Made by a program: the position numbers and the translations under genes. A stretch of 64,000 nucleotides of DNA, taken from contig CAJFCV020000006.1 of NCBI GenBank assembly GCA_904066235.2, forward strand, positions 10,230,001-10,294,000, read 5' to 3'. A model generated the notes under the pieces. It did not search any database. It had not been told where the DNA came from and saw nothing but the letters and a program-made list of their open reading frames with translations. This DNA is from Bursaphelenchus xylophilus (taxonomy: Eukaryota; Nematoda; Chromadorea; Rhabditida; Aphelenchoididae). Positions 1-64,000 of this stretch are shown here, piece after piece. Every line of letters begins with the position of its first letter. Position 1 is the stretch's first letter.

Positions 1-20
1 AAAAAAAATGGTGCTTGCAT

Positions 21-552
21 TGCACAGTGCAGAAAATAAAATTTGCCCGATTGCACTGTGCGGTTGAAAGAAAGCTTGAATTTTTAACGGCATGGTAATG
101 CGAGACTGATATCAAAATTACTTTTCAAAATCGACGCTTGAGGGCATCTGTAGACCTTTAAAAAATTGCCTTTGTTTCAACGCACTGTGCAAAAATTTAT
201 GAAAGCAAACCTAATGCACGGTGCAGACAAAAAGCAAAAAAAACATTCACAAATTAAAACTCATACAAAAAGAAAAACATTCAATTCAAAATTTGTAATG
301 AAAACATCTGTGCACAGTGCAATAACCAAGAAAATTTCGACTGCACGGTGCGAAAAACAAATTTTTAAGTATTGCACGGTGCGGAAAGTAAACAATTTTA
401 ATCTCTGAACGCAATTTCAATCAGAATGGTACACCAATTTTAAAGTATAAAAACGGCGCCCTAAGGGTGCATCTGCACTGTGCAAGGTCCATTTTTTGTA
501 AAGTGCACAGTGCAAAACTAAAAAACAGATTATTTCTCACAGTGCAGTAGAA
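21..552. repeat. GCACNGTGC dyad cluster
   Basis: About a dozen copies of the 9-bp dyad GCACNGTGC (A, T, G or C at the centre) lie in AT-rich sequence, for example near 21, 53, 184, 217, 311, 342, 374, 475 and 508. No coding sequence is credible here. Open frames in the cluster are artefacts of the repeated word. Confidence 0.9.
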
Positions 553-1080
553 AAAAGTGCAAAACAGATTTTTATCAGTATTAAATGATATTTTAAATGC
601 TTTGGAGTCAGTAAAAATTGTTTAAAAATATCGTTCTTGTTATTTTTATATAAAAAATTGCAAAAATTTTAATTTACTTTCACCTCTTTATTTTTAATAC
701 ATATTATCGATTAAATGTAAAGTGTAAAACTAATATTATCCGCCAAAACCTCGACTTACATTCGCCTCGTTTACGATAAACCATTTACAGACGATTAATG
801 GCCGGGTTTGGAGCTTAATGACAAAATGAAATTTGCGCTACAAACCAGCACTTGTATTCTAACTACGCACTCTCGCGTGACGTCCCAACAAAAACAATGA
901 CTATTGGTTTTTGGTAATACTAATAGTTAAGACCATTAGAGTCATCTTAAAGGCGCTTTGTCTGAAGGTATAGATAATATAGAGGAAATCCGATGCAAAA
1001 ATTAATCACAACTGTTCATGAAAGCTTCCAAGAAAGCCTTGTGCAATGAAATTACTTTATTAGCAAAAAATTTGTTGTTT
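553..1080. other. Unique AT-rich intergenic DNA
   Basis: No gene, RNA or repeat can be supported. The stretch separates two dyad clusters. A slightly less AT-rich patch near 740-870 shows no splice-bounded coding frame. Confidence 0.5.
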
Positions 1081-1491
1081 TGCACGGTGCAGAAAAACTA
1101 GAAAGGCAAAATCGACTGCACTGTGCGGAAGTTAAATTTTTTGTTGTCGCACCGTGCAGACACAACAAATTGGGAATTTTTGAATGGAATTTAAATTGCA
1201 TTAGGAAAAGGGTACTGCATTCAAAAAAGTACAGGCTTAGCGAGCCCCAACACAGTGCAATTGTCCAAAAAATTTTGACTGCACAGTGCAGAAATCAAAT
1301 TTTTGGCTATTGCGCGGTGCAGACAAAACAAATTCAAAATATTTGAATGGCATGAAAATTATGAAAGGCAATGGAAAATAAAAAACGAAAATTAGGCCAC
1401 TAAAGGCTTTTGCGCAAAGTGAAAACATCAAATTTTTATTTATCGCACCGTGCAAAATAGAAAAAACATTTTTCTTGCACAGTGCGGAGGA
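1081..1491. repeat. GCACNGTGC dyad cluster
   Basis: Around ten dyads (1082, 1119, 1148, 1279, 1315, 1446 and 1478 among them), including G-centred and T-centred forms, with one diverged copy near 1250. There is no coding content. Confidence 0.85.
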
Positions 1492-2820
1492 AAAGAGCAA
1501 AATTCCCAGAAAAAATCTGAAATTTTGATTTTTGATAAGTTTTATCAAAAATATACCTTCAATTTTTTCATATTTTATATTACACTTGACATCAAAAAAC
1601 AAGGAAATGTTAGAATTGACGACTGCATTACGCCCATTCCCTGTGACCCCAATGGTTTTTTTAATTTGGCCAGAAAAATGGATAATGAGAAGAATAATGA
1701 ATCCAGTAATACAATTGAAAAGAACGCGAGACCTTGATGTATGCGGCTAAGAATAGTCGGCGTTGTCTCGGAAAAAATGTTTAAAGAGCAGTGTCTCTAG
1801 AAGGGCGTTGAAAGTTTAAAATTCAGGGGAAAAATCTGAAAATTCAGATTTTGAATTTTTTTCTATTCAAAAAATCCGTCATCCTAAACTAAAAAAGCGA
1901 TAAAGTAGCAGAAAATTACAAAAAAAAATTTTAAAATACGCCTATTACACTTCCCACTAACATTTACTCCAAAACTTTCAAAAACCCCGCAGATTTAAAG
2001 ACGTCATCATGACGGATTTTTTGGAAATTTCCAACAAATCATTTGACTTGGCAAGTTCAAATAACGTAATTTTAGATGGTAAGACACGATTGGTCGCTCA
2101 TAAAAAGTTTTTAAAACGAGATTTTTTCATTTTCAAACCATTTTATCGCAGTGAATTCTGCATAACGCGATCTGAGATTTTGCGAGAATTCGTAGAAAAG
2201 TGTTGGCTTTGACTTTTGAAATTCAATTTATGCAAATTTTTGAAATTTAAAAAATTTTTAAATATTAAAATTTTTTTTTAAATTTCAAAAATTTGCATAA
2301 TTCTGAATTGTAAAATTCAAATTTAACCCTCCAATAGCCCCATTCAAAAACTTCAAACTCGTATTCACACCACTACAACTACATATAACCACCACTTTAC
2401 AACTCAAATTACTCCCACCTCTGTCCTCCCTTCTCAGCCTCTAATTACCATGGTGAATTTATATTGTTGACGCACAGCTTTTCATAGTCCGTCCGCTAAT
2501 CCCCCTCCGGCCTATTTTTGGGGCGGCTGATTTCGAATTTTGGAATTAACAAAAGCCGCGAGAAATTTACCTCGCAATGACAATATTTTTGAGCCAAAAA
2601 AAGAAAGAGAAACGAATGCGGAGGCACCTGAGAGTTAACAATCTCCCTGAGGGGTTTGTTAATGCTACCCAGAAAAGCGGAAATTGATCGCTTTAATGCG
2701 GAAATTTTTTTTGCAAAAAAGGAAACAATTGGAAAAAAAATCTAAAAATAAATCAACTAAAAATAATTTTAAATCGCTTTTCAGCACCTTTGCAATAAAT
2801 TTACATTTCTATTTAGGCTC
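1492..2820. other. Intergenic DNA without recognisable genes
   Basis: AT-rich sequence with short open frames that match no family and lack splice context. It contains one AT-rich hairpin (listed separately) and a CCCTGAGGG dyad near 2648. Confidence 0.5.
2215..2316. repeat. AT-rich perfect hairpin
   Basis: An inverted repeat of about 40-45 bp per arm: TTATGCAAATTTTTGAAATT on the left is mirrored by AATTTCAAAAATTTGCATAA on the right, around a short A/T loop. It could be a foldback remnant or a cruciform-prone site. Similar ATGCAAATTT words recur at 40700-41050. Confidence 0.7.
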
Positions 2821-2829
2821 TTCCGTCCG

Positions 2830-3355
2830 CACAGTGGAACAAAAAACTATTGGTTTTTTGCACCGTGCGGAAAACCGAGCCCTGTTTATTGCACAGTGCA
2901 ATGACGTCACTAAATGACCTATTTTTGAAAATTGAAGCTACTGTAGTATCCTCTTTAGTCAAAAAAGATTTTTTTTTTAATCATTGCATAATCGCACAGT
3001 GCGACAAAGAAATGCCAATTCTTGCACGGTGCAAAGGAAAAAAGCTTTATTTTAGCACTGTGCAGAGAATATATTATTAGTGCCAAGTTTGAAAAATAAT
3101 CACAATGAGCACTGTTACAAATGCCATGCTGTATTTTACCGGTTCGAATTGAGAGATATGAAAATTTAACTTTTTTTATTACCGCACTGTGCAATAATAA
3201 AAAAGCCATGTGTCGCACAGTGCAGTAGATTTTTTGTAGGAAAAATTTTAGGAAATAGTTTTAACTAGTCTCACAATATTATTTTTATTTTTCAGCTTCA
3301 ATTTATCGCGCAGTGCAACATAATTTGAGATTTTTTGATCTTCACTGTGCAATGG
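2830..3355. repeat. GCACNGTGC dyad cluster
   Basis: About ten dyads (2861, 2891, 2995, 3022, 3055, 3184, 3214, 3308 and others, some with one mismatch), interspersed with AT-rich spacers. Confidence 0.85.
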
Positions 3356-3672
3356 AAAAAAGTTTTAGAAATGATAAAATACGCAGTTGAAAGCTATTGA
3401 CACAGTTGCGAAATAAAATACTGAGGTAAAATACAATACCTTTTACAAAGCAATTACCTTCAAAATCGCAAAAAACATCCAAAATCACCTAAAATAAGGT
3501 CCCAATCCCAAATTCCTCCCCTTCCTAAATTTATCAACAAATTTTTCCTCACACCAAACAGAGAGTAAAGCGAAATACCGGCACACATAATCATAGTATT
3601 AAAAGTGGAGAGTAAATTTAGGCCGCCCAACATACGAATCTAATCCGTGCGGATTAACCGCCGGATTAGGCA

Positions 3673-4709
3673 CAAAGTTGGGCCCGATTTCGATGGGACA
3701 GGATGTTGTGCACTCCGGCAGCCGGTCCAAAAAACCACAGGGATAAGGCTAAAAGTTCGGATATGGACTACAATTTAAAAAAGTTTATTTTTCTCTCTTG
3801 TGTGACATAACTTTGTGTGAAATTTAGTTAAAGGTCGTACTAATTGTAACATCATCCAGTGCACTTATAAAGGACCAAAAATTAATCCAAAGCAAAAGAA
3901 AGACTGCACAATGCAAAGTGCACTTTTTTTACCTGGAAGGGCTTCGTGGTGTCTAAGGCTGTCTGCGTTCATCGATCTTTAAAGACGAGAGAGTGCGAAA
4001 AATAAGGAGAGACGGTATGAGAAAACGTTTTTTCGATGATATGTTTGTCAGGTTGGCTTGGAAAAAGACTTTTTGAGGAAACTTTTATTCTATGTTCAAA
4101 CAAGATATCAGTCTGTCGGGAAAATAATAAGCACAATGTCGTTGCGCCGATCGCGTTGCTGAAGTGAAAAAATTGATTTTGCCGCCACGACACAATTCAT
4201 TTTCTCGGCGGCGATGCGACTTTGGATGTGACCAGGTACTCATTATTTTCCAAACAGCCTGATCAGATCTTGTTGGAAGCATAGAATAAAAACTTTCCAC
4301 AAAAACTCAATTTTTTCCAAGCCAACCTGACAGAAGTATCACCGAAAAAAACAAGTTTTCTCTTACTGTTTCTCCTCATTTTTCGCACTCTCTCGTTTTT
4401 AAATATTAATGAATACAGACATGGCCTTGGGCACCACGAAGCCCGTCCAGGCAAAAAAAGGTGATCTGTGCAATCTTTCTTGTGCTTTTTTGGCTTAATT
4501 TTTGGCCTTTTATAAGTGCACTGGATAATGTTACAATTCGTACGACCTTTTACTAAATTTCATACAAAATTATGTCACAAAAGAGAGAAAAATCAAGTTT
4601 TTAAATAATAATCCATATCCAGGCTTTTAGCTTTATCCCTGTAGTTTTTTGGACCGATTGCCGGAGTGCACAACATCCTGTCCCATCGAAATCGGGCCCA
4701 ACTTTGTGA
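3673..4709. mobile_element. ~1.04-kb foldback (inverted-repeat) element
   Basis: Sequence from about 3673 (starting near CACAAAGTTGGGCCCGATTT) reappears inverted and ends near 4709. Matching blocks run along both arms: the CAGGATGTTGTGCACTCCGG block, the TTATAAGTGCACTGGAT block, the CGAGAGAGTGCGAAAA block, the GGTTGGCTTGGAAAAA block and a GTCGGGAAAATAAT block. The arms of roughly 450-500 bp differ by scattered substitutions and indels and meet near 4190. No transposase frame is present, so this is probably a non-autonomous foldback transposon. The motif TTGGGCACCACGARGCCC occurs at 4427 and again just outside at 4720, so the structure is nested. Confidence 0.75.
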
Positions 4710-4794
4710 CAGATATGGTCTTGGGCACCACGAGGCCCGGCCCGATAAAAAAGGTGCACTTTGCACTGTGCAAAATCGCGCACGAAATCTCCAA

Positions 4795-4868
4795 CCACGG
4801 CGAGCCGTCGCAAAGCGATGATGGACGAATTCAACGCGCGACAGATCCACATTATTTCCCCGACAGAC
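4795..4868. repeat. Fragment sharing the GTCGGGAAAATAATG terminus
   Basis: The sequence reads, on the minus strand, from a terminus resembling TGTCGGGGAAATAATGTGGA into a block containing GAATTCGTCC. The same terminus (GTCGGGAAAATAAT) is in the foldback at 4115 and in the small element at 63661. This suggests fragments of one dispersed MITE-like family. Confidence 0.5.
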
Positions 4869-4879
4869 TTATAGCGTAA

Positions 4880-5735
4880 TTCCAGCGACTTCGACTGAAA
4901 GCACAGTCCCAACAAAGGGACATTGGGCTCGATTATGCCCTCCGTTTCGAACCTAAATGACCCCATTTTTGGGCCATAAAAATTTCTCAGAGACATCCGG
5001 CGAATGTCATTTTCAAAGCCCCGCTAAATAAGACTGACAATTTTTGTTTATGGACATGGTAATTCAAGGAATTTTTGATACAATAAAGAAAAAAACACGT
5101 AAATTCAATTATTAAACGGAAGTTCATATTTATTGTCCGAATAAATAAAGAAAAATTGATTTTTGGTTGGAAAAACAAAAATTTATGGCAAAAAAATTAA
5201 AAAAAATTTTTTTTTTGCAAATTTTCGGGTATAATTACCCAATTTTTTCTTGAAAAAATCGATTTTTGAACAAAAATTTTCAAATTGAAAATCAAAAAAG
5301 ATTTTTTTTTTGTAAAATACGGTAAAAACTCCATGAAAACATTTCTTGCCCCAAAAACACACCCGCCTAAACCCATTTCCCAGCGTGAAACCGAATTATT
5401 CGAGAGGAAAAAGCTCTAATTAATTTACCTAATCTCGGCCCCAAGGCCATGCTCACAAGAGTGGCAGGGGCCGAGTTTTGAAACGTGCGAAACTCTTAGG
5501 GAATTTACAATGGATGGGAAAAATGTGTTGAGACATTGACGTGGAGTCCATTTTTGGATGGTTTGCACTTTCTCAGCAGGATTTATAATCAAAAACAAGT
5601 CGAAAAAACAAAAAAATTTTTAAAAAATGGGATAATCCAAGAAAATTTTTTTTTCAAAACATCTTAAAATCTGGTTAGAAAAGCCCTCTACATTTTATTT
5701 TTACATTTTTTTTTTATTTTTTATATCAATTTATA
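4880..5735. other. Intergenic AT-rich DNA
   Basis: Nothing could be identified. A GTATAATTACCC string at 5229 resembles part of a spliced leader but lacks the rest of an SL RNA gene. Two isolated dyads follow at 5739 and 5770. Confidence 0.45.
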
Positions 5736-5804
5736 CTCGCACTGTGCGGAAAATAGAAAAAAAAGTCCTCTGCACAGTGCAAGAAAAAACCACGAATTTT
5801 GACG

Positions 5805-6025
5805 CATTTCGCGGAGCAATTTTTTCAAATTTTCATATTAATACACTGTCTAGTCCATGTATCAATTCCTCAAAATTTCAGCTTTTTCTCAGCACCAATA
5901 GCCTAGATATTCAACCATCTTTTTCGGACGAGAGAACATGCAAAATGAGGAGTCGACCAGAGAAAAACTTTTTTTTCTTTATCTTTTCCAATTTTGCGTA
6001 GAAAAAAACCCATTTTTTCACTGTT
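5805..6025. repeat. Diverged copy of a dispersed repeat family
   Basis: Blocks here, such as ATCAATTCCTCAAAATTTCA, AGATATTCAACCATC and CGAGAGAACATGCAAAA followed by CAGAGAAAAAC, align in the same order with 63110-63250. Parts also resemble the foldback at 60540-60985. The family has no coding capacity. Confidence 0.55.
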
Positions 6026-6487
6026 AAATTTACTCCCTCTTCTAATCAAACGCCGATTTTTTATCGGAAAAAAATTGAAAAAAAAATTTTAATTTTCAAA
6101 ATTTTTCCGGCAGAAAATCACCAAAATTTTCGCAAATCGCCAGCAAAAAATCTCACAAAATCAGCCACTTACCACCTGATATTTTTCACTTTTCATCATC
6201 AAAACATTTTAGTTATATACTTTCAAACTTTTTCAGACCACCCAAAATTAAGGGAAAGTTCTTGTTTTTTGGCATTTCTCTGCCAATAAACATCTTTTTT
6301 CCACAGGAAATAACAGGCATTCAAATTTCTAGTAACTCTCCTTCCATGACGCACATTCTGCTTCAATTTAGCCAACTTTTTTTGGGGTTTTGACATCACC
6401 TCATGTACAATATAAAAACAATTTATAAACTTTTCCAAACTTAAATTAACGTTCAACAAAGCGGGCAACAAGCGCTCGGACTTCCGT
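6026..6487. other. 3' flank of the synthetase gene
   Basis: AT-rich sequence directly downstream of the minus-strand synthetase stop codon. It probably holds the 3' untranslated region. An open frame at 6223-6471 lacks an ATG start and matches no family. Confidence 0.4.
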
Positions 6488-9400
6488 TCACTTCTTTTCC
6501 AGGCGACAAATCGGGTTTTTATAGACCATATTCAGGTCAATTTTGTGGCCGAACAGCTCTCGGATGTTCGAGATGCCATACCTGATCATTGTGGGCCGTT
6601 CCAGCGACAATCCAAAGCCGGCGACATTCACATCCGGCGGTAGGCCCATGGGGAGGAGCATTTCTGGGCGGAAGAGGCCCGAGTTCCCGATTTCGACCCA
6701 TTTTTTGAGACCCTCGTGATACGCGTAGATCTCCATTGAGGGCTCGGTGTAGGGGTTGTAGGTGTGTTTGAAGCGGAGATTTTCGATTCCTGAAGGATAA
6801 TGTTTAAGAATGAAACTTTTGAAAAGGTTTAAAGCCGAAAAAAAATCAATTTTGAATTTTTTTTATATTATCCATGACAAAAACTGTTCTAAAAACCAAA
6901 AATTTTTGGCCAACCCAGAGTAAAAATTACTCTACAGCACTTTCGGCGGCTCATTCTCTCAAATAAAGACAATATTTCAAGTTTTCCTTCAAAGAATTAT
7001 ATTATCCATGGCAAAAACTGATCTAATATCTCAAAATTTTTGGCCAACCCAGAGTAAAAATACTCTACAGCGCTCTAGACGGCGCATTCTCTCAATTAAA
7101 AGCAATATTTCAAGTTTTCCTTCCAAAAATTATATTATCCATGACAAAAATTGCTCTAAAACCTGAAAATTTCCAATCAACTCATAGCAAAATTCACTCT
7201 AACCCTCTATTTACACCATCTTCTCTCTATTAACACTATTATTTCCCACTTTTGACCCAAAATTTATATTATCCATGACCAAAAAATATCCAAAACTTAC
7301 CGCATTTCCTGAAGAATTCCGTGAACAGTCCAATAACATGAGCCAAAGACAAGTTCCTTTCCGCTACGACTCCCTCAACTTGATGGAATTCCGCCAAATG
7401 CGTGGCATCCAAAGTTTCGTTCCTGAAGACTCGATCAATACTGAAAAACTTGGACGGTTTGAATCCTTCTTGGGCCAATTTGTAGAGGGTGCGTGCCGAG
7501 ACGGCGGTGGTGTGGGTTCGCAATACATTTTTCTCGGCTTCTTCGATCTTCCAGTCATATTTGTAGCCGATGGAGCCGTATCCGCCTTCCGAATGGACTT
7601 TTTTCACGCGTTCCAGGTAGTCCTCAGGGAATTGGGTGCTCTTTTCGGGGTCTGAAAAGCACAATTATAACCACAAAACTAAGTTTCAAATGGAAATTAA
7701 GAAAAAAAAAATTGTTGCACAGTGCAGACCCAAAAATTTGCGATTGCACTGTGCGAAGCAAAAAAATTTTTCGACTGCACAGTGCGGAAGACCCAAAAAA
7801 TTTTCTACTGCACAGTGCGGACCCAAAATTACCACAACAGCGCTGAGAAAAATTTGAAACAAAACACGAAAAATCTTTTAAAAAATACTATAGAGATAAT
7901 TCATACCGTATTTTACCATTTTGCAACCAACAATTTTTCGCACAGTGCAAAAAAATACTCCCTAAAATTAAAAAAATCGAATATCTCAGCCCTCAATTCC
8001 AAATAAATTACTAAAAATTTCAGCAACTAATCTCCGTCCCATCTAGGCTCACTATTAAAAATTTCACAAAAATTGGAGGCAAATTTTTTTAAAAATCTCA
8101 TTTTCAAATTTCAAAGTTCTTTCTCAAAATTCAATTTTTATCATACCCTTGAGGAAAAAGGTGTCGTGAGCATCTCGAGCGGGATGCATTTGTGGCTGGA
8201 AGAGGGCGTCAAAGTTCCAGAACGAGCTCTCCACATATCTATTCGTCTCCATTTCCGTGAATCCCATTTGGAAAAAGATTTCTCTGAATTCCGAGCGCAC
8301 CTTCAACAAGGGATGAAGATGTCCGGCAGGTGGTGGGACTCCCAGGGCTTCAAAGTTGTACTTTTTGAAGGTTTTATCCTTCCACGAGCCTGTGGCCAAC
8401 ATCTCGGCGGTGATGTCAACTTCTGGTTTTTCGAGGGTGGTAGTGAAAGCTGAGCCTTTGGACACAACCAGAGCCTTTATAACACTGAAACAGGGATTAA
8501 CAGTCAATATGGACTATATTAAACTCGATTAACAACAAAACTTTGACATTCGATATCTAAAGTAATATCAGAAAATTTTTACTATTGATTCCAAATGTCT
8601 CTACACCATCTAAAATATCACTGAAAGAAATATCTTAGGCTAAAATGGCCTTGAACACCAATATAAACACAGATTTCGCCATGAACAATATAACCTCACC
8701 TTTCACTAACCAATTTCCGTTTCTTCAGTTGATCCAAAACGGCTTGAGCAAGTTCCTCATTCTTTTTCAGGGCCAACAAAGCCTCTCTCACTTCGTCTTT
8801 AACATCCTCCACCTTCCTCACCAACTTTGGAGGAGTTGCCGATTTATCCAAGGCAATCCATTTATTGGCCAAGGCTTTGGACATTCCAATCTTTCCGAAT
8901 GAAAGATCCTACAAGTATACAGCTTAAACTATCAACTTCTTCTTGCATCTTGGCCTAAACACAGAACAATAATAAAAATTATATTACACTTACCACAATT
9001 TGTTTCTGTGGAACTCCATCGGCTCCAATCGCTTGAAAGACGCGGAATTCGTGAGATCCTTGTTCAGCAATCTCTTTTCCTTCTCCTGATAATGCAAATT
9101 GTTTGATTTGACGGTCCTTCGTGTCAATCAGCTGAAATTATATTACACTAGATGTTGACGATGAAATTTGAGAAATTTTTAATCTACATCAAAGTAAATC
9201 GTCACAAAAAGCAGTGCAAATAACTTTTCCAGTCCAGAAAATCATCGAAAACACCTAAAAACCAAGAAAAATTTAAAAATCTTACGTTTTCATGAGATAA
9301 CAACGATTTGACGGCTCCAATAATCTTATTATGGTCCACACTCAATTCCTCCGCCAATTTAGAGGTATCGAACTCTCCCACTTTATCCAGCACACTGAGT

Positions 9401-9908
9401 AAGTGCTCTGGAAGATTTTCGGTAGCAGTCGCACCATTGGACACCGTCATTTTCGGCGAGTTTTCCACCAATTTCTTCGGTTTTGAACTAAAGCAATATA
9501 AATTAATAAAGCACGCACTCATTGGGGTTAATTCAGAACAAAGCGAACAAAATACAAACACGACACGATCCCGCGTACCTAGCTGCATCATTCTCCACCA
9601 AAATTTTGAGATTTTTGATGGAATTTGAGGGGGTTTCCTTTGGAAGTCTAAAACAACAAAACTAATATGAAAAACTGGATCAAACCTGTTCAATTCCTCT
9701 TCACTAAAGCTCTTCAAATGTTGATACCACCTTTTCACATAGATTAGGCCGTCAGGAATGTTGCTCACATTCGAAAGCGCGGCTCTGTCTAAAGAACTGG
9801 GCGTAAAACTAAAAACACATGGATAATATCCGGATTTCGCTCAACAAACCCGTTGATATAGCTCTGATTTGCCAGGAGATCATTAAGAGAGCGCAATTCC
9901 TTCTCCAT
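6488..9908 (-). CDS. fars-1: Phenylalanyl-tRNA synthetase alpha subunit
   Basis: Cytosolic PheRS alpha attaches phenylalanine to tRNA-Phe, acting as an alpha2beta2 tetramer with the beta subunit. Core exons (minus): 9450-9286, 9131-8994, 8908-8700, 8484-8147, 7651-7301 and 6789-6488. All junctions keep phase and give about 500 residues, close to the usual ~500 of metazoan alpha chains. Visible landmarks are the N-terminal winged-helix region ([20 protein letters not shown]), the class II core with [12 protein letters not shown] (motif 2 region), [17 protein letters not shown], and the C-terminal [10 protein letters not shown] and [16 protein letters not shown] (motif 3). The frame stays open upstream of the canonical ATG at 9450. 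It continues through two phase-consistent introns into a GST-C-like domain starting at 9908 (separate entry). A one-base frame break lies in that upstream part. The CNNM gene lies 235 bp upstream on the same strand, so an operon is possible. Confidence 0.93.
6864..7280. repeat. ~133-bp tandem repeat in a synthetase intron
   Basis: The intron between 6790 and 7300 holds about four diverging copies of a ~133-bp unit. Each unit starts with TATATTATCCATGRC (near 6864, 6998, 7131 and 7266) and contains GGCCAACCCAGAGTAAAAA, ACTCTACAGC and TTCTCTCAA blocks in the first copies. The repeated start is the intron-associated motif seen across the window. Confidence 0.75.
7712..7950. repeat. GCACNGTGC dyads inside a synthetase intron
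   Basis: Five dyads (about 7717, 7746, 7778, 7810 and 7940) lie in the intron between the exons ending at 8147 and beginning at 7651. The first four are spaced roughly 30-32 bp apart. The flanking exons splice in frame, so the cluster is tolerated in an apparently active gene. Confidence 0.85.
9451..9908 (-). other. GST-C/eEF1B-like N-terminal extension of the synthetase
   Basis: An ATG at 9908 opens a frame with [14 protein letters not shown]. After a one-base slip in a T run near 9814 it continues with [14 protein letters not shown] and [12 protein letters not shown]. This order is typical of the GST C-terminal-like domain of eEF1B subunits and of several synthetases and AIMPs. Exons (minus) 9908-9686 and 9647-9579 then join 9487 onward. 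Both junctions keep phase (AG|A and AG|T), and the frame runs directly into the synthetase ATG with no stop. Such domains normally mediate assembly of synthetases with each other or with elongation factors. I know of no PheRS alpha with one, so the fusion is an inference. A separate upstream gene is the alternative, but no stop codon ends it. Confidence 0.6.
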
Positions 9909-10143
9909 TTTCCTGGGTTGCACCCGGAATTTCCATTTTTTGAGGAAAATTGACGTAATTTTAATATGAAACACAATGCCAAAAATCGTGTTTTCGTGGT
10001 GGGGTGCAGTGAAATTTTTGTAAAACTTCAAAATTTGTAGGGAAACTGTAAAGCAATGTTTATCAAGTGGTAATAGATGTTATGAGGACCTTTATTTCCG
10101 CCAAGATATACATTTATGGTCCAAATTTCAATTATATTATCCT

Positions 10144-12132
10144 TCATTCCTTGGATGACTTGGTCTTTTTTTCTTCCCTCAATTTCACTTTTTCGTCTTT
10201 CGGCATCCTCACAATCTGCTCTCCTCGTCTTCTGGCGTCCTTCTCATCATTAATTTCACCAATAATCTCCTCAACAATATCCTCAACAGTGATAACTCCA
10301 GCGATTTCGTAATCCTTCTGTTCTGAATCGAATCTCATCACAAAAACCATCGGATGGCCTCGTTTCATGAGTCGCAACAGCTTCATTAGGTTCATTTCTT
10401 CTAGCACAAATCGTATTTGAAGATTTCGATGGAACATTTTAGCGATAAACCCTAGGCGAATCCCGCAATTCGGCAAAAACGCGGCCAGATCCTTGACATT
10501 GAGGATGCAGGTGACCTAAACCATAAAAATCAAGTCGAAATCTTCAACCTACCATATTTTTATTTCCATTCTGGTACAATGGAATCCTAGTGTGTCCTTT
10601 TTTATGAATTTCGGCGCAAACTTCGCGGGTCATCAATGTGTTTTCATCCAACATATACACCTTGTCCAATGGAGTCATAACGTCTCGAATCTTGTTCTCC
10701 GGCAATCTATAGGCGCCTACGACCAACTCCACGAGTTTTTTACTAATAGCTTGATCTAAAGAGAGGTAAATTTTGAAGAAATTGGCTTACCTTCTTGTCG
10801 ACCATGATGATGTTCTACTAGGGCCTTCAACTCCTCACAATTGTAAGTATTCCGGCCAGTCTCGCCAACCAATAAATCGAGGATTTTGGAAATGGGCCAA
10901 GCAATCGGATAAAAGAGAACGACAAAGAAAATTGTCAGGCTTCTGGTTCCACTGACAATCTCCAAACACCAACGCATTCCAATGGCTTGAGGGAGAATTT
11001 CGCCTAAAAAATAGCTGTCAAACTGATCAATTTTGCTTTCAAAAAATTCTAACCGGTGCTATGATAAAATACCACTACACTTTTCATCGTATTTTACCTC
11101 TAAAATTTCAAAAAAAAAATATTTTAAAAACTCACCAAAAATCATGATGACAAAAATAGTAATTGGCACGCTGAACGCGTATTTCAACTCGCTGTCCTGC
11201 ACATAGTAGTCCAAAACATTGTCAATAAGAAGTGTCAACAAATTATTGACGATTACGTTGCCCAAGACCAACGTTGTGAGCAAACGATTGGCTCGTTCTC
11301 GAAGAGGGAGGATATTTCGGGCATAAGTCGCTTTTTTCTCGTCGCCACACGAACTGAGAAGCTGGAAATGAAGAACTTAGATGCTACATAGCATAAGACA
11401 TGATTTTAGATTCATTTAGGAAAAGAATTTGGATCAAAAAGAGCAAAAATTATGTTATCCATACCCTCAGATGATAGGTGCTCAAGGAGAACGTGGAGAT
11501 GGTAATTCCAGAGAAATAACCGCTGAATGGAAGGAGAAGTCCAATACAGGTCAACTGCAGCCACAGCGGAAAATACAGCCCATTTGTTTCATGTTGGAGC
11601 ACGCGAAATTCATCAAGAGGAAGGACACTAAAAATCAAGTGTAATATCGCCAATATTGTCAAAATTTATCAAATTAAGAAAACTTACAACGACTGATTAT
11701 CATCAACGAAGCTCATACAAAGTTTATACGGAAGATCGGAGGGTTCAAGCGACTGAAAATACAAGTTTCAACAAATTTTTTCGGTTTCTCACCACTGAAA
11801 ACTTGATTTGATGCGATTCCTCTTTTCTTTCGACGATCTCGGCCAGGAATTGTCGCTTATCTCCGTAATTACACTCCTCAGACAACTGCACAAATCCCAC
11901 TTGGTCTATGCGGGTGACATCATCGAGGAAAAGCAGGAATTGGACCGGTCCGTTCTCACTGTTCATAATGAAATCCGTCGTTTTGTAGTCCCTAAAACAA
12001 GACGTTCTCTGCGCGAGACATTTCCTAAACTTACCGAGACTCCATCCGCATCCCGTAAATTTCAAAGCCAATATCATTAGTGGCCAGTGTGAAGGACAAG
12101 CAGAAAAATACTGGAAAAACACCAATCAGCAT
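10144..12132 (-). CDS. CNNM (cyclin M / ACDP) membrane protein with DUF21 and CBS pair
   Basis: CNNM proteins sit in the plasma or basolateral membrane and control cellular magnesium. Exons (minus): 12132-12035, 11991-11793, 11752-11688, 11627-11465, 11361-11136, 11003-10791, 10755-10553 and 10515-10144. All are phase-consistent, giving 512 residues. The start MLIGVFPVFFCLSFTLA is a signal peptide. An extracellular region follows, then the DUF21 core with FSGYFSGITIS, RANRLLTTLVLGNVIVNNLL and YPIAWPISKILDLL. The acidic helix leads to the CBS pair (KIRDVMTPLDKVYML, KGHTRIPLYQ, GVITVEDIVEEIIGEINDE). The protein stops soon after the CBS pair with a lysine-rich tail, so the C-terminal cNMP-like domain of vertebrate CNNMs is missing. 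Paralogy within the nematode cnnm family was not resolved, hence no symbol. Confidence 0.9.
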
Positions 12133-12463
12133 GGTGAAGATGAAAAAAATTATGATTTTTTCGATTTTTCAATTGATTTTTGTTGAATTTTAATTTGCAT
12201 ATTCTGTGAAAATGATGTTTTTGTCAATTGATTGGCATGAATGTTCGAATTTTTGCCAATAAGAGGTCGAACGACATTATTTTAGGTTGATACCTAAAGT
12301 AATATCAGAAACTTGAAAATACCTTCTAATTTTATTTTATTTTGTGATAGTCGAGGTTGCTTTTGTATTTTACATCAAGCTTTGTCGAAAAAAGAAAAAC
12401 TTTCTCATGTATTTAGCATAAAATAAGGTAATATCAATTAATCTTTGATGTCACTTTAAAAAA
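12133..12463. other. 5' flank of the CNNM gene
   Basis: AT-rich sequence between the CNNM start codon and the foldback. It presumably contains the promoter or outron. No clear core promoter element was seen. Confidence 0.4.
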
Positions 12464-12896
12464 TTAAAAGACGATTTCTGAGTCAGTGAAGCAAGCCGTG
12501 ACATAGGATTTTTTCGAAGTTGAGTTTTTTGCATAAATATGATCCACAGCACCAGTAGGGAAAAAGCGAACCACAGTTTTCCTCAATTCTTCTATTAACT
12601 GTACTTTTTATACAATTTTCTGTTTATACAGTAATTCGTCATAACTTTCTACAATGGTGTCCGTTTGTCATAAAAATAAGGCTACTATGGTTTTTGGGCA
12701 TGACGAGTTCAATAAAACCAAAAAAATTTCATCCGGTTACGGTAACATATAAAAATACTGTATCGGTCGGTAAAAATCGACCATAAAAAGTTTGTTTCAA
12801 AAAACCCACAGCCAATTTTTTCATATTCGTAATCAGCGTAAAATTCTGCTCTAGGACCAATTTTAAAAAGTTCAAAAATAGGACCCCCATTTTCCG

Positions 12897-12963
12897 TGGT
12901 GTAGTGGTTTTTGACCAAAACTGGTAATCTGACCACCCAGGTTCGAATCCGGGTGGGTGCGAA
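12897..12963 (+). other. tRNA-derived segment with A and B boxes (left arm)
   Basis: An A-box-like TGGTGTAGTGG (12897-12907) and a perfect B box GGTTCGAATCC (12940-12950) are spaced as in tRNA genes. The acceptor ends do not pair and no normal anticodon arm forms, so this is not a functional tRNA. It looks like a tRNA-derived RNA polymerase III promoter inside the foldback. Confidence 0.6.
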
Positions 12964-13787
12964 TGTAGAAAAAAGACCTAAAGTCACTTTTAATGAAAAC
13001 CTGAGAGTTATTTGAAGCACGCTGAGCAATTTTAGGCATTAAAACTCTCTGAATTTGGGATTAAAACGATTTTTATGTAATTTTAGAGGATTAATGCATC
13101 AAAAATAAAACTGCTTCAAACTGGTTGAAATTGATAACACTTATTCTATGGCTAATTGTAAGAAACTTATCTGTTAACTTTTTTTGGTAGAGTGCTGCAT
13201 CATGGATTACTGTAACATAAAACTTATTCTACTTAGCAGATGTTTTCTTCAAAATTCTTGGGTAAATGTTTTTCTTTTTTTGATTAGATCTATTAAAAAG
13301 CAAGAAATCTCAACGCTCCATATTTCAAAAAAAGAATTTCCCATGATATATTGTGCATCTTGACATCATTATCGATTGGAAACCTGCGCGTTTTAACGGA
13401 CGTGTTTCAAGTCCTACGGACATAGAAAACACATTTGTGTGATAACCAACGTGTTCTCAAGCATTCCTATCATAATTGTGATACACTGAAGTCTCTACGC
13501 CCTGTGGCATACCAAAAACGAAAACGGGTTTAATGTTACAGTAATCCATGATACAGCATTCTACCAAAAAAAGTTAACGGGAAAGTTTCTTACAATTAGC
13601 CATAGAATAAGTGTTATCAATTTCAACCAGTTTGAAGCAGTTTATTTTTGATGCATTAATCCTCTAAAATTACATAAAAATCGTTTTAATCCCAAATTCA
13701 GAGAGTTTTAATGCCTAAAATTGCTCAGCGTGCTTCAAATAACTCTCAGGTTTTCATTAAAAGTGATTTTAGGTCTTTTTTCTACAT

Positions 13788-13853
13788 TCGCACCCACCCG
13801 GATTCGAACCTGGGTGATCAGATTACCAGTTTTGGTCAAAAACCACTACACCA
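13788..13853 (-). other. tRNA-derived segment with A and B boxes (right arm)
   Basis: This is the inverted counterpart of the left-arm segment: B box 13810-13800 and A box 13853-13843 on the minus strand, with at least one substitution (GATCACC for GACCACC). If both are transcribed by RNA polymerase III, the transcripts converge toward the loop. Confidence 0.6.
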
Positions 13854-14590
13854 CGGAAAATGGGGGTCCTATTTTTGAACTTTTTAAAATTGGTCCTAGA
13901 GCAGAATTTTACGCTGATTACGAATATGAAAAAATTGGCTGTGGGTTTTTTGAAACAAACTTTTTATGGTCGATTTTTACCGACCGATACAGTATTTTTA
14001 TATGTTACCGTAACCGGATGAAATTTTTTTGGTTTTATTGAACTCGTCATGCCCAAAAACCATAGTAGCCTTATTTTTATGACAAACGGACACCATTGTA
14101 GAAAGTTATGACGAATTACTGTATAAACAGAAAATTGTATAAAAAGTACAGTTAATGGAAGAATTAAGGAAAACTGTGGTTCGCTTTTTCTCTACAGGTG
14201 CCATGGGTCATAATAATGTAAAAAACTCAACATCGAAAAAATCCTATGTCCTGGCCTAACTACGGCTTGCTTCAGTGACTCAGAAATCGTCTTTTAAAGA
14301 TTATCTGTGAAAATCAACAACTTTTACGTCATAATTGTCTGCTCCCATCAACTTTCCCTCGTTTTATTGTTCCCGAGCGACTTCCGCTCATTTCCAAAAG
14401 GACAACAATATTTCATCGGCCGCAGCTCGCGGAAGTACGTGCCAATTTTCGGAGCGTCCCGCCACGAAAACAAGTGGACGGGTTTTGGTGCGCTGCTAAA
14501 AAACGCGGCGCGCTAAAATTATATATTTTTGTTGTTGTTATTTTTGCCGGTGCTTTTACCGCTCAAAACGGGCCCACCCTTGGAGAATCG

Positions 14591-17500
14591 ATGGCCCATC
14601 GGTCGCTGAGTTCGGCCGATATTCTTGGCACCAGCACAACGCGGCCGAAACCCCATCAAATTGCGTCGCGATGGGAGCCGGTGGAGTTCGTACGTTTCGA
14701 GGCCCTCACTTCCAATTGCCGCCCCACCGGTTGCAAAGCGTTGACGGACGTAGAGCCGCAGGTACGACCGACAAGCTCGGTGAGTCTCGGATCAGAAGCG
14801 GTTAGTGCGGGATCGAGCACAAGCCCCGACTCCATCACCGACGAGTTGACTCATTGCAGCCCGAAGAACGTGCACAAGGCCTTGACAGAGTAAGTTCTTT
14901 ACATTTTTTGTCTTTTCGGCTTTTAGGAACGATGCAGCGACATTATTTTAGATATCAGATAGGGCTAACGGAATTTGCTTTCATGTGACTTTGTTTTGCA
15001 TTTTTTCGGACGGAATGGGAGAAAAAAAGATGCCCCAGCTGATTTCCAAGGTGTTTTTTCGGTGTTTACGTGAAATTAAGTGCGTTTTACGTAGTTTCTG
15101 CTCGAATTATGTTGGGCTGGGGTTTAGCTAATGGATAATTTATATTTGCGCAATTCACGCAATCACGCCATATTATTTTGTCTGCGTTTGGGACATAAGA
15201 GCAAAAGGGGTCGTTCCCTGTTTGATTAGGCAATTCGAATTGCTCTGGAGGTAATATTATCCTTGAGGGAGTTAGTTCAAATAAGATTGATTATTAAAAA
15301 TGAAATATTGATTAGGTCAAGATGATAATACCTAGATGGCTGCGGAGGTGTGTGTATTATATGTTTTTGACCTTTTTCGGGATTTTATAATCTTTATATT
15401 AATTTAGATATCAAAAGAATGGATGGGAAAAGAATGGTCAGAAGACGCCTCAGATTCGGATAAAACTGAAGGAAAACGGTGTGAATGGGACTCCTCAAAC
15501 TCCCAAGTTGCCGGAAAATGGACGGGTCAACGGAATTAAGAGGTACAGAAAAAAATTTATATTACCCATGACATTTTTAGTAAAATTTTTGGTTTTTATC
15601 CATAAAAAATGGTTTCAGAAGGTCGAGCTCGCCGCCCCCAGTCAAAATCGGCTTCAATGAGATCCATGAAGACGAATTGGAGGAGGAGGCGACGTTGAGT
15701 CAGCTTATGAATGGGCTGAAACAAAAAGAAAAGCCCTCGAATGGAGTTGTTCCCGATGTTAATATGGAGCAAAGTGGAACAGAGTCGGAAACCTCGCCCG
15801 CCAAGTCGATGAATGGGGTCAGTCCGGCCAAAACGAACGCTTTATCAACGCCGAAGAACGGATTTTTGTCCCCAATCAAGCTGAATGGCACAGCGAAGAG
15901 TATAATCCCTCAGAATTTGGTCAAATCGGCCGAAAAAAATGGCCTCAGATCGAATGGAGATCAAAATTTGCACATGGAAACAGATGATTATGGTCCGAAA
16001 AGTCCCCCAGGAGGTTCCGGAGGAGCTTCAGGCTTTGTCACAGCGAAGTCGATGGCTCAAAAATCGGGTTCCAGCAGTCCAGTCAGCCCCAAAGTGTATG
16101 GTCCAGCACTTCCGACCAAATTTTTCCCAAATCTCTCGACTCCGAGCCCCTTGAAATCGGGTCCAACAACCCCAATGAAGACCGTCTCAGCCCCCACCAG
16201 CCCCACCAAGAACAGCCCCATGAAAACGCCGGTCAAAAAACAGGTTGCCTCAACTTCGGCCACCTTTATTGGCCCGCAATTACCGACGAGAGACGAGGAA
16301 ATGCAGCCGGAAAGCAGTAATGCCCAAACAAATGGAACCAATGTCCTCACCAAGAAGCTCACAATCAAGCGCCCCGCCGAGGATGATGGCCCGTACACCT
16401 ACGATTGGGAGGACACCCCCCTGAAGGCAGGTTTTGACTTTAATTTATATTTTTGACTTTAATTTATATTGTAGTAGGTATCAGGTGGAAGATTGCGATT
16501 TTTGATGGATTTTTATGATTATTTTTTGCAGATGAAGCATGGTCCAGGCTTCTTCAACTCCCGAAATGATTGTTTTATGAATTCCGTCCTTCAGTTTGTC
16601 TTTCACACTCCTCAGTTGATCAAATTCCTGCAGAGACCCGGAAAACGTAAGGTTTTTGATTTTTGTGTTGAAATTTAGGTACAAACTATGGATTGAAGGC
16701 TAGTGAAAGGTGTGTAAAGCATCGAGGCAGGTTTTGACAACAACTCTCGATAGAAAAAACGAGGTTTCATCCCCAAAAATATCAAAATTCAACAGTTTTG
16801 CCTAGTGTAATATAATTTTGTGTAAATTTTGCAATTTTTAGATTGCCATCAGAGCCCCTGCATGTATTGTGGCCTTCGCAATGTGTTGTTGGATATCCTG
16901 AACAGGAACATCAAGAAGACGTACTGCAAGGAGATCAAACATTGTGTGAATCAGGGCTTCCCCACTCTGAGATGGCTGGACTCCCAAGAAGACGCACATG
17001 AGATGTTGACTTTCTTGTTTGGCAAGCTTGAGCCCCCAATTGAGTCGAGGAAGTCATTGCCGAATGGAAAGAAACCCCCAACGGAGATTGACAAAATTTT
17101 TGGAGGAATTTTGAGTAGAAAAAGTGAGTTTTTTATATTTGTTTTTGGTGTTTAGGTTGAGAGATGGACTTGAGAGGATGTGAAAAGGCTTGATAAGGGA
17201 ATTTGAGATGATTTTATGGATTTTGGACTTTACTTTTGATGAAAATTCTAAAATCTTGTCATGTGTAATATAAATTTTGGTCGGTAGTGGTTGTTGTTGA
17301 TGGTTAAAAGGTTTGATGGGATGTGAAAAGGATATTTTGATTTGTTTTAGCTTTGGTTTGGCCTTTTTTGATATAATTTTTATCATGGTTAATATAAATT
17401 TTTTCAAAAAATCCGATTTTTTTTGAAAATACTGCTGGAGGGCATGTAGTAATGGTGTTTTCTTTTAGTGTTTTGCTCAAATTGCAAGAATGTCAGCTGG

Positions 17501-18582
17501 AGCACCGAGGAATTCCGGGAATTTAACCTGAATCTGAACCAAAACATGAACATCCTGCAGAACGACCCCACCCTCAAGGTGTTTGTGGACGCCTACTTCA
17601 GAGCCGAGAAGATGAAAGATTTCAAGTGCGAGAAGTGCAAGTCGGTGGACACTTCGAGCAAGAGTTTCGCGATCCAAGACGCCCCCAAAGTGCTGGTGAT
17701 CCAATTAAAACGCTTCAAACACACCGGATCCAAGATTCAAATGCCCATCTCCATCCCTCACGAATTGAATTTGACCAACTACACACGCCAGAAGAGCAAT
17801 TTGCAGTATAAATTGTATGGATTCATCAACCATTATGGCGCCACAACAAATAGTGGACATTATACTGCAACCATGAGGGGTTACGATGGAAATTGGTACT
17901 CCTTTGATGATGAACAGGTGAGTAGTTGGTTTTGAAAAGGATTGGAGGTGGTTTGAGGAAGGTGTGGCACTTGAAATTTGAAAATTTTTCGATTTTTTGA
18001 GGAAAAGTGGGACTTTTTGGAAGAAAATTGAAATTTTTGGGGCTAAAGTGGGTGTAAAATACGATGAAGTTTATTATTTGTGCTTTTTATATCAGTTGGG
18101 ATGTTTTACAAGGAAATTTGATAAGGATATCAACAATTTTTGAAAAATGTTGGTCATGTGTAATATAATTTTTGTCGAGTTTGATGGAAAAATAGGGTTT
18201 AGATGGAAGATACAGCTTAATTAAGAGTAGATGAGATCGAATTACCGTGTTTGAAAGAAAATTTTGAGGAGTTTTATGATGAATAATATAATTGTTGGGC
18301 AAAAATTTGAAAAGCTTATAAATTTGTGTCATGGATAGCGTAAATTTGCATTTTTTATTGAATATCTGCCCATTTCAGGTGGAACAAACCAGAGTCAACA
18401 ACGCCCCCACCCAATTCCCGTACATTCTGTTCTACGCGAACAAGGCGAACGCCAACTTTCGGATAAAAGGCGTGAATAATGTGAATGGTGTGAACTCGCC
18501 CCGGTATGCGAACGGAGCCCCGGTGCACAAGAAACTCCCCACCCAGATCACTCACAGCTGGACCCCCAAGGTCATCACATGA
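14591..18582 (+). CDS. Ubiquitin-specific protease (C19, USP36/USP42-like catalytic domain)
   Basis: A cysteine protease that removes ubiquitin from substrates. Exons: 14591-14889, 15408-15542, 15619-16426, 16532-16646, 16679-16726, 16842-17123, 17469-17917 and 18379-18582, giving 779 residues in phase. About 410 N-terminal residues are Ser/Pro/Asn-rich and probably disordered. The catalytic domain follows: Cys box GFFNSRNDCFMNSVLQF (normally GNTC, here NDC), LDSQEDAHEMLTFLF, two zinc-binding CxxC pairs (FCSNC and CEKCK), APKVLVIQLKRFK, the His box NSGHYTATMRG, and WYSFDDEQV. Cys, His and Asp are present, so activity is likely. Two introns need GC donors to keep frame (16427 and 16727, both GCAGGTTTTGAC). 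The first ATG at 14591 is chosen because the upstream open frame has no ATG. Confidence 0.9.
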
Positions 18583-19248
18583 GAGAGTTGGGAGCAATTT
18601 GAACATGTCGCCCAGTAGTCCCCCCAATTGTTGATTTATTCCCGTAATTGTAATTGTCTTTGCCAATATATTGTACGATGTTACACTTGGTATGCTTCCT
18701 TGTCGTATTCAACGGCCTTATCAACCCTCTAAGAGTCATAGGAAATTAGGAATCAAAGATTATATTATCCATGAGGATCTAATGGAAAATTTGGGTCGTT
18801 CACCCCAAACCCCCTAAAAATACACTTGGTTCTCTTTCTCTTGCTAAGCCTTAATCCCCATTCTCTTATATACACAAAAAATTTTCGGCCGAACTTTCGT
18901 ATTTTAGCCTTTTTTTACCTTATTTTACATTTTTGGACCCTGTAACCCCAATTTTTGGCAATTTTTCGATGTTTCCGGCCATTTTTCACTGTTCCAAAGG
19001 CTTTCACCCGAAGCCGCAGACTTTATCTCGTATTCCACACACAATTCTTCCGTATTTCAGCCCGTCTCCGGGGCGGCCGCGCCAAAAGTTTGTTGTTTTT
19101 GTTAAGTTTTGCGCCGGTCCCCATTTATAAATTAAAAAAGTTGTTAGAATTCTGTCTTCAAACTGTTTAATAAACAACCGTGATATAATATGATGCACAA
19201 GATGTACGGCGAGGAGAGAGAGAGAGGTCGGACGGCCACACAGAAAGG
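18583..19248. other. Convergent intergenic region
   Basis: The 3' flanks of the USP gene (+) and the DGCR6-like gene (-). One TATATTATCCATGA motif lies near 18761. No gene is supported. Confidence 0.5.
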
Positions 19249-20425
19249 TTATTTTTCGAAGAGATCTTTTATCGAAACAATAAATTTTATTATGTCCATT
19301 TGGGTTTTCACTTCGTCCGGGTCGAGTGTAGCGCGAAACAGGGGAATCCCCATGCAGCAGAGATTGGATTGCTGGTCCTGGACTAGCTGGAAATTGAGTT
19401 TTGGGAGAAATTTTATGTTATCCATGAGGAGATTGAGGGAAATTTCATTTTTCTTGATAAAAATGATAAGGTTTCGATTGGAAAACTAAGATTTACCTCA
19501 TCGATCTGCTCCATAATTTCTCGGTCAATCGTTTTTATCCCTTCCAAGTCGTTTTGATCCGCCAATTCTCGAACTTTCCGATATCTTTGGTTCAAAAGCT
19601 CTCTATAAAATAGACTTTCTGATCAATGAAAAAGAACCGTAAAAGGAGAATTTATGTTTGAGGCAAAGTTTTAAGTAGTCAACTTATTTTAAACCTCACC
19701 AAAACTGGATTATTTATATTACACATGACCACCAAAGCTAAAAATGTGTACAGTCTCGTAATTATTGTCTGTTATTTAGATATTATTGCTTCAGAAGGCA
19801 GCCTTTGTCATTTTCTTACTAATTATCTACCTCAACGGTCAAACAGCGGGCTAAATTAGACAAATTTTGCCATTTATATTATCCATAAGCTCGGAAGAAA
19901 ACTTGATGCAAATCACACTCCATTTCTTTAGAATCTGAATAGGTAGAGGCGTACAAAGATGCTACAGGGTCATTTCTTGCTATATGACTAGGATTTAGAC
20001 CGCTATTGTTATCTGATTTTCGAAAATTGCAGAAACTATGTTATTCATGACCTCAAAATGCAAAATCTGTCCAATTAGATTTGCTTTGTATCAAACTGAA
20101 GTGATTTGTGTTCTAGAGGCAGAAATAGATCCTATTTGAACTATTCATCCATATTTTACATCACAATTCCCTCTAAGTTCCTCACAAATCCATCAATTAT
20201 CTGCTCCATGTCTTCTAAAAGTTGAAAACAAAAAAATCTCAAAAATCCTTACGTTTCTCTCAATTCCTGTAAATGCTCCAACGAGGAGACCACTCCGTAC
20301 ACCGTGCCATCCAACAGACAGTCAACTAGTCGTTCTTTCACATTTCCCGCGAGTTTTTCCTTCTCAATTCCGCCGTTTTCGATGAATTTTTCGAGTTTTT
20401 GGCCGATTTCTTTCTTGAGATCCAT
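19249..20425 (-). CDS. DGCR6/gonadal family protein
   Basis: A small coiled-coil protein of the family named for human DGCR6 and Drosophila gonadal (gdl), whose biochemical role is unsettled. Exons (minus): 20425-20253, 19602-19497 and 19386-19249, in phase, 138 residues (human DGCR6 has about 220). The shared landmarks are ERLVDCLLDGTVYGVVSSLE followed by LLNQRYRKVREL, and the C-terminal LVQDQQSNL, GIPLFRATLDP and VKTQMDIIKF, matching the DQQ...NPQELMLQM order of DGCR6. A middle helical part of the vertebrate protein is shortened. The first intron is long (650 bp), and its strand is partly overlapped by the presumed outron of the divergent COMM-domain gene. Confidence 0.8.
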
Positions 20426-20449
20426 TCGACATGAAATTTCTATTTACAG

Positions 20450-20888
20450 ATGGCCCAAAAGATCCTCCCTGACGCCAGCTACGAGCACATGGACATCCGT
20501 TTTGACATGAATGTGAGGATTTTCGCCTTTTTCTGCGGGAAACTTGACTTGTTGCAGAATGCCAAGAATTATTGGCAAATGCAAAACTTGCGGGAAATTT
20601 GAAAGTTTTGATGATGAGATTGCTGCAAAATAAAAATTTAGGGTATTTAGAGGATTATAAAGAGAATTTAGTTTGAAATACCCGAATTTACTATCAAATT
20701 TATATTACACTTGACTTCAGATCGCCTCCAGAACAAATCAAGTTCCAGAATACGAAATCATCTTGAACCTAAAGCTCAAATCCGGCGAGACCAAGCAGTA
20801 TTCGATGAAAGCCGATGACATAAAGTTGTTGGATGGGGAGCTCACCAAAATTGTTTCACATTTTCCAAAGTGCCGGAGATATCGCTGA
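20450..20888 (+). CDS. COMM-domain protein, COMM domain only
   Basis: COMMD proteins form the hetero-decameric part of the Commander complex, which recycles endosomal cargo. Exons: 20450-20512 and 20721-20888, 76 residues. HMDIRFDMNIASR and PEYEIILNLKLKSGE followed by YSMKADDIKLLDGELTKI match the C-terminal COMM domain (beta strands plus last helix). The N-terminal helical HN domain is absent, as in short COMMD6-like members. An acceptor-like TATTTACAG directly precedes the ATG, so the start is probably trans-spliced. Unseen upstream coding exons are the alternative. Only 24 bp separate this ATG from the divergent DGCR6-like ATG. Confidence 0.7.
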
Positions 20889-20975
20889 ACTTTTACTTAT
20901 CATATTTGCAATTAATTATATTATTACATAAATCCCTCACAATCAGATATTTAATTTGAAAATTTTTTCTTATCG

Positions 20976-21372
20976 TGCACAGTGCGAAATTTGGCATTTT
21001 TTTGGCACTGCACCGTGCGGTGAAAAGAGTCTTGATTTTTCGCACTGTGCAATGAAAATTGAAATCCAAAAAAGGGTTGGCGGTGAGGCTAAATGACCAA
21101 TTACCTTAGAACAGCATAATTTTTTAGAAAAAATGTCGCACAGTGCAGAAACCAGCACTTTTTTTCGACTGCACTGTGCAGTCTACGAAACTTTGGTTTT
21201 TCGCACTGTGCATTGAAAATTGAAATCCAAAAATTAGTCAGCCGTACTTCAAAGGACCCTGTTATTTACGAGGAATACAGTTTCGGCAAACAAATCTTCT
21301 GCACAGTGCAAAAACCAACATTTTATTCGACTGCACAGTGCAGTCTGCAAAATTTTGGTTTTTTGCACCGTG
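20976..21372. repeat. GCACNGTGC dyad cluster
   Basis: About ten dyads (20977, 21009, 21041, 21137, 21171, 21202, 21301, 21334 and 21366 among them). A ~160-bp arrangement is partly repeated, with GAAAATTGAAATCCAAAAA after the dyads at 21041 and 21202. Confidence 0.85.
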
Positions 21373-21814
21373 CGCTAAGAAATTAGAGTTCTATGGAAAT
21401 TCGAACGCCGTTACAGTACTCCAAACCACTTCTAACGCATTTTTCACACCCTCAAAATCGGAGTGAAAGTTCAAAAAGACCATAAATGTCGAGAGGAAAA
21501 ACCGTTTTCACTTTCTTCCCAAAAAATCTTCTTTTTTTGGTTCCGCAATCCCTTTTCCCACTTGATTTTGCAATCGGAACCCATGAGGGCATCGATGTTT
21601 CACGGTGTGAAACAATTTGAAGAGCGGTTTCTTCCGGAGAAATGGATTTTCAAATAAAGAATGGGAGGGGGTTTCTTGAATGCCTGAGGGCTTTTTGGTC
21701 GCGCAGATGGAGAAAAGAGGTCCGTTATGGGAAGACAGGTGGATTTACAATATCTTGTAAGGACGTTTTTGAAAATTTGGGGGAAATTTTTTATTTTGAA
21801 GAATTTTTTTTGAG

Positions 21815-22135
21815 TGCACAGTGCGGGAATTTTTGAAAAAAGAATTTTTGACTGCACTGAGCAAAATTAAAAAATTTTTTGTCAGCACTGTGCAAAATAA
21901 ATTTTTTTACTACACGGTGCAAAATCAAAAAAATTTTTTTTTTTTTTGACTGCACTGTGTAAAATTAAAAAAAAATTTTGACTGCACAGTGCAAAATAAA
22001 AAATTTTTTGTCAGCACTGTGCAAAATAAATTTTTTTTTACTGCACGGTGCAAAATTCAAAAAAAAAATTTTTTGACTGCACAGTGTAAAATTTAAATAA
22101 AAATTGACTGCACAGTGCGAAAGTTTTGCACGGTG
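21815..22135. repeat. GCACNGTGC dyad cluster in A/T runs
   Basis: About ten dyads or one-mismatch copies separated by TTTTTT/AAAAAA tracts, with a roughly 140-bp block (TTGACTGCAC, then TTTGTCAGCAC, then ACTGCACGGTGC) occurring twice. Confidence 0.85.
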
Positions 22136-22417
22136 CAAAAAAAAAAAAAAAATAAAAAATAAAAAAAACTCTCTTCGCCAACCTCGTGGTCTAACCAACT
22201 TTTTTTCACTTTCAAAAACAATTTTTAAGACTTTTTTGGTCGAATGATTTTGTAAACAAAGCAGATTCCTTGCAGAGATTATCTTGTAGATCAGAAGATC
22301 TTGTTTTGGTCACAGGTGATTTAAATTCCTCGTGTTTTACAGATATTTTTGTTCGAAAAGGTGACAAAAAACATGTTTTTAGTTTTTCTTTTGATTACAG
22401 TATCTTTTTTTGCACCT

Positions 22418-23460
22418 TGCACAGTGCAACCCAACTTTTTCCCTGCACCGTGCGTTGGAATTTCAATGTTTGACAAACTGCACGGTGCGTTTGTTTCGTC
22501 ATTCTTTTGCACTGTGCAAACCGACTTTTCCCTTGCCACTTGCGACAGAATTAATTTTGCAACCAACTGCACAGTGCGGTACAAGTTTTTCTTTTCTTTG
22601 CACAGTGCACTCACATTTTCTCTCTGCACCGTGCAATGAAAATAACTTTGCATCAACTGCACGGTGCAAGCCTTCATTTTATAATTCATTGCACAGTGCA
22701 AACTCAAATTTGTCTTTCACTGTGCGACAAGACAAAATTTTTGGTAAAATGCACAGTGCAAACTAAAATTTTTATTGCACCGTGCGACAAACTAAATTTT
22801 CTGAAAAATTGCACAGTGCATTCTGAGCTTTTCTTCTCCGCACTGTGCAATATTTAAAATCAGCGACAATCCGCACAGTGCAGTCCAAACCTTTCAATTC
22901 ATTTTGCTTTTGCACAGTGCAAACTCAAACTTCTCTTGCACCGAGCGACAAAATTAAATTTGCGACAAACTGCACAGTGCAGTCTAAACTTTCATCCTCC
23001 GCACTGTGCAAAACTCAAGAATCTGCGACATTTCGCACTGTGCAGTCCAAAACTAACTGCACAGTGCAGCCTAAACTTTTCTTCTCCGCACTGTGCAAAG
23101 CCAAACTTTTTGCGACAAACTGCACAGTGCAAAATCCTTTTTCCCTCCTTTCCTTTTTGCACAGTGCAAACTCAAATTTCTCGTGCACCGTGCGACAAAC
23201 TAATTTCTCGACAAACTGCACAGTGCAGTCTAAACTTTCATCCTCCGCACTGTGCAACACAAAAAATTTTTGCGACAATTCGCACTGTGCAGTCCAAAAC
23301 TGAGTGCACTGTGCAGTCTAAACGTTTCTCCCCGCACTGTGCAAAACAAAAATTTTTTCGACAAACTGCACAGTGCAAAACTCTTTCCTCTTCTTTTGCT
23401 TTTGCACAGTGCAAATCCCCCTTTTCCTTTCGGTTCCTCTTCCCACGCACTGTGCGGCTG
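22418..23460. repeat. Dense GCACNGTGC array with higher-order structure
   Basis: More than 40 dyads in about 1 kb. Spacer blocks such as CAAACTCAAA, GCGACAAACTGCACAGTGCA and CTTCTCCGCACTGTGCA recur in the same order (compare 22919-23110 with 23160-23400), so the array grew by duplication of multi-dyad units. The long open frames through it are repeat artefacts. Confidence 0.9.
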
Positions 23461-24680
23461 ATTATGACAACAAACCATGACAAATCACCCCGTTCTGATG
23501 CACTTTCGGAACTGGTTGAAACCCAAACCGTTTCCATTGTTGATGCAGTGTAATGTCGTTGAGAAATCGAAGTGAATTTTTATGACCATGCCCCGGAGAC
23601 GTTCCATTTCTGCGTTCGAATTTAATTCCATTTTCCGATTGACCGGAATTAAACATGGCGGAACTGTAAATTCGTTTGGGTTCGCGACGCTTCTCAAGTG
23701 GGAATTTTAATGGTTTTAGAGGCGAATTTACAGTAGAGCATGAGATTTTTGAATTTTTTGATTTTTTAACTTTTGGAGGCATCTTTTTTGCAATTGTAAT
23801 TATTGGTCGATTAAAGTAGCAGTATAAAAATTTTGGAGATTATCTGATAGTTTAGACCATGGTTAGTCTACTGGAGTTTGAAATATATTTTTTGCATGCC
23901 CTCAAGCCATGAAAATCGCTAAATAAAAACAAATTTTTAGATTTTGTCAAAAATTTTTAGTACAACTTAAACAAGTTATATCTTAGTCACTAGGCAATGT
24001 AATTTTACAAAATTTTGTGGAATCGTACCTAAGGGCATCTAGTTTGACTGTGCAAATCGGCTTTCTGATATCTCCTTTATTTCTCGGGTTACTGTAATTT
24101 TTTGAAACTTCGCCGATTTAAAAACTTTTTTTTTATTTTTTGAAATTTTGACAATTAATTAGCTAAAAAATAAGTCAATTAGCTTGTCAGTAAATATAAA
24201 ATTTACTAAAAACCTCAGTTTCAACACAAAAATTTCTTATTAAAACTTATAATTCTCAAAAAATCTCGAATTGACTGGTCAAATTTTGAGCCCAATCTTG
24301 TCCTCAAAAAGTCCCTTCCATTCGTCGCCTATTAAAAGAACGGCTGTTCTCAACGTCCCAAACGTTTCCACGTTTATTCCGGGCCTCCGGTTATCTCGCT
24401 TCATGGCCATTTTTATTTCACATCGTCTGCAATTTCATGACGAATTTTACGGTATTTCTTGCAGAAAATTGCTGGTGGCGAACAACAAAGAAAAGAAAAA
24501 ATTGCTCGAGCAGGAAATTTATAACCCGCCCTGAGCGGGGCTTTGATAAAAAGCGTGGATTTATTGGCATAAAAAGTAAAAAACGATGATTTTTTTGAAA
24601 AAATATCTTGTTTTTACGGTGAAATGACGAAAATTTTGGGAGTTTAGAGCGTCAAAATTTTCTTGAGGGCAGCTGTTTTC
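23461..24680. other. Non-array intergenic island
   Basis: Sequence free of dyads except the edges. A less AT-rich patch (23465-23690) and another at 24290-24540 show open frames without recognised domains or convincing splice context. No gene is called. Confidence 0.4.
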
Positions 24681-24684
24681 ATCG

Positions 24685-24790
24685 TGCAGTCCACTTAAGT
24701 ATTGCTTTTTACTGCACAGTGCAAAAAATTTGGATTTCTTTTTGCACAGTGCAAAATTTTTCGTTTTTTTTTTGCACTGTGCACTTGAAT
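24685..24790. repeat. Short GCACNGTGC cluster
   Basis: Three clean dyads (about 24714, 24744 and 24775) at about 30-bp spacing, plus a diverged CATCGTGCAG copy near 24680. Confidence 0.8.
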
Positions 24791-24799
24791 TTAGAATTT

Positions 24800-26660
24800 T
24801 TTGATTAGCAAGATAAATAATGAGGTTTTATTGAAACTTTTCGTATTTTAAAACCCACTATTTTTTTGATTTTTTAACTTTTTTCAAGGCTTTTTTATTT
24901 TTGAAAGTTTTTTTGACATTTCAACTTTAACTACGTATGTCTAAAAAAGTAACTGTCTGATTTTAATGAAATTTGGCTGTGATAGTTGGTATAGAGAGTT
25001 GTTGCTTTGCCAAAAATTTTGTTTTATTTCGACCTTTACTTTTTGAGTTATGTCATCTTTTCCATGACAGACCCAAAAAAACAAATTTTTCCGAAAATTG
25101 AGGGAAAAATGGGATTTACTCTTAGATTATGCGTTAATTTGTGACAGTAACGATTCTAGCAGTCCATCCGACGTATTTTACATTTATTTCTGGGCGATTT
25201 ACTATCCATTTTACCTTTCAAAATGACCAAAATCTACTGCAATATCATCAAACCCCTTTTTTAGGTCTTTATCCAAAAACTATTAAACCACTACCTTCCC
25301 GATGACTAACTCACTGGTTTCTCCATCATATCGTCTCATTCTACCTTCACCTTCCCCTCGTATTACCTGTTTTCTCCCAGTAAAAAACAAAAAAAGATTT
25401 CTGCACTGTGCGGTTAGTCATCGCCGAAGCGCCCGCGGCGGGTTTTCACTTATCTGGGTTGCGTCTTAAAATGGCTCGCGTTTCGACAGTTGCATGCCTT
25501 TCTTTTCATTCGCCCCTCAGGCATCCAGTTTGGCGTTTTGCGTGAAGATTTTTCGCTTTTTTCGCTAATTTCAAGGGATTTTCTGCCAAAAATGGGTCAA
25601 GTTTGGGAGAAAATGGCTGAATTTTTGTTGAAAAATTAATGATTACGAAGATTCAAGTTATATAAATATTTTTGAGATGCTCTACAGCCCTGTAAAATAG
25701 TAAATTCCTATAGTTTTTTCGTGATTTTTCCAAAAAATCCGGGGTTTTGGTGATTTTTTGATCATAAATCATTCAAAAAAGGTAATTCTCTCCTAATTAA
25801 CTACCCAGATGAATGGCCATGGTCCTTCTTATATTTTTCATGACCTTTTATTGTGGAATGAGCATCAAAATTTGTTCAAATTTTGAATATTATTAAAAAA
25901 ATTACTGTTTTATCCTAAAAATTGCATAAACGTTGTTTTTAAAAACGAAATTTGAGTTCAAATGCTACTCAGTATAATTTATCAGCGATGAAAAATGGTC
26001 TAAACATGTTTTCATGCCTTCGCCTGGGGCAAAATTTTGTTTTTTTAAAGAAAAATCAAAAAATTTGGCCAAAAATTAAGAAATTTTAAAAATTTTTTGT
26101 TTTATTGTCTAAAATAAGGTCCGTAATCGATTTATTTTGGATTATTCATTTGCCTAGTAGTTTATAATAGTAGATTTAGTCTTTATTTCGTCCAAAAAAT
26201 ATTCTGTTTTTCCAATTTTTCCAAAAAAAACCCAACTTTTTCCCAAAAAATCATCGTTTTCCTCCAATTTCCTACCGTAACCCCTCGTAAATTACTCCGT
26301 GTCACAGTTTACAACATGTTTTCCGCTCAAAAATAATCTCGCCCGCCATCTGCGCGCTTATTGCGTAACGAAATTTTTTCGAAAATTTAAAAATTTCCTC
26401 AACCCTCGTCTCTGCCGTCTCTCAACTCCCCGCACTCCCTGCGCATCCCCAAAATTTGGGAGACGAAGCATCTGCGAATTCCAGTTTTCGATCCGGCTGC
26501 GTTCGTCTGCCGCTGATTACGTCGGCGCTTTTTGTTTTTGCGCCCTTTTCTTTCGCCCGAGGCGGTTATCAGATGGGTGGACGGAGAAGTGGAAGTAAGC
26601 CCGAAATTACAACGCGTTCTCGTTTCGGGATTTTCACGTAAATCCCTTCGGTCTGCGGTG
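24800..26660. other. Intergenic AT-rich DNA with a GC-richer island
   Basis: The stretch has no credible genes. One dyad lies near 25401. A GC-richer island at about 26330-26640 borders the next array but has no recognised protein or RNA. Confidence 0.4.
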
Positions 26661-26676
26661 AGGTCGCTGATCCGAT

Positions 26677-27855
26677 TGCACTGTGCGAATGGAAAGTTTT
26701 CGAGCGCACGGTGCGGCGAGATTTTGTTTTTGCCGCACTGTGCAATCAGATTTTGAGTTTGCGACAACTCGCAATGATATTGAAACTGCACTGTGCGGGT
26801 TGAATTTTTTGGAAACTGCACTGTGCGGATGGAAAGTTTTCGAGCGCACGGTGCGGCGAGATTTTGTTTTTGCCGCACTGTGCAGTGAGATTTTGAGTTT
26901 GCGACAACTCGCAATGATATTGAAACTGCACTGTGCGGGTTGAATTTTTTGGAAACTGCACTGTGCGGATGGAAAGTTTTCGAGCGCACGGTGCGGCGAG
27001 ATTTTGTTTTTGGCGCACTGTGCGGTGAGATATTGTTTCCGGCGCACTGTGCAATCAGAGTTTGAGTTTGCGACATCTCGCGATGACTTGGAAATTGCAC
27101 AGTGCGGATTGAAAGTTTTCGATCGCACGGTGCACCCTGTTTTGAGTTTGCGACAACTTGCGACAATCATGAAACTGCACGGTGCGGGGAGATGTTGTTT
27201 TTAGCGCACAGTGCGGTAAAACGAATTTTATATTGCACTGTGCAATCAGATTTTGCAATGTTGAAATTGCACTGTGCGGATGGAAAGTTTTCGATCGCAC
27301 GGTGCGGGGAGATTTTGTTTTCGGCGCACTGTGCGGTGAAACGAATTTTCTAATGCACTGTGCAACCGGATTTTGCGATGAAGAAATTGCACTGTGCGGA
27401 TTGAAAGTTTTTAATTTGCACGGTGCGGGGAGATTTTGCTTTTGGCGCACTGTGCAATCAGATTTTGATTTTGCGACAACTCGCGATGATCTTGAAACTG
27501 CACTGTGCGAACTGAAAGTTTTCGATCGCACGGTGCGGGGAGATTTTGTTTGTTTGCGCACTGTGCGGTAAAACGAATTTTATATTGCACGGTGCAATCA
27601 GATTTTGAGTTTGCGACAACTCGCGATGACTTGGAAATTGCACAGTGCAGACTGAAAGTTTTGGATTGCACTGTGCGGATGGAAAGTTTTCGATCGCACG
27701 GTGCGCGGAGATTTTGTTTTTGGCGCACTGTGCGGTGAATGAAGATTTATATCGCACGGTGCAACCAGATTTTGAGAAATTTGGATTTTCTCGCACAGTG
27801 CGGCAAAGAAAAGGAATTAAAATTGCACCGTGCAAGTATAAAACTGCACTGTGTA
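26677..27855. repeat. Dense GCACNGTGC array with 140-bp units
   Basis: About 45-50 dyads. A 140-bp unit carrying four dyads (GGAAAGTTTTCGAGC, GCGAGATTTTGTTTTTGCC and GAGTTTGCGACAACTCGC spacers) begins near 26681, 26821 and 26961, almost identical between copies. Diverged versions with GGAAAGTTTTCGATC continue to 27700. Confidence 0.95.
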
Positions 27856-28109
27856 AGTATTAAAATTTTTATTTTAATTTCCGTGACATTGTGCAAAATT
27901 TAAAAAAATCTTTGTGTTATTAATACATCAAAAATCGATTTCCAAAATTTTGTACTATGAAATCAATCAAACGATGACTATTTGCTCAATCATAGTCCGA
28001 TGGGAATTAACATTCCTTGTTTGGTGAATTAATTCGGATTACGTCAGCGCAATGTGAATTCAATTCTTCTCCGCCCCTTGTCGCCGGCGATTTAATCTCC
28101 GTTTGGTCG

Positions 28110-28635
28110 CACTGTGCGGCAGTCTTGGGTGGGCGCACGGTGCAATGGGATTTGGGGAGTGCACAGTGCAAAAAACATTTTTTGGGGATTTGCACAGTGC
28201 AGAAAAAATAGCAAATGGACTGCACGGTGCGAAAAAGATTTTTTTGGCTTTGCACAGTGCAAAAAAAATAGAAAATGGATTGCACGGTGCAAAAAAATTC
28301 TTTTTGGGGGATTTGCACAGTGCAGAAAAAATCTAAAATGGACTGCACGGTGCGAAAAAGATTTTTTTGGAATTTGCACAGTGCGAAAAAAAATAGAAAA
28401 TGGATTGCACGGTGCAAAAAAAATTTTGGGTTTTGCACGGTGCGGAAAACATTTTTTGGGGATTTGCACAGTGCAGAAAAAATAGAAAATGGACTGCACG
28501 GTGCGAAAAAGATTTTTTTGGCTTTGCACAGTGCAAAAAAATTCTTTTTGGGGGATTTGCACAGTGCAAAAAAACTTTTTTTGGGATTTGCACAGTGCGG
28601 AAAAAATTGAAAATGGATTGCACGGTGCGAAAAAA
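28110..28635. repeat. GCACNGTGC array with mixed A- and G-centred dyads
   Basis: About eighteen dyads spaced mostly 27-40 bp. A-centred GCACAGTGC copies are mixed with G-centred GCACGGTGC copies, the latter mainly next to AAAATGGAYT spacers. Blocks such as GGGGGATTTGCACAGTGCA recur. Confidence 0.9.
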
Positions 28636-29230
28636 TTGACTTCTTTTTCCACGAAAAATGTCATTTCCCACAAAAAAAAATCCAAAATTAAATCATTTCA
28701 AATCTAAAAATACTATTTACACCTTGCGACACACTTGTTTCCCCACTTAATTTTTGATTTCTTCTGCTTATCCCACCCATATTATTATTTACACTTTTCA
28801 AAGCCCAACTATTTGTGTTTTCGTTGTTTGCCCTAAGGGCTTCACGCTTCCTTGCCAACCTTTGAAAGCCCCGAGGGCCTGGGAATTACATATTTACAAA
28901 CAGTTCGCTTCGAATACGTGTTTAGGCGGCGCTTTCGTTCAGAAAAAAGTGGCGGGAGGGATTTTTCGGAGATTTTTTTGTATTTTTTTAAATTTTGGGG
29001 TATAAAAATTGCAAAATAGAGAACAAAATATTGTGTAGATTTTTTTTGATTGAAAAAATGTATTTTTTGCACGGTGAAATAACTTTTTTTGAAACAAAAA
29101 TGCAAAAAATAGCAGTTTTAAGGCTAAAAAACGAGTTAAAATGTGTGTAATTGTTGAAAAAATTGTAAAATACGGTTTATCACAGTTCTGAGGCTCTTTC
29201 CAAACTAGCGGTAAAATACGGATTTTTATT
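28636..29230. other. Intergenic DNA between dyad clusters
   Basis: A GC-richer stretch near 28820-28960 contains a GCCCTAAGGGC dyad. No coding region is supported. Confidence 0.4.
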
Positions 29231-29234
29231 TTTT

Positions 29235-29890
29235 TTGCACTGTGCAAAATTTTGGGCACAAAATTTAAAAAATACAGATCACAAAAACAAAAATAAAATG
29301 TTAAATACGGAGACGAACATTACTTTATCATTTTCTATTTGCTTTTTTATTTACCAAATTGCATTGTGTAAGTTTTAGAGCTATATTTTTGTGACCGCAC
29401 AGTGCGAAAATTTCAGCAGTAATTTTGTGAAATTCGATAAGTGAAAAAATAAAAAGAATGTAAAATACGAGGTTATCAATTCAAGCCGATATATATTTTT
29501 TTCATTTGTCTCTTTACTGAATTGCACTGTGCAATTTTAGGAACCATTTTTTTTTGAGAGCACGGTGCGAAAAATTCCGCAGTAATTTTTAAAATAAGAT
29601 GAGGGAAAAAAAGTAAAAATTGTAAAATACGAGCTCATCAATTCAAGCAGATATTTTTTTTTCATTTTTCCCTTTACTGAATTGCACTGTTCACTTTTTG
29701 GAACCATTTTTTTGAGCGCACAGTGCGAAAATTTCCGGCCAAATTTTGTGAACCACGATAAGTGAAAAAAAGTAAAAATTGTAAAATACGTCTACCGATG
29801 CAATTGCCCCTTTTTCATTTTTCCACCCCCTCAATTGCACTGTGCGAATTCCCAACCCTTATTTTCTTGATCGCACAGTGCGAAACCAAA
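29235..29890. repeat. Sparse GCACNGTGC cluster with ~150-bp periodic blocks
   Basis: About eight dyads. Blocks with AATTGCACTGTKC, a GAACCATTTTTTT stretch, GCACRGTGCGAAAA and GTAAAATACG repeat roughly every 130-170 bp (about 29370, 29521, 29681 and 29833). Confidence 0.7.
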
Positions 29891-30740
29891 AAATCAGCGG
29901 ATCCTTATTTTTGATGATCTTTTTTGGGTCAATTTGATGTTAATCGCAAGTGCAGGTCATTTCTGAACTTTGGTTATATAAAACCCGGATCGATCCGGAA
30001 AATTGAGAACCTTTTGATGATTTTTTTCGGAATTTTTGGGATTTTTTTTTTAATTTTTTTTTAATTTAACTTTTTTTGGGAAATAAAAGGCCTCACGATG
30101 TTTTGAAATTTCGTATTTTACAATTTTTATTCTCTAAAAATGATTTTTTGAAAGTTTTTTTGCGGTTTTTATAAAAAAAAATTTTTATTTTTTTATGCAA
30201 AATTGGTGGTATTTTTTACTTTTTTTTTGCTCTGAAATTCTTCAGGAGCCGTATTTTACAATTTGCTTTTTTGAAAAAAATAAAAAAAAAAATATTTTGG
30301 CCTTTTTTGAAATAAAAATTGTTCGTATTTTACAACTATTTTTTGTTCTTCCGCCGTATTTTACCTCTCAATTAGACTTCCTCCCACTTAAACCGCAATT
30401 AAACCCGATCTAAAAGCTCTTCGGATCCGGAAATCCGAAAAAAACATTCAAAATTGCCCCTCCACTTTTTCGAAACGAACTTTTCTTCCGATTTTGGAAC
30501 GCATCCAAGACGCCGTTTCTTCGTTTCGGGTCATGCCCAACAAGGTGTCGCCGCTGGGCTTGGCGCACAGCGCCGAATGCGCGATCGGTGAGCGACAGCT
30601 GCACAGGAAGTTATGTTATTTATACGAAATCCCTTCGTTCGGCGGTTTTTTGGAGGGCTTTCGTCTGTCTTGTGAGGCTGTTTTCAGTTTTGAATCGATG
30701 GTTTTTTAGTTTTGTAAACGTCTTTTGAGACTTTTCATTT
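29891..30740. other. Intergenic DNA with a GC-rich exon-like island
   Basis: Several CGTATTTTAC words lie at 30110-30365. The island at 30480-30620 has an ATG frame (MPNKVSPLGLAHSAECAIG) ending at a GTGAGC donor-like site near 30590. It could be a first exon or promoter CpG-type island, but no downstream exon was found. Confidence 0.3.
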
Positions 30741-30747
30741 TTATTTT

Positions 30748-31310
30748 TTTTGCACTGTGCGAAAATTTTTGCTATTTTTTGCACCGTGCAAAACCCAAAA
30801 AAAACGCACAGTGCAAAAATTTTCACTTTTTTTCGCACGGTGCGAAGAGTTTAGCCAATTTTCTTTTGCACTGTGCAAAAATTTATGACTCTTTTTTTTG
30901 CACAGTGCGAAAATTTTCTCAAAAATTTTTGCACTGTGCAGATTTTTTGGACCTTGAATTTGCCTTTAGTTTTTCGCACAGTGCAAAAGTTGCCTCTAGT
31001 TTTTCGCACCGTGCAAAATTTTCGCTTCTGTTTTTGCACCGTGCAAAGTCCAATAAAAAATTCCGCACAGTGCAAAAATTTGTCATTTTTTTTTTGCACC
31101 GTACCTTTTTTTAAACCCAAAAAAATATTCCGCACCATGCAAAATTTAAAAAATCTTTCTTTTCGCACTGTGGTCTATCGGAAAAAAATTCCAAGCATTG
31201 GAAATGTTTTTGTAAAATACGTATTTTTTACACAGCTTTTAATCAATTTATTCCCGCACAGTGCGCTCCATGTTTCTTGAATTTTCATTTTCCCGCACCG
31301 TGCGGAAAAT
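30748..31310. repeat. GCACNGTGC dyad cluster
   Basis: About fifteen dyads (30750, 30780, 30804, 30834, 30868, 30899 and onward), spaced 24-36 bp in the densest part, plus a few one-mismatch copies near 31100-31170. Confidence 0.9.
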
Positions 31311-32070
31311 AAAGAACACTTGCAGTATGCAAATGAAAAAAAAGTTGGTCGGTAAAAGCTTCCTGGTATACTGTACTGGGACTAGGTGTTCTATTATGAC
31401 TATTTTTACCACTATTTTGCACTGTGCAACCGAAATTTAGAGACTTTTTTCTTGTGCACAGTGCAATCGCTGGGTTTGGGGAAACGTGTCATAACTTTCA
31501 GCAGAAATGTGAAAACGTTTTATACTTGGTAAACTATCGTCAGATAGGACTGTTACGACTATCTTTTAAAGGATTTTTAATCTTAGCCCTTAGGGCTTGG
31601 TCTATGAAGATCTTAAATTTTGGCTATTTTTATATAAATTTTCAAGATTTTAAATCGTATTTTACAAAAAAATGTCCTCATAATGTCATCTTACCTCTTT
31701 TTCTACCATTTGGATTACTGTAATAAAAAATTTTCATCAAAATCCCGACATTTCCCGGAATTCCCCGCTCCTTTTAAAAGCGCCACCGGATCGAATTGCC
31801 GCAGGCATTTCTCTCGGCGGTCTCGGATCGGCATCCCTTTGTTTGTTTACCCATCCCACAATCATAATTTATATTCATCCTTCGATCCCATTCCATTATT
31901 GGAGCGTCACAAAAGGAAGAAGAAAAACGGGGTTGAATTGTTTTTTTCGAGCATCTCCTGAGGGGAAATCCTTGCGATTACCGAGAAAACAGAAAATTGC
32001 GGGCTGTCGCAATTTTTCTCTGATCAGGTGACGTCATTTTTATTGTAAAATTTTGAGATTTCTGAGATTT
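31311..32070. other. Intergenic DNA
   Basis: Two dyads near 31416 and 31456. A GCCCTTAGGGC dyad lies at 31584. GC-richer sequence at 31750-31990 shows no recognised gene. Confidence 0.4.
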
Positions 32071-32074
32071 AGAA

Positions 32075-32710
32075 TTTCGCACAGTGCAATGGGAATTTTT
32101 GAAAATTCCAGTGAGGAGGGTGGAAAAAAGTGTAAAGTAATGTTGTCTACAGCGTTGAATGGGCATTCTAATGCAGTAATCATAAAAAAATCTTTAATTT
32201 TGCCTTTGCACGGTGCAAAAATTCAATTTTGAAAACTGCACTGTGCAGATTCTTGGGTTGGATTTTTTGCATTGGGAAAACGGAATTTTTTGAAATCATT
32301 TTTAATTTTAAAATCGCATAACACAAATACCATATTCCTGAAAATTTCAGACCAAAATTCTCGCTTCTGACTGCACTGTGAACGAAATTATTTGTTGCAC
32401 TGTGCAGTCGAAAGAAACCGTCTTTTCTGATCTGCACGGTGCAAGAACTTGTCGCGACATATTGGAAAAAGTGCACAGTGCAAAAACAGACCAGTTGCGA
32501 TTTTTGGCAGTCAATTTTTCGCACTGTGCAGACGAAAAAAAAACTTTTTTTTGCAACGCACAGTGCAATGTTTTTGGATTCACGGAAACGATTTGTTGCA
32601 CTGTGCAGCGACAAAAAAATGTCGCAAAATTTATTCGCACTGTGCAAAAAAATTATTTTCCCCATTGCACAGTGCGAAAAAATAAAAGATAAAAATTTTG
32701 CACCGTGCAG
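32075..32710. repeat. GCACNGTGC dyad cluster
   Basis: About fourteen dyads between 32079 and 32706, in all four centre-base forms. Confidence 0.9.
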
Positions 32711-33139
32711 TTTCCAAAATCCAAAAAAAAAAATTTTTTTTTTAATTTTTGATCCCAAAAATGTTAGGTCGCGGCCAGGTCTCGCTCTTCTTTTCAGACT
32801 TTTTTTTGACTTTCATTTTCTGCAGCGCATCCGCAAAGAATCTTCGGAGTTCAACGCCCATTGAACCGGTCTTCAACACGCTTTCTCTTCCAGTTTTTTT
32901 TTTCTCCTTTTCACCCTTCGCCCCGGTTCCTGCTCGCGACGCTAAAGAAGAAATTTATTATAACCGTTATTCGAATTGTTTCCGCCCTTACAATACGACA
33001 TAAGGGGGCAAAAAGTCAAAAACTTTACGAATTATGCAAATTTTTTGGAGATATTTGGATGTTTTAGGGGTTTTTGGGGTTGGGGAAAAATAGTGGGACA
33101 CTCAAAAAAATTTTTGTTTTTTGATTTTGATGATTTTTT
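32711..33139. other. Non-array intergenic DNA
   Basis: No gene was recognised. The segment 32820-32990 is less AT-rich. Confidence 0.4.
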
Positions 33140-33680
33140 ACTGCACGGTGCAAAAAAAATATTTTTCAAATTTTGCACAGTGCGATTGAAATTTTTTGGA
33201 CGATTGCACTGTGCGCAAATGCCCTTAGGCAAAATGCCTAAATAATAAATTTTTTGGCTGCCCAATATTTACCATGGTCATAAAAATTTTTAATTTTCTT
33301 TCCACTGCACAGTGCAATTATCAAAATTTTATTTTTTGCACTGTGCAGTCAACTTTTTTGTAATTTTATCGCTATGCAGGAAGATTGTGCAATTTTTTAA
33401 GGTGCAATTTTAAAAAGGATGATGAGGAAACACATCTTACTAGATTTTTTTATTTTTTATTTCTTTGCACTGTGCAGAAATTGAAATTCAAAATTTCGCA
33501 CAGTGCAGTTACATTTTTCTAAATTATTGCACAGTGCAAGAGGGATTGGTAATTTTTTTGCATTGTGCTTTGATTAATGATTGATTTTCATTCAAAACAA
33601 TCCAAATTTCTACATTTTTTCTCTCTGCACAGTGCAGTTTTCGACCATCTTTTAATCCGCACAGTGCAGTCCTAAATCTT
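33140..33680. repeat. GCACNGTGC dyad cluster
   Basis: About a dozen dyads (33143, 33174, 33205, 33307, 33338, 33467, 33498, 33528, 33627 and 33660 among them), often in pairs about 31 bp apart. Confidence 0.85.
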
Positions 33681-33997
33681 CTTTTTCTTTCTCAAATTTT
33701 GTCTCCGAAAAACAAATATCTCTCAATCCACATGATTTTTCAATTGGAATTCCCTGTTACTGTACTGACAAATTCGCCATTACCTGTCCTTTTCGAAGTT
33801 TTCTGGGTGTTTCCTCAAAAACAAAGCAATTCAACCGTAGTAAACATGTTGACAATGCTTGCTTTGAAGGTAAAAGCGTGCTTTCGTCAAATCGAATTCC
33901 TTATTTTATTGCAAGTGACAAGTGTACTAGGAAATCTTGCTATTTTGGGATATTTTTTTATTTTTTTACCGTATTAATGCAATCATTTTTTTGAATT

Positions 33998-34925
33998 ATT
34001 GCACTGTGCAGAAATTGTCTTTCTATCTTCATTTGCACAGTGCAACGATGTCTTGGCTTTTTTTTGGCCAAATTCCTTCCGCACAGTGCGAAAAAAACAA
34101 AATTTTTCCTTTGCACAGTGCATTTTTTATCGACCTAAATTTTGCACGGTGCAATCGTGTGCTTCGAAATGGTTGCACTGTGCGCGACTTTTTTTTGACT
34201 TCTCTGCACAGTGCATCAACTTTTTTCGCCCTACATCTTGATTGCACAGTGCAAAAAATACGGACTTTTCTCTGCACAGTGCAATTTTTAAAAACGGAAA
34301 TTTTGCACGGTGCAATCGCTTGTTTCCCAAATTCTTGCACTGTGCGTGACTTTTTTTGACTTCTCTGCACAGTGCATCAACTTTTTTGACCTACGCTCGA
34401 TTGCACAGTGCAAAAAATACGGACTTTTCTCTGCACAGTGCAGTTCCTGGAAACGGAAATTTCGCACTGTGCAATCACTTGCTTCCCAAATTCTTGCACT
34501 GTGCGGTTATAGATATAAATTTCTTTGCGCTGTGCATGATCTTTTTTGCCCTTCTTCTTGATCAGACAGTGCGAAAACTACAAACTTTTCTCTGCACAGT
34601 GCAATTTCTAAAAACGGAAGTTATGCACGGTGCAATCGGTCATTTCCGACGTACTGCACTGTGCGTCTTTCTTTTTGATTTCTCTGCACAGTGCATCAAC
34701 TTTTTTTGCCCTACAACTTGATTGCACAGTGCAAACACTATGAACTTTTCTTTGCACAGTGCATTTTTTGAAAACGGAAATTTTGCACTGTGCATTGGTT
34801 ACTTTTCTAATTTTTTCATTATTCAATAATCATTTCTGATCTGGGCTCACAGTGCATAAACTTTTTTGCTCCACCTTGCTCCTCACTGCTCTGTTTTATA
34901 ACCTTTTTTGATCCGCACGGTGCAA
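33998..34925. repeat. GCACNGTGC array with ~161-bp units
   Basis: Over 30 dyads. A unit of about 161 bp recurs starting near 34181, 34343, 34503 and 34664. It contains CTTCTCTGCACAGTGCATCA, TTGATTGCACAGTGCA, ACTTTTCTCTGCACAGTGCA and AAAACGGAAATT blocks. Confidence 0.9.
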
Positions 34926-35635
34926 TCCTCTCTCTCGAAGTTTTCCGACATAATTAACCACAGAATTTTCTGGGCTCTCCACGTAATTCCCATTCCAAAT
35001 TACTCGAATTAACAGTCCCATCAACTCTTTTCTGCGGTAAATTTGTTAATTCCGAAGGTCGGAGGGTTTAGGGAAAAGAGAAAAAAATACAAAAGTCGTG
35101 TTTGTTTAGGAGATGTTCGTCATGCGAAACGAACTCTTCGACCCGGTTACGAGGGATTTAGAGGGGGATCAAGAGTAAATAGACAAGGTCCTGCTGGAAA
35201 TCCACGGTTTTCGAGGGATTTGGGGCGTAATTTAGGGATTTTTTGAGATTTTTAAGGGATGAAAATTATTTTTAGGGGTAAAATACGGGATATACACAAA
35301 TTCCTTCTTAAGAAGTTTAGTTTTTAGAAGAAAAATATCAAATGTTAAGCAATTTTTCGGAAAATTTTAAAAAATTTTTTGATTTTACTTCCGTATTTTG
35401 GTCAAAAATAATTTTAATAAAGTAAAAACGAGATGATTTTTTGTAAAATACGCCCACCTCCAATATTCCTTTTAAAATTTTTCAATTTTTTATTTGTATT
35501 TGCTCAACTACTTGTTCCATTTGGTCTCGAAAAATCTTCCTTTGAGAAATTAAGGTCAGTCTGAGATCATAATTTTACTGTACACTCCACTTTTCTTCTT
35601 TCTTTGTCCTAAATTCAATGGGAAAATTTTTCACT
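34926..35635. other. Intergenic DNA
   Basis: A less AT-rich stretch (35040-35240) has an open frame without family match. GTAAAATACG words follow at 35278 and 35443. Confidence 0.4.
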
Positions 35636-35639
35636 TTTT

Positions 35640-36310
35640 CTGCACTGTGCGGTCGGGAAAAATTTTTTGCACAGTGCAGTCTTCGCAAAAAAAATTTTGC
35701 ACAGTGCAAAAATCTTGAATCGCACAGTGCGGATTTTCCGAATTTTGCACAGTGCAATTTTCGGAAAAAACTTTTCGCACAGTGCAAAGATTTTTTTGAC
35801 TTGCACTGTGCGCTCGCGACAAACCTTTTTCATTTTTTGCACAGTGCAAAGATTTTTTTGCTTGCACAGTGCGCTAGCGACAAATTCCTTTGTTTTGTTT
35901 CGGCCGCACTGTGCAATGTGCAAATGAGTTTCCCACGTCGGCACCGTGCATTTGCGACAAACTTTTTTCATTTGTTCGCACAGTGCAAAAATCTTGAATC
36001 GCACAGTGCGGGTTTACCGAATGTTGCACAGTGCAGTTTTCGGAGAAAACTTTTTGCACAGTGCAAAGATTTTTTTTGGTTTGCACAGTGCGCTCGAGAC
36101 AAATTCCTTTCTTTTGTTTCTGCCGCACTGTGCAAATGGGTGTCCTTTCCCACGTCGGCACCGTGCATTTGCGACAACCTCTTTCATTTTTTTGCACTGT
36201 GCAAGGACGCTTTTTCCTTCTTCTGTCCGCACAGTGCAAAAATTTTGGAATTTTCGCCCACTGATGACTGCACGGTGCAGTTTACAAAAAGTCGATTGCA
36301 CAGTGCGAAA
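35640..36310. repeat. GCACNGTGC array, two diverging long units
   Basis: About 25 dyads. The blocks AAAAATCTTGAATCGCACAGTGCG, GCACAGTGCAAAGATTTTTTT and TTTTGTTTCKGCCGCACTGTGCA occur in the same order in 35705-35910 and 35990-36135, indicating a roughly 290-bp duplicated unit. Confidence 0.9.
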
Positions 36311-36795
36311 AAAAATTTTTCCGAAAATTTTAAAATACGGTATCGCCAAATAGAACAAAAGATATTTTTCTTCTACATTATAGCCAAAAAACAGCTCGTT
36401 TTGATTACTTTTCCCCATTATTTGTCAGCTCCTTCCTCATTGTTTGTACTCACGAAAATAACCTCCAAACATTATCTTAACCTGTATTTTTCGGGACCTT
36501 TATTTGATTATTTGTTTGGTACAAAAAAAAGTTTGCCTCGAGGCCAAATCGAAAGTTTTTGGAGGAAACGCAAAAATTACAAAGGAATTTTTGGCTGAAA
36601 GAGCTGGGAAATGTCGCGTTTTGTATTCGAGCAATGCGTTTCGTAAAAACATTACGGAATTTTTTGGGGAAATTTCAGAAAAAAAATTTGGTTGCATTGT
36701 GCATAGCGATGCTTAGAATTTTTTTGAGTATTCAAAAAGGGTGAAAACATTGCGAATCTGTCCTTATTTAGGCATCAACATTACTTTGGAACCTT
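36311..36795. other. Intergenic DNA
   Basis: AT-rich, with one imperfect dyad near 36695. No gene is supported. Confidence 0.4.
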
Positions 36796-36797
36796 TC

Positions 36798-37500
36798 CGC
36801 ACTGTGCAAACGTCAATTTTCTCTTTTTTGATTTGCACGGTGCGGTTTTTTGAAAAATTTGTTTTGCACGGTACACTGGGACAATTTTAAAAAAGTCAAT
36901 GTAAAACTAAAATTTAGATTATATTCTCTACCGTTCAGCCAAAAATTGTCTCATTTTGTCGTTTGCACAGTGCAAAAGACACATTTCTTTTTTTCCCGCA
37001 CTGTGCAGTTTCTTTTTTAAAACCCGTTGATTGCACCGTGCAATGAGCACTTCATAAAAATTTTGACAGGGCAAATTGAAGCTCTAGAGATGTCTATCAC
37101 ACCGCAGAAAAATTTTTTGCAAATTTCCTCTCCGCACTGTGCAATGAGGATCTTTATTTTTCCGCACAGTGCAGTTTCTTTAAACTTTTGATTTCACCGT
37201 GCAGTGAGCACTTTACAAAAATTTTGAAATTGCAAGTTGAAGCTCGTGAGGTGTCTATCATAATGAAAAAAAAATTTTTCAGAATCTTATCTCCGCACTG
37301 TACAATGAATAAATTTATTTTTCCGCACAGTGCAGTTTCTTTAAACTTCTGACTGCACCGTGCAGTGAGCACTTCATAAAAATTTCGGCTGTGCAAATTG
37401 AAGCCCTTGAGATGTCTATCACAACGCAAAAAATTTTTTTTGCAAATCTCCTCTCCGCACTGTGCAATGAAGATCTTTATTTTTCCGCACAGTGCAGTCT
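36798..37500. repeat. GCACNGTGC array with ~160-bp units
   Basis: About fifteen dyads. From about 37030 three units of roughly 160 bp repeat (key positions near 37141, 37301 and 37464), with GAGCACTTCATAAAAATTT, AATTGAAGC, GATGTCTATCA and CTCCGCACTG blocks. Confidence 0.9.
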
Positions 37501-37854
37501 CAATTTTTGATGTTTTTAGTGGTTGAACAACAAAAACTCAAATTTTCCATAGTATAGCAACCTCTTACTTACACCTATCTTCCGTAATCCGACCTGATTT
37601 TCTACAAGGTTACTGTAAAAAAACGTCGCTTTGCAGTATTTGCACAACCTCCAAGGGTCTGACGAAAATCCTCTACAATATCCGATTTCAACAATTCTCT
37701 TGTGTTTGTTCATCGTTTATAACTCAATTTTTGTTTCGTGTTCGTATCTATTTTACTATTTTTGTTATAATTTTGCACAATCTTCAAGTTTTCAACGGCT
37801 TAAATTTGGGATTTTTCAGTGGAAGCGGACGCAGCGAATGTGACATTGAGCGAC
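37501..37854. promoter_or_regulatory. 5' region of the DRAM-like gene
   Basis: This stretch precedes the DRAM-like ATG. An acceptor-like GGGATTTTTCAG ends at 37819 and an in-frame stop follows before the ATG at 37855. The acceptor is therefore best explained as a spliced-leader site or a 5'UTR intron. No core promoter was recognised. Confidence 0.4.
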
Positions 37855-40556
37855 ATGGGGCTGAACAAGGTTTGGGTCATCCCATTGTTCACTTTCATCT
37901 TCTCTTTGGCGGCGTTTTTGGTCAGTTATGTGATGGCCGCATCGCTTGGCCATGTCTCCACTTTTTGGCCATATATCAGGTAAAATACGTTCGATGTCCT
38001 ATATATCCAATTATTTGTGTATTTCTTCTATTTGCGATCAGAAATGGACAAATCCCGGGCGCAGCCTGCGCAATTTTCAAAAAACCTAGGGCGCGAGCTG
38101 CGGAAAAAAATACAAAATATTTGGTAGAAAGTTCAAATATGCTCTATTTACAACTGTGACTTACTTTTCTCTCCTTTAAAATACCAATTTTACTTTGATA
38201 TTTTTTTAAGTTAGGGCGCGAGCTGCGGAAAAAATTCGGTTTAAAATACGTCGTTTTCCATTTTGCATTTTTTTAAGTCTTTGACGGACAGAAAAAATGT
38301 TTTACTATTGGTTTTCACCGTTTTCTTGAAGTTCTCTGCCACCTAGGGCGCGAGCTGCGACTTAAAAAAATTAAAAAAAAAAAATTTTTTTTTGATGGTT
38401 ACAAAAAATAATAAACAACAACTCGTGCCGTATTTTAAACTGTCAATTTTTGAATTTGTAGACTATTTTTCAGCGAAGCGAGGGCGCGAGCTGCGACTTA
38501 AAAATCCCAAAAAAGCTGGGAAATTTAGAAAAAATGTGTGGATTTAGAATGTAGAGAAAAGAAAATAACTTTAAAAATTTATTTTTTAAAATACGACCCT
38601 TTTTCCGACCAGTTTTGACCTTATTTTAGTGATTCCGGCGCCTTTCCTCCCGAAAGTTGCGTCTTCGGCCAACTTTTGAACATGGCCGCCCTTTTCCTGG
38701 CCATAACCGTCTATCTCCGCCACCGACAGATCGTCGAGTTCTACTGGCATCGCTTCAAACAGGTGGGGCGATGGCGCAACGTCAGCTGCGGCCTGCTTTG
38801 GCTCGGCTACACCTCCGCGTTCGGGGTCAGTATGGTCGCCAACTTCCAGGAAAACCACGTCATCTACGTCCATTATGCCGGAGCGTTGCTGGCGTTCGGC
38901 TGTGGCTTGATTTATACGTGGGCGCAGACGGTTTTCAGCTACATGATGAACCCCAAGTTGGCGAGACCGATCGTGTCGCATGCCCGTTTGGTGTTGTGCT
39001 TGTTGAGCTCGGTGTTTTTTGTTTCGAGTAAGTGGGTTTTGAGGGTGAAGGGGTGAAATAGGAGGAATAAAATTTATTTTTTAGATTAAAAAAATAAAAT
39101 AAAAATTTCTTTTTAAAAAATTTTTCAAACAAAAATATCAGATTTTTGCGGATTTTTTAAAAATTTTTTGGAATAAAAAAAATAGGAGAAATAAAATTTA
39201 GATTTAAAAAAAATTTTTAAGAATTTTTTAAACAAAAATATCAGATTTTTGCGGATTTTTTTTTATTTTTTAATTTTTTTGCAATAAAAAATTATAATTT
39301 TTTTAAAAAAAGTTTCAAAGTTTTGTAGAGTTTTAAACCAATTTTTTGATTTTTTGCGTTTTAAAATATTTTTTATTAAATTTATGTTCCACGATTAAAT
39401 GTAAAATACGTGTTTCTATGATTGAAATTAAAATTGGAAGTTTTTTGAGGTTTTTGGGAAATTTTTAACCTTTAAAAAATTAAAATTTTGAGATTTTTTG
39501 GGACAAATTCGGGTTGTTGTACGATTTCCTTGTTTTTTGGGAATCTTTTTTTTAGATTTTTTTTAAAAAATTAATAAATCAAAAGTTATGTCGGATTTAA
39601 ACTTGAGTGTAAAATACGTGGTACCAGATTTGATGACTTTTTTGAAATTGAAAAACGGTTGACTTTGTATTATTTTCAGTGGTGGTATTTGGCCCGATCC
39701 TTGGCCGACAACCCAAAAGTGCGGATGAATTGGATGGGCAAGAAGGGTTCTACAAGTGGAGTGGGCATGAACCTGTAAGTCCAAAATTGTGTTTTGCGTT
39801 AACATTCCGTATTTTACAAATTTTCTCTTGAATTCTCAGCAGTATTTTTGTCCTAAATTGATTTTTTTGCCACAAATTTAATTTAGCTTTGAAAAATATT
39901 ATTTTTTTGTCCATATTTTACCCAAAAAAATAATTTTTTAAGCCATAAAATTGATTCTTTTTTTTTTTTTTTTTTTTTTGTATTTTAGCTTTTAAAAATA
40001 AATATTTTTCGTATTTTACCCAAAAACTACTGAATTTTACACTAAAAAATCACCGTATTTTGTCTTTGAAAACCTGTTGCCTACATTTTGGAATTAGTAT
40101 TTTACACTCAAAAATATTATTTGTAAATTTGAAACCCATAAAATAGCTTCTTTTCATTAAAAAAAAAAAAAAATTGATTTTTTCAAAAAAAAAAATTACC
40201 CGCATTGTTTCCAGAACTACGTGGAACACATGATCGGGACCTGCTCGGAATGGCTGCTCGCCATCTGCTTCCAAATGTACATCCTCAGCTTCGCGATCGA
40301 GCTGCGCCACGCCTACTGCCACGCCCCCAAACTGAAGCTGATCGCGTTCCTGGACGGGGAGGAGAGCGCCGTCTCCACGGACGTGTTCGACTGCTGTGTG
40401 GTGCCGGCCAAGATCCTGACCGGCGTCAACCCGCGCCATCACGAGGAGTCCAGCTCCGACGATGACTATAAACCCGCCACAACGGAGGAGTCGAGAGAGA
40501 GTTTCCGCCGATTCAATGAGGACATTGAACCGACTCGGGTCAGTGTCAAAATGTGA
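37855..40556 (+). CDS. DRAM/TMEM150 (Frag1/Sfk1) family membrane protein
   Basis: Six-helix membrane proteins of lysosome or plasma membrane; family members modulate autophagy (DRAM1/2) or phosphoinositide signalling (TMEM150/Sfk1). Exons: 37855-37979, 38630-39027, 39680-39774 and 40215-40556, in phase, 319 residues. The first helix is WVIPLFTFIFSLAAFLVSYV. Then comes the family signature WPYISDSGAFPPESCVFGQ in the first luminal loop. Helices follow at NMAALFLAITVYL, CGLLWLGYTSAFGVSMVANF, HYAGALLAFGCGLIYTWAQ, ARLVLCLLSSVFFVS and the exon 4 segment WLLAICFQMYILSFAIEL. The ~100-residue cytosolic tail is acidic/Ser-rich and longer than in human DRAM2. Intron 1 carries four GCGAGCTGCG words, and intron 3 has A/T runs and CGTATTTTAC words. 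Confidence 0.88.
38083..38495. repeat. GGGCGCGAGCTGCG word every ~130 bp in intron 1
   Basis: The 14-bp word occurs near 38087, 38214, 38345 and 38480 with AT-rich spacers that are otherwise little conserved. It shares the core GCGAGCTGCG with a similarly spaced series at 50496-50905 in an intron of the FERM gene. Confidence 0.8.
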
Positions 40557-41250
40557 GGTGCGACAAGAGGAATTTAAAGGAGTCTTCAAAGATTTTTTCG
40601 CCAAAAACGAATCAAAAAAGATCAAAATGCCATTTTATCAAAAACTCTTTCAATTTTCGTCTATTTGCCATCGATTAATGATATTTTTGTCGGATTTTTG
40701 AATATTCAAATTAAAATTTTTTTTTGAAATTATCAAATTTCTCATAATTTTCACTTGATTTTTTGAGTTTTTGATAATTTAGATATTAAATTTAAATTTT
40801 TTTGAAATTTGAATATGCAAATTTTGATAATTTTTGTTTTTTTAAAATTTGCATAATTTTAAAAATTACCATTTTTTCTGATTTTTGAGGTTTTGGAAAA
40901 AAATTAATTTTTTGAAAATTTCAAATATTCAAATTAAAAAAATTATCAAAAAAATTTGCATAATTTTTTTCATTTTTTAAAATGCAAATTTTGAAATTTT
41001 TTCTTCATAAAAATTTGCACCCTTCCAAAAATATGCAAATTTTATTACTTCCCTCCGCTCTAGTCACTGTCCACACCATTGTAAAGCATAATTTGATATC
41101 CATTCTTCATCTCCATTAGTAATTCCGAGCGCAATTTTTTTTGTTTTAGCCACTCGATTTACGTGTATTTTGCAAATCCCGATCTTACTCTCTTCAACAC
41201 GTTGTATTTACCGTCCATTTTTTCCATTGTGTTTCTTTTTTTGCCGTTTT
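40557..41250. other. AT-rich intergenic DNA with ATGCAAATTT words
   Basis: The 3' flank of the DRAM-like gene. It has many overlapping inverted copies of ATGCAAATTT, AATATTCAAATT and AAATTTGCATAATTTT between 40700 and 41050, likely able to form hairpins. No gene is present. Confidence 0.5.
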
Positions 41251-41254
41251 TTAT

Positions 41255-41335
41255 TTCCGCACCGTGCGAAAATTTTTTGGAAAACTCTGCACTGTGCAGT
41301 GACAAAAAATTTTTTCGCACAGTGCAGAATTAAAA
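41255..41335. repeat. Short GCACNGTGC cluster
   Basis: Three dyads (41260, 41288 and 41318) about 29 bp apart. Confidence 0.8.
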
Positions 41336-41645
41336 ATTTTTTTTTAAAACTTGCTTTATCGTCGCTAAAGAATTAAAATTTACTATGTATCTTTACAATA
41401 CCATTTACCATACACTGTCAAGATTGTAATTTGAAAATTTCTTCGGGTTAAATAAAAAAAAGTTTTGAAATTTTTCGATTTTTTTTTGAAATTTTTTCAA
41501 AAATATAAACTAAAAATTTGTGGAAACCCCAAAAAGTTGGTTTTTAATACATTTTTGTCATTTTGAATAAAAATAAATTCCATTTTTGGTCATTTGTTTT
41601 GAGTGTTCGGCCAGAAATCGGTCGCACCGTGCATTCCCAAAAAGA

Positions 41646-43611
41646 ATGGCCGATTTGAAAACGGCGAAAAGCTCGAGTGAGCCGAGCACGGCCAAGGAAC
41701 GACAGACTATTTCGTTTATGAGTACCAGTTCATTCGGCTCCCGACATGTGGATCATGCGTCGCCGCAGTAAGTTTAATTTTTTGCACAGTGCAGTCTAAA
41801 GTCCAATTTCTTTTTTTTCTTTTTTTTTTTTTTTAACACTCGGCAATGCAATTCTGCACAGTGCAATAGAAATTTTTTTGGTCGGAAATTTTTATTTTGC
41901 ACAGTGCAATCAAAAAAAGTTAAGCCTTTTTGCACTGTGCAATCGGCAATTCAATTCTGCACTGTGCAATCAAAAAGAAAGTTCAGTCTTTTTGCACTGT
42001 GCAATCGAAATTTTTTGGTCGGAAATTTTTATTTTGCACTGTGCAATACAATTTTTGATATCCGCACTGTGCAGTCTGAAATTGAATTCTGCACAGTGCA
42101 GTCAAAACTTCATAATTTTTTGCACTGTGCAATCGAAATTTTGGTCGGAAATTTTTATTTTTCACAGTGCAACCAAAAGCTGTTTTCCGCACAGTGCAAT
42201 CCAAATTTTTGATTTTTGCACTGTGCAGTCAGAAGTTCAATTCCACACAGTGCAGTTAAAACTTTTTTTGCACTTTGCAGTTGAAATTTTTTGGTTGAAA
42301 TTTTATTTTTGCACAGTGCAGTCCAATTTTTGATTTTCCGCACCGTGCAACCCAGGTTTTTGATTTGCGCACTGTGCAGTCAGAACTTTCTATTTTTTTG
42401 CACTGTGCAATCGAAATTTTTTGGCCGCAGATTTTGATTTTCGCACTGTGCAATCAAAAATTAAATTCTGCACAGTGCAGTCAAACCTTTCAATTTTTTG
42501 CACCGTGCAGTTGAAAATTCTTGGTCGAAATTTTATTTTTGCACAGTGCAGTCCAATTTTTGATTTTCCGCACCGTGCAACCCAAGTTTTTGATTTTCGC
42601 ACTGTGCAGTCCAAATTTTTCAGTTTCGCACAGTGCAGTCGGAAATTAAATTATGCACAGTGCAGTCAAAACTTTATAATTTTTTGCACTGTGCAATCGA
42701 AATTTTTGGTCGGAAATTTTTATTTTGCACAGTGCAATCAAAAAATGCTTTCCGCACAGTGCAATCCAGATTTTTGATTTCCGCACTGTGCAATCTAAAA
42801 ATCCCAAAAATTTCATTTCATATTTTTAGAGTCCGTTTCAACGTCTCCCTCCTTGTCCTGGCATCCATGGGAGTGATCGTAGTCCTAATCCAGTACCTGT
42901 TCTACTGCGATTCCGCCTTCACTACTCTGGTTGGGACTCTGACGGCTTTATTTATTGCATTCTTTGGCTACGAGTGGGTTTGGGTTCATTCGAATGCGTT
43001 GACGCGTCATCGGAGAGCTCACTTTGATGAAGCCAACATTCTGGAGACATACCAGCCGAGGGCGCGGACGTTGGGACATCTTTTCCAGGTAAGGTTATAT
43101 TGTAGTAGGTGATTTGGGAAAAAATGCGGAATTTGTGATAAAAATTATGAGAAATATTGGGGAAGTTGATATTGTTAGAAGCTATGAGGCCTGTAGAATC
43201 GATAAAGATCAAAATTTTTGCTTCAAGATTACTGTAATTTCAGCCAGATCCACCAACTCCGGGAATGGTAACTATCAAAGATGGCGACGCTCCCGAACGC
43301 ACCGAATCCGAAAAAGCCGCGTTCAACGCTGTTCGAGACTCTGTAAGCTTATTCCGAAAATTTTGGAGCAAAATATTCACTCTGTCTTACTGTAATTTCA
43401 GCACTACGCCAACATGTTCCAACACGCGATGCAAGTGGCCAAAGAGCAAGAAGCCATGGAAAAACAGCCCCAAACCTCGTCCGGAAGTCAGAGTGAAAGT
43501 TCCAGCACCGCCACCGCCAAACCCGCGGAGAATCAGCAGTACGAGAACATAGATAATATGCCGGATATCGCCAAAATCCCGCCTCCACCCGATGGGGAGA
43601 AAAAACTCTAG
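41646..43611 (+). CDS. Small membrane protein, possibly PP1-inhibitor-2-like
   Basis: Not assigned with confidence. Exons: 41646-41767, 42830-43088, 43244-43342 and 43402-43611, in phase, 229 residues. A Ser-rich N-terminus of about 42 residues is followed by two membrane segments (VSLLVLASMGVIVVLIQYLF and TLVGTLTALFIAFFGYEWVW), then a soluble, charged C-terminal half. The part EKAAFNAVRDSHYANMF followed by AKEQE loosely resembles the FExKRKxHYNE...LAR segment of protein phosphatase inhibitor 2, but the other inhibitor-2 motifs are not visible. Introns 2 and 3 share the acceptor TACTGTAATTTCAG. Intron 1 is 1.06 kb and almost entirely a dyad array. Confidence 0.75.
41780..42800. repeat. GCACNGTGC array filling an intron
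   Basis: About 35 dyads fill intron 1 of the membrane-protein gene. Spacers such as CAATCGAAATTTTTTGGTCGG, GGAAATTTTTATTTTGCAC and TTCTGCACAGTGCAGTC recur in order, giving duplicated multi-dyad units (compare 41930-42130 with 42380-42700). Confidence 0.95.
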
Positions 43612-43692
43612 GATTTTAATTTTATATGGCTTGAATATGGCGTATTGCAGATAAATTTGGCATTTATTTGGAGATGAAATGGTTTTAAAGAG

Positions 43693-44055
43693 TGCACTGT
43701 GTAGTTTGGTTTTTTGCACTGTGCAGTGGAAAAAAGTTAGGTGAATTATAACGCAGCGAAAACTTGGGAGGCTAAAATTAGAATGTGTATAGTGTTTTTA
43801 GGTCGTCTTTCCATAATATACGACTTCATTTTATTATTACCAAATTTTGAACGCCTAATTATGCAATCAAAATTTTTGCACTGTGCAGTGGAAAAAAGTT
43901 GATGGTTTGAAAAAGAAGAGCAATTTTTAAACTCAAATAACACTGTTTATAGTATGTTCAGAACGTACATGAATAATGAATGGCTTTATTTTATTATCAC
44001 CCAACTTTGAACGCCGCATTGTGCAGGAAAAATTTCTGCACTGTGCAAAGCAAAA
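43693..44055. repeat. Sparse GCACNGTGC cluster
   Basis: Five dyads or one-mismatch copies (43694, 43717, 43877, 44021 and 44037), with the block CACTGTGCAGTGGAAAAAAGTT present at 43718 and 43878 and TTTTATTATYACC nearby in each half. Confidence 0.7.
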
Positions 44056-44149
44056 AATCTTAATTTTTGGTGGCAAAATTGTTTTTAATTATAAAATCGT
44101 CTTTTTATTATTACCTAGAGAATACTTTTTACCCCTACACTGTCCAATT

Positions 44150-45196
44150 AGGCCATTTCTACTCGATGTTTTAATTCCACGTCCACCTCACTCGGGTCCC
44201 AGCACGAAAACAAGCGTCGCCATGGCTGCACGCCACATCTCCCTTTTTCTCTCTGTTTTCTCTGCTTCCCCGGGTTTTCTCTGCGTACGTGAGCGCTGCT
44301 TTTGGTCCCGCTTTCACAACATTCATTCCCCGTTCACCACCTCCCATCCACAACGCACAGTTCGCTGGACCCGCACTTCCATCTTGTACTTGATATCAGA
44401 AGGCAAGACGCGATCGATTTTAATGGGCTTGGCGTCCGCAAATTCATATGGCATTGGTGTTTCGGGTGGTGTTGCTATATGGTCTATGGGTGGAGATGAG
44501 TAGGATGCCTTTGGAAATGGTTGTAATGACATTGCTCTTGGTCCGCACCTGGACCGTGCGATCTTTTGATGGGCGCTTGAATGGGTTCGGCTGAATGGCC
44601 ATAGATTTGGTTCGATCGCGACGAATAGGACATGTAGACGAATTTCCCGTGCTAGGATTTGGCTATTTCGCGTGGTTTGGTTTGGTTTTTGGTTGGCCCC
44701 AAAAATTGGTTGGAGCTCTTGGAAAACGAGCGAATTTGGCACAGTCCGGCATGAAGTGGTCTTGATGCTGGTGTGGGAAAGCAAGAGCAATGTGTAATTG
44801 TCCTTTTCAACATGGTCTTGGGCTTGAATATTGGAAATGTCTTGGATTTTGGACCAAAATAATGTTCCCCTTGGTGTTTTTGGATGGTCATGGTGAATTT
44901 TGGAGAAAACTGACCCTGTAACTGCTTGGCCTTCGTCTAGAGCCCTTGCTTGACTTGTATATGACCCTTTGAATGAGTTTGGGATATGGAATGGTATGGA
45001 AATGGCCTGGTCTTGGTGAAAATTGCTGGGATGGTCATGGTTTATATGCTATTGTAAGATTTTCTCCGTGTTCACGTTGAGTTTACCGTCGTTTTGCGAT
45101 CCATTGCCAACAACAGGTCTAATACTACATTTGTCGTGATTTGCAGCTAACATTACCAAGTTTTTGTATTGAATTATATTGTTTTAGGCATCAAAC
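44150..45196 (+). promoter_or_regulatory. Long 5' region of the SR-protein gene
   Basis: Dyad-free and relatively GC-rich sequence that contrasts with its surroundings. A pyrimidine-rich stretch (CCCTTTTTCTCTCTGTTTTC, near 44241) and a donor-like GTACGTGAG at 44285 could mark a promoter and 5' exon. An acceptor GTTTTAG ends at 45188, just before the SR start codon. A minus-strand open frame at 44323-44790 may be chance. SR genes often carry regulated untranslated or poison exons, and this region could hold one. Confidence 0.35.
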
Positions 45197-46105
45197 ATGT
45201 CCCCTTCGCCATCTGCTCGTTCTCGAAGCCGTTCTGCTTCTCGCGAACGCCCGTCGAAGAGAGAAAAACGTCACAGATCGAGAACTTACTCTCGGTCTCC
45301 ATCGCCCACAAAGTCCAACCGCCTTCACATTGCCAACATTGATGAGTCGATCAGAAAGCGGGATATCGAAGACGCGTATGGAAAGTTCGGAAAATTGGCT
45401 GATATTTGGGTGGCTTCGTATCCTCCATTCTATGCCTTCGTCGTCTACGAGCATGCGGATGATGCTGCGGCAGCTTTGAAGGTAAGGGTTTAAAAATTTA
45501 TATTGTCCTTGGTTTTTAGGCGAAGCTTGGAAATAGTTATGGAAATGGATGATGTTTCAGACCTTTCTTGATTTTATTAGATGCATTGGGAGGATTCTTC
45601 CTGGAATTAGGTGTTTTTTACCAAAATTTTGATAAAAGGACAAGTTTATATTATACTTGGTACACCTCAATGGAATGTACCAAAGCACTTGATATACGTG
45701 TTGGTTTACGTCTAAAACAGTATTACTAGATGCGCAGTAGACTGCTTGAGCTCTTAACAGCATTTTTTGAATTATTTCCGGGCTGAACCTTTACTTCTGG
45801 TCACTTATATTATCCATGGCATGAGCAATATAATTTCTTAATAATTTCAGGAAATGAAGTCTGGATACGTTCGGGACTGCCACATCCGCACATCAATTGC
45901 TCTGCCAAGGAACAGCGGCCGCCGTGGACCACCACCTCGTCGCTTCGGCGGCGGTGGATACGGAGGCGGATATGGAGGCGGCCGTCGTTCGCCTTACAGC
46001 CGTCGTTCTCGCTCTCCTCGTCACTCCAGACGTCGCTCCCCATCACCACCTCGTCGCTCCCGCTCTCCTCGCCGCAGAAGACGTTCGTCGTCCGGCTCTC
46101 GCTAA
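45197..46105 (+). CDS. SR splicing factor, RRM flanked by RS regions
   Basis: A nuclear serine/arginine-rich protein that binds exonic RNA and promotes splice-site choice. Exons: 45197-45481 and 45851-46105, in phase, 179 residues. Residues 1-36 are an RS-rich segment with SPSP and RSRS. The RRM follows: RNP2-like RLHIANI, then KRDIEDAYGKFGKLADIWVA, RNP1-like YAFVVYEHADDAAAAL and the last strand RDCHIRTSIA. A glycine patch (GGGGYGGGYGGG) and a C-terminal RS domain ending RRRRRSSSGSR complete it. The RRM resembles SRSF3/SRSF7 (nematode rsp-6), but the N-terminal RS segment is more like Tra2/rsp-8, so the orthologue is uncertain. The ATG follows an acceptor at 45188 by 8 bp, consistent with trans-splicing or a 5'UTR intron. 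Confidence 0.88.
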
Positions 46106-46315
46106 GGCAAACACCTACTTTCCGTCTAAGTTAATACCCAATATCTGAAATTGTCCGAGAGTCCCCCCTCTTCGATTGTTTGTTGCCCCAATGTTATTCA
46201 CAGAGCCGCTTCCGGCTCTTCTCCATTTCTCTTCTATTTCAACAAAAGATAATTTCTTGAAGTTACAATAACTTTTACTCCATTGTTAGCACCACAATTT
46301 ATTATTAAGTATTCA

Positions 46316-49300
46316 CTATAAATCCGTTTCCAGAAGACCTGTTTCCTTTTTTCGCGTCGAAACCGGCACTTCGGTCCCCGGAGGCACTGCGGCTGGCTCG
46401 GGTTGGGCACTTGGGAAGGTTGTGGAAGTTGATGTTGTAGTAGGCAAAACTGGGTCAGTCGATGGCGGAGGGGCTGGCAGATCCGATGAAGAGCTACTAT
46501 CTGACTGTTTCTCGGCTTCAGCCTGCTTTAGACTCGGTTTCGGGGCAATTGCAGGCTTTGGATTGATGGGTAATATCGGATCTGCCGATTTTTCTTCATT
46601 TTCTTTGGCTGCAACCGTCGATGAAGAACTCGGGCCAACTGTTTGGTCCTCCGAGACATTCCTAGCCTCCTCCACTTTGTTTGGTACCGAATTTGACGGG
46701 GATTCCGCCTCAATTGCGGTCGATTTGCTCAGCTGAACGGGCTGCGTTCGTCTCCGCTCTGGATTTTTATTCCGCCGAGCGCATGGCGCGGAAATCGCAC
46801 CACTGTTGGAGAAGCGATCACTGCTTGTGGAGCGTCGACGGGAGACATAATCGATCACGTTTCCGGCCTCAGGCGTGGTTGGACTTATGGAGTGGTCTTG
46901 GGAGGAAAAACTGTCCAGGGATGGAAGACGGTTGCGATGGACCTGAAATGGAGTTTCGATTAGTAATTTGGAGCTCATAGGTAAGATAATAGAGGAATTT
47001 GTGTTAGTCTGAGATCAAAATTTAGGTTGAAACAGAGAAAAATTAAATTTTGACCTAAAATAAGGTCGGTTTATGACTTTTTGATGTGTTTTAGTGTTTG
47101 AAAATGATTTTACTGGCATCTGTAAGGTGGGAAACAAACTGAAAGAACTATTCAAGGCTTGTTACTGAGAAAATTTGACAAAAATAACCTTATTTTAGGT
47201 AGCTTGGACTGAAATCTTGTTGTTACTCTTATTTCTGACAGATTTCTTTGATTTTTGTTACCTAATATAACTTTAAATCCTGTAACCCACCAAATCAATT
47301 GATTTTCGCGCCCTCAACGAGTCTGTAGATCTTCTTGTCGGCTTTCCTTTGATATCCGGACTTCCCTCTTTGCTGTCCTCTCCATAGTTGTTGTAATTCG
47401 CGCCTGCTGGGGTTTGTTGAACATTCCTCATAGTCAAAGTGTACGGGATCTCGCCGTTGAGCAAGTGCAGTTTCTTGAGATCCGGGCGATCCTCGCTTTC
47501 CACCGATATTAATGTAGGGAACGGGACTTCCTTCCGTTCTTTGCCCTCGGACAGAAATGCCAGCTGATTGGCGTCGTTGAGGATGCTTTCCAACGGTTCT
47601 AGAAGCTTGGCGGCGTCGGATTTACTCGAATTCTTCTCGGTTTTGATCAAGATGAGCGTGTCCTTGTCCGAATAACTTGTACTTGTTCTTTCGGTCACCG
47701 AAAAAGTTCCACTGCTTGGTCCGGCCGTCTCGGCCAACCGCGAGCTCTGAGATTCGTCCTGTTTCACGGTGGACACACTACATTGTCCGGGCCGATCGAA
47801 GATCGCGTAGATTTTCTCGGAGATCTTCTCTGGCGCCGGTTTTCCCTTATCTAGCAAGTCCTTCGGTTTCGGCGGAACCGCCGGTTTCTCCGGCTTCACG
47901 TCCACACCCTGCGGAGTTAGCACCACATTTTGTCGAGTAATGATCTTCCCCGGCAACGGGCCGGACGGGTTGAACGGTAAACTCGGGTTGTTTATATGGC
48001 CCGATATTGTAGTAGCCGTACTGCCGGCCGGAATCGAGGCCGAGGTCGTGTTGTAGGTGGTGTGATAAGCAGCACTAGTTGAAACATGACCAGCATAGAT
48101 GGGGGAGCGCCGTTCCGCATCGATATTCGATATAAATGGGCGGAACGAGGAGTTCTCGGACTTGATCACAACCGGCCCACTGCTCGCCGCCTCCGGATCG
48201 AACGTTGATGGGCGACCGACCACAGCCCCCGCCGTTCCTCCCTCCTTCGGCTTTATGAAAATGGGCTTTCGGATCGGGGTGGGCGGAGAGTTGGAACTCA
48301 AAACGACCGGTCGAATTATCGTGCTCGTGGAAGTGGTTGATGTGACGGGAGCCGTCCCAGCGGCCGTCGAACTTGTCGTAACGTACATGTTGATGCATGT
48401 TCCAACACTCGCGACCGGCGGGGTGGGCTCTTTGGGAGGAGGGCAGTCAATCGGCACGGGGATGTTGTCCTTGCACCGTGCGAAACCCGCCCGCACCTGA
48501 CTCGCATTCATCGTTAAAATCCGGTTCGATTGACGAGCTGGCGCCGAGACTGACGATATCCGACAGTCGGAGTAGTTGCTGGAGTCGTCGTCACTCGAAT
48601 CTTTGTTGGTTGGACGGACTGGCTTGGTTGAGGCTGAAAATTGGCGGTTTTAGTGGATTTCGCGTGATTTTTTATGTTCATCTAGTTCGATTTGCTTTTA
48701 AAATAGCTTGTACTGTCTTCTAGATGGCAAAAACATCTTGAGTATTCAGGTTTATAGAGGTAGGATCAATCCAAAATAGAAGAAAAAATTTCCCGCCCCC
48801 TTTTTGGTGATTCGTTCAAAACGAAATGTCACTATCCGATAAAACTCATTTTCTTATCTTTATTCTTCCTTTTCGAGAAAACGCAATTATTTCGGGCGAG
48901 GAAAAGTGCCGATAATTTCCCGACATTTTCGAAACGGTTCAGGAAATGCTCTTGCTTGACGTGGGACCTTGTTTTAGACAGATTTTGGCCAAAACCCTTA
49001 ATTTTCTCCCAAAAATATCTAAAATAAGGTGGAAATGGTATGAAACCGTCTCCAAACTAGTCATTTAGTTTGACAAGGTTTTTAAAACTTACGTTTGACC
49101 TTTTTGACGATGACATTTCCCACTCTTTTCGTCGTAAAAGTGGTCGAATACACTCTGGGATCGGTCGCATTCGAGTAGGTTGTTGCGACGTCGGATTGAC
49201 TTGAATTCTCCTCCAACCGATAAGATCCTTCGCTGATGTTGTCCCGGCTTTGGTTTAGGAAGTTCTCTCCGCTCGCGCTCTTGCTCGGATAGGCTTTGTC

Positions 49301-52300
49301 CACTCGGACCTAAAGTAATATAAATATAATAGTCCCATTTTTTCTCCGATTTTCCTCCAAAATCCCACCTGGAACTCCCTACAAATCACTTTGATGTCCT
49401 CTCCGAGCACATTCGGCAGCGACACACTCATCGGGTCGGGTTCGGCGGAGGTGCTGGGGTTCTGATTGTAGACAACCTTGTTCCCGTTATGCTCCAATCT
49501 CTCCGATTTCGGTTCGTATTCGCTCGAACAGGCGCGATCCTCCCGCACATATTCCGAAGTGGGCCTACTGTGTGCGGACTTGGGGCGTTGCGCCACTTTC
49601 ACCGTCTTTTCTTCGGCCAGTTTCTGCGCCGAGAGCCGGCGTTGGCGGATGTTCTCAATGTCTTGGGAGGCCGTGACGGGTTGGTAGGGGATGGAGGAGT
49701 CGCGGGTGGCGTCTAGGACGTGATGGATGCTTTGGCCGCGAGGTGTGACACTTGGGCGGATCAGGCTGAAAAAGGATTTTGTGGGGTAAAATTCAGAAAT
49801 GGACATTATTTTTCCAAGAGCTGATAAAACTTGACGTTTTTCATCCCTAAAATCTTTCATATAAGATTTCACGTTTTTGTCCATAATTTTTAAAGTTTAT
49901 AAAACTTCACGTTTTTCATCCCTAAAGTTCAAAAATTCATAAAATTTCACGTTTTTCATCCCTAAGGTTCAAAAATTCATAAAATTTCACGTTTTTCATC
50001 CCTAAAGTTCCAAAATTCGCCAAATTTCACGTTTTTGTCCATAATTTCGAAAACTCATAAAATTTCACGTTTTTTATCCCTAAAGTTCCAAAATTCATCA
50101 AATTTCACGTTTTTCATCTCTAAAATTTCTAAAATTGATAAAATTTCACGTTTTTCGTCCCTAAAATCCCAAGTTCCACCCTATTTCTAGTCCTCAACTC
50201 ACCGTTCGAAAGGCTCTCTCCGTTTGTGATGTTCTCTAACATAGTCGATGAGTTGTTTTTGTGTCCTCCCATGATATCGAAAGGAAGATCCTCGGGAGAA
50301 GAACTTAGACTCCTTCTTGGGATCGGGTTGAACGTCGATGCAGCGGAAGAAGGCGTGATGTTCGACGCATTTCTTCCAAAAGTTTTTGCATTCATTTCGA
50401 TTGTCGAAGATGAATTCTGCGGTTTCCTTTTGGAATTGCTGGAAAAAAAAACGAAACTTTTTATTGTTTTTTGTTAAAAAAAATTAATTTTTTCGATGGC
50501 GAGCTGCGCCCAGAGTTATAAAACTATACGAATTTATCACTGGCGTATTTTACAAAACTCATAAATGACATTTTTTTACAAAATTTGCTGATTTTACTCG
50601 ATTTTTCAAAAATTAATGATTTGGCGAGCTGCGCCCGAGGTTATGACTAAAAATCTGGCTTAAAACCGCGAATTAAAGCCATGCGTATTTTACAAAACTC
50701 ATAAACGAGAATTTTTTACTCAATTCGCAGATTTTACTCTATTTTTCGAAATTTAACAATCTGGCGAGCTGCGCCCGAGGTTATGACTAAAATCTGATTA
50801 AACTGGAGCGAAAACATTACTGATTACTTTATGAAGAATTATGCAAAAATAAACGACACTTTTTTCGAATTTATCGAACGTTTTAATCTATGGCGAGCTG
50901 CGCCCACACTTAAATCAAAAATCCCGCGGAATTCAAAAATAAAGTTGTTAGATTTTATCCACAGCTTGAGTAGTTCATAAAAATATCAAATTCAACTTAC
51001 ATATGGATCCGGATGCAGTTTTACCATCAACTTTTTCCGTTTGAACGACAACTTTCGGATTTTGGCCCAAGAAAAGGTGGAGGCACAATTCAAATGCTGA
51101 AAGACTTTGATTCCCATATGAGCAACTGACAAGGCAATGTCCGTGCCTTCCAGATCCTTGGCCTGATGCAGTTTTATCCCGTAGAAGTCGCAGCGACGCG
51201 CCGTCTCCAATAAGGCCAGGTCCGCGTCCGCCGGGGTCATTCCGCTAAAAAAAGGATGATTATTATGGAGGAAAATAGATTTTAGCGACATCAAAAGTAC
51301 TTATAAGAAAGGAAGGATGGTCTGGCAGAGTTAATTTACTCGTATTTTAAAACGATTTTTTTCTGGAAAAAACATCAAAATTTTTGATGAGAAATGTAAA
51401 TTTAAGTGGTTGTATCTCGATGGGTTCTATATAATGTGGTCCCAAACTTTTGTAGATACTGTAGTATGCCTTAGACTTTGCCTTTGCCAAGTATTGGCCA
51501 AGAAACGCTTTTAATTTTTCGAAAAATTGCCGAAAACCTTGAAATTTTTGGATTTTATGGCAAAAAAACTTCAAAAAGTATCCATTTTCCACCAAAAAAT
51601 CAGCTTTTAAAATTTTTTATAGCTTGATAAGGTCTTTGAAGTATTTTTCACTTCATGAAATGTAAAATAGGGAGTAATTTTTTTTTAAATCATAATTTTT
51701 TGGGAGTTTTTGGCGAAAAACTTCAAAAAGTATCCATTTTCCACCAAAAAATCAGCTTTTAAAATTTGTTATAGCTTGATAAGGTCTTTGTAGTATTTTT
51801 TCACTTCATAAAGTATAAAAATGGAAAGTAATTTTAAAAAAATCGTAAATTTTGGGACTTTTTGGCGAAAAACTTCAAAAAGTATCGATGTTTCACCAAA
51901 AAATCTGTTTTTCAAACTCATTTTATACCTTGATAAGATCTCTGGGGCATTTATGACTTCATGAAATACAAAAATAGAGAGTAATTTTTTAAAAAATCGC
52001 AAATTTTTGGATTTTGTGGCAAAAAACTTCAAAAAGTATCCATTTTCCACCAAAAAATCAGTTTTTAAAACTCATTTTATAGCTTGATAAGGTATTTGAA
52101 GTATTGTTCACTTCATGAAATACAAAAATAGAGAGCACTTACACCAATTTCTTGTGATTTTCCATGACTTTCATCTGGAAGGCGGTGGTCTGATGGGGAA
52201 CGAAACTTGTGACACTCAAATACGTGTGATCCGGGTAGTCCTCGGCCGAATAGTCGCCGCACTCGGCCTGAACAATGAACGAAGCCAGTAATGCGGCGGT

Positions 52301-54903
52301 GTTTTCGTTGCACACGAACTCGCCGTGGGCGAGGTCGCGGCGCAGCTGAAGGGAGAGCAGATATCGGGTGTACTCCTCCTCCAGCTCGGCCGGATTCGGG
52401 GTGTAGAACTTGACCACGAAGTAGAAACGAGCGTCGCTCTGTGCGACCGTGATTTGGCGCAGAATGGACTTGTCTTTGTCCAGCCAGCACTGAAAGTCGG
52501 GCAAGTGTAATATAAATTTGGAAATTTTGGGGTGTAAAATTAGGATGTAGGGGTTTAAAAAGCTCATAAATGGCTTTTAAAAAGCTTCTGAGATACTAAT
52601 TACGTAAAAATTAAAGATTTTTAGGACCGAAAATGCCTAGTGTAATATAAAATTTTTTTGATTAATGGTAAAATACGGCCAAAAATGCTTAGTAATACCC
52701 TTCAAAAGTCTCAAAAATAACAATAGCATCATTTTAATAATAAAAAATGATTCAAAACTTACTCGAGCACTGAAACTCGGGCAAGTGTAATATAAATTTG
52801 GAAATTTTGGGGTGTAAAATTAGGAGGTAGGGGTTTAAAAAGGTCAGAAATGGCTTTTAAAAAGCTTCTGAGATATAATTTACTTAAAAATTAAAAATTT
52901 TTAGGATCAAAAATGCCTAGTGTAATATAAAAAAATTTTGATTAATGGTAAAATACGGCTAAGAAGCATCTAAAACCCTTAGTAATACCCTTCAAAAGCC
53001 TCAAAAATAACAATAGCACCATTTTAAGGATAAAAATGATTCAAAACTTACTCGATTCCCGTAGCCATCCAAAAATTCCAGACCGAAATAGTCACTCTCC
53101 AGCAAGTTTAGATGTCTGCACACCTCATCGAATAACGCCTGGCCATTTGCACGATGCTAAAAGGCGAGAAAATTTAGGGTAAAATATGTCTGCTTAATTG
53201 TTGATTTTTGCACAGTGCGAAATTTTTCGAAAAATCTGCACTGTGCAGGAAATTTCCGAAAATTCCGCACAGTGCAAAGGAAAAAAGATTTTTTCGCACA
53301 GTGCAAAAATTATATTTTTTTTTGCACAGTGCGAGGTTTTTCGAGAAATCCGCACGGTGCGAAGTCACAAAAAAAAAATTTTTGCACAGTGCTGAAATTA
53401 CAATTTTTTCGCAAAAAATCTTTTTTGCACTGTGCAAGGAATTTCCGAAAATCCCGCACGGTGCAAAAAAAAAATGATAAAATCCGCACGGTGCAAAGTC
53501 AAAAAAAAAATTAATTTTCGCACAGTGCAAAAATTTTTTAAAAATCTGCGCTGTGCAAGGAACTACAAATTTCCGAAAATCCCGCACGGTGCAAAAAAAA
53601 AATGATAAAATCCGCACGGTGCAAAGTCAAAAAAAAAATTAATTTTCGCACAGTGCAAAAATTTTTTAAAAATCTGCGCTGTGCAAGGAACTACAAATTT
53701 CCGAAAATCCCGCACGGTGCAAAAAAATGATAAAATCCGCACGGTGCAAAGTCAAAAAAATTTTCGCACAGTGCAAAATTTTTCGAAAAATCTGCACTGT
53801 GCAAGGAACCACAAATTTCCGAAAATCCCGCACGGTGCAAAAAATAACGAAATTCGCACGGTGCAAAATTTTTTAAAAAATCTGCGCTGTGCAAGAACTT
53901 TTCGACAAGTCCGCACGGTGCAAAGTCAAAAAAATTTTCGCACAGTGCAAAATTTTTCGAAAAATCCGCACTGTGCAAGGAGCTACAAATTTCCGAAAGT
54001 CCCGCACGGTGCAAAAAATGATGAAATTCGCACGGTGCAAAATCAAAAAAAATTTGCACAGTACAGAATTTTTCGAAAAATCCGCACTGTGCAAGAACTT
54101 TTCGACAAGGCCGCACGGTGCAAAATCAAAAAAATTTTTTGCACAGTGCGAAATTTTCCGAAAAATTCGCACTGTGCAAGGAACTACAAATTTCCGAAAA
54201 TCCCGCACGGTGCAAAAAATGATGAAATTCGCACGGTGCAAAATCAAAAAAAAAATTTGCACAGTGCGAAATTTTCCGAAAAATCCGCACTGTGCAAGGA
54301 ACTATAAATTTCCGAAAATCCCGCAGGGTGCAAAAAAATTATAAAATCCGCACGGTGCAAAATCAAAAAAAAATTTGCACAGTGCAAAATTTTAAAAAAA
54401 ATCTGCACTGTGCAAGAACTTTTCGACAAGTCCGCACGGTGCAAAATCAAAAAAAATTTTCGCACAGTGCAAAATTTTTCGAAAAATTTGCACAGTGCAA
54501 TTAACTATAAATTTCCGAAAATCCCGCACGGTGCAAAAAATTCTACAATCCGCACGGTGCAAAGTCAAAAAAAAATTAATTTTCTCACAGTGCATAATTT
54601 GTCGAAAAATCTGCACAGTGCAAGAACTTTTCGACAAGGCCGCACGGTGCAAAATCAAAAAAAATTTTTGCACAGTGCAAAATTTTTCGAACAATCTGCA
54701 CAGTGCAAAGATAAAAAAGTTTCAAAAAAAGTAAAAATTCGATTAAAAACCATGCTGTAACTCACTCCCAAATGAAAAACAGCGACAGTGTCGTCGAGCA
54801 TCCGGACCTTGATGCACATCAGCTTCCCTTTCCTGGGGTCCATGCCGGGCGGGGGCACAGCGCCCACTCCTTGCGGGATTCTCGAGGCTACTGGCTTTTG
54901 CAT
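46316..54903 (-). CDS. FERM-domain protein of the FARP/FRMD7 type, no RhoGEF domains
   Basis: A cortical adaptor linking membrane proteins to the cytoskeleton. Exons (minus): 54903-54766, 53156-53052, 52489-52143, 51244-51001, 50438-50203, 49765-49369, 49309-49093, 48633-47291 and 46942-46316, in phase, 1217 residues. The FERM domain spans residues ~25-350: [88 protein letters not shown] and [24 protein letters not shown]-adjacent region follows ([35 protein letters not shown]). The remaining ~850 residues are Ser/Thr/Pro-rich and disordered, with no DH or PH domain. That agrees with human FRMD7 and nematode frm-3-like proteins rather than FARP1/2. The ATG follows an acceptor-like TTTTTATAG. 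Several introns hold tandem repeats, and one is a 1.6-kb dyad array. Confidence 0.88.
46943..47290. other. FERM-gene intron with ACCTTATTTTAGGT words
   Basis: A 348-bp intron. It contains the partial palindrome ACCTAAAATAAGGT at 47051 and ACCTTATTTTAGGT near 47190, in opposite orientations. The same word occurs at 3493, 26110 and 49020. Confidence 0.6.
48474..48482. repeat. Single exonic GCACNGTGC dyad
   Basis: GCACCGTGC lies within the large FERM-gene exon, where the minus strand encodes Ala-Arg-Cys. It is the only perfect dyad I found inside an accepted coding exon. Confidence 0.7.
49800..50170. repeat. ~41-bp tandem repeat in a FERM-gene intron
   Basis: About eight or nine copies of a unit containing TAAAATTTCACGTTTTTCAT followed by CCCTAAAGTT. 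The unit fills most of the intron between 49766 and 50202 and stops about 30 bp from the exon. Confidence 0.9.
50494..50910. repeat. GGCGAGCTGCGCCC word every ~130 bp in a FERM-gene intron
   Basis: Copies lie near 50496, 50623, 50762 and 50891. The spacers share ACAAAACTCATAAA, CAGATTTTACTC and GAGGTTATGACTAAAA blocks, so this is a ~130-bp tandem repeat with a conserved GC-rich core. Confidence 0.85.
51530..52135. repeat. ~153-bp tandem repeat in a FERM-gene intron
   Basis: Four diverged copies contain AACTTCAAAAAGTATCCATT, CCACCAAAAAATCAGCTTTT and TAGCTTGATAAGGTCTTTG. They start near 51567, 51719, 51871 and 52026. The last copy runs almost to the exon at 52143. Confidence 0.9.
52490..53045. 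repeat. ~280-bp tandem duplication in a FERM-gene intron
   Basis: The block from CACTGAAAGTCGGGCAAGTG (52489) through ACAATAGCATCATTTTAA recurs from about 52772 with few changes. The duplication includes the exon-adjacent acceptor sequence, so an inactive second copy of the acceptor (CACTGAAACTCGGGCAAG) lies inside the intron. Confidence 0.9.
53205..54715. repeat. Dense GCACNGTGC array filling a FERM-gene intron
   Basis: Nearly 50 dyads lie within the 1.6-kb intron 53157-54765. Spacers such as AATTTTTCGAAAAATC, CAAGGAACTACAAATTTCCG and AAAATCCCGCACGGTGCAAA recur in order. G-centred and A/T-centred dyads follow a regular pattern: the two ends of each AATTTTTCGAAAAATC spacer are A/T-centred, and the CCCGCACGGTGC and CCGCACGGTGC sites are G-centred. 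Confidence 0.95.
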
Positions 54904-56234
54904 GGTGTTTACAGCCTATAAAAACAGTACATTAGTCTTTGCCACGATTTTTGAGACCATAAAATATGATTTTGGACCATTTTTTGACTAAAATAAGTTC
55001 AACTTTTTCATGGGTAATATAATTTTTTCCCATTTTTTATCCAATTTTGGCCTCTAAATGCATTATTATGACAGGACATATCTAATGGCAATTATTTCAA
55101 AACCGTATTTTACCCAAAAATTGCTAAAATACGAAAAAAAACTTCAAAAAATCGAAAAATCGCCGAAAAAATAGTAATTCCTCCCCGATTTGACACGCTT
55201 TTAACGCCCGAGTCCCGAAGAAATTTGCAAACAAACCCAGGGCCCAGCTTGAAGTCATTAATTTTGTCAAATCAAATGTGTTCGGGACTTGTTCTGGATC
55301 GGAAAATCGCAAAAACGAGGGATTAATGGGCATAATTAGCGGAAATTTATGGCCAAAGTGACGTGAAAGGCTGTTTTCAGAGTAAAATACGATACACAGG
55401 TCTATACGTGTCCAAAAAATTAAAATTTTAAGGCAATTTATATTGATTTAGTCATCAAAATCACAAAAATGGTAAAAGACCGTAAAAATATCAGATTTTC
55501 TCTAAATTTTTTAGTAAATTGGATAAAAATTAGTGTGAGAATGCTACGAACAACAATTTCAGCTGCTCTTTTTTGCATAAAATATTAGAATTTTAGCTGA
55601 AAATGTCAAATTTGACCAAAAAATGGCAAAATTTGAGATTTTTTGACCTGAAATACGGTAAAATCAATGATAAATCATTGATTTCGAACAGAGGTATCAT
55701 TTTACTACCATAAATTTTATTACTATAGGTTGGTTTGCCCATAAAAATAAACTTTTTATATTATCCATGACATTTTTTGGAAAAAATCGTAAAAATTTGG
55801 CAAAAAAACCTGTAAAACAACAGAAATTAGGGGGTTTAGGGGTTCAAAATTATGTAAAAAATATTTTGCCAACAATTTTACGCCCGGCTGACCTCAAAAG
55901 TCATGTCAAATCCCATCAAAATCGGGGCGGTTTCCGCCAAAAAAGCGGCCAAAACAAAATTGCTCAAAAAAATTCGAATTCGATCAGCCTCGGGGCATTA
56001 TCATGCGACCCGCTTTGCAGCCCGAGGGCCCCTCATTTTTCAACTCACCCCGGCTCATCGGATCGGCGCCGCTCGGCCACAGGTTTGGCCATACGCATCG
56101 GACGGTCGAGTATAATATAATAGCGATAAATGGGTGGGTGGAGGATGAGTAATACGAAGAGGCGGAGGTAAATGAGCTGAAAGGAGTGTGGAGTAAAATT
56201 TGGGGGAGAAAAAATGATTTTTTTTGGAAATAAA
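54904..56234. other. 5' region of the FERM gene and intergenic DNA
   Basis: The region upstream of the FERM ATG holds CGTATTTTAC words at 55103-55130 and intron-type TAATATAA and TATATTATCCATGA motifs near 55014 and 55758. A GC-rich patch on the minus strand (56108-56050, reading MRMAKPVAERRRSDEP) ends at a GTGAGTTG donor-like site and could be a 5' exon. Joined directly to the first FERM exon it would reach a stop, so it would be untranslated or alternative. Confidence 0.35.
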
Positions 56235-56615
56235 CGCTGCACGGTGCGGAAAAGACGAAAGTAAAAATTTGCACTGTGCAAAAAAATGAAAGCGTGACTG
56301 CACGGTGCGAAAAAGGGAAAAGTAAAAATCTGCACTGTGCGCAGAAGTTTGGGGGAATTTTGCACAGTGCAAAGGAGAAAAGGACTCCGCACGGTGCAAA
56401 ATAAACCTTTTTTGGAATTTTTTGCACTGTGCAGGACATTTTGAGGACCTTGCGATAACCTTGCACTGTGCAAAAGCGACAAGATGACTGCACGGTGCGA
56501 AAAGACGAAGGTAAAAATCTGCACTGTGCAACAGATTTTTGAAAATTTGCACGGTGCAAAAGCGACAAAACTGATTGCACGGTGCGAATTTGAGAAGTTT
56601 GCACGGTGCGGGGCA
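56235..56615. repeat. GCACNGTGC array
   Basis: About fourteen dyads. The spacers (AAAAATGAAAGCGTGACTGC, AAAAGGGAAAAGTAAAAATC, AAAAGCGACAARATGACTGC) are shared with the array at 57265-57840, so the two arrays are copies interrupted by unrelated DNA. Confidence 0.9.
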
Positions 56616-57264
56616 CGTCAAGAAAAAATAAAAGAAAAACGGGCGTCCAATGAAAAAGCCTAGAATTTTTTTTGGCATTCTGACCTGTGCAAATTCGTTT
56701 TTGTCCAAATGGTTTGCAATATTTTGACATAAAGATTAATAGTAAATCACAAGATATTGGTACCAATAGAAAGCTCGAGAGTTGCTTAAGCTAATAGAAC
56801 CAAAATATACCCATAATCATAGTGTTTTGATAGTCTTCCAAGGCGAAGAATACAGCGTCTAAATAAAAGTTTGTATCGACGATACCGAGTCAGAGAGCAC
56901 TGGATGGGGGTATAGGCTCTACGTCAAAAAAATCCTTAAACTGTTCTTCGAGTATCTACACCGGTCTCGTCCCGGTTGATGGGACAGTTTTTTTGATATT
57001 CGGCCATGAAATTTGCACTATTTTTAGCCTAGCTTGAACCGTGTTCAGAAAATGCGTCACGATGACACCCATTTAGAATGTGCCAGCGGTATAAAAAACA
57101 GTTGTATACGACTACCAGTACTCTCTAGAGTTCCCATAAAAAAAATTAGGTTAAACATTGTTGTTATGTGCGATTTGGATGACAGATTTTATGAATTTTT
57201 TTTCGCTGTGAGAACCTTTGCAATGCCCGAGATTTCTTGACGTGCGGGGAAGATTGGAAATTTT
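56616..57264. other. Dyad-free insert between two related arrays
   Basis: About 650 bp of unrelated, less A/T-rich sequence splits arrays that share spacer blocks. No open frame, terminal repeat or target duplication could be established by eye. Confidence 0.4.
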
Positions 57265-57955
57265 GCACTGCGCAAAAAATGAAAGCGTGACTGCACCGTG
57301 CGAAAAAGGGAAAAGTAAAAATCTGCACAGTGCGCGCAAGTTTGGGGAAATTTTGCACAGTGCAAAGGAAAAAAGGGTTCCGCACGGCGCAAAATAAACG
57401 TTTTTTGGATTTTTTGCACTGTGCAGAAAATTTCAGAGACGTTGCACTGTGCAAAAGCGACAAGATGACTGCACCGTGCGGAATTTTGGCAGACTGCACT
57501 GTGCAACAGATTTTCAAAGTTTCGCACAGTGCAAAAGCGACAAAAGATTGCATGGTGCGTATTTGAGAAGTTTGCACGGTGCGGCGAGGATTGGAAAATT
57601 TGCACTGTGCAAAAAATGAAAGCGTGACTGCACGGTGCGAAAAAGGGAAAAGTCGAATCTGCACTGTGCGGAAGTTTGGGGGAAATTTTGCACAGTGCAA
57701 AAGCGACAAAACTGATTGCACGGTGCAAAAGTGACTGCACTGTGCGGAAAAAAATGAAAATCTGCACTGTGCAAAAAAAATGTCATTGCACTGTGCGAAA
57801 AAAATTGAAAGCCTGCACTGTGCGGGAATGACCAAAATTTTGCACAGCACCAAAAATAAAAAAAAATTAAAATTGAAAAAAAACCGCCAAAATTAAGAAA
57901 AAATATTTTGCACAGTGCAGAATTTTAAAATTTTGTATCCTCTGCACCGTGCAGA
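57265..57955. repeat. GCACNGTGC array
   Basis: About 24 dyads, partly duplicated internally: the block from GAAAGCGTGACTGCAC occurs at 57281 and 57619, about 338 bp apart. Related to 56235-56615. Confidence 0.9.
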
Positions 57956-58370
57956 TCACAAACGCCTCCTCGGCCGCCTTTCATAACCCTGCTCGGAAAC
58001 GAAATTTGCATCAATTTCGCGGCCCTCCAAAGACGAAGAAATATTTCTCTTTATGGCCCCAAATATTTGCCAAATGCGCGTGTCCCATCCGAAGAAATTT
58101 TGGCGGAAACCAACTTTTCCTCGGCCCCTCACCCTTAAACCCCTCAGGGGAACAGCGGGGAGAAAAAAGAGGTTTAAGGAATGTTATACACGATGTTATG
58201 AAGAGCCGCCCTTCCTTTTCGCCGCACCGAGCTTAGACGCCCCACCGCCACAAGAGCGAAATTAACGATGACATCTTGAGTAAATGAGGGGAAACGGGAT
58301 TTTTTGGACAAAGGGTTTGCAGAAAAGGGCTTGGGGGATTTCATTGAGCACAAAAATTGGGACAAAGTCA
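57956..58370. other. GC-richer intergenic DNA
   Basis: No recognised gene. It contains a CCCCTCAGGGG dyad near 58141. Confidence 0.4.
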
Positions 58371-58374
58371 GCAC

Positions 58375-59270
58375 AGGGCAAAAAAAGTAGACCTAAAAAT
58401 ATCGCACAGTGAAAAAAATGGAACTGAAAATTCCGCACAGTGCAGAAAATTAGACCTAAAAATATTGCACAGTGCAAAAAAGTAAATCTAAAAATATCGC
58501 ACAGTGCAAAAAATTAGACATAAAAATTTTGCACAGTGCAAGAAAAAGACAGTAAAAATATCGCACAGTGCAAGAAAAAGAAAGTAAAAATATTGCACAG
58601 TGAGAAAAGATTGACCTAAAAATATTGCACAGTGCAAGAAAAAGACAGTAAAAATATCGCACAGTGCAAGAAAAAGAAAGTAAAAATATTGCACAGTGCG
58701 AAAAAATTGACCTAAAAATGTCGCACAGTGCAAGAAAATCGACCTAAAAATATTGCACAGTGCAAGAAAATCAGCCTAAAAATATTGCACAGTGCCAAAA
58801 ATCGACCTAAAAATATTGCACAGTGCCAAAAATAGATCTAAAAATATCGCACAGTGCAAAAAAGAATTGCCAAAATTTTGCACAGTGCAAGAAAATCAGC
58901 CTAAAAATATTGCACAGTGCCAAAAATAGATCTAAAAATATCGCACAGTGCAAAAAATGGAACCCAAAATTTCGCACAGTGCAAAAAAGAATTGCCAAAA
59001 TTTTGCACAGTGCAAGAAAATCAACCTAAAAATATTGCACTGTGCCAAAAATAGATCTAAAAATATCGCACAGTGCAAAAAATGGAACCCAAAATTTCGC
59101 ACAGTGCAAAAAAGAATTGCCAAAATTTTGCACAGTGCAAGAAAATCAACCTAAAAATATTGCACTGTGCAAAAAAATAACTTCAAAGTTTTGCACAGTG
59201 CGAAAAATATCCAATATTTTTCTGCACTGTGCGACATTCAAGAAAAAATCGGCACAGTGCAAAATAAAAA
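58375..59270. repeat. GCACAGTGC tandem array with 32-bp period
   Basis: Around 30 dyads, almost all A-centred. From 58434 to about 58730 successive copies are mostly exactly 32 bp apart (unit GCACAGTGCA, then about 12 A-rich bases, then TAAAAATATY). From 58840 a ~125-bp unit is duplicated, with ATGGAACCCAAAATTTCGCA at about 58956 and 59081. Confidence 0.95.
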
Positions 59271-60125
59271 AATTTTGAAAATTTCCAAAATGAAAAAGCA
59301 CGAAATTTGACACTCTTGCCAACAATTTCTTCTCGCCTTTTCGCCTTTTGTCATAATCGAGCGCCAGTGTTTACGCGACTTTTTTTTCGTTCGAACCAGA
59401 TGGTCATGAATATTTAATCTTGTTTCTCGCCAGCGGAAAATTATAACCAAATTATGAGAGGCGAGAAATAGACGGGATTGGAGAGAAATTTTTAAAATTT
59501 GACAAAAAAAAATTTTTTTTTTTTTTGATTTTTCGGCGAAAAAATTTTTGGTTCAAAAAATGTAAACAAACAAAGTTTTGTTGATTTTCGGCCAGAAAAA
59601 GACAGTAAATCCTCAGAGATGGCGATGATTTCTCCCATGACTTCTAATTCCAGACGAATCGTGGGAAAATTGGGTCAGAATTTATGGAAATTAGCTGGAA
59701 ATGACCTCAAATTTGGCGAAAAAATAAATAAAAAATAGTGCTCTTTCATTTTGATTAAATTTGCGACACATTTAGAGTGTTTTTTTATGAGATTTTTAGG
59801 AAAAATTGAGATTTTTTGAAAAAAAAAAGATAAAAAATTTTTTTTTCCGATTTTTAAATTGAAAAATTGGCAATTAATTCGAATTGCTGAGTAAAATTTT
59901 TCCACCAAAAATCAATTTTTCACCCCGGAAATTCGCAGAGATCTCGGCCGAAAACCTTTCTTTTCTCTAACCGTCTCCTCTTTTTCCATTATCTCTCGAA
60001 AAATCTCACAAAAAGCCTTGATGAAAACCGCCGTATTTTACAAAAAATATCTCCGAAAAATGTAGGGAAGAATTCGGCTCGAAAACAAAGCTGAAAGACC
60101 CAGAAAACCCCACCAAATTCCAACA
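59271..60125. other. AT-rich intergenic DNA
   Basis: No gene or structured repeat was recognised. Confidence 0.45.
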
Positions 60126-60127
60126 AA

Positions 60128-61262
60128 AAAAAGCGGCCGAAATAACGGCCGTAACAAAGGAGGAGGACAAATCTGTAAAAGAATGTCAAAATTAGGACAA
60201 AGGACGCGGAATTTTTATGATTCCGGGGGAAAAATATTGCGCGGCCGAACGGAAAAAGGGAAAAAAAGTGGCGGCCGAAAAATTTTTTAGTTTAAATATA
60301 GCGGCCGAAGAAAATTTATGAGGAAATGGCCCTAAACAAAAAGTTTTTGACATTTTTGAGGTAAAAAAGTTGCGCGGCCGAGCGGCCGAAAGTTAGAAAA
60401 TTGTAAAAAACGGTTTTAGTTTAGCGGCCGAAACTAAAATTGTTAAAAAATTTCATATTCAGAGCCCAAAACTTGAGTTTTTTTGGTTTTCCACCTCGAA
60501 AAATTGCGCGGCCGAGCGGCCGAAACTTACAAGGGAATTACTCCAAGTGCGACGCTCAGATTTTGATGATTTTTCGAAAACTTGGCACAAATTTAGAATA
60601 ATTTTTTCTAAAGTATATGCGAGAATCCTAGCTCGCGCTTTGCAGAAACAACCGAGATTTTTAGATCGAAAGTCGGCCAAAATTTAGGACTTTTTGCGGA
60701 ATTTCGGCACGAAAAGTTTCATGCCCATTTCTATCCTAAAAAATAATTTTTCTACAAAAAATCAAATTTTTCCGCACAACTGCCAAAGTTATGGCCAAAA
60801 AGCCCTTTCTGACCGCTCTCCACGTTTAGCGTGCTCTCTCGGCGGCAAAATCGTTCGATATTTCGGCGACGCCCGCAAAGCGCGAGCTAAAACTTTCAGG
60901 AATTGATACTTAGTCCATGCCCGACGTATGTGCAAAATTTAAAGAAAATCTGAGCGTCGCACTTGGAGTACTTCCCCTGTTAAAAAAAAACTGCCAACTT
61001 CAAAAAAAAATATCTACTAATATAGCGGCCGAACCTTGTTTTTGAGAAAATGGACCCTAAACAAAAAGTTTTCACCATTTTTTAGGTGAAAAAGTTGCGC
61101 GGCCGAGCGGCCGAAACTTAAAAAACTGCCAAATTCAAAAAAAAATATCTTAAAATATCTTCTACTCTAGCGGCCGAAACAAATCCGTCGGAAAAATGTC
61201 ATATTCCGAGCCCAAAACGCGAGCTTTTTTCGCCTTCCCGAAAAAGTTGCGCGGCCGAAGAA
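60128..61262. repeat. GCGGCCGA-word region
   Basis: The word GCGGCCGAA/G occurs more than a dozen times in AT-rich DNA (60133, 60241, 60272, 60301, 60374, 60423, 60508, 61025, 61098, 61171 and 61250 among them). A doubled form, GCGCGGCCGAGCGGCCGAAA, occurs at about 60372, 60506 and 61096. The block AAACAAAAAGTTTTYRCMATTTTT also recurs (60334 and 61055). Confidence 0.8.
60540..60985. mobile_element. ~445-bp foldback
   Basis: TACTCCAAGTGCGACGCTCA at the left end is mirrored by its complement at the right end (60945-60970). Internal mirrored blocks include AGCTCGCGCTTTGC and its complement near 60877. There is no coding capacity. A half copy with GCACTTGCGACGCTCAGATT lies at 63057. Confidence 0.65.
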
Positions 61263-61562
61263 CGAAAAGAAAGAGAAGGCGCCCGGAAGTGGGTCCGCTG
61301 AAGGGGGAGAAAGCGTCCCTCCCCCCTGTTCTAACATGTTAGCGGGAGCGCCACTTTTTCTCCCCTTCCCTTCCCTTCCACCCATTTCGGCCCTGAGGGC
61401 ATTCCGAGTGGACAGACGCGTTTCGGGCCGCGATTCCGGCCGAATAGGTTGGAGGGAAAGGCGACCGGGATGTGCCTGGCTTTGAACCGCATCCGATTAG
61501 CCAAATGGCCGAGCGGATTAGGCGTCGCATAGCGGGGATTAGTGAGGATTTGCGGGAAAAAT
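61263..61562. other. GC-rich intergenic island
   Basis: GC-rich DNA with a GCCCTGAGGGC dyad near 61389. A TGGCCGAGCGG string at 61506 resembles a tRNA A box, but no B box or cloverleaf follows. Confidence 0.4.
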
Positions 61563-61569
61563 CGGGGAA

Positions 61570-62310
61570 AAAGGCGTATTTTAGAGGGAAAAGTCGTATT
61601 TTAGCGGGAAAAGTCGTATTTTAGCGGGAAAAGTCATATTTTAGCGGTAAAAAGTCGTATTTTAGCGGGAAAAAGTCGTATTTTAGCGGGAAAAAGTCGT
61701 ATTTTAGAGGGAAAAGTCGTATTTTAGAGGGAAAAGTCGTATTTTAGCGGTAAAAAGTCGTATTTTAGTGGTAAAAAGTCGTATTTTAGCGGGAAAAGTC
61801 GTATTTTAGCGGTAAAAAGTCGTATTTTAGCGGAAAAAGTCGTATTTTAGCGGGAAAAGTCGTATTTTAGAGGTAAAAGCCGTATTTTAGCGGGAAAAAG
61901 TCGTATTTTAGCGGAAAAAGTCGTATTTTAGCGGAAAAAGTCGTATTTTAGCGGAAAAAGTCGTATTTTAGAGGGAAAAGTCGTATTTAGAGGAGAAATA
62001 GCTCTTCAAAAAAATTAAAAAAGACATTTTCAAAACTTCTACAGCAAATTGTCGCATTTTACAGCCCAAAAATCGCGAATTTGATTCGTATTTTAGCGGG
62101 AAATTCGTATTTTAGAGGGAAAATCCGAATTTTAGCGGGAAAAGCCGTATTTTAGAGGAAAAATAGCTCTTCAAAAAAAAATGAAAAAGACATTTTCAAG
62201 AATTCTACAGCGAATTGTCGTATTTTACACCCAAAAATCGCGAATTTGATTCGTATTTTAGAGGGAAAAGTCGTATTTTAGCGGGAAATTCGTATTTTAG
62301 AGGAAAAATA
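61570..62310. repeat. ~20-bp satellite GTCGTATTTTAGCGGGAAAA
   Basis: About twenty tandem copies of a 19-21-bp unit run from 61573 to 61990. Two or three longer units follow (AGCTCTTCAAAAAAATTRAAAAA, CTACAGCRAATTGTCGYATTTTACA, CGCGAATTTGATTCGTATTTTA) at about 62000-62390. The core CGTATTTTA is the word dispersed through the whole window. Confidence 0.95.
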
Positions 62311-63054
62311 GCTCTTCAAAAAAATTGAAAAATATATTTTCAAAACTTCTACAGCAAATGTCGTATTTTACAGCCCAAAAATCGCGAATTTGACCCATAA
62401 ATTACCTTATTTTAGCCAATTTTGGTCAATTTATAAAATTTTTTTTGGTTTTTGAAATAAAACATGCTTTTTTAAGAATGTAAATACGATTTAATAATAG
62501 CGAAAAAAAGTAAACAACGTATTTTACATCAAAAAATTGAGAATAACCACTAAAATTACCGTATTTTAGACAAAATTTCACCATTTTTCCTATTTTTTGC
62601 GGAATTCAAAAAATAAAAGTCGTATTTTAGGTAATAAACAGGTGAATTACAAATCAATTTTATAGTGAACTTGCGTATTTTACCTCAAAAAATTGTTATC
62701 ACCTCTAAATTTCTCGCTATTTTAGTTAAAATCAGTTCTTTTTCCACAATTTTTTCAGTTTTCAGGTAAAATTTGAATTTTAGAGGGAGAAAAAAGAAGG
62801 TTCAAGAAATTTTATCCTGTTTATGACCTTCTGCTGCCCTTTGCCTTCGGAAATTTTACGATTAATATAGGTAATTTGATATGGCTCATAAAAAATTTTC
62901 GTTTTTTGTCCCGGAAAAATTTCTCTGAAACTTTTAAGGCTGTAAAAGTTTCATTGAAAGGAGAGAAAAACGTATTTTACCATTCTAACATCGAAAAAAT
63001 TCAAAAAATTCGATCAAAATCTCAAAAAATAATAAAAAAAATTTTTTTTAAATA
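62311..63054. other. AT-rich intergenic DNA rich in CGTATTTTA words
   Basis: Scattered CGTATTTTA and ACCTTATTTTAG words. No gene is supported. Confidence 0.45.
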
Positions 63055-63300
63055 TCGCACTTGCGACGCTCAGATTTTCTTAAAATTTTGGCCACAAATT
63101 TGCCATAGGCCACACATCAATTCCTGAAAATTTCAGCTCGCAATTTGCCGGGAGAGCCGAGATATTCAACGATCCTTTTTGACGAGAGAGTACGCAAAAG
63201 GCGGAGAGCGGTCAGAGAAAAACCACTTTTTCGGCTATATCTCTGCCCGTTTCGCAGGGAAAAAGTTGATTTTTTGTGGAAATATTCTACTCTACGGTAG
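63055..63300. repeat. Copy of the dispersed family shared with 5805 and 60540
   Basis: It starts with GCACTTGCGACGCTCAGATT, as at the foldback end near 60945, then AATTCCTGAAAATTTCAGCT, GAGATATTCAACGATCC and GACGAGAGAGTACGCAAA, which match 5840-5955. Confidence 0.6.
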
Positions 63301-63660
63301 AAATAAGCATGAAACTTTTCATGAAAAAATTCGCAAAAAAATTATCGTATTTTAGGCAACTTTCGAGCTAAAAATCCCCAAAAAAACAAAAAAAAGTCCC
63401 AAATTTTTTTTACAATATTGTTCACAGTGCAATTGGGAAATTGAAAATATAAAATTTAATTTTTTAATACCATAAAACCAATAAAAGTTTAATCCGAAAT
63501 TGCAAAAAAAAGCAAAAAAAAAATTAAATTTTTACTATACTCGTATATACGTACTGCCTAAGGAAACAAAATAAATCTACTCGAAAATTATTTTTCATGA
63601 CATTCTCTTTGGATTTTCGGGATTTTTTGGATTTAAAAAACCTTTTTTCGAAATTTTATT

Positions 63661-63800
63661 AGTTTGTCGGGAAAATAATGTGGACTTTTCGCACTCTAAA
63701 ATCATTGTTTTGCGATATTTTTGATGAAGATTTGATGCTCGACTGCCAGAAATTTTGCTGCGACAATCCACAAAATCCACACTATTTTCCCGACAAACTG
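63661..63800. mobile_element. ~140-bp MITE-like element with 23-bp terminal inverted repeats
   Basis: GTTTGTCGGGAAAATAATGT at the left end is mirrored by the complement of ACACTATTTTCCCGACAAAC at the right end. The internal sequence is non-coding and partly palindromic. The same terminus appears at 4115 and 4855. Confidence 0.75.
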
Positions 63801-64000
63801 CTAACACCGCCAAAAAAAACTTTTTTTTCATCCAAAAAATCCCAAAAACCCCAAAGAAATCTCCCTGAAACTGGGCTCGGTCATAACGAGCGTACTTTTA
63901 ATGTGCCGACAAATTCGAAAGATCTCATTTGTTCGCGCTTTGGCCCTTCCCCCTCGCCCTCTCTTTTCGGCCTTTCCCCTGAGGGCATTCCGCTTCCCAT
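63801..64000. other. Window edge, unassigned
   Basis: Becomes GC-richer toward the end, with a CCCCTGAGGGC dyad near 63977. No gene can be supported before the window ends. Confidence 0.4.

What the first reader, a model, noticed from the sequence alone, without database searches (positions are those of the whole stretch)
21..59270. Window-wide family of GCACNGTGC dyad arrays
A 9-bp perfect dyad with a free centre base, usually extended to YGCACNGTGCR, occurs roughly 400 times by eye in more than twenty clusters. The dyad is conserved while the spacers drift, except where multi-dyad units were duplicated. Copies with intact arms but any centre base argue for selection or mutation bias acting on the dyad itself, as expected for binding sites of a dimeric or zinc-finger protein. 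It is not an ordinary satellite. Possible roles are chromatin organisation, silencing, meiotic pairing, or a centromere-like or eliminated DNA class.
Basis: partly seen in the sequence, partly recalled or inferred. Interest (0 to 1): 0.85.

Follow-up and report, generated by a model that had tools for sequence, protein, structure and literature searches.

The report
Conserved dyad arrays on nematode chromosomes
The pinewood nematode genome carries tens of thousands of copies of one short symmetrical DNA word, mostly about 30 bases apart in clusters towards the chromosome arms, whose letters stay fixed while the DNA around them drifts, as expected of binding sites for a still unknown protein.

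Summary
GCACNGTGC occurs 375 times in the window (shuffles: mean 0.33) and 41,616 times in the genome (reversed-pattern control: 178). Contig sizes identify the genome as Bursaphelenchus xylophilus Ka4C1 v5.0.

One-mismatch sites number 59 in the window, over all 24 variants. In 45 families of flank-homologous copies, 11 of 360 arm columns vary, against 14 of 45 centre and 236 of 1169 spacer columns. Sites elsewhere agree. Mid-spacer words treated alike decay about nine times faster.

The site is YYGCACNGTGCRR with exactly one centre base, spaced 31 ± 4 bp. Mapped samples lie on both arms of all six chromosomes, thinner in the middle, with one arm favoured on C2-C5. Two arrays searched have no full-length copy elsewhere.

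Best reading: maintained binding-site arrays for an unidentified dimeric protein acting on chromosome arms. Ordinary satellite and dispersed transposon are disfavoured. Protein and function are inferred. Meiotic pairing is a bold possibility: Clade IV nematodes are reported to lack Dmc1/Hop2/Mnd1.

The parts
22..513 (.). dyad array, 9 perfect sites
1082..1485 (.). dyad array, 6 sites
2860..3223 (.). dyad array, 7 sites
4763..4771 (.). single dyad
5739..5780 (.). dyad pair
7717..7948 (.). dyad array, 5 sites, in the intron between two exons of the PheRS alpha gene (8124-8513 and 7269-7664, minus strand)
20977..21373 (.). dyad array, 9 sites
21816..22136 (.). dyad array, 7 sites
22419..23455 (.). 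dyad array, 31 sites
24714..24782 (.). dyad array, 3 sites
25403..25411 (.). single dyad
26678..27833 (.). dyad array, 35 sites, with 140-bp and 120-bp higher-order units
   Evidence: genome search
28109..28628 (.). dyad array, 18 sites
29237..29881 (.). dyad array, 7 sites, partly in 162-bp units
30752..31464 (.). dyad array, 15 sites
32079..32708 (.). dyad array, 12 sites
33143..33667 (.). dyad array, 10 sites
34001..34923 (.). dyad array, 24 sites, in 161-bp units
   Evidence: genome search
35642..36306 (.). dyad array, 22 sites
36799..37495 (.). dyad array, 11 sites
41259..41325 (.). dyad array, 3 sites
41624..42791 (.). dyad array, 29 sites
43716..44046 (.). dyad array, 3 sites
48473..48481 (.). 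single dyad inside a 458-codon open frame (47273-48649, minus strand); may be chance
53210..54706 (.). dyad array, 45 sites
56239..56609 (.). dyad array, 13 sites; partly homologous to the next array
57293..57952 (.). dyad array, 20 sites
58435..59260 (.). dyad array, 26 sites, about 31-32 bp unit

Best explanation
The dyad YYGCACNGTGCRR is a recognition site for a dimeric, sequence-specific DNA-binding protein of Bursaphelenchus. Arrays of sites about 31 bp apart (about three helical turns) in AT-rich noncoding DNA, mostly of the chromosome arms, load the protein at high local density, and the sites are kept intact by selection on binding while the spacers drift. The most likely job is chromosome-scale: organising or marking arm chromatin, for example nuclear-periphery or heterochromatin anchoring, or meiotic homologue interactions. 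SHOWN: over-representation, arm-base-specific conservation, strict centre length, pyrimidine/purine flanks, spacing, sites on both arms of all six chromosomes with a thinner middle, no full-length copies elsewhere of the two arrays searched. INFERRED: the protein, its dimeric nature, selection as the cause, and the function.
For: 375 sites against 0.33 expected; 41,616 against 178 genome-wide. Family-level variable columns in the window: arm 11/360, centre 14/45, spacer 236/1169, Fisher p about 1e-8 and 3e-18. Replicate in 13 loci outside the window (29 kb, 199 sites, 30 families): arm 8/240, centre 6/30, spacer 98/765, p 0.0018 and 6e-6 (which redoes without an overlapping locus). Equal-treatment control: at 75% flank identity, among copies with 3 or fewer mismatches, dyad copies are perfect in 90% with 0.013 mismatches per base; mid-spacer 9-mers in 39% with 0.122. 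The bases next to the arms change almost only within their class: 14 of 15 two-state changes are transitions in the window against 46% in spacers, p 2.7e-4, and 11 of 12 in the other loci, which reads like base-class recognition. Centre length does not vary in the window apart from two possible chance cases at N6 and N7. Spacing within arrays: mean 30.9, SD 4.0, minimum 18, n 290; outside the window mean 30.0, SD 5.5, minimum 7, n 121. No dyad lies in 13 of the 14 open frames that had a Pfam match (three of the 14 score below Pfam's own cut-off; the 14th was not checked). Middle 40% of C1-C4 holds 35 of 171 mapped places, p 7e-8.
Against: No binding protein was identified and no binding, expression or polymorphism data were available. 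No second nematode species could be searched. Tens of thousands of redundant sites would need weak but effective selection on each. Genome-wide the excess of one-mismatch sites over the control (about 10,600 against 41,616 perfect) is larger than in the window, so some arrays do decay. Families were seeded on perfect dyads, which favours arm constancy; the mid-spacer control answers this only in part. Without dropping misaligned pairs the arm/centre contrast is weaker at loose thresholds: mismatch 0.27 against 0.36 at 70% flank identity, 0.09 against 0.21 at 75%, 0.012 against 0.17 at 85%. The family test covers 156 of 375 window dyads and 70 of 199 outside. The middle is significantly thin on C1, and at p about 0.04 on C3 and C5, but not on C2, C4 or C6 alone; arm enrichment may merely reflect where nematode repeats accumulate.
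Confidence: 0.6

Rival explanations
1. Self-propagating array repeat: the dyad is the target of a recombinase, nuclease or transposase-derived enzyme that duplicates units locally. Only units with an intact dyad keep duplicating, so dyads look conserved without any benefit to the worm.
For: Several arrays show higher-order units of 120-162 bp, and near-exact recent tandem copies exist (five sites at 30-bp steps at C1:14747240-14747360). Spacers of the two arrays searched are private while the dyad is shared. Some dyads also lie in a 2.36-kb tandem unit on C1 (L005 and L008 read).
Against: Units that already differ by up to 25% in their flanks still keep both arms, so conservation goes on after duplication. 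Lost units are rarely seen, and 14 of the 24 gaps of 46-80 bp hold a site with one mismatch rather than a rotted one (the other 10 hold only 3-4-mismatch matches). The flanking Y/R preference and fixed centre are equally explained by plain binding.
Confidence: 0.22
2. Ordinary minisatellite decay: recently amplified arrays that merely share an ancestral core.
For: TRF reports many arrays and some are young.
Against: Arm bases vary about four to nine times less than spacers in the same aligned copies and the centre base varies freely (14 of 45 families). The two arrays searched share with other places only short matches of 65-90% identity.
Confidence: 0.05
3. C. elegans-type meiotic pairing centres, bound by HIM-8/ZIM-like zinc fingers.
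For: Short motif in many clustered copies in a nematode. One arm holds more mapped places than the other on C2 (9 left, 21 right), C3 (9, 23), C4 (14, 4) and C5 (5, 15), each p 0.02-0.04. The recalled HIM-8 motif TTGGTCAGTGCA matches TTGCACAGTGCA at 10 of 12 positions (recalled; one search found no nematode paper with it).
Against: [quoted passage not shown] Here one dyad occurs on both arms of all six, evenly on C1 (31 left, 25 right). HIM-8/ZIM homologues are reported from Clade V (PMC8455136, passages); I saw no statement on Clade IV.
Confidence: 0.07
4. Programmed DNA elimination signals or eliminated satellite DNA.
For: Nematode elimination motifs can be short palindromes and eliminated DNA is satellite-rich (PMC13370393, sections 3, 4, 6, 36).
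Against: No site in the six left-end 10-kb pieces. Tens of thousands of sites among genes along arms, against at most a few hundred high-scoring SFE matches per species reported there. The assembly came from mixed-stage worms, so massively eliminated DNA would be under-represented (inference).
Confidence: 0.03

Closest known systems
C. elegans pairing-centre motifs (HIM-8, ZIM-1, ZIM-2, ZIM-3)
   Same: short sequence motif, many clustered copies, nematode, presumed sequence-specific protein; on C2-C5 one arm is favoured
   Different: those are 12-base motifs enriched at one chromosome end and specific to one or two chromosomes; this is one symmetric dyad found on both arms of every chromosome
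CENP-B box in primate alpha satellite (recalled)
   Same: a short protein-binding box that stays conserved inside diverging repeat DNA
   Different: no common monomer was seen here; differing spacers share only the dyad, at about 31-bp steps, dispersed over the chromosomes
matS/MatP and parS/ParB chromosome-organising palindromes of bacteria (recalled)
   Same: works like: one short palindrome repeated over a chromosome domain and bound by a dimer
   Different: eukaryote, dense arrays, about 41,600 copies; no relationship claimed
Periodic An/Tn clusters (PATCs) of Caenorhabditis
   Same: non-coding, AT-rich, phased DNA; in C. elegans embedded in introns and UTRs
   Different: PATCs have no fixed GC-rich dyad; they are defined by about 10-bp A/T periodicity (recalled)
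SFE motifs of programmed DNA elimination (Oscheius, Caenorhabditis)
   Same: short motifs, palindromic in Oscheius
   Different: SFEs mark single break sites; their logos are in figures not held, so sequence similarity was not testable

Membership tests
Ordinary satellite/minisatellite | copies descend from one unit and all positions of the unit diverge alike | tested here: not met
   arm 11/360, spacer 236/1169, centre 14/45 variable family columns; replicate; mid-spacer control
Dispersed transposon or MITE | near full-length copies of the same element at many loci | tested here: not met
   two of the 28 groups (1301 and 931 bp queries) searched in the whole genome: only the self locus is full-length; 29 and 61 other short partial matches at 65-90% identity. 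The tool scores only its best candidates and skips very common words, so counts are lower bounds
C. [quoted passage not shown]
   sites on both arms of all six; left/right 31/25, 9/21, 9/23, 14/4, 5/15, 4/6 for C1-C6. All three lists are complete for C1-C4; C5 rests on two lists, C6 on one
C. elegans-type pairing centre | different motif per chromosome or chromosome pair | tested here: not met
   one dyad on all six chromosomes
C. elegans-type pairing centre | HIM-8/ZIM zinc-finger protein encoded in the genome | not tested
   no trusted query sequence on hand; literature reports homologues in Clade V
Maintained protein-binding site array | recognition bases constrained relative to adjacent bases | tested here: met
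Maintained protein-binding site array | a protein binds the site | not testable with these tools
   needs pull-down or in vitro binding
PDE elimination signal (SFE) | located at telomere-addition sites | tested here: inconclusive
   0 dyads in six left-end 10-kb pieces, but only two of those six begin at or near telomere repeats, right ends were not sampled, and no somatic/germline read data are held
PATC | about 10-bp phased A/T clusters | tested here: inconclusive
   periodicity is strong in the window outside arrays; array spacing 31 bp is about three periods, but phase relation and gene association were not tested

The most novel reading that the evidence does not exclude
The dyad arrays are the cis half of a previously unseen, motif-guided chromosome pairing or arm-tethering system. 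Clade IV nematodes, reported to lack Dmc1/Hop2/Mnd1, would use one protein reading one palindrome on all chromosomes, with one arm dominant on several, to bring homologues, or arms and nuclear envelope, together; identity would come from each array's private pattern of site number and spacing.
Probability: 0.12. Interest if true: 0.93.

Novelty: new variant of a known kind. Interest (0 to 1): 0.74.

Why it matters
A single 9-13 bp word stands perfect at about 41,600 places and is conserved where it could be tested; I know of few animal genomes with so dense a maintained motif (recalled, not searched). If a protein reads it, this gives a direct handle on how nematode chromosomes organise their arms. 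It also bears on how Clade IV nematodes pair homologues without Dmc1 (PMC8455136, passages). A probe made from the array may be enough to fish out the protein, so an open question becomes a short experiment.

Tried and rejected
Whole-dyad inversion as the cause of centre A/T swaps: flanks keep their identity rather than swapping. The A/T excess at the centre in the window (8 of 14, p 0.0018) was not replicated outside it (1 of 5). Helical phasing of dyads beyond the single 31-bp mode: the spacing histogram has one main peak. One search failed by a division error and was rewritten. SL2 RNA search for clade was negative but rang in no control, so uninformative. Rfam and tRNA scans of the window were empty. 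Literal motif and topic searches of the open-access library showed no report of this motif in the rows listed (one search listed 20 of 176 papers, 15 of 31; titles and abstract starts only). Subscription papers were not searched, so absence from print is not shown.

MENDED ON RECHECK: one search used a locus (L004) that overlaps L005 and so counted three sites twice; one search redoes it without L004 and changes little. Reporting the left/right asymmetry on C2-C5 made me raise the pairing-centre rival from 0.05 to 0.07 and the novel case from 0.10 to 0.12. The end pieces sampled are left ends only.
Full report
WHERE. The window is C6:10,230,001-10,294,000 of a 78,253,340-base genome in 8 contigs. 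Six contigs measure 12.1-15.1 Mb; two are about 15 kb. Two of the six large contigs (C1, C4) and the small C7 begin with or very near TTAGGC-type telomere repeats. The largest contig (15,101,617), one of 12,794,883 and one of 12,140,115 match the maximum, N50 and N90 printed for Bursaphelenchus xylophilus Ka4C1 v5.0, 78.3 Mb (PMC7561696, whole text). I take that as the organism; that paper counts 11 sequences, the copy held here 8. Earlier repeat annotation called the assembly about 22% repetitive, mostly without transposon features (PMC3164644, passages).

THE SITE. 375 perfect GCACNGTGC sites stand in the window against a shuffle mean of 0.33. 363 are flanked Y...R, and 306 fit YYGCACNGTGCRR. 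The separation of the arms is exactly one base: 375 at N1 against 0 at N0 and N2-N5 and 1 each at N6 and N7. No other one-base-centre dyad apart from two A/T runs passes 17 copies. Within arrays the start-to-start distance is 30.9 +/- 4.0 bp (290 distances of 45 bp or less; minimum 18). Spacers are 27.5% G+C. The window has 28 groups, 3 of them single sites. None of the 375 sites lies in the 13 Pfam-matched open frames checked (a 14th, 40161-40556, was left out of that check). The group at 7717-7948 sits in the intron between two consecutive PheRS alpha exons.

GENOME. 41,616 perfect sites against 178 for the pattern read backwards. Exactly one mismatch: 18,654 against 8,060. Adjacent pairs of the 13-bp form 14-24 bp apart: 8,220 against 0. 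Rare one-sided extensions of the dyad give maps: 69 of 69 places for one, and the first 100 of 149 and 100 of 144 for two others. On C1-C4, where all three lists are complete, 171 places remain after merging those within 5 kb. 35 of the 171 (20%) fall in the middle 40% of the chromosome (binomial p 7e-8 against 40%). On C1, the only chromosome with a complete control list, the middle holds 8 of 64 dyad places against 9 of 23 reversed-pattern places, Fisher p 0.012. Chromosome by chromosome (left 30%, middle 40%, right 30%): C1 31/8/25, C2 9/10/21, C3 9/10/23, C4 14/7/4, C5 5/5/15, C6 4/2/6 (C5 from two lists, C6 from one). So sites occur on both arms of all six, the middle is clearly thin on C1 and weakly or not significantly so elsewhere, and on C2-C5 one arm holds more (p 0.02-0.04 each, uncorrected). 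Of 18 further pieces totalling 108 kb, 3 held any dyad (11 in all), and 6 of 6 left-end 10-kb pieces held none; right ends were not sampled.

IS THE DYAD MAINTAINED? I compared copies that are homologous in their flanks on both sides. In the window, 156 perfect dyads fall into 45 such families; 12 imperfect members join them (11 with one mismatch, 1 with two). Variable family columns: arms 11 of 360, centre 14 of 45, spacers 236 of 1169 (Fisher 1e-8 and 3e-18). In 13 loci from C1, C3, C4, C5 and the small contig C8 (29 kb, 199 sites, 30 families): arms 8 of 240, centre 6 of 30, spacers 98 of 765 (p 0.0018 and 6e-6). I chose most of those loci because they held sites. As a control, 9-mers from the middle of spacers were treated like dyads. 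At 75% flank identity, dyad partners had 0/1/2/3 arm mismatches in 470/52/2/0 cases and mid-spacer partners in 119/98/64/24. The remaining cases, 92 of 616 dyad and 142 of 447 mid-spacer, had 4-8 mismatches; I judge most of them misaligned and left them out of the means. Means are 0.013 against 0.122 mismatches per base. Without that exclusion the contrast shrinks at loose thresholds (arm 0.27 and centre 0.36 at 70% flank identity; 0.012 and 0.17 at 85%). The centre base, boxed in by nearly invariant arms, changes as freely as a spacer base, which speaks against a local mutation cold spot. The bases next to the arms change within pyrimidine or purine class in 14 of 15 and 11 of 12 two-state columns, against 46% transitions in window spacers.

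NOT COPIES OF ONE ELEMENT. Two arrays used as DNA queries found only themselves at full length. The other 29 and 61 matches are short (at most about 370 bp), 65-90% identical and on both strands, as expected from shared dyads at similar spacing. I infer that arrays expand locally and share the dyad but not the spacer; 26 of the 28 groups were not searched this way. A minority of dyads also ride in larger repeats, such as a 2.36-kb tandem unit on C1 (two copies read).

HOW IT MOST LIKELY WORKS. Shown: a symmetric, base-class-flanked, fixed-length word is kept while neighbours drift. Inferred: a dimer reads it, because both half-sites and the one-base centre are fixed. Inferred: sites at about three helical turns let many dimers load side by side. 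Inferred: the target is the chromosome rather than a gene, because sites lie on all chromosomes in noncoding DNA. The rival that I cannot exclude is selfish local amplification by an enzyme that reads the dyad; it must act unit by unit and continuously to keep arms intact in copies with up to 25% flank divergence.

AGAINST KNOWN SYSTEMS. C. [quoted passage not shown] Chromosome specificity is not met here; one-endedness is not met on C1 and undecided on C2-C5. Elimination motifs in Caenorhabditis mark single telomere-addition sites (PMC13370393, sections 3, 4, 6 and 36); I found nothing pointing to that, without a direct test. Dmc1, Mnd1 and Hop2 are reported lost in all sequenced Clade IV members, and HIM-8/ZIM homologues are reported from many Clade V genomes (PMC8455136, passages). 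I did not test these genes in this genome. Bursaphelenchus is placed in Clade IV from my own knowledge. This makes a motif-based pairing system a legitimate, if unlikely, candidate. PATCs are said to be largely absent outside Caenorhabditis (PMC6468775, passages), yet the window shows a strong 10-bp A/T phase outside the arrays.

VERDICT. The identity of the binder and the function are open.

Noticed in passing
window, 43,406 bp outside arrays and listed tandem repeats: AAA and TTT recur with about 10-bp phase (peaks near 10, 21, 31, 42 and 51 bp; about 1.35-2.2 times expectation), a PATC-like signal. It is weaker in other arm loci and irregular in central loci. PATCs are described as largely absent outside Caenorhabditis (PMC6468775, passages).
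   Followed up: partly
12495-14255: Long inverted repeat: 615-nt arms 98% complementary around 531 nt that hold an inner inverted pair (122 nt, 93%); foldback-element-like. Each arm holds nearly the same 109-codon open frame.
   Followed up: partly
61566-62393; 49824-50172; 51542-52135: Unrelated tandem repeats: a 20-bp unit (AAAAGTCGTATTTTAGCGGG), a 40-bp unit and a 154-bp unit.
   Followed up: no
L005, L008 (C1 about 99-104 kb): 2.36-kb tandem unit carrying three well-separated dyads per copy, intact in both copies read although flanking bases differ.
   Followed up: partly
L016 (first 10 kb of contig C8, 14.5 kb): Small unplaced contig with 60 dyads in 10 kb, also holding translated repeats of another tandem family.
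   Followed up: no
C1:2731481/2731612, C1:11929249/11929380, C1:13480213/13480344, C2:9226522/9226653: Four pairs of the same two dyad variants exactly 131 bp apart: probably a dispersed repeat carrying two dyads.
   Followed up: no
6488-9840, 10144-11376, 16826-17935, 38619-40556, 45188-45493, 50992-52576: Genes recognised from open frames: PheRS alpha, CNNM/CBS transporter, ubiquitin hydrolase, Frag1/DRAM, RRM protein, FERM protein. The stretch 7949-20976, which holds the CNNM and hydrolase frames, has no dyad.
   Followed up: partly
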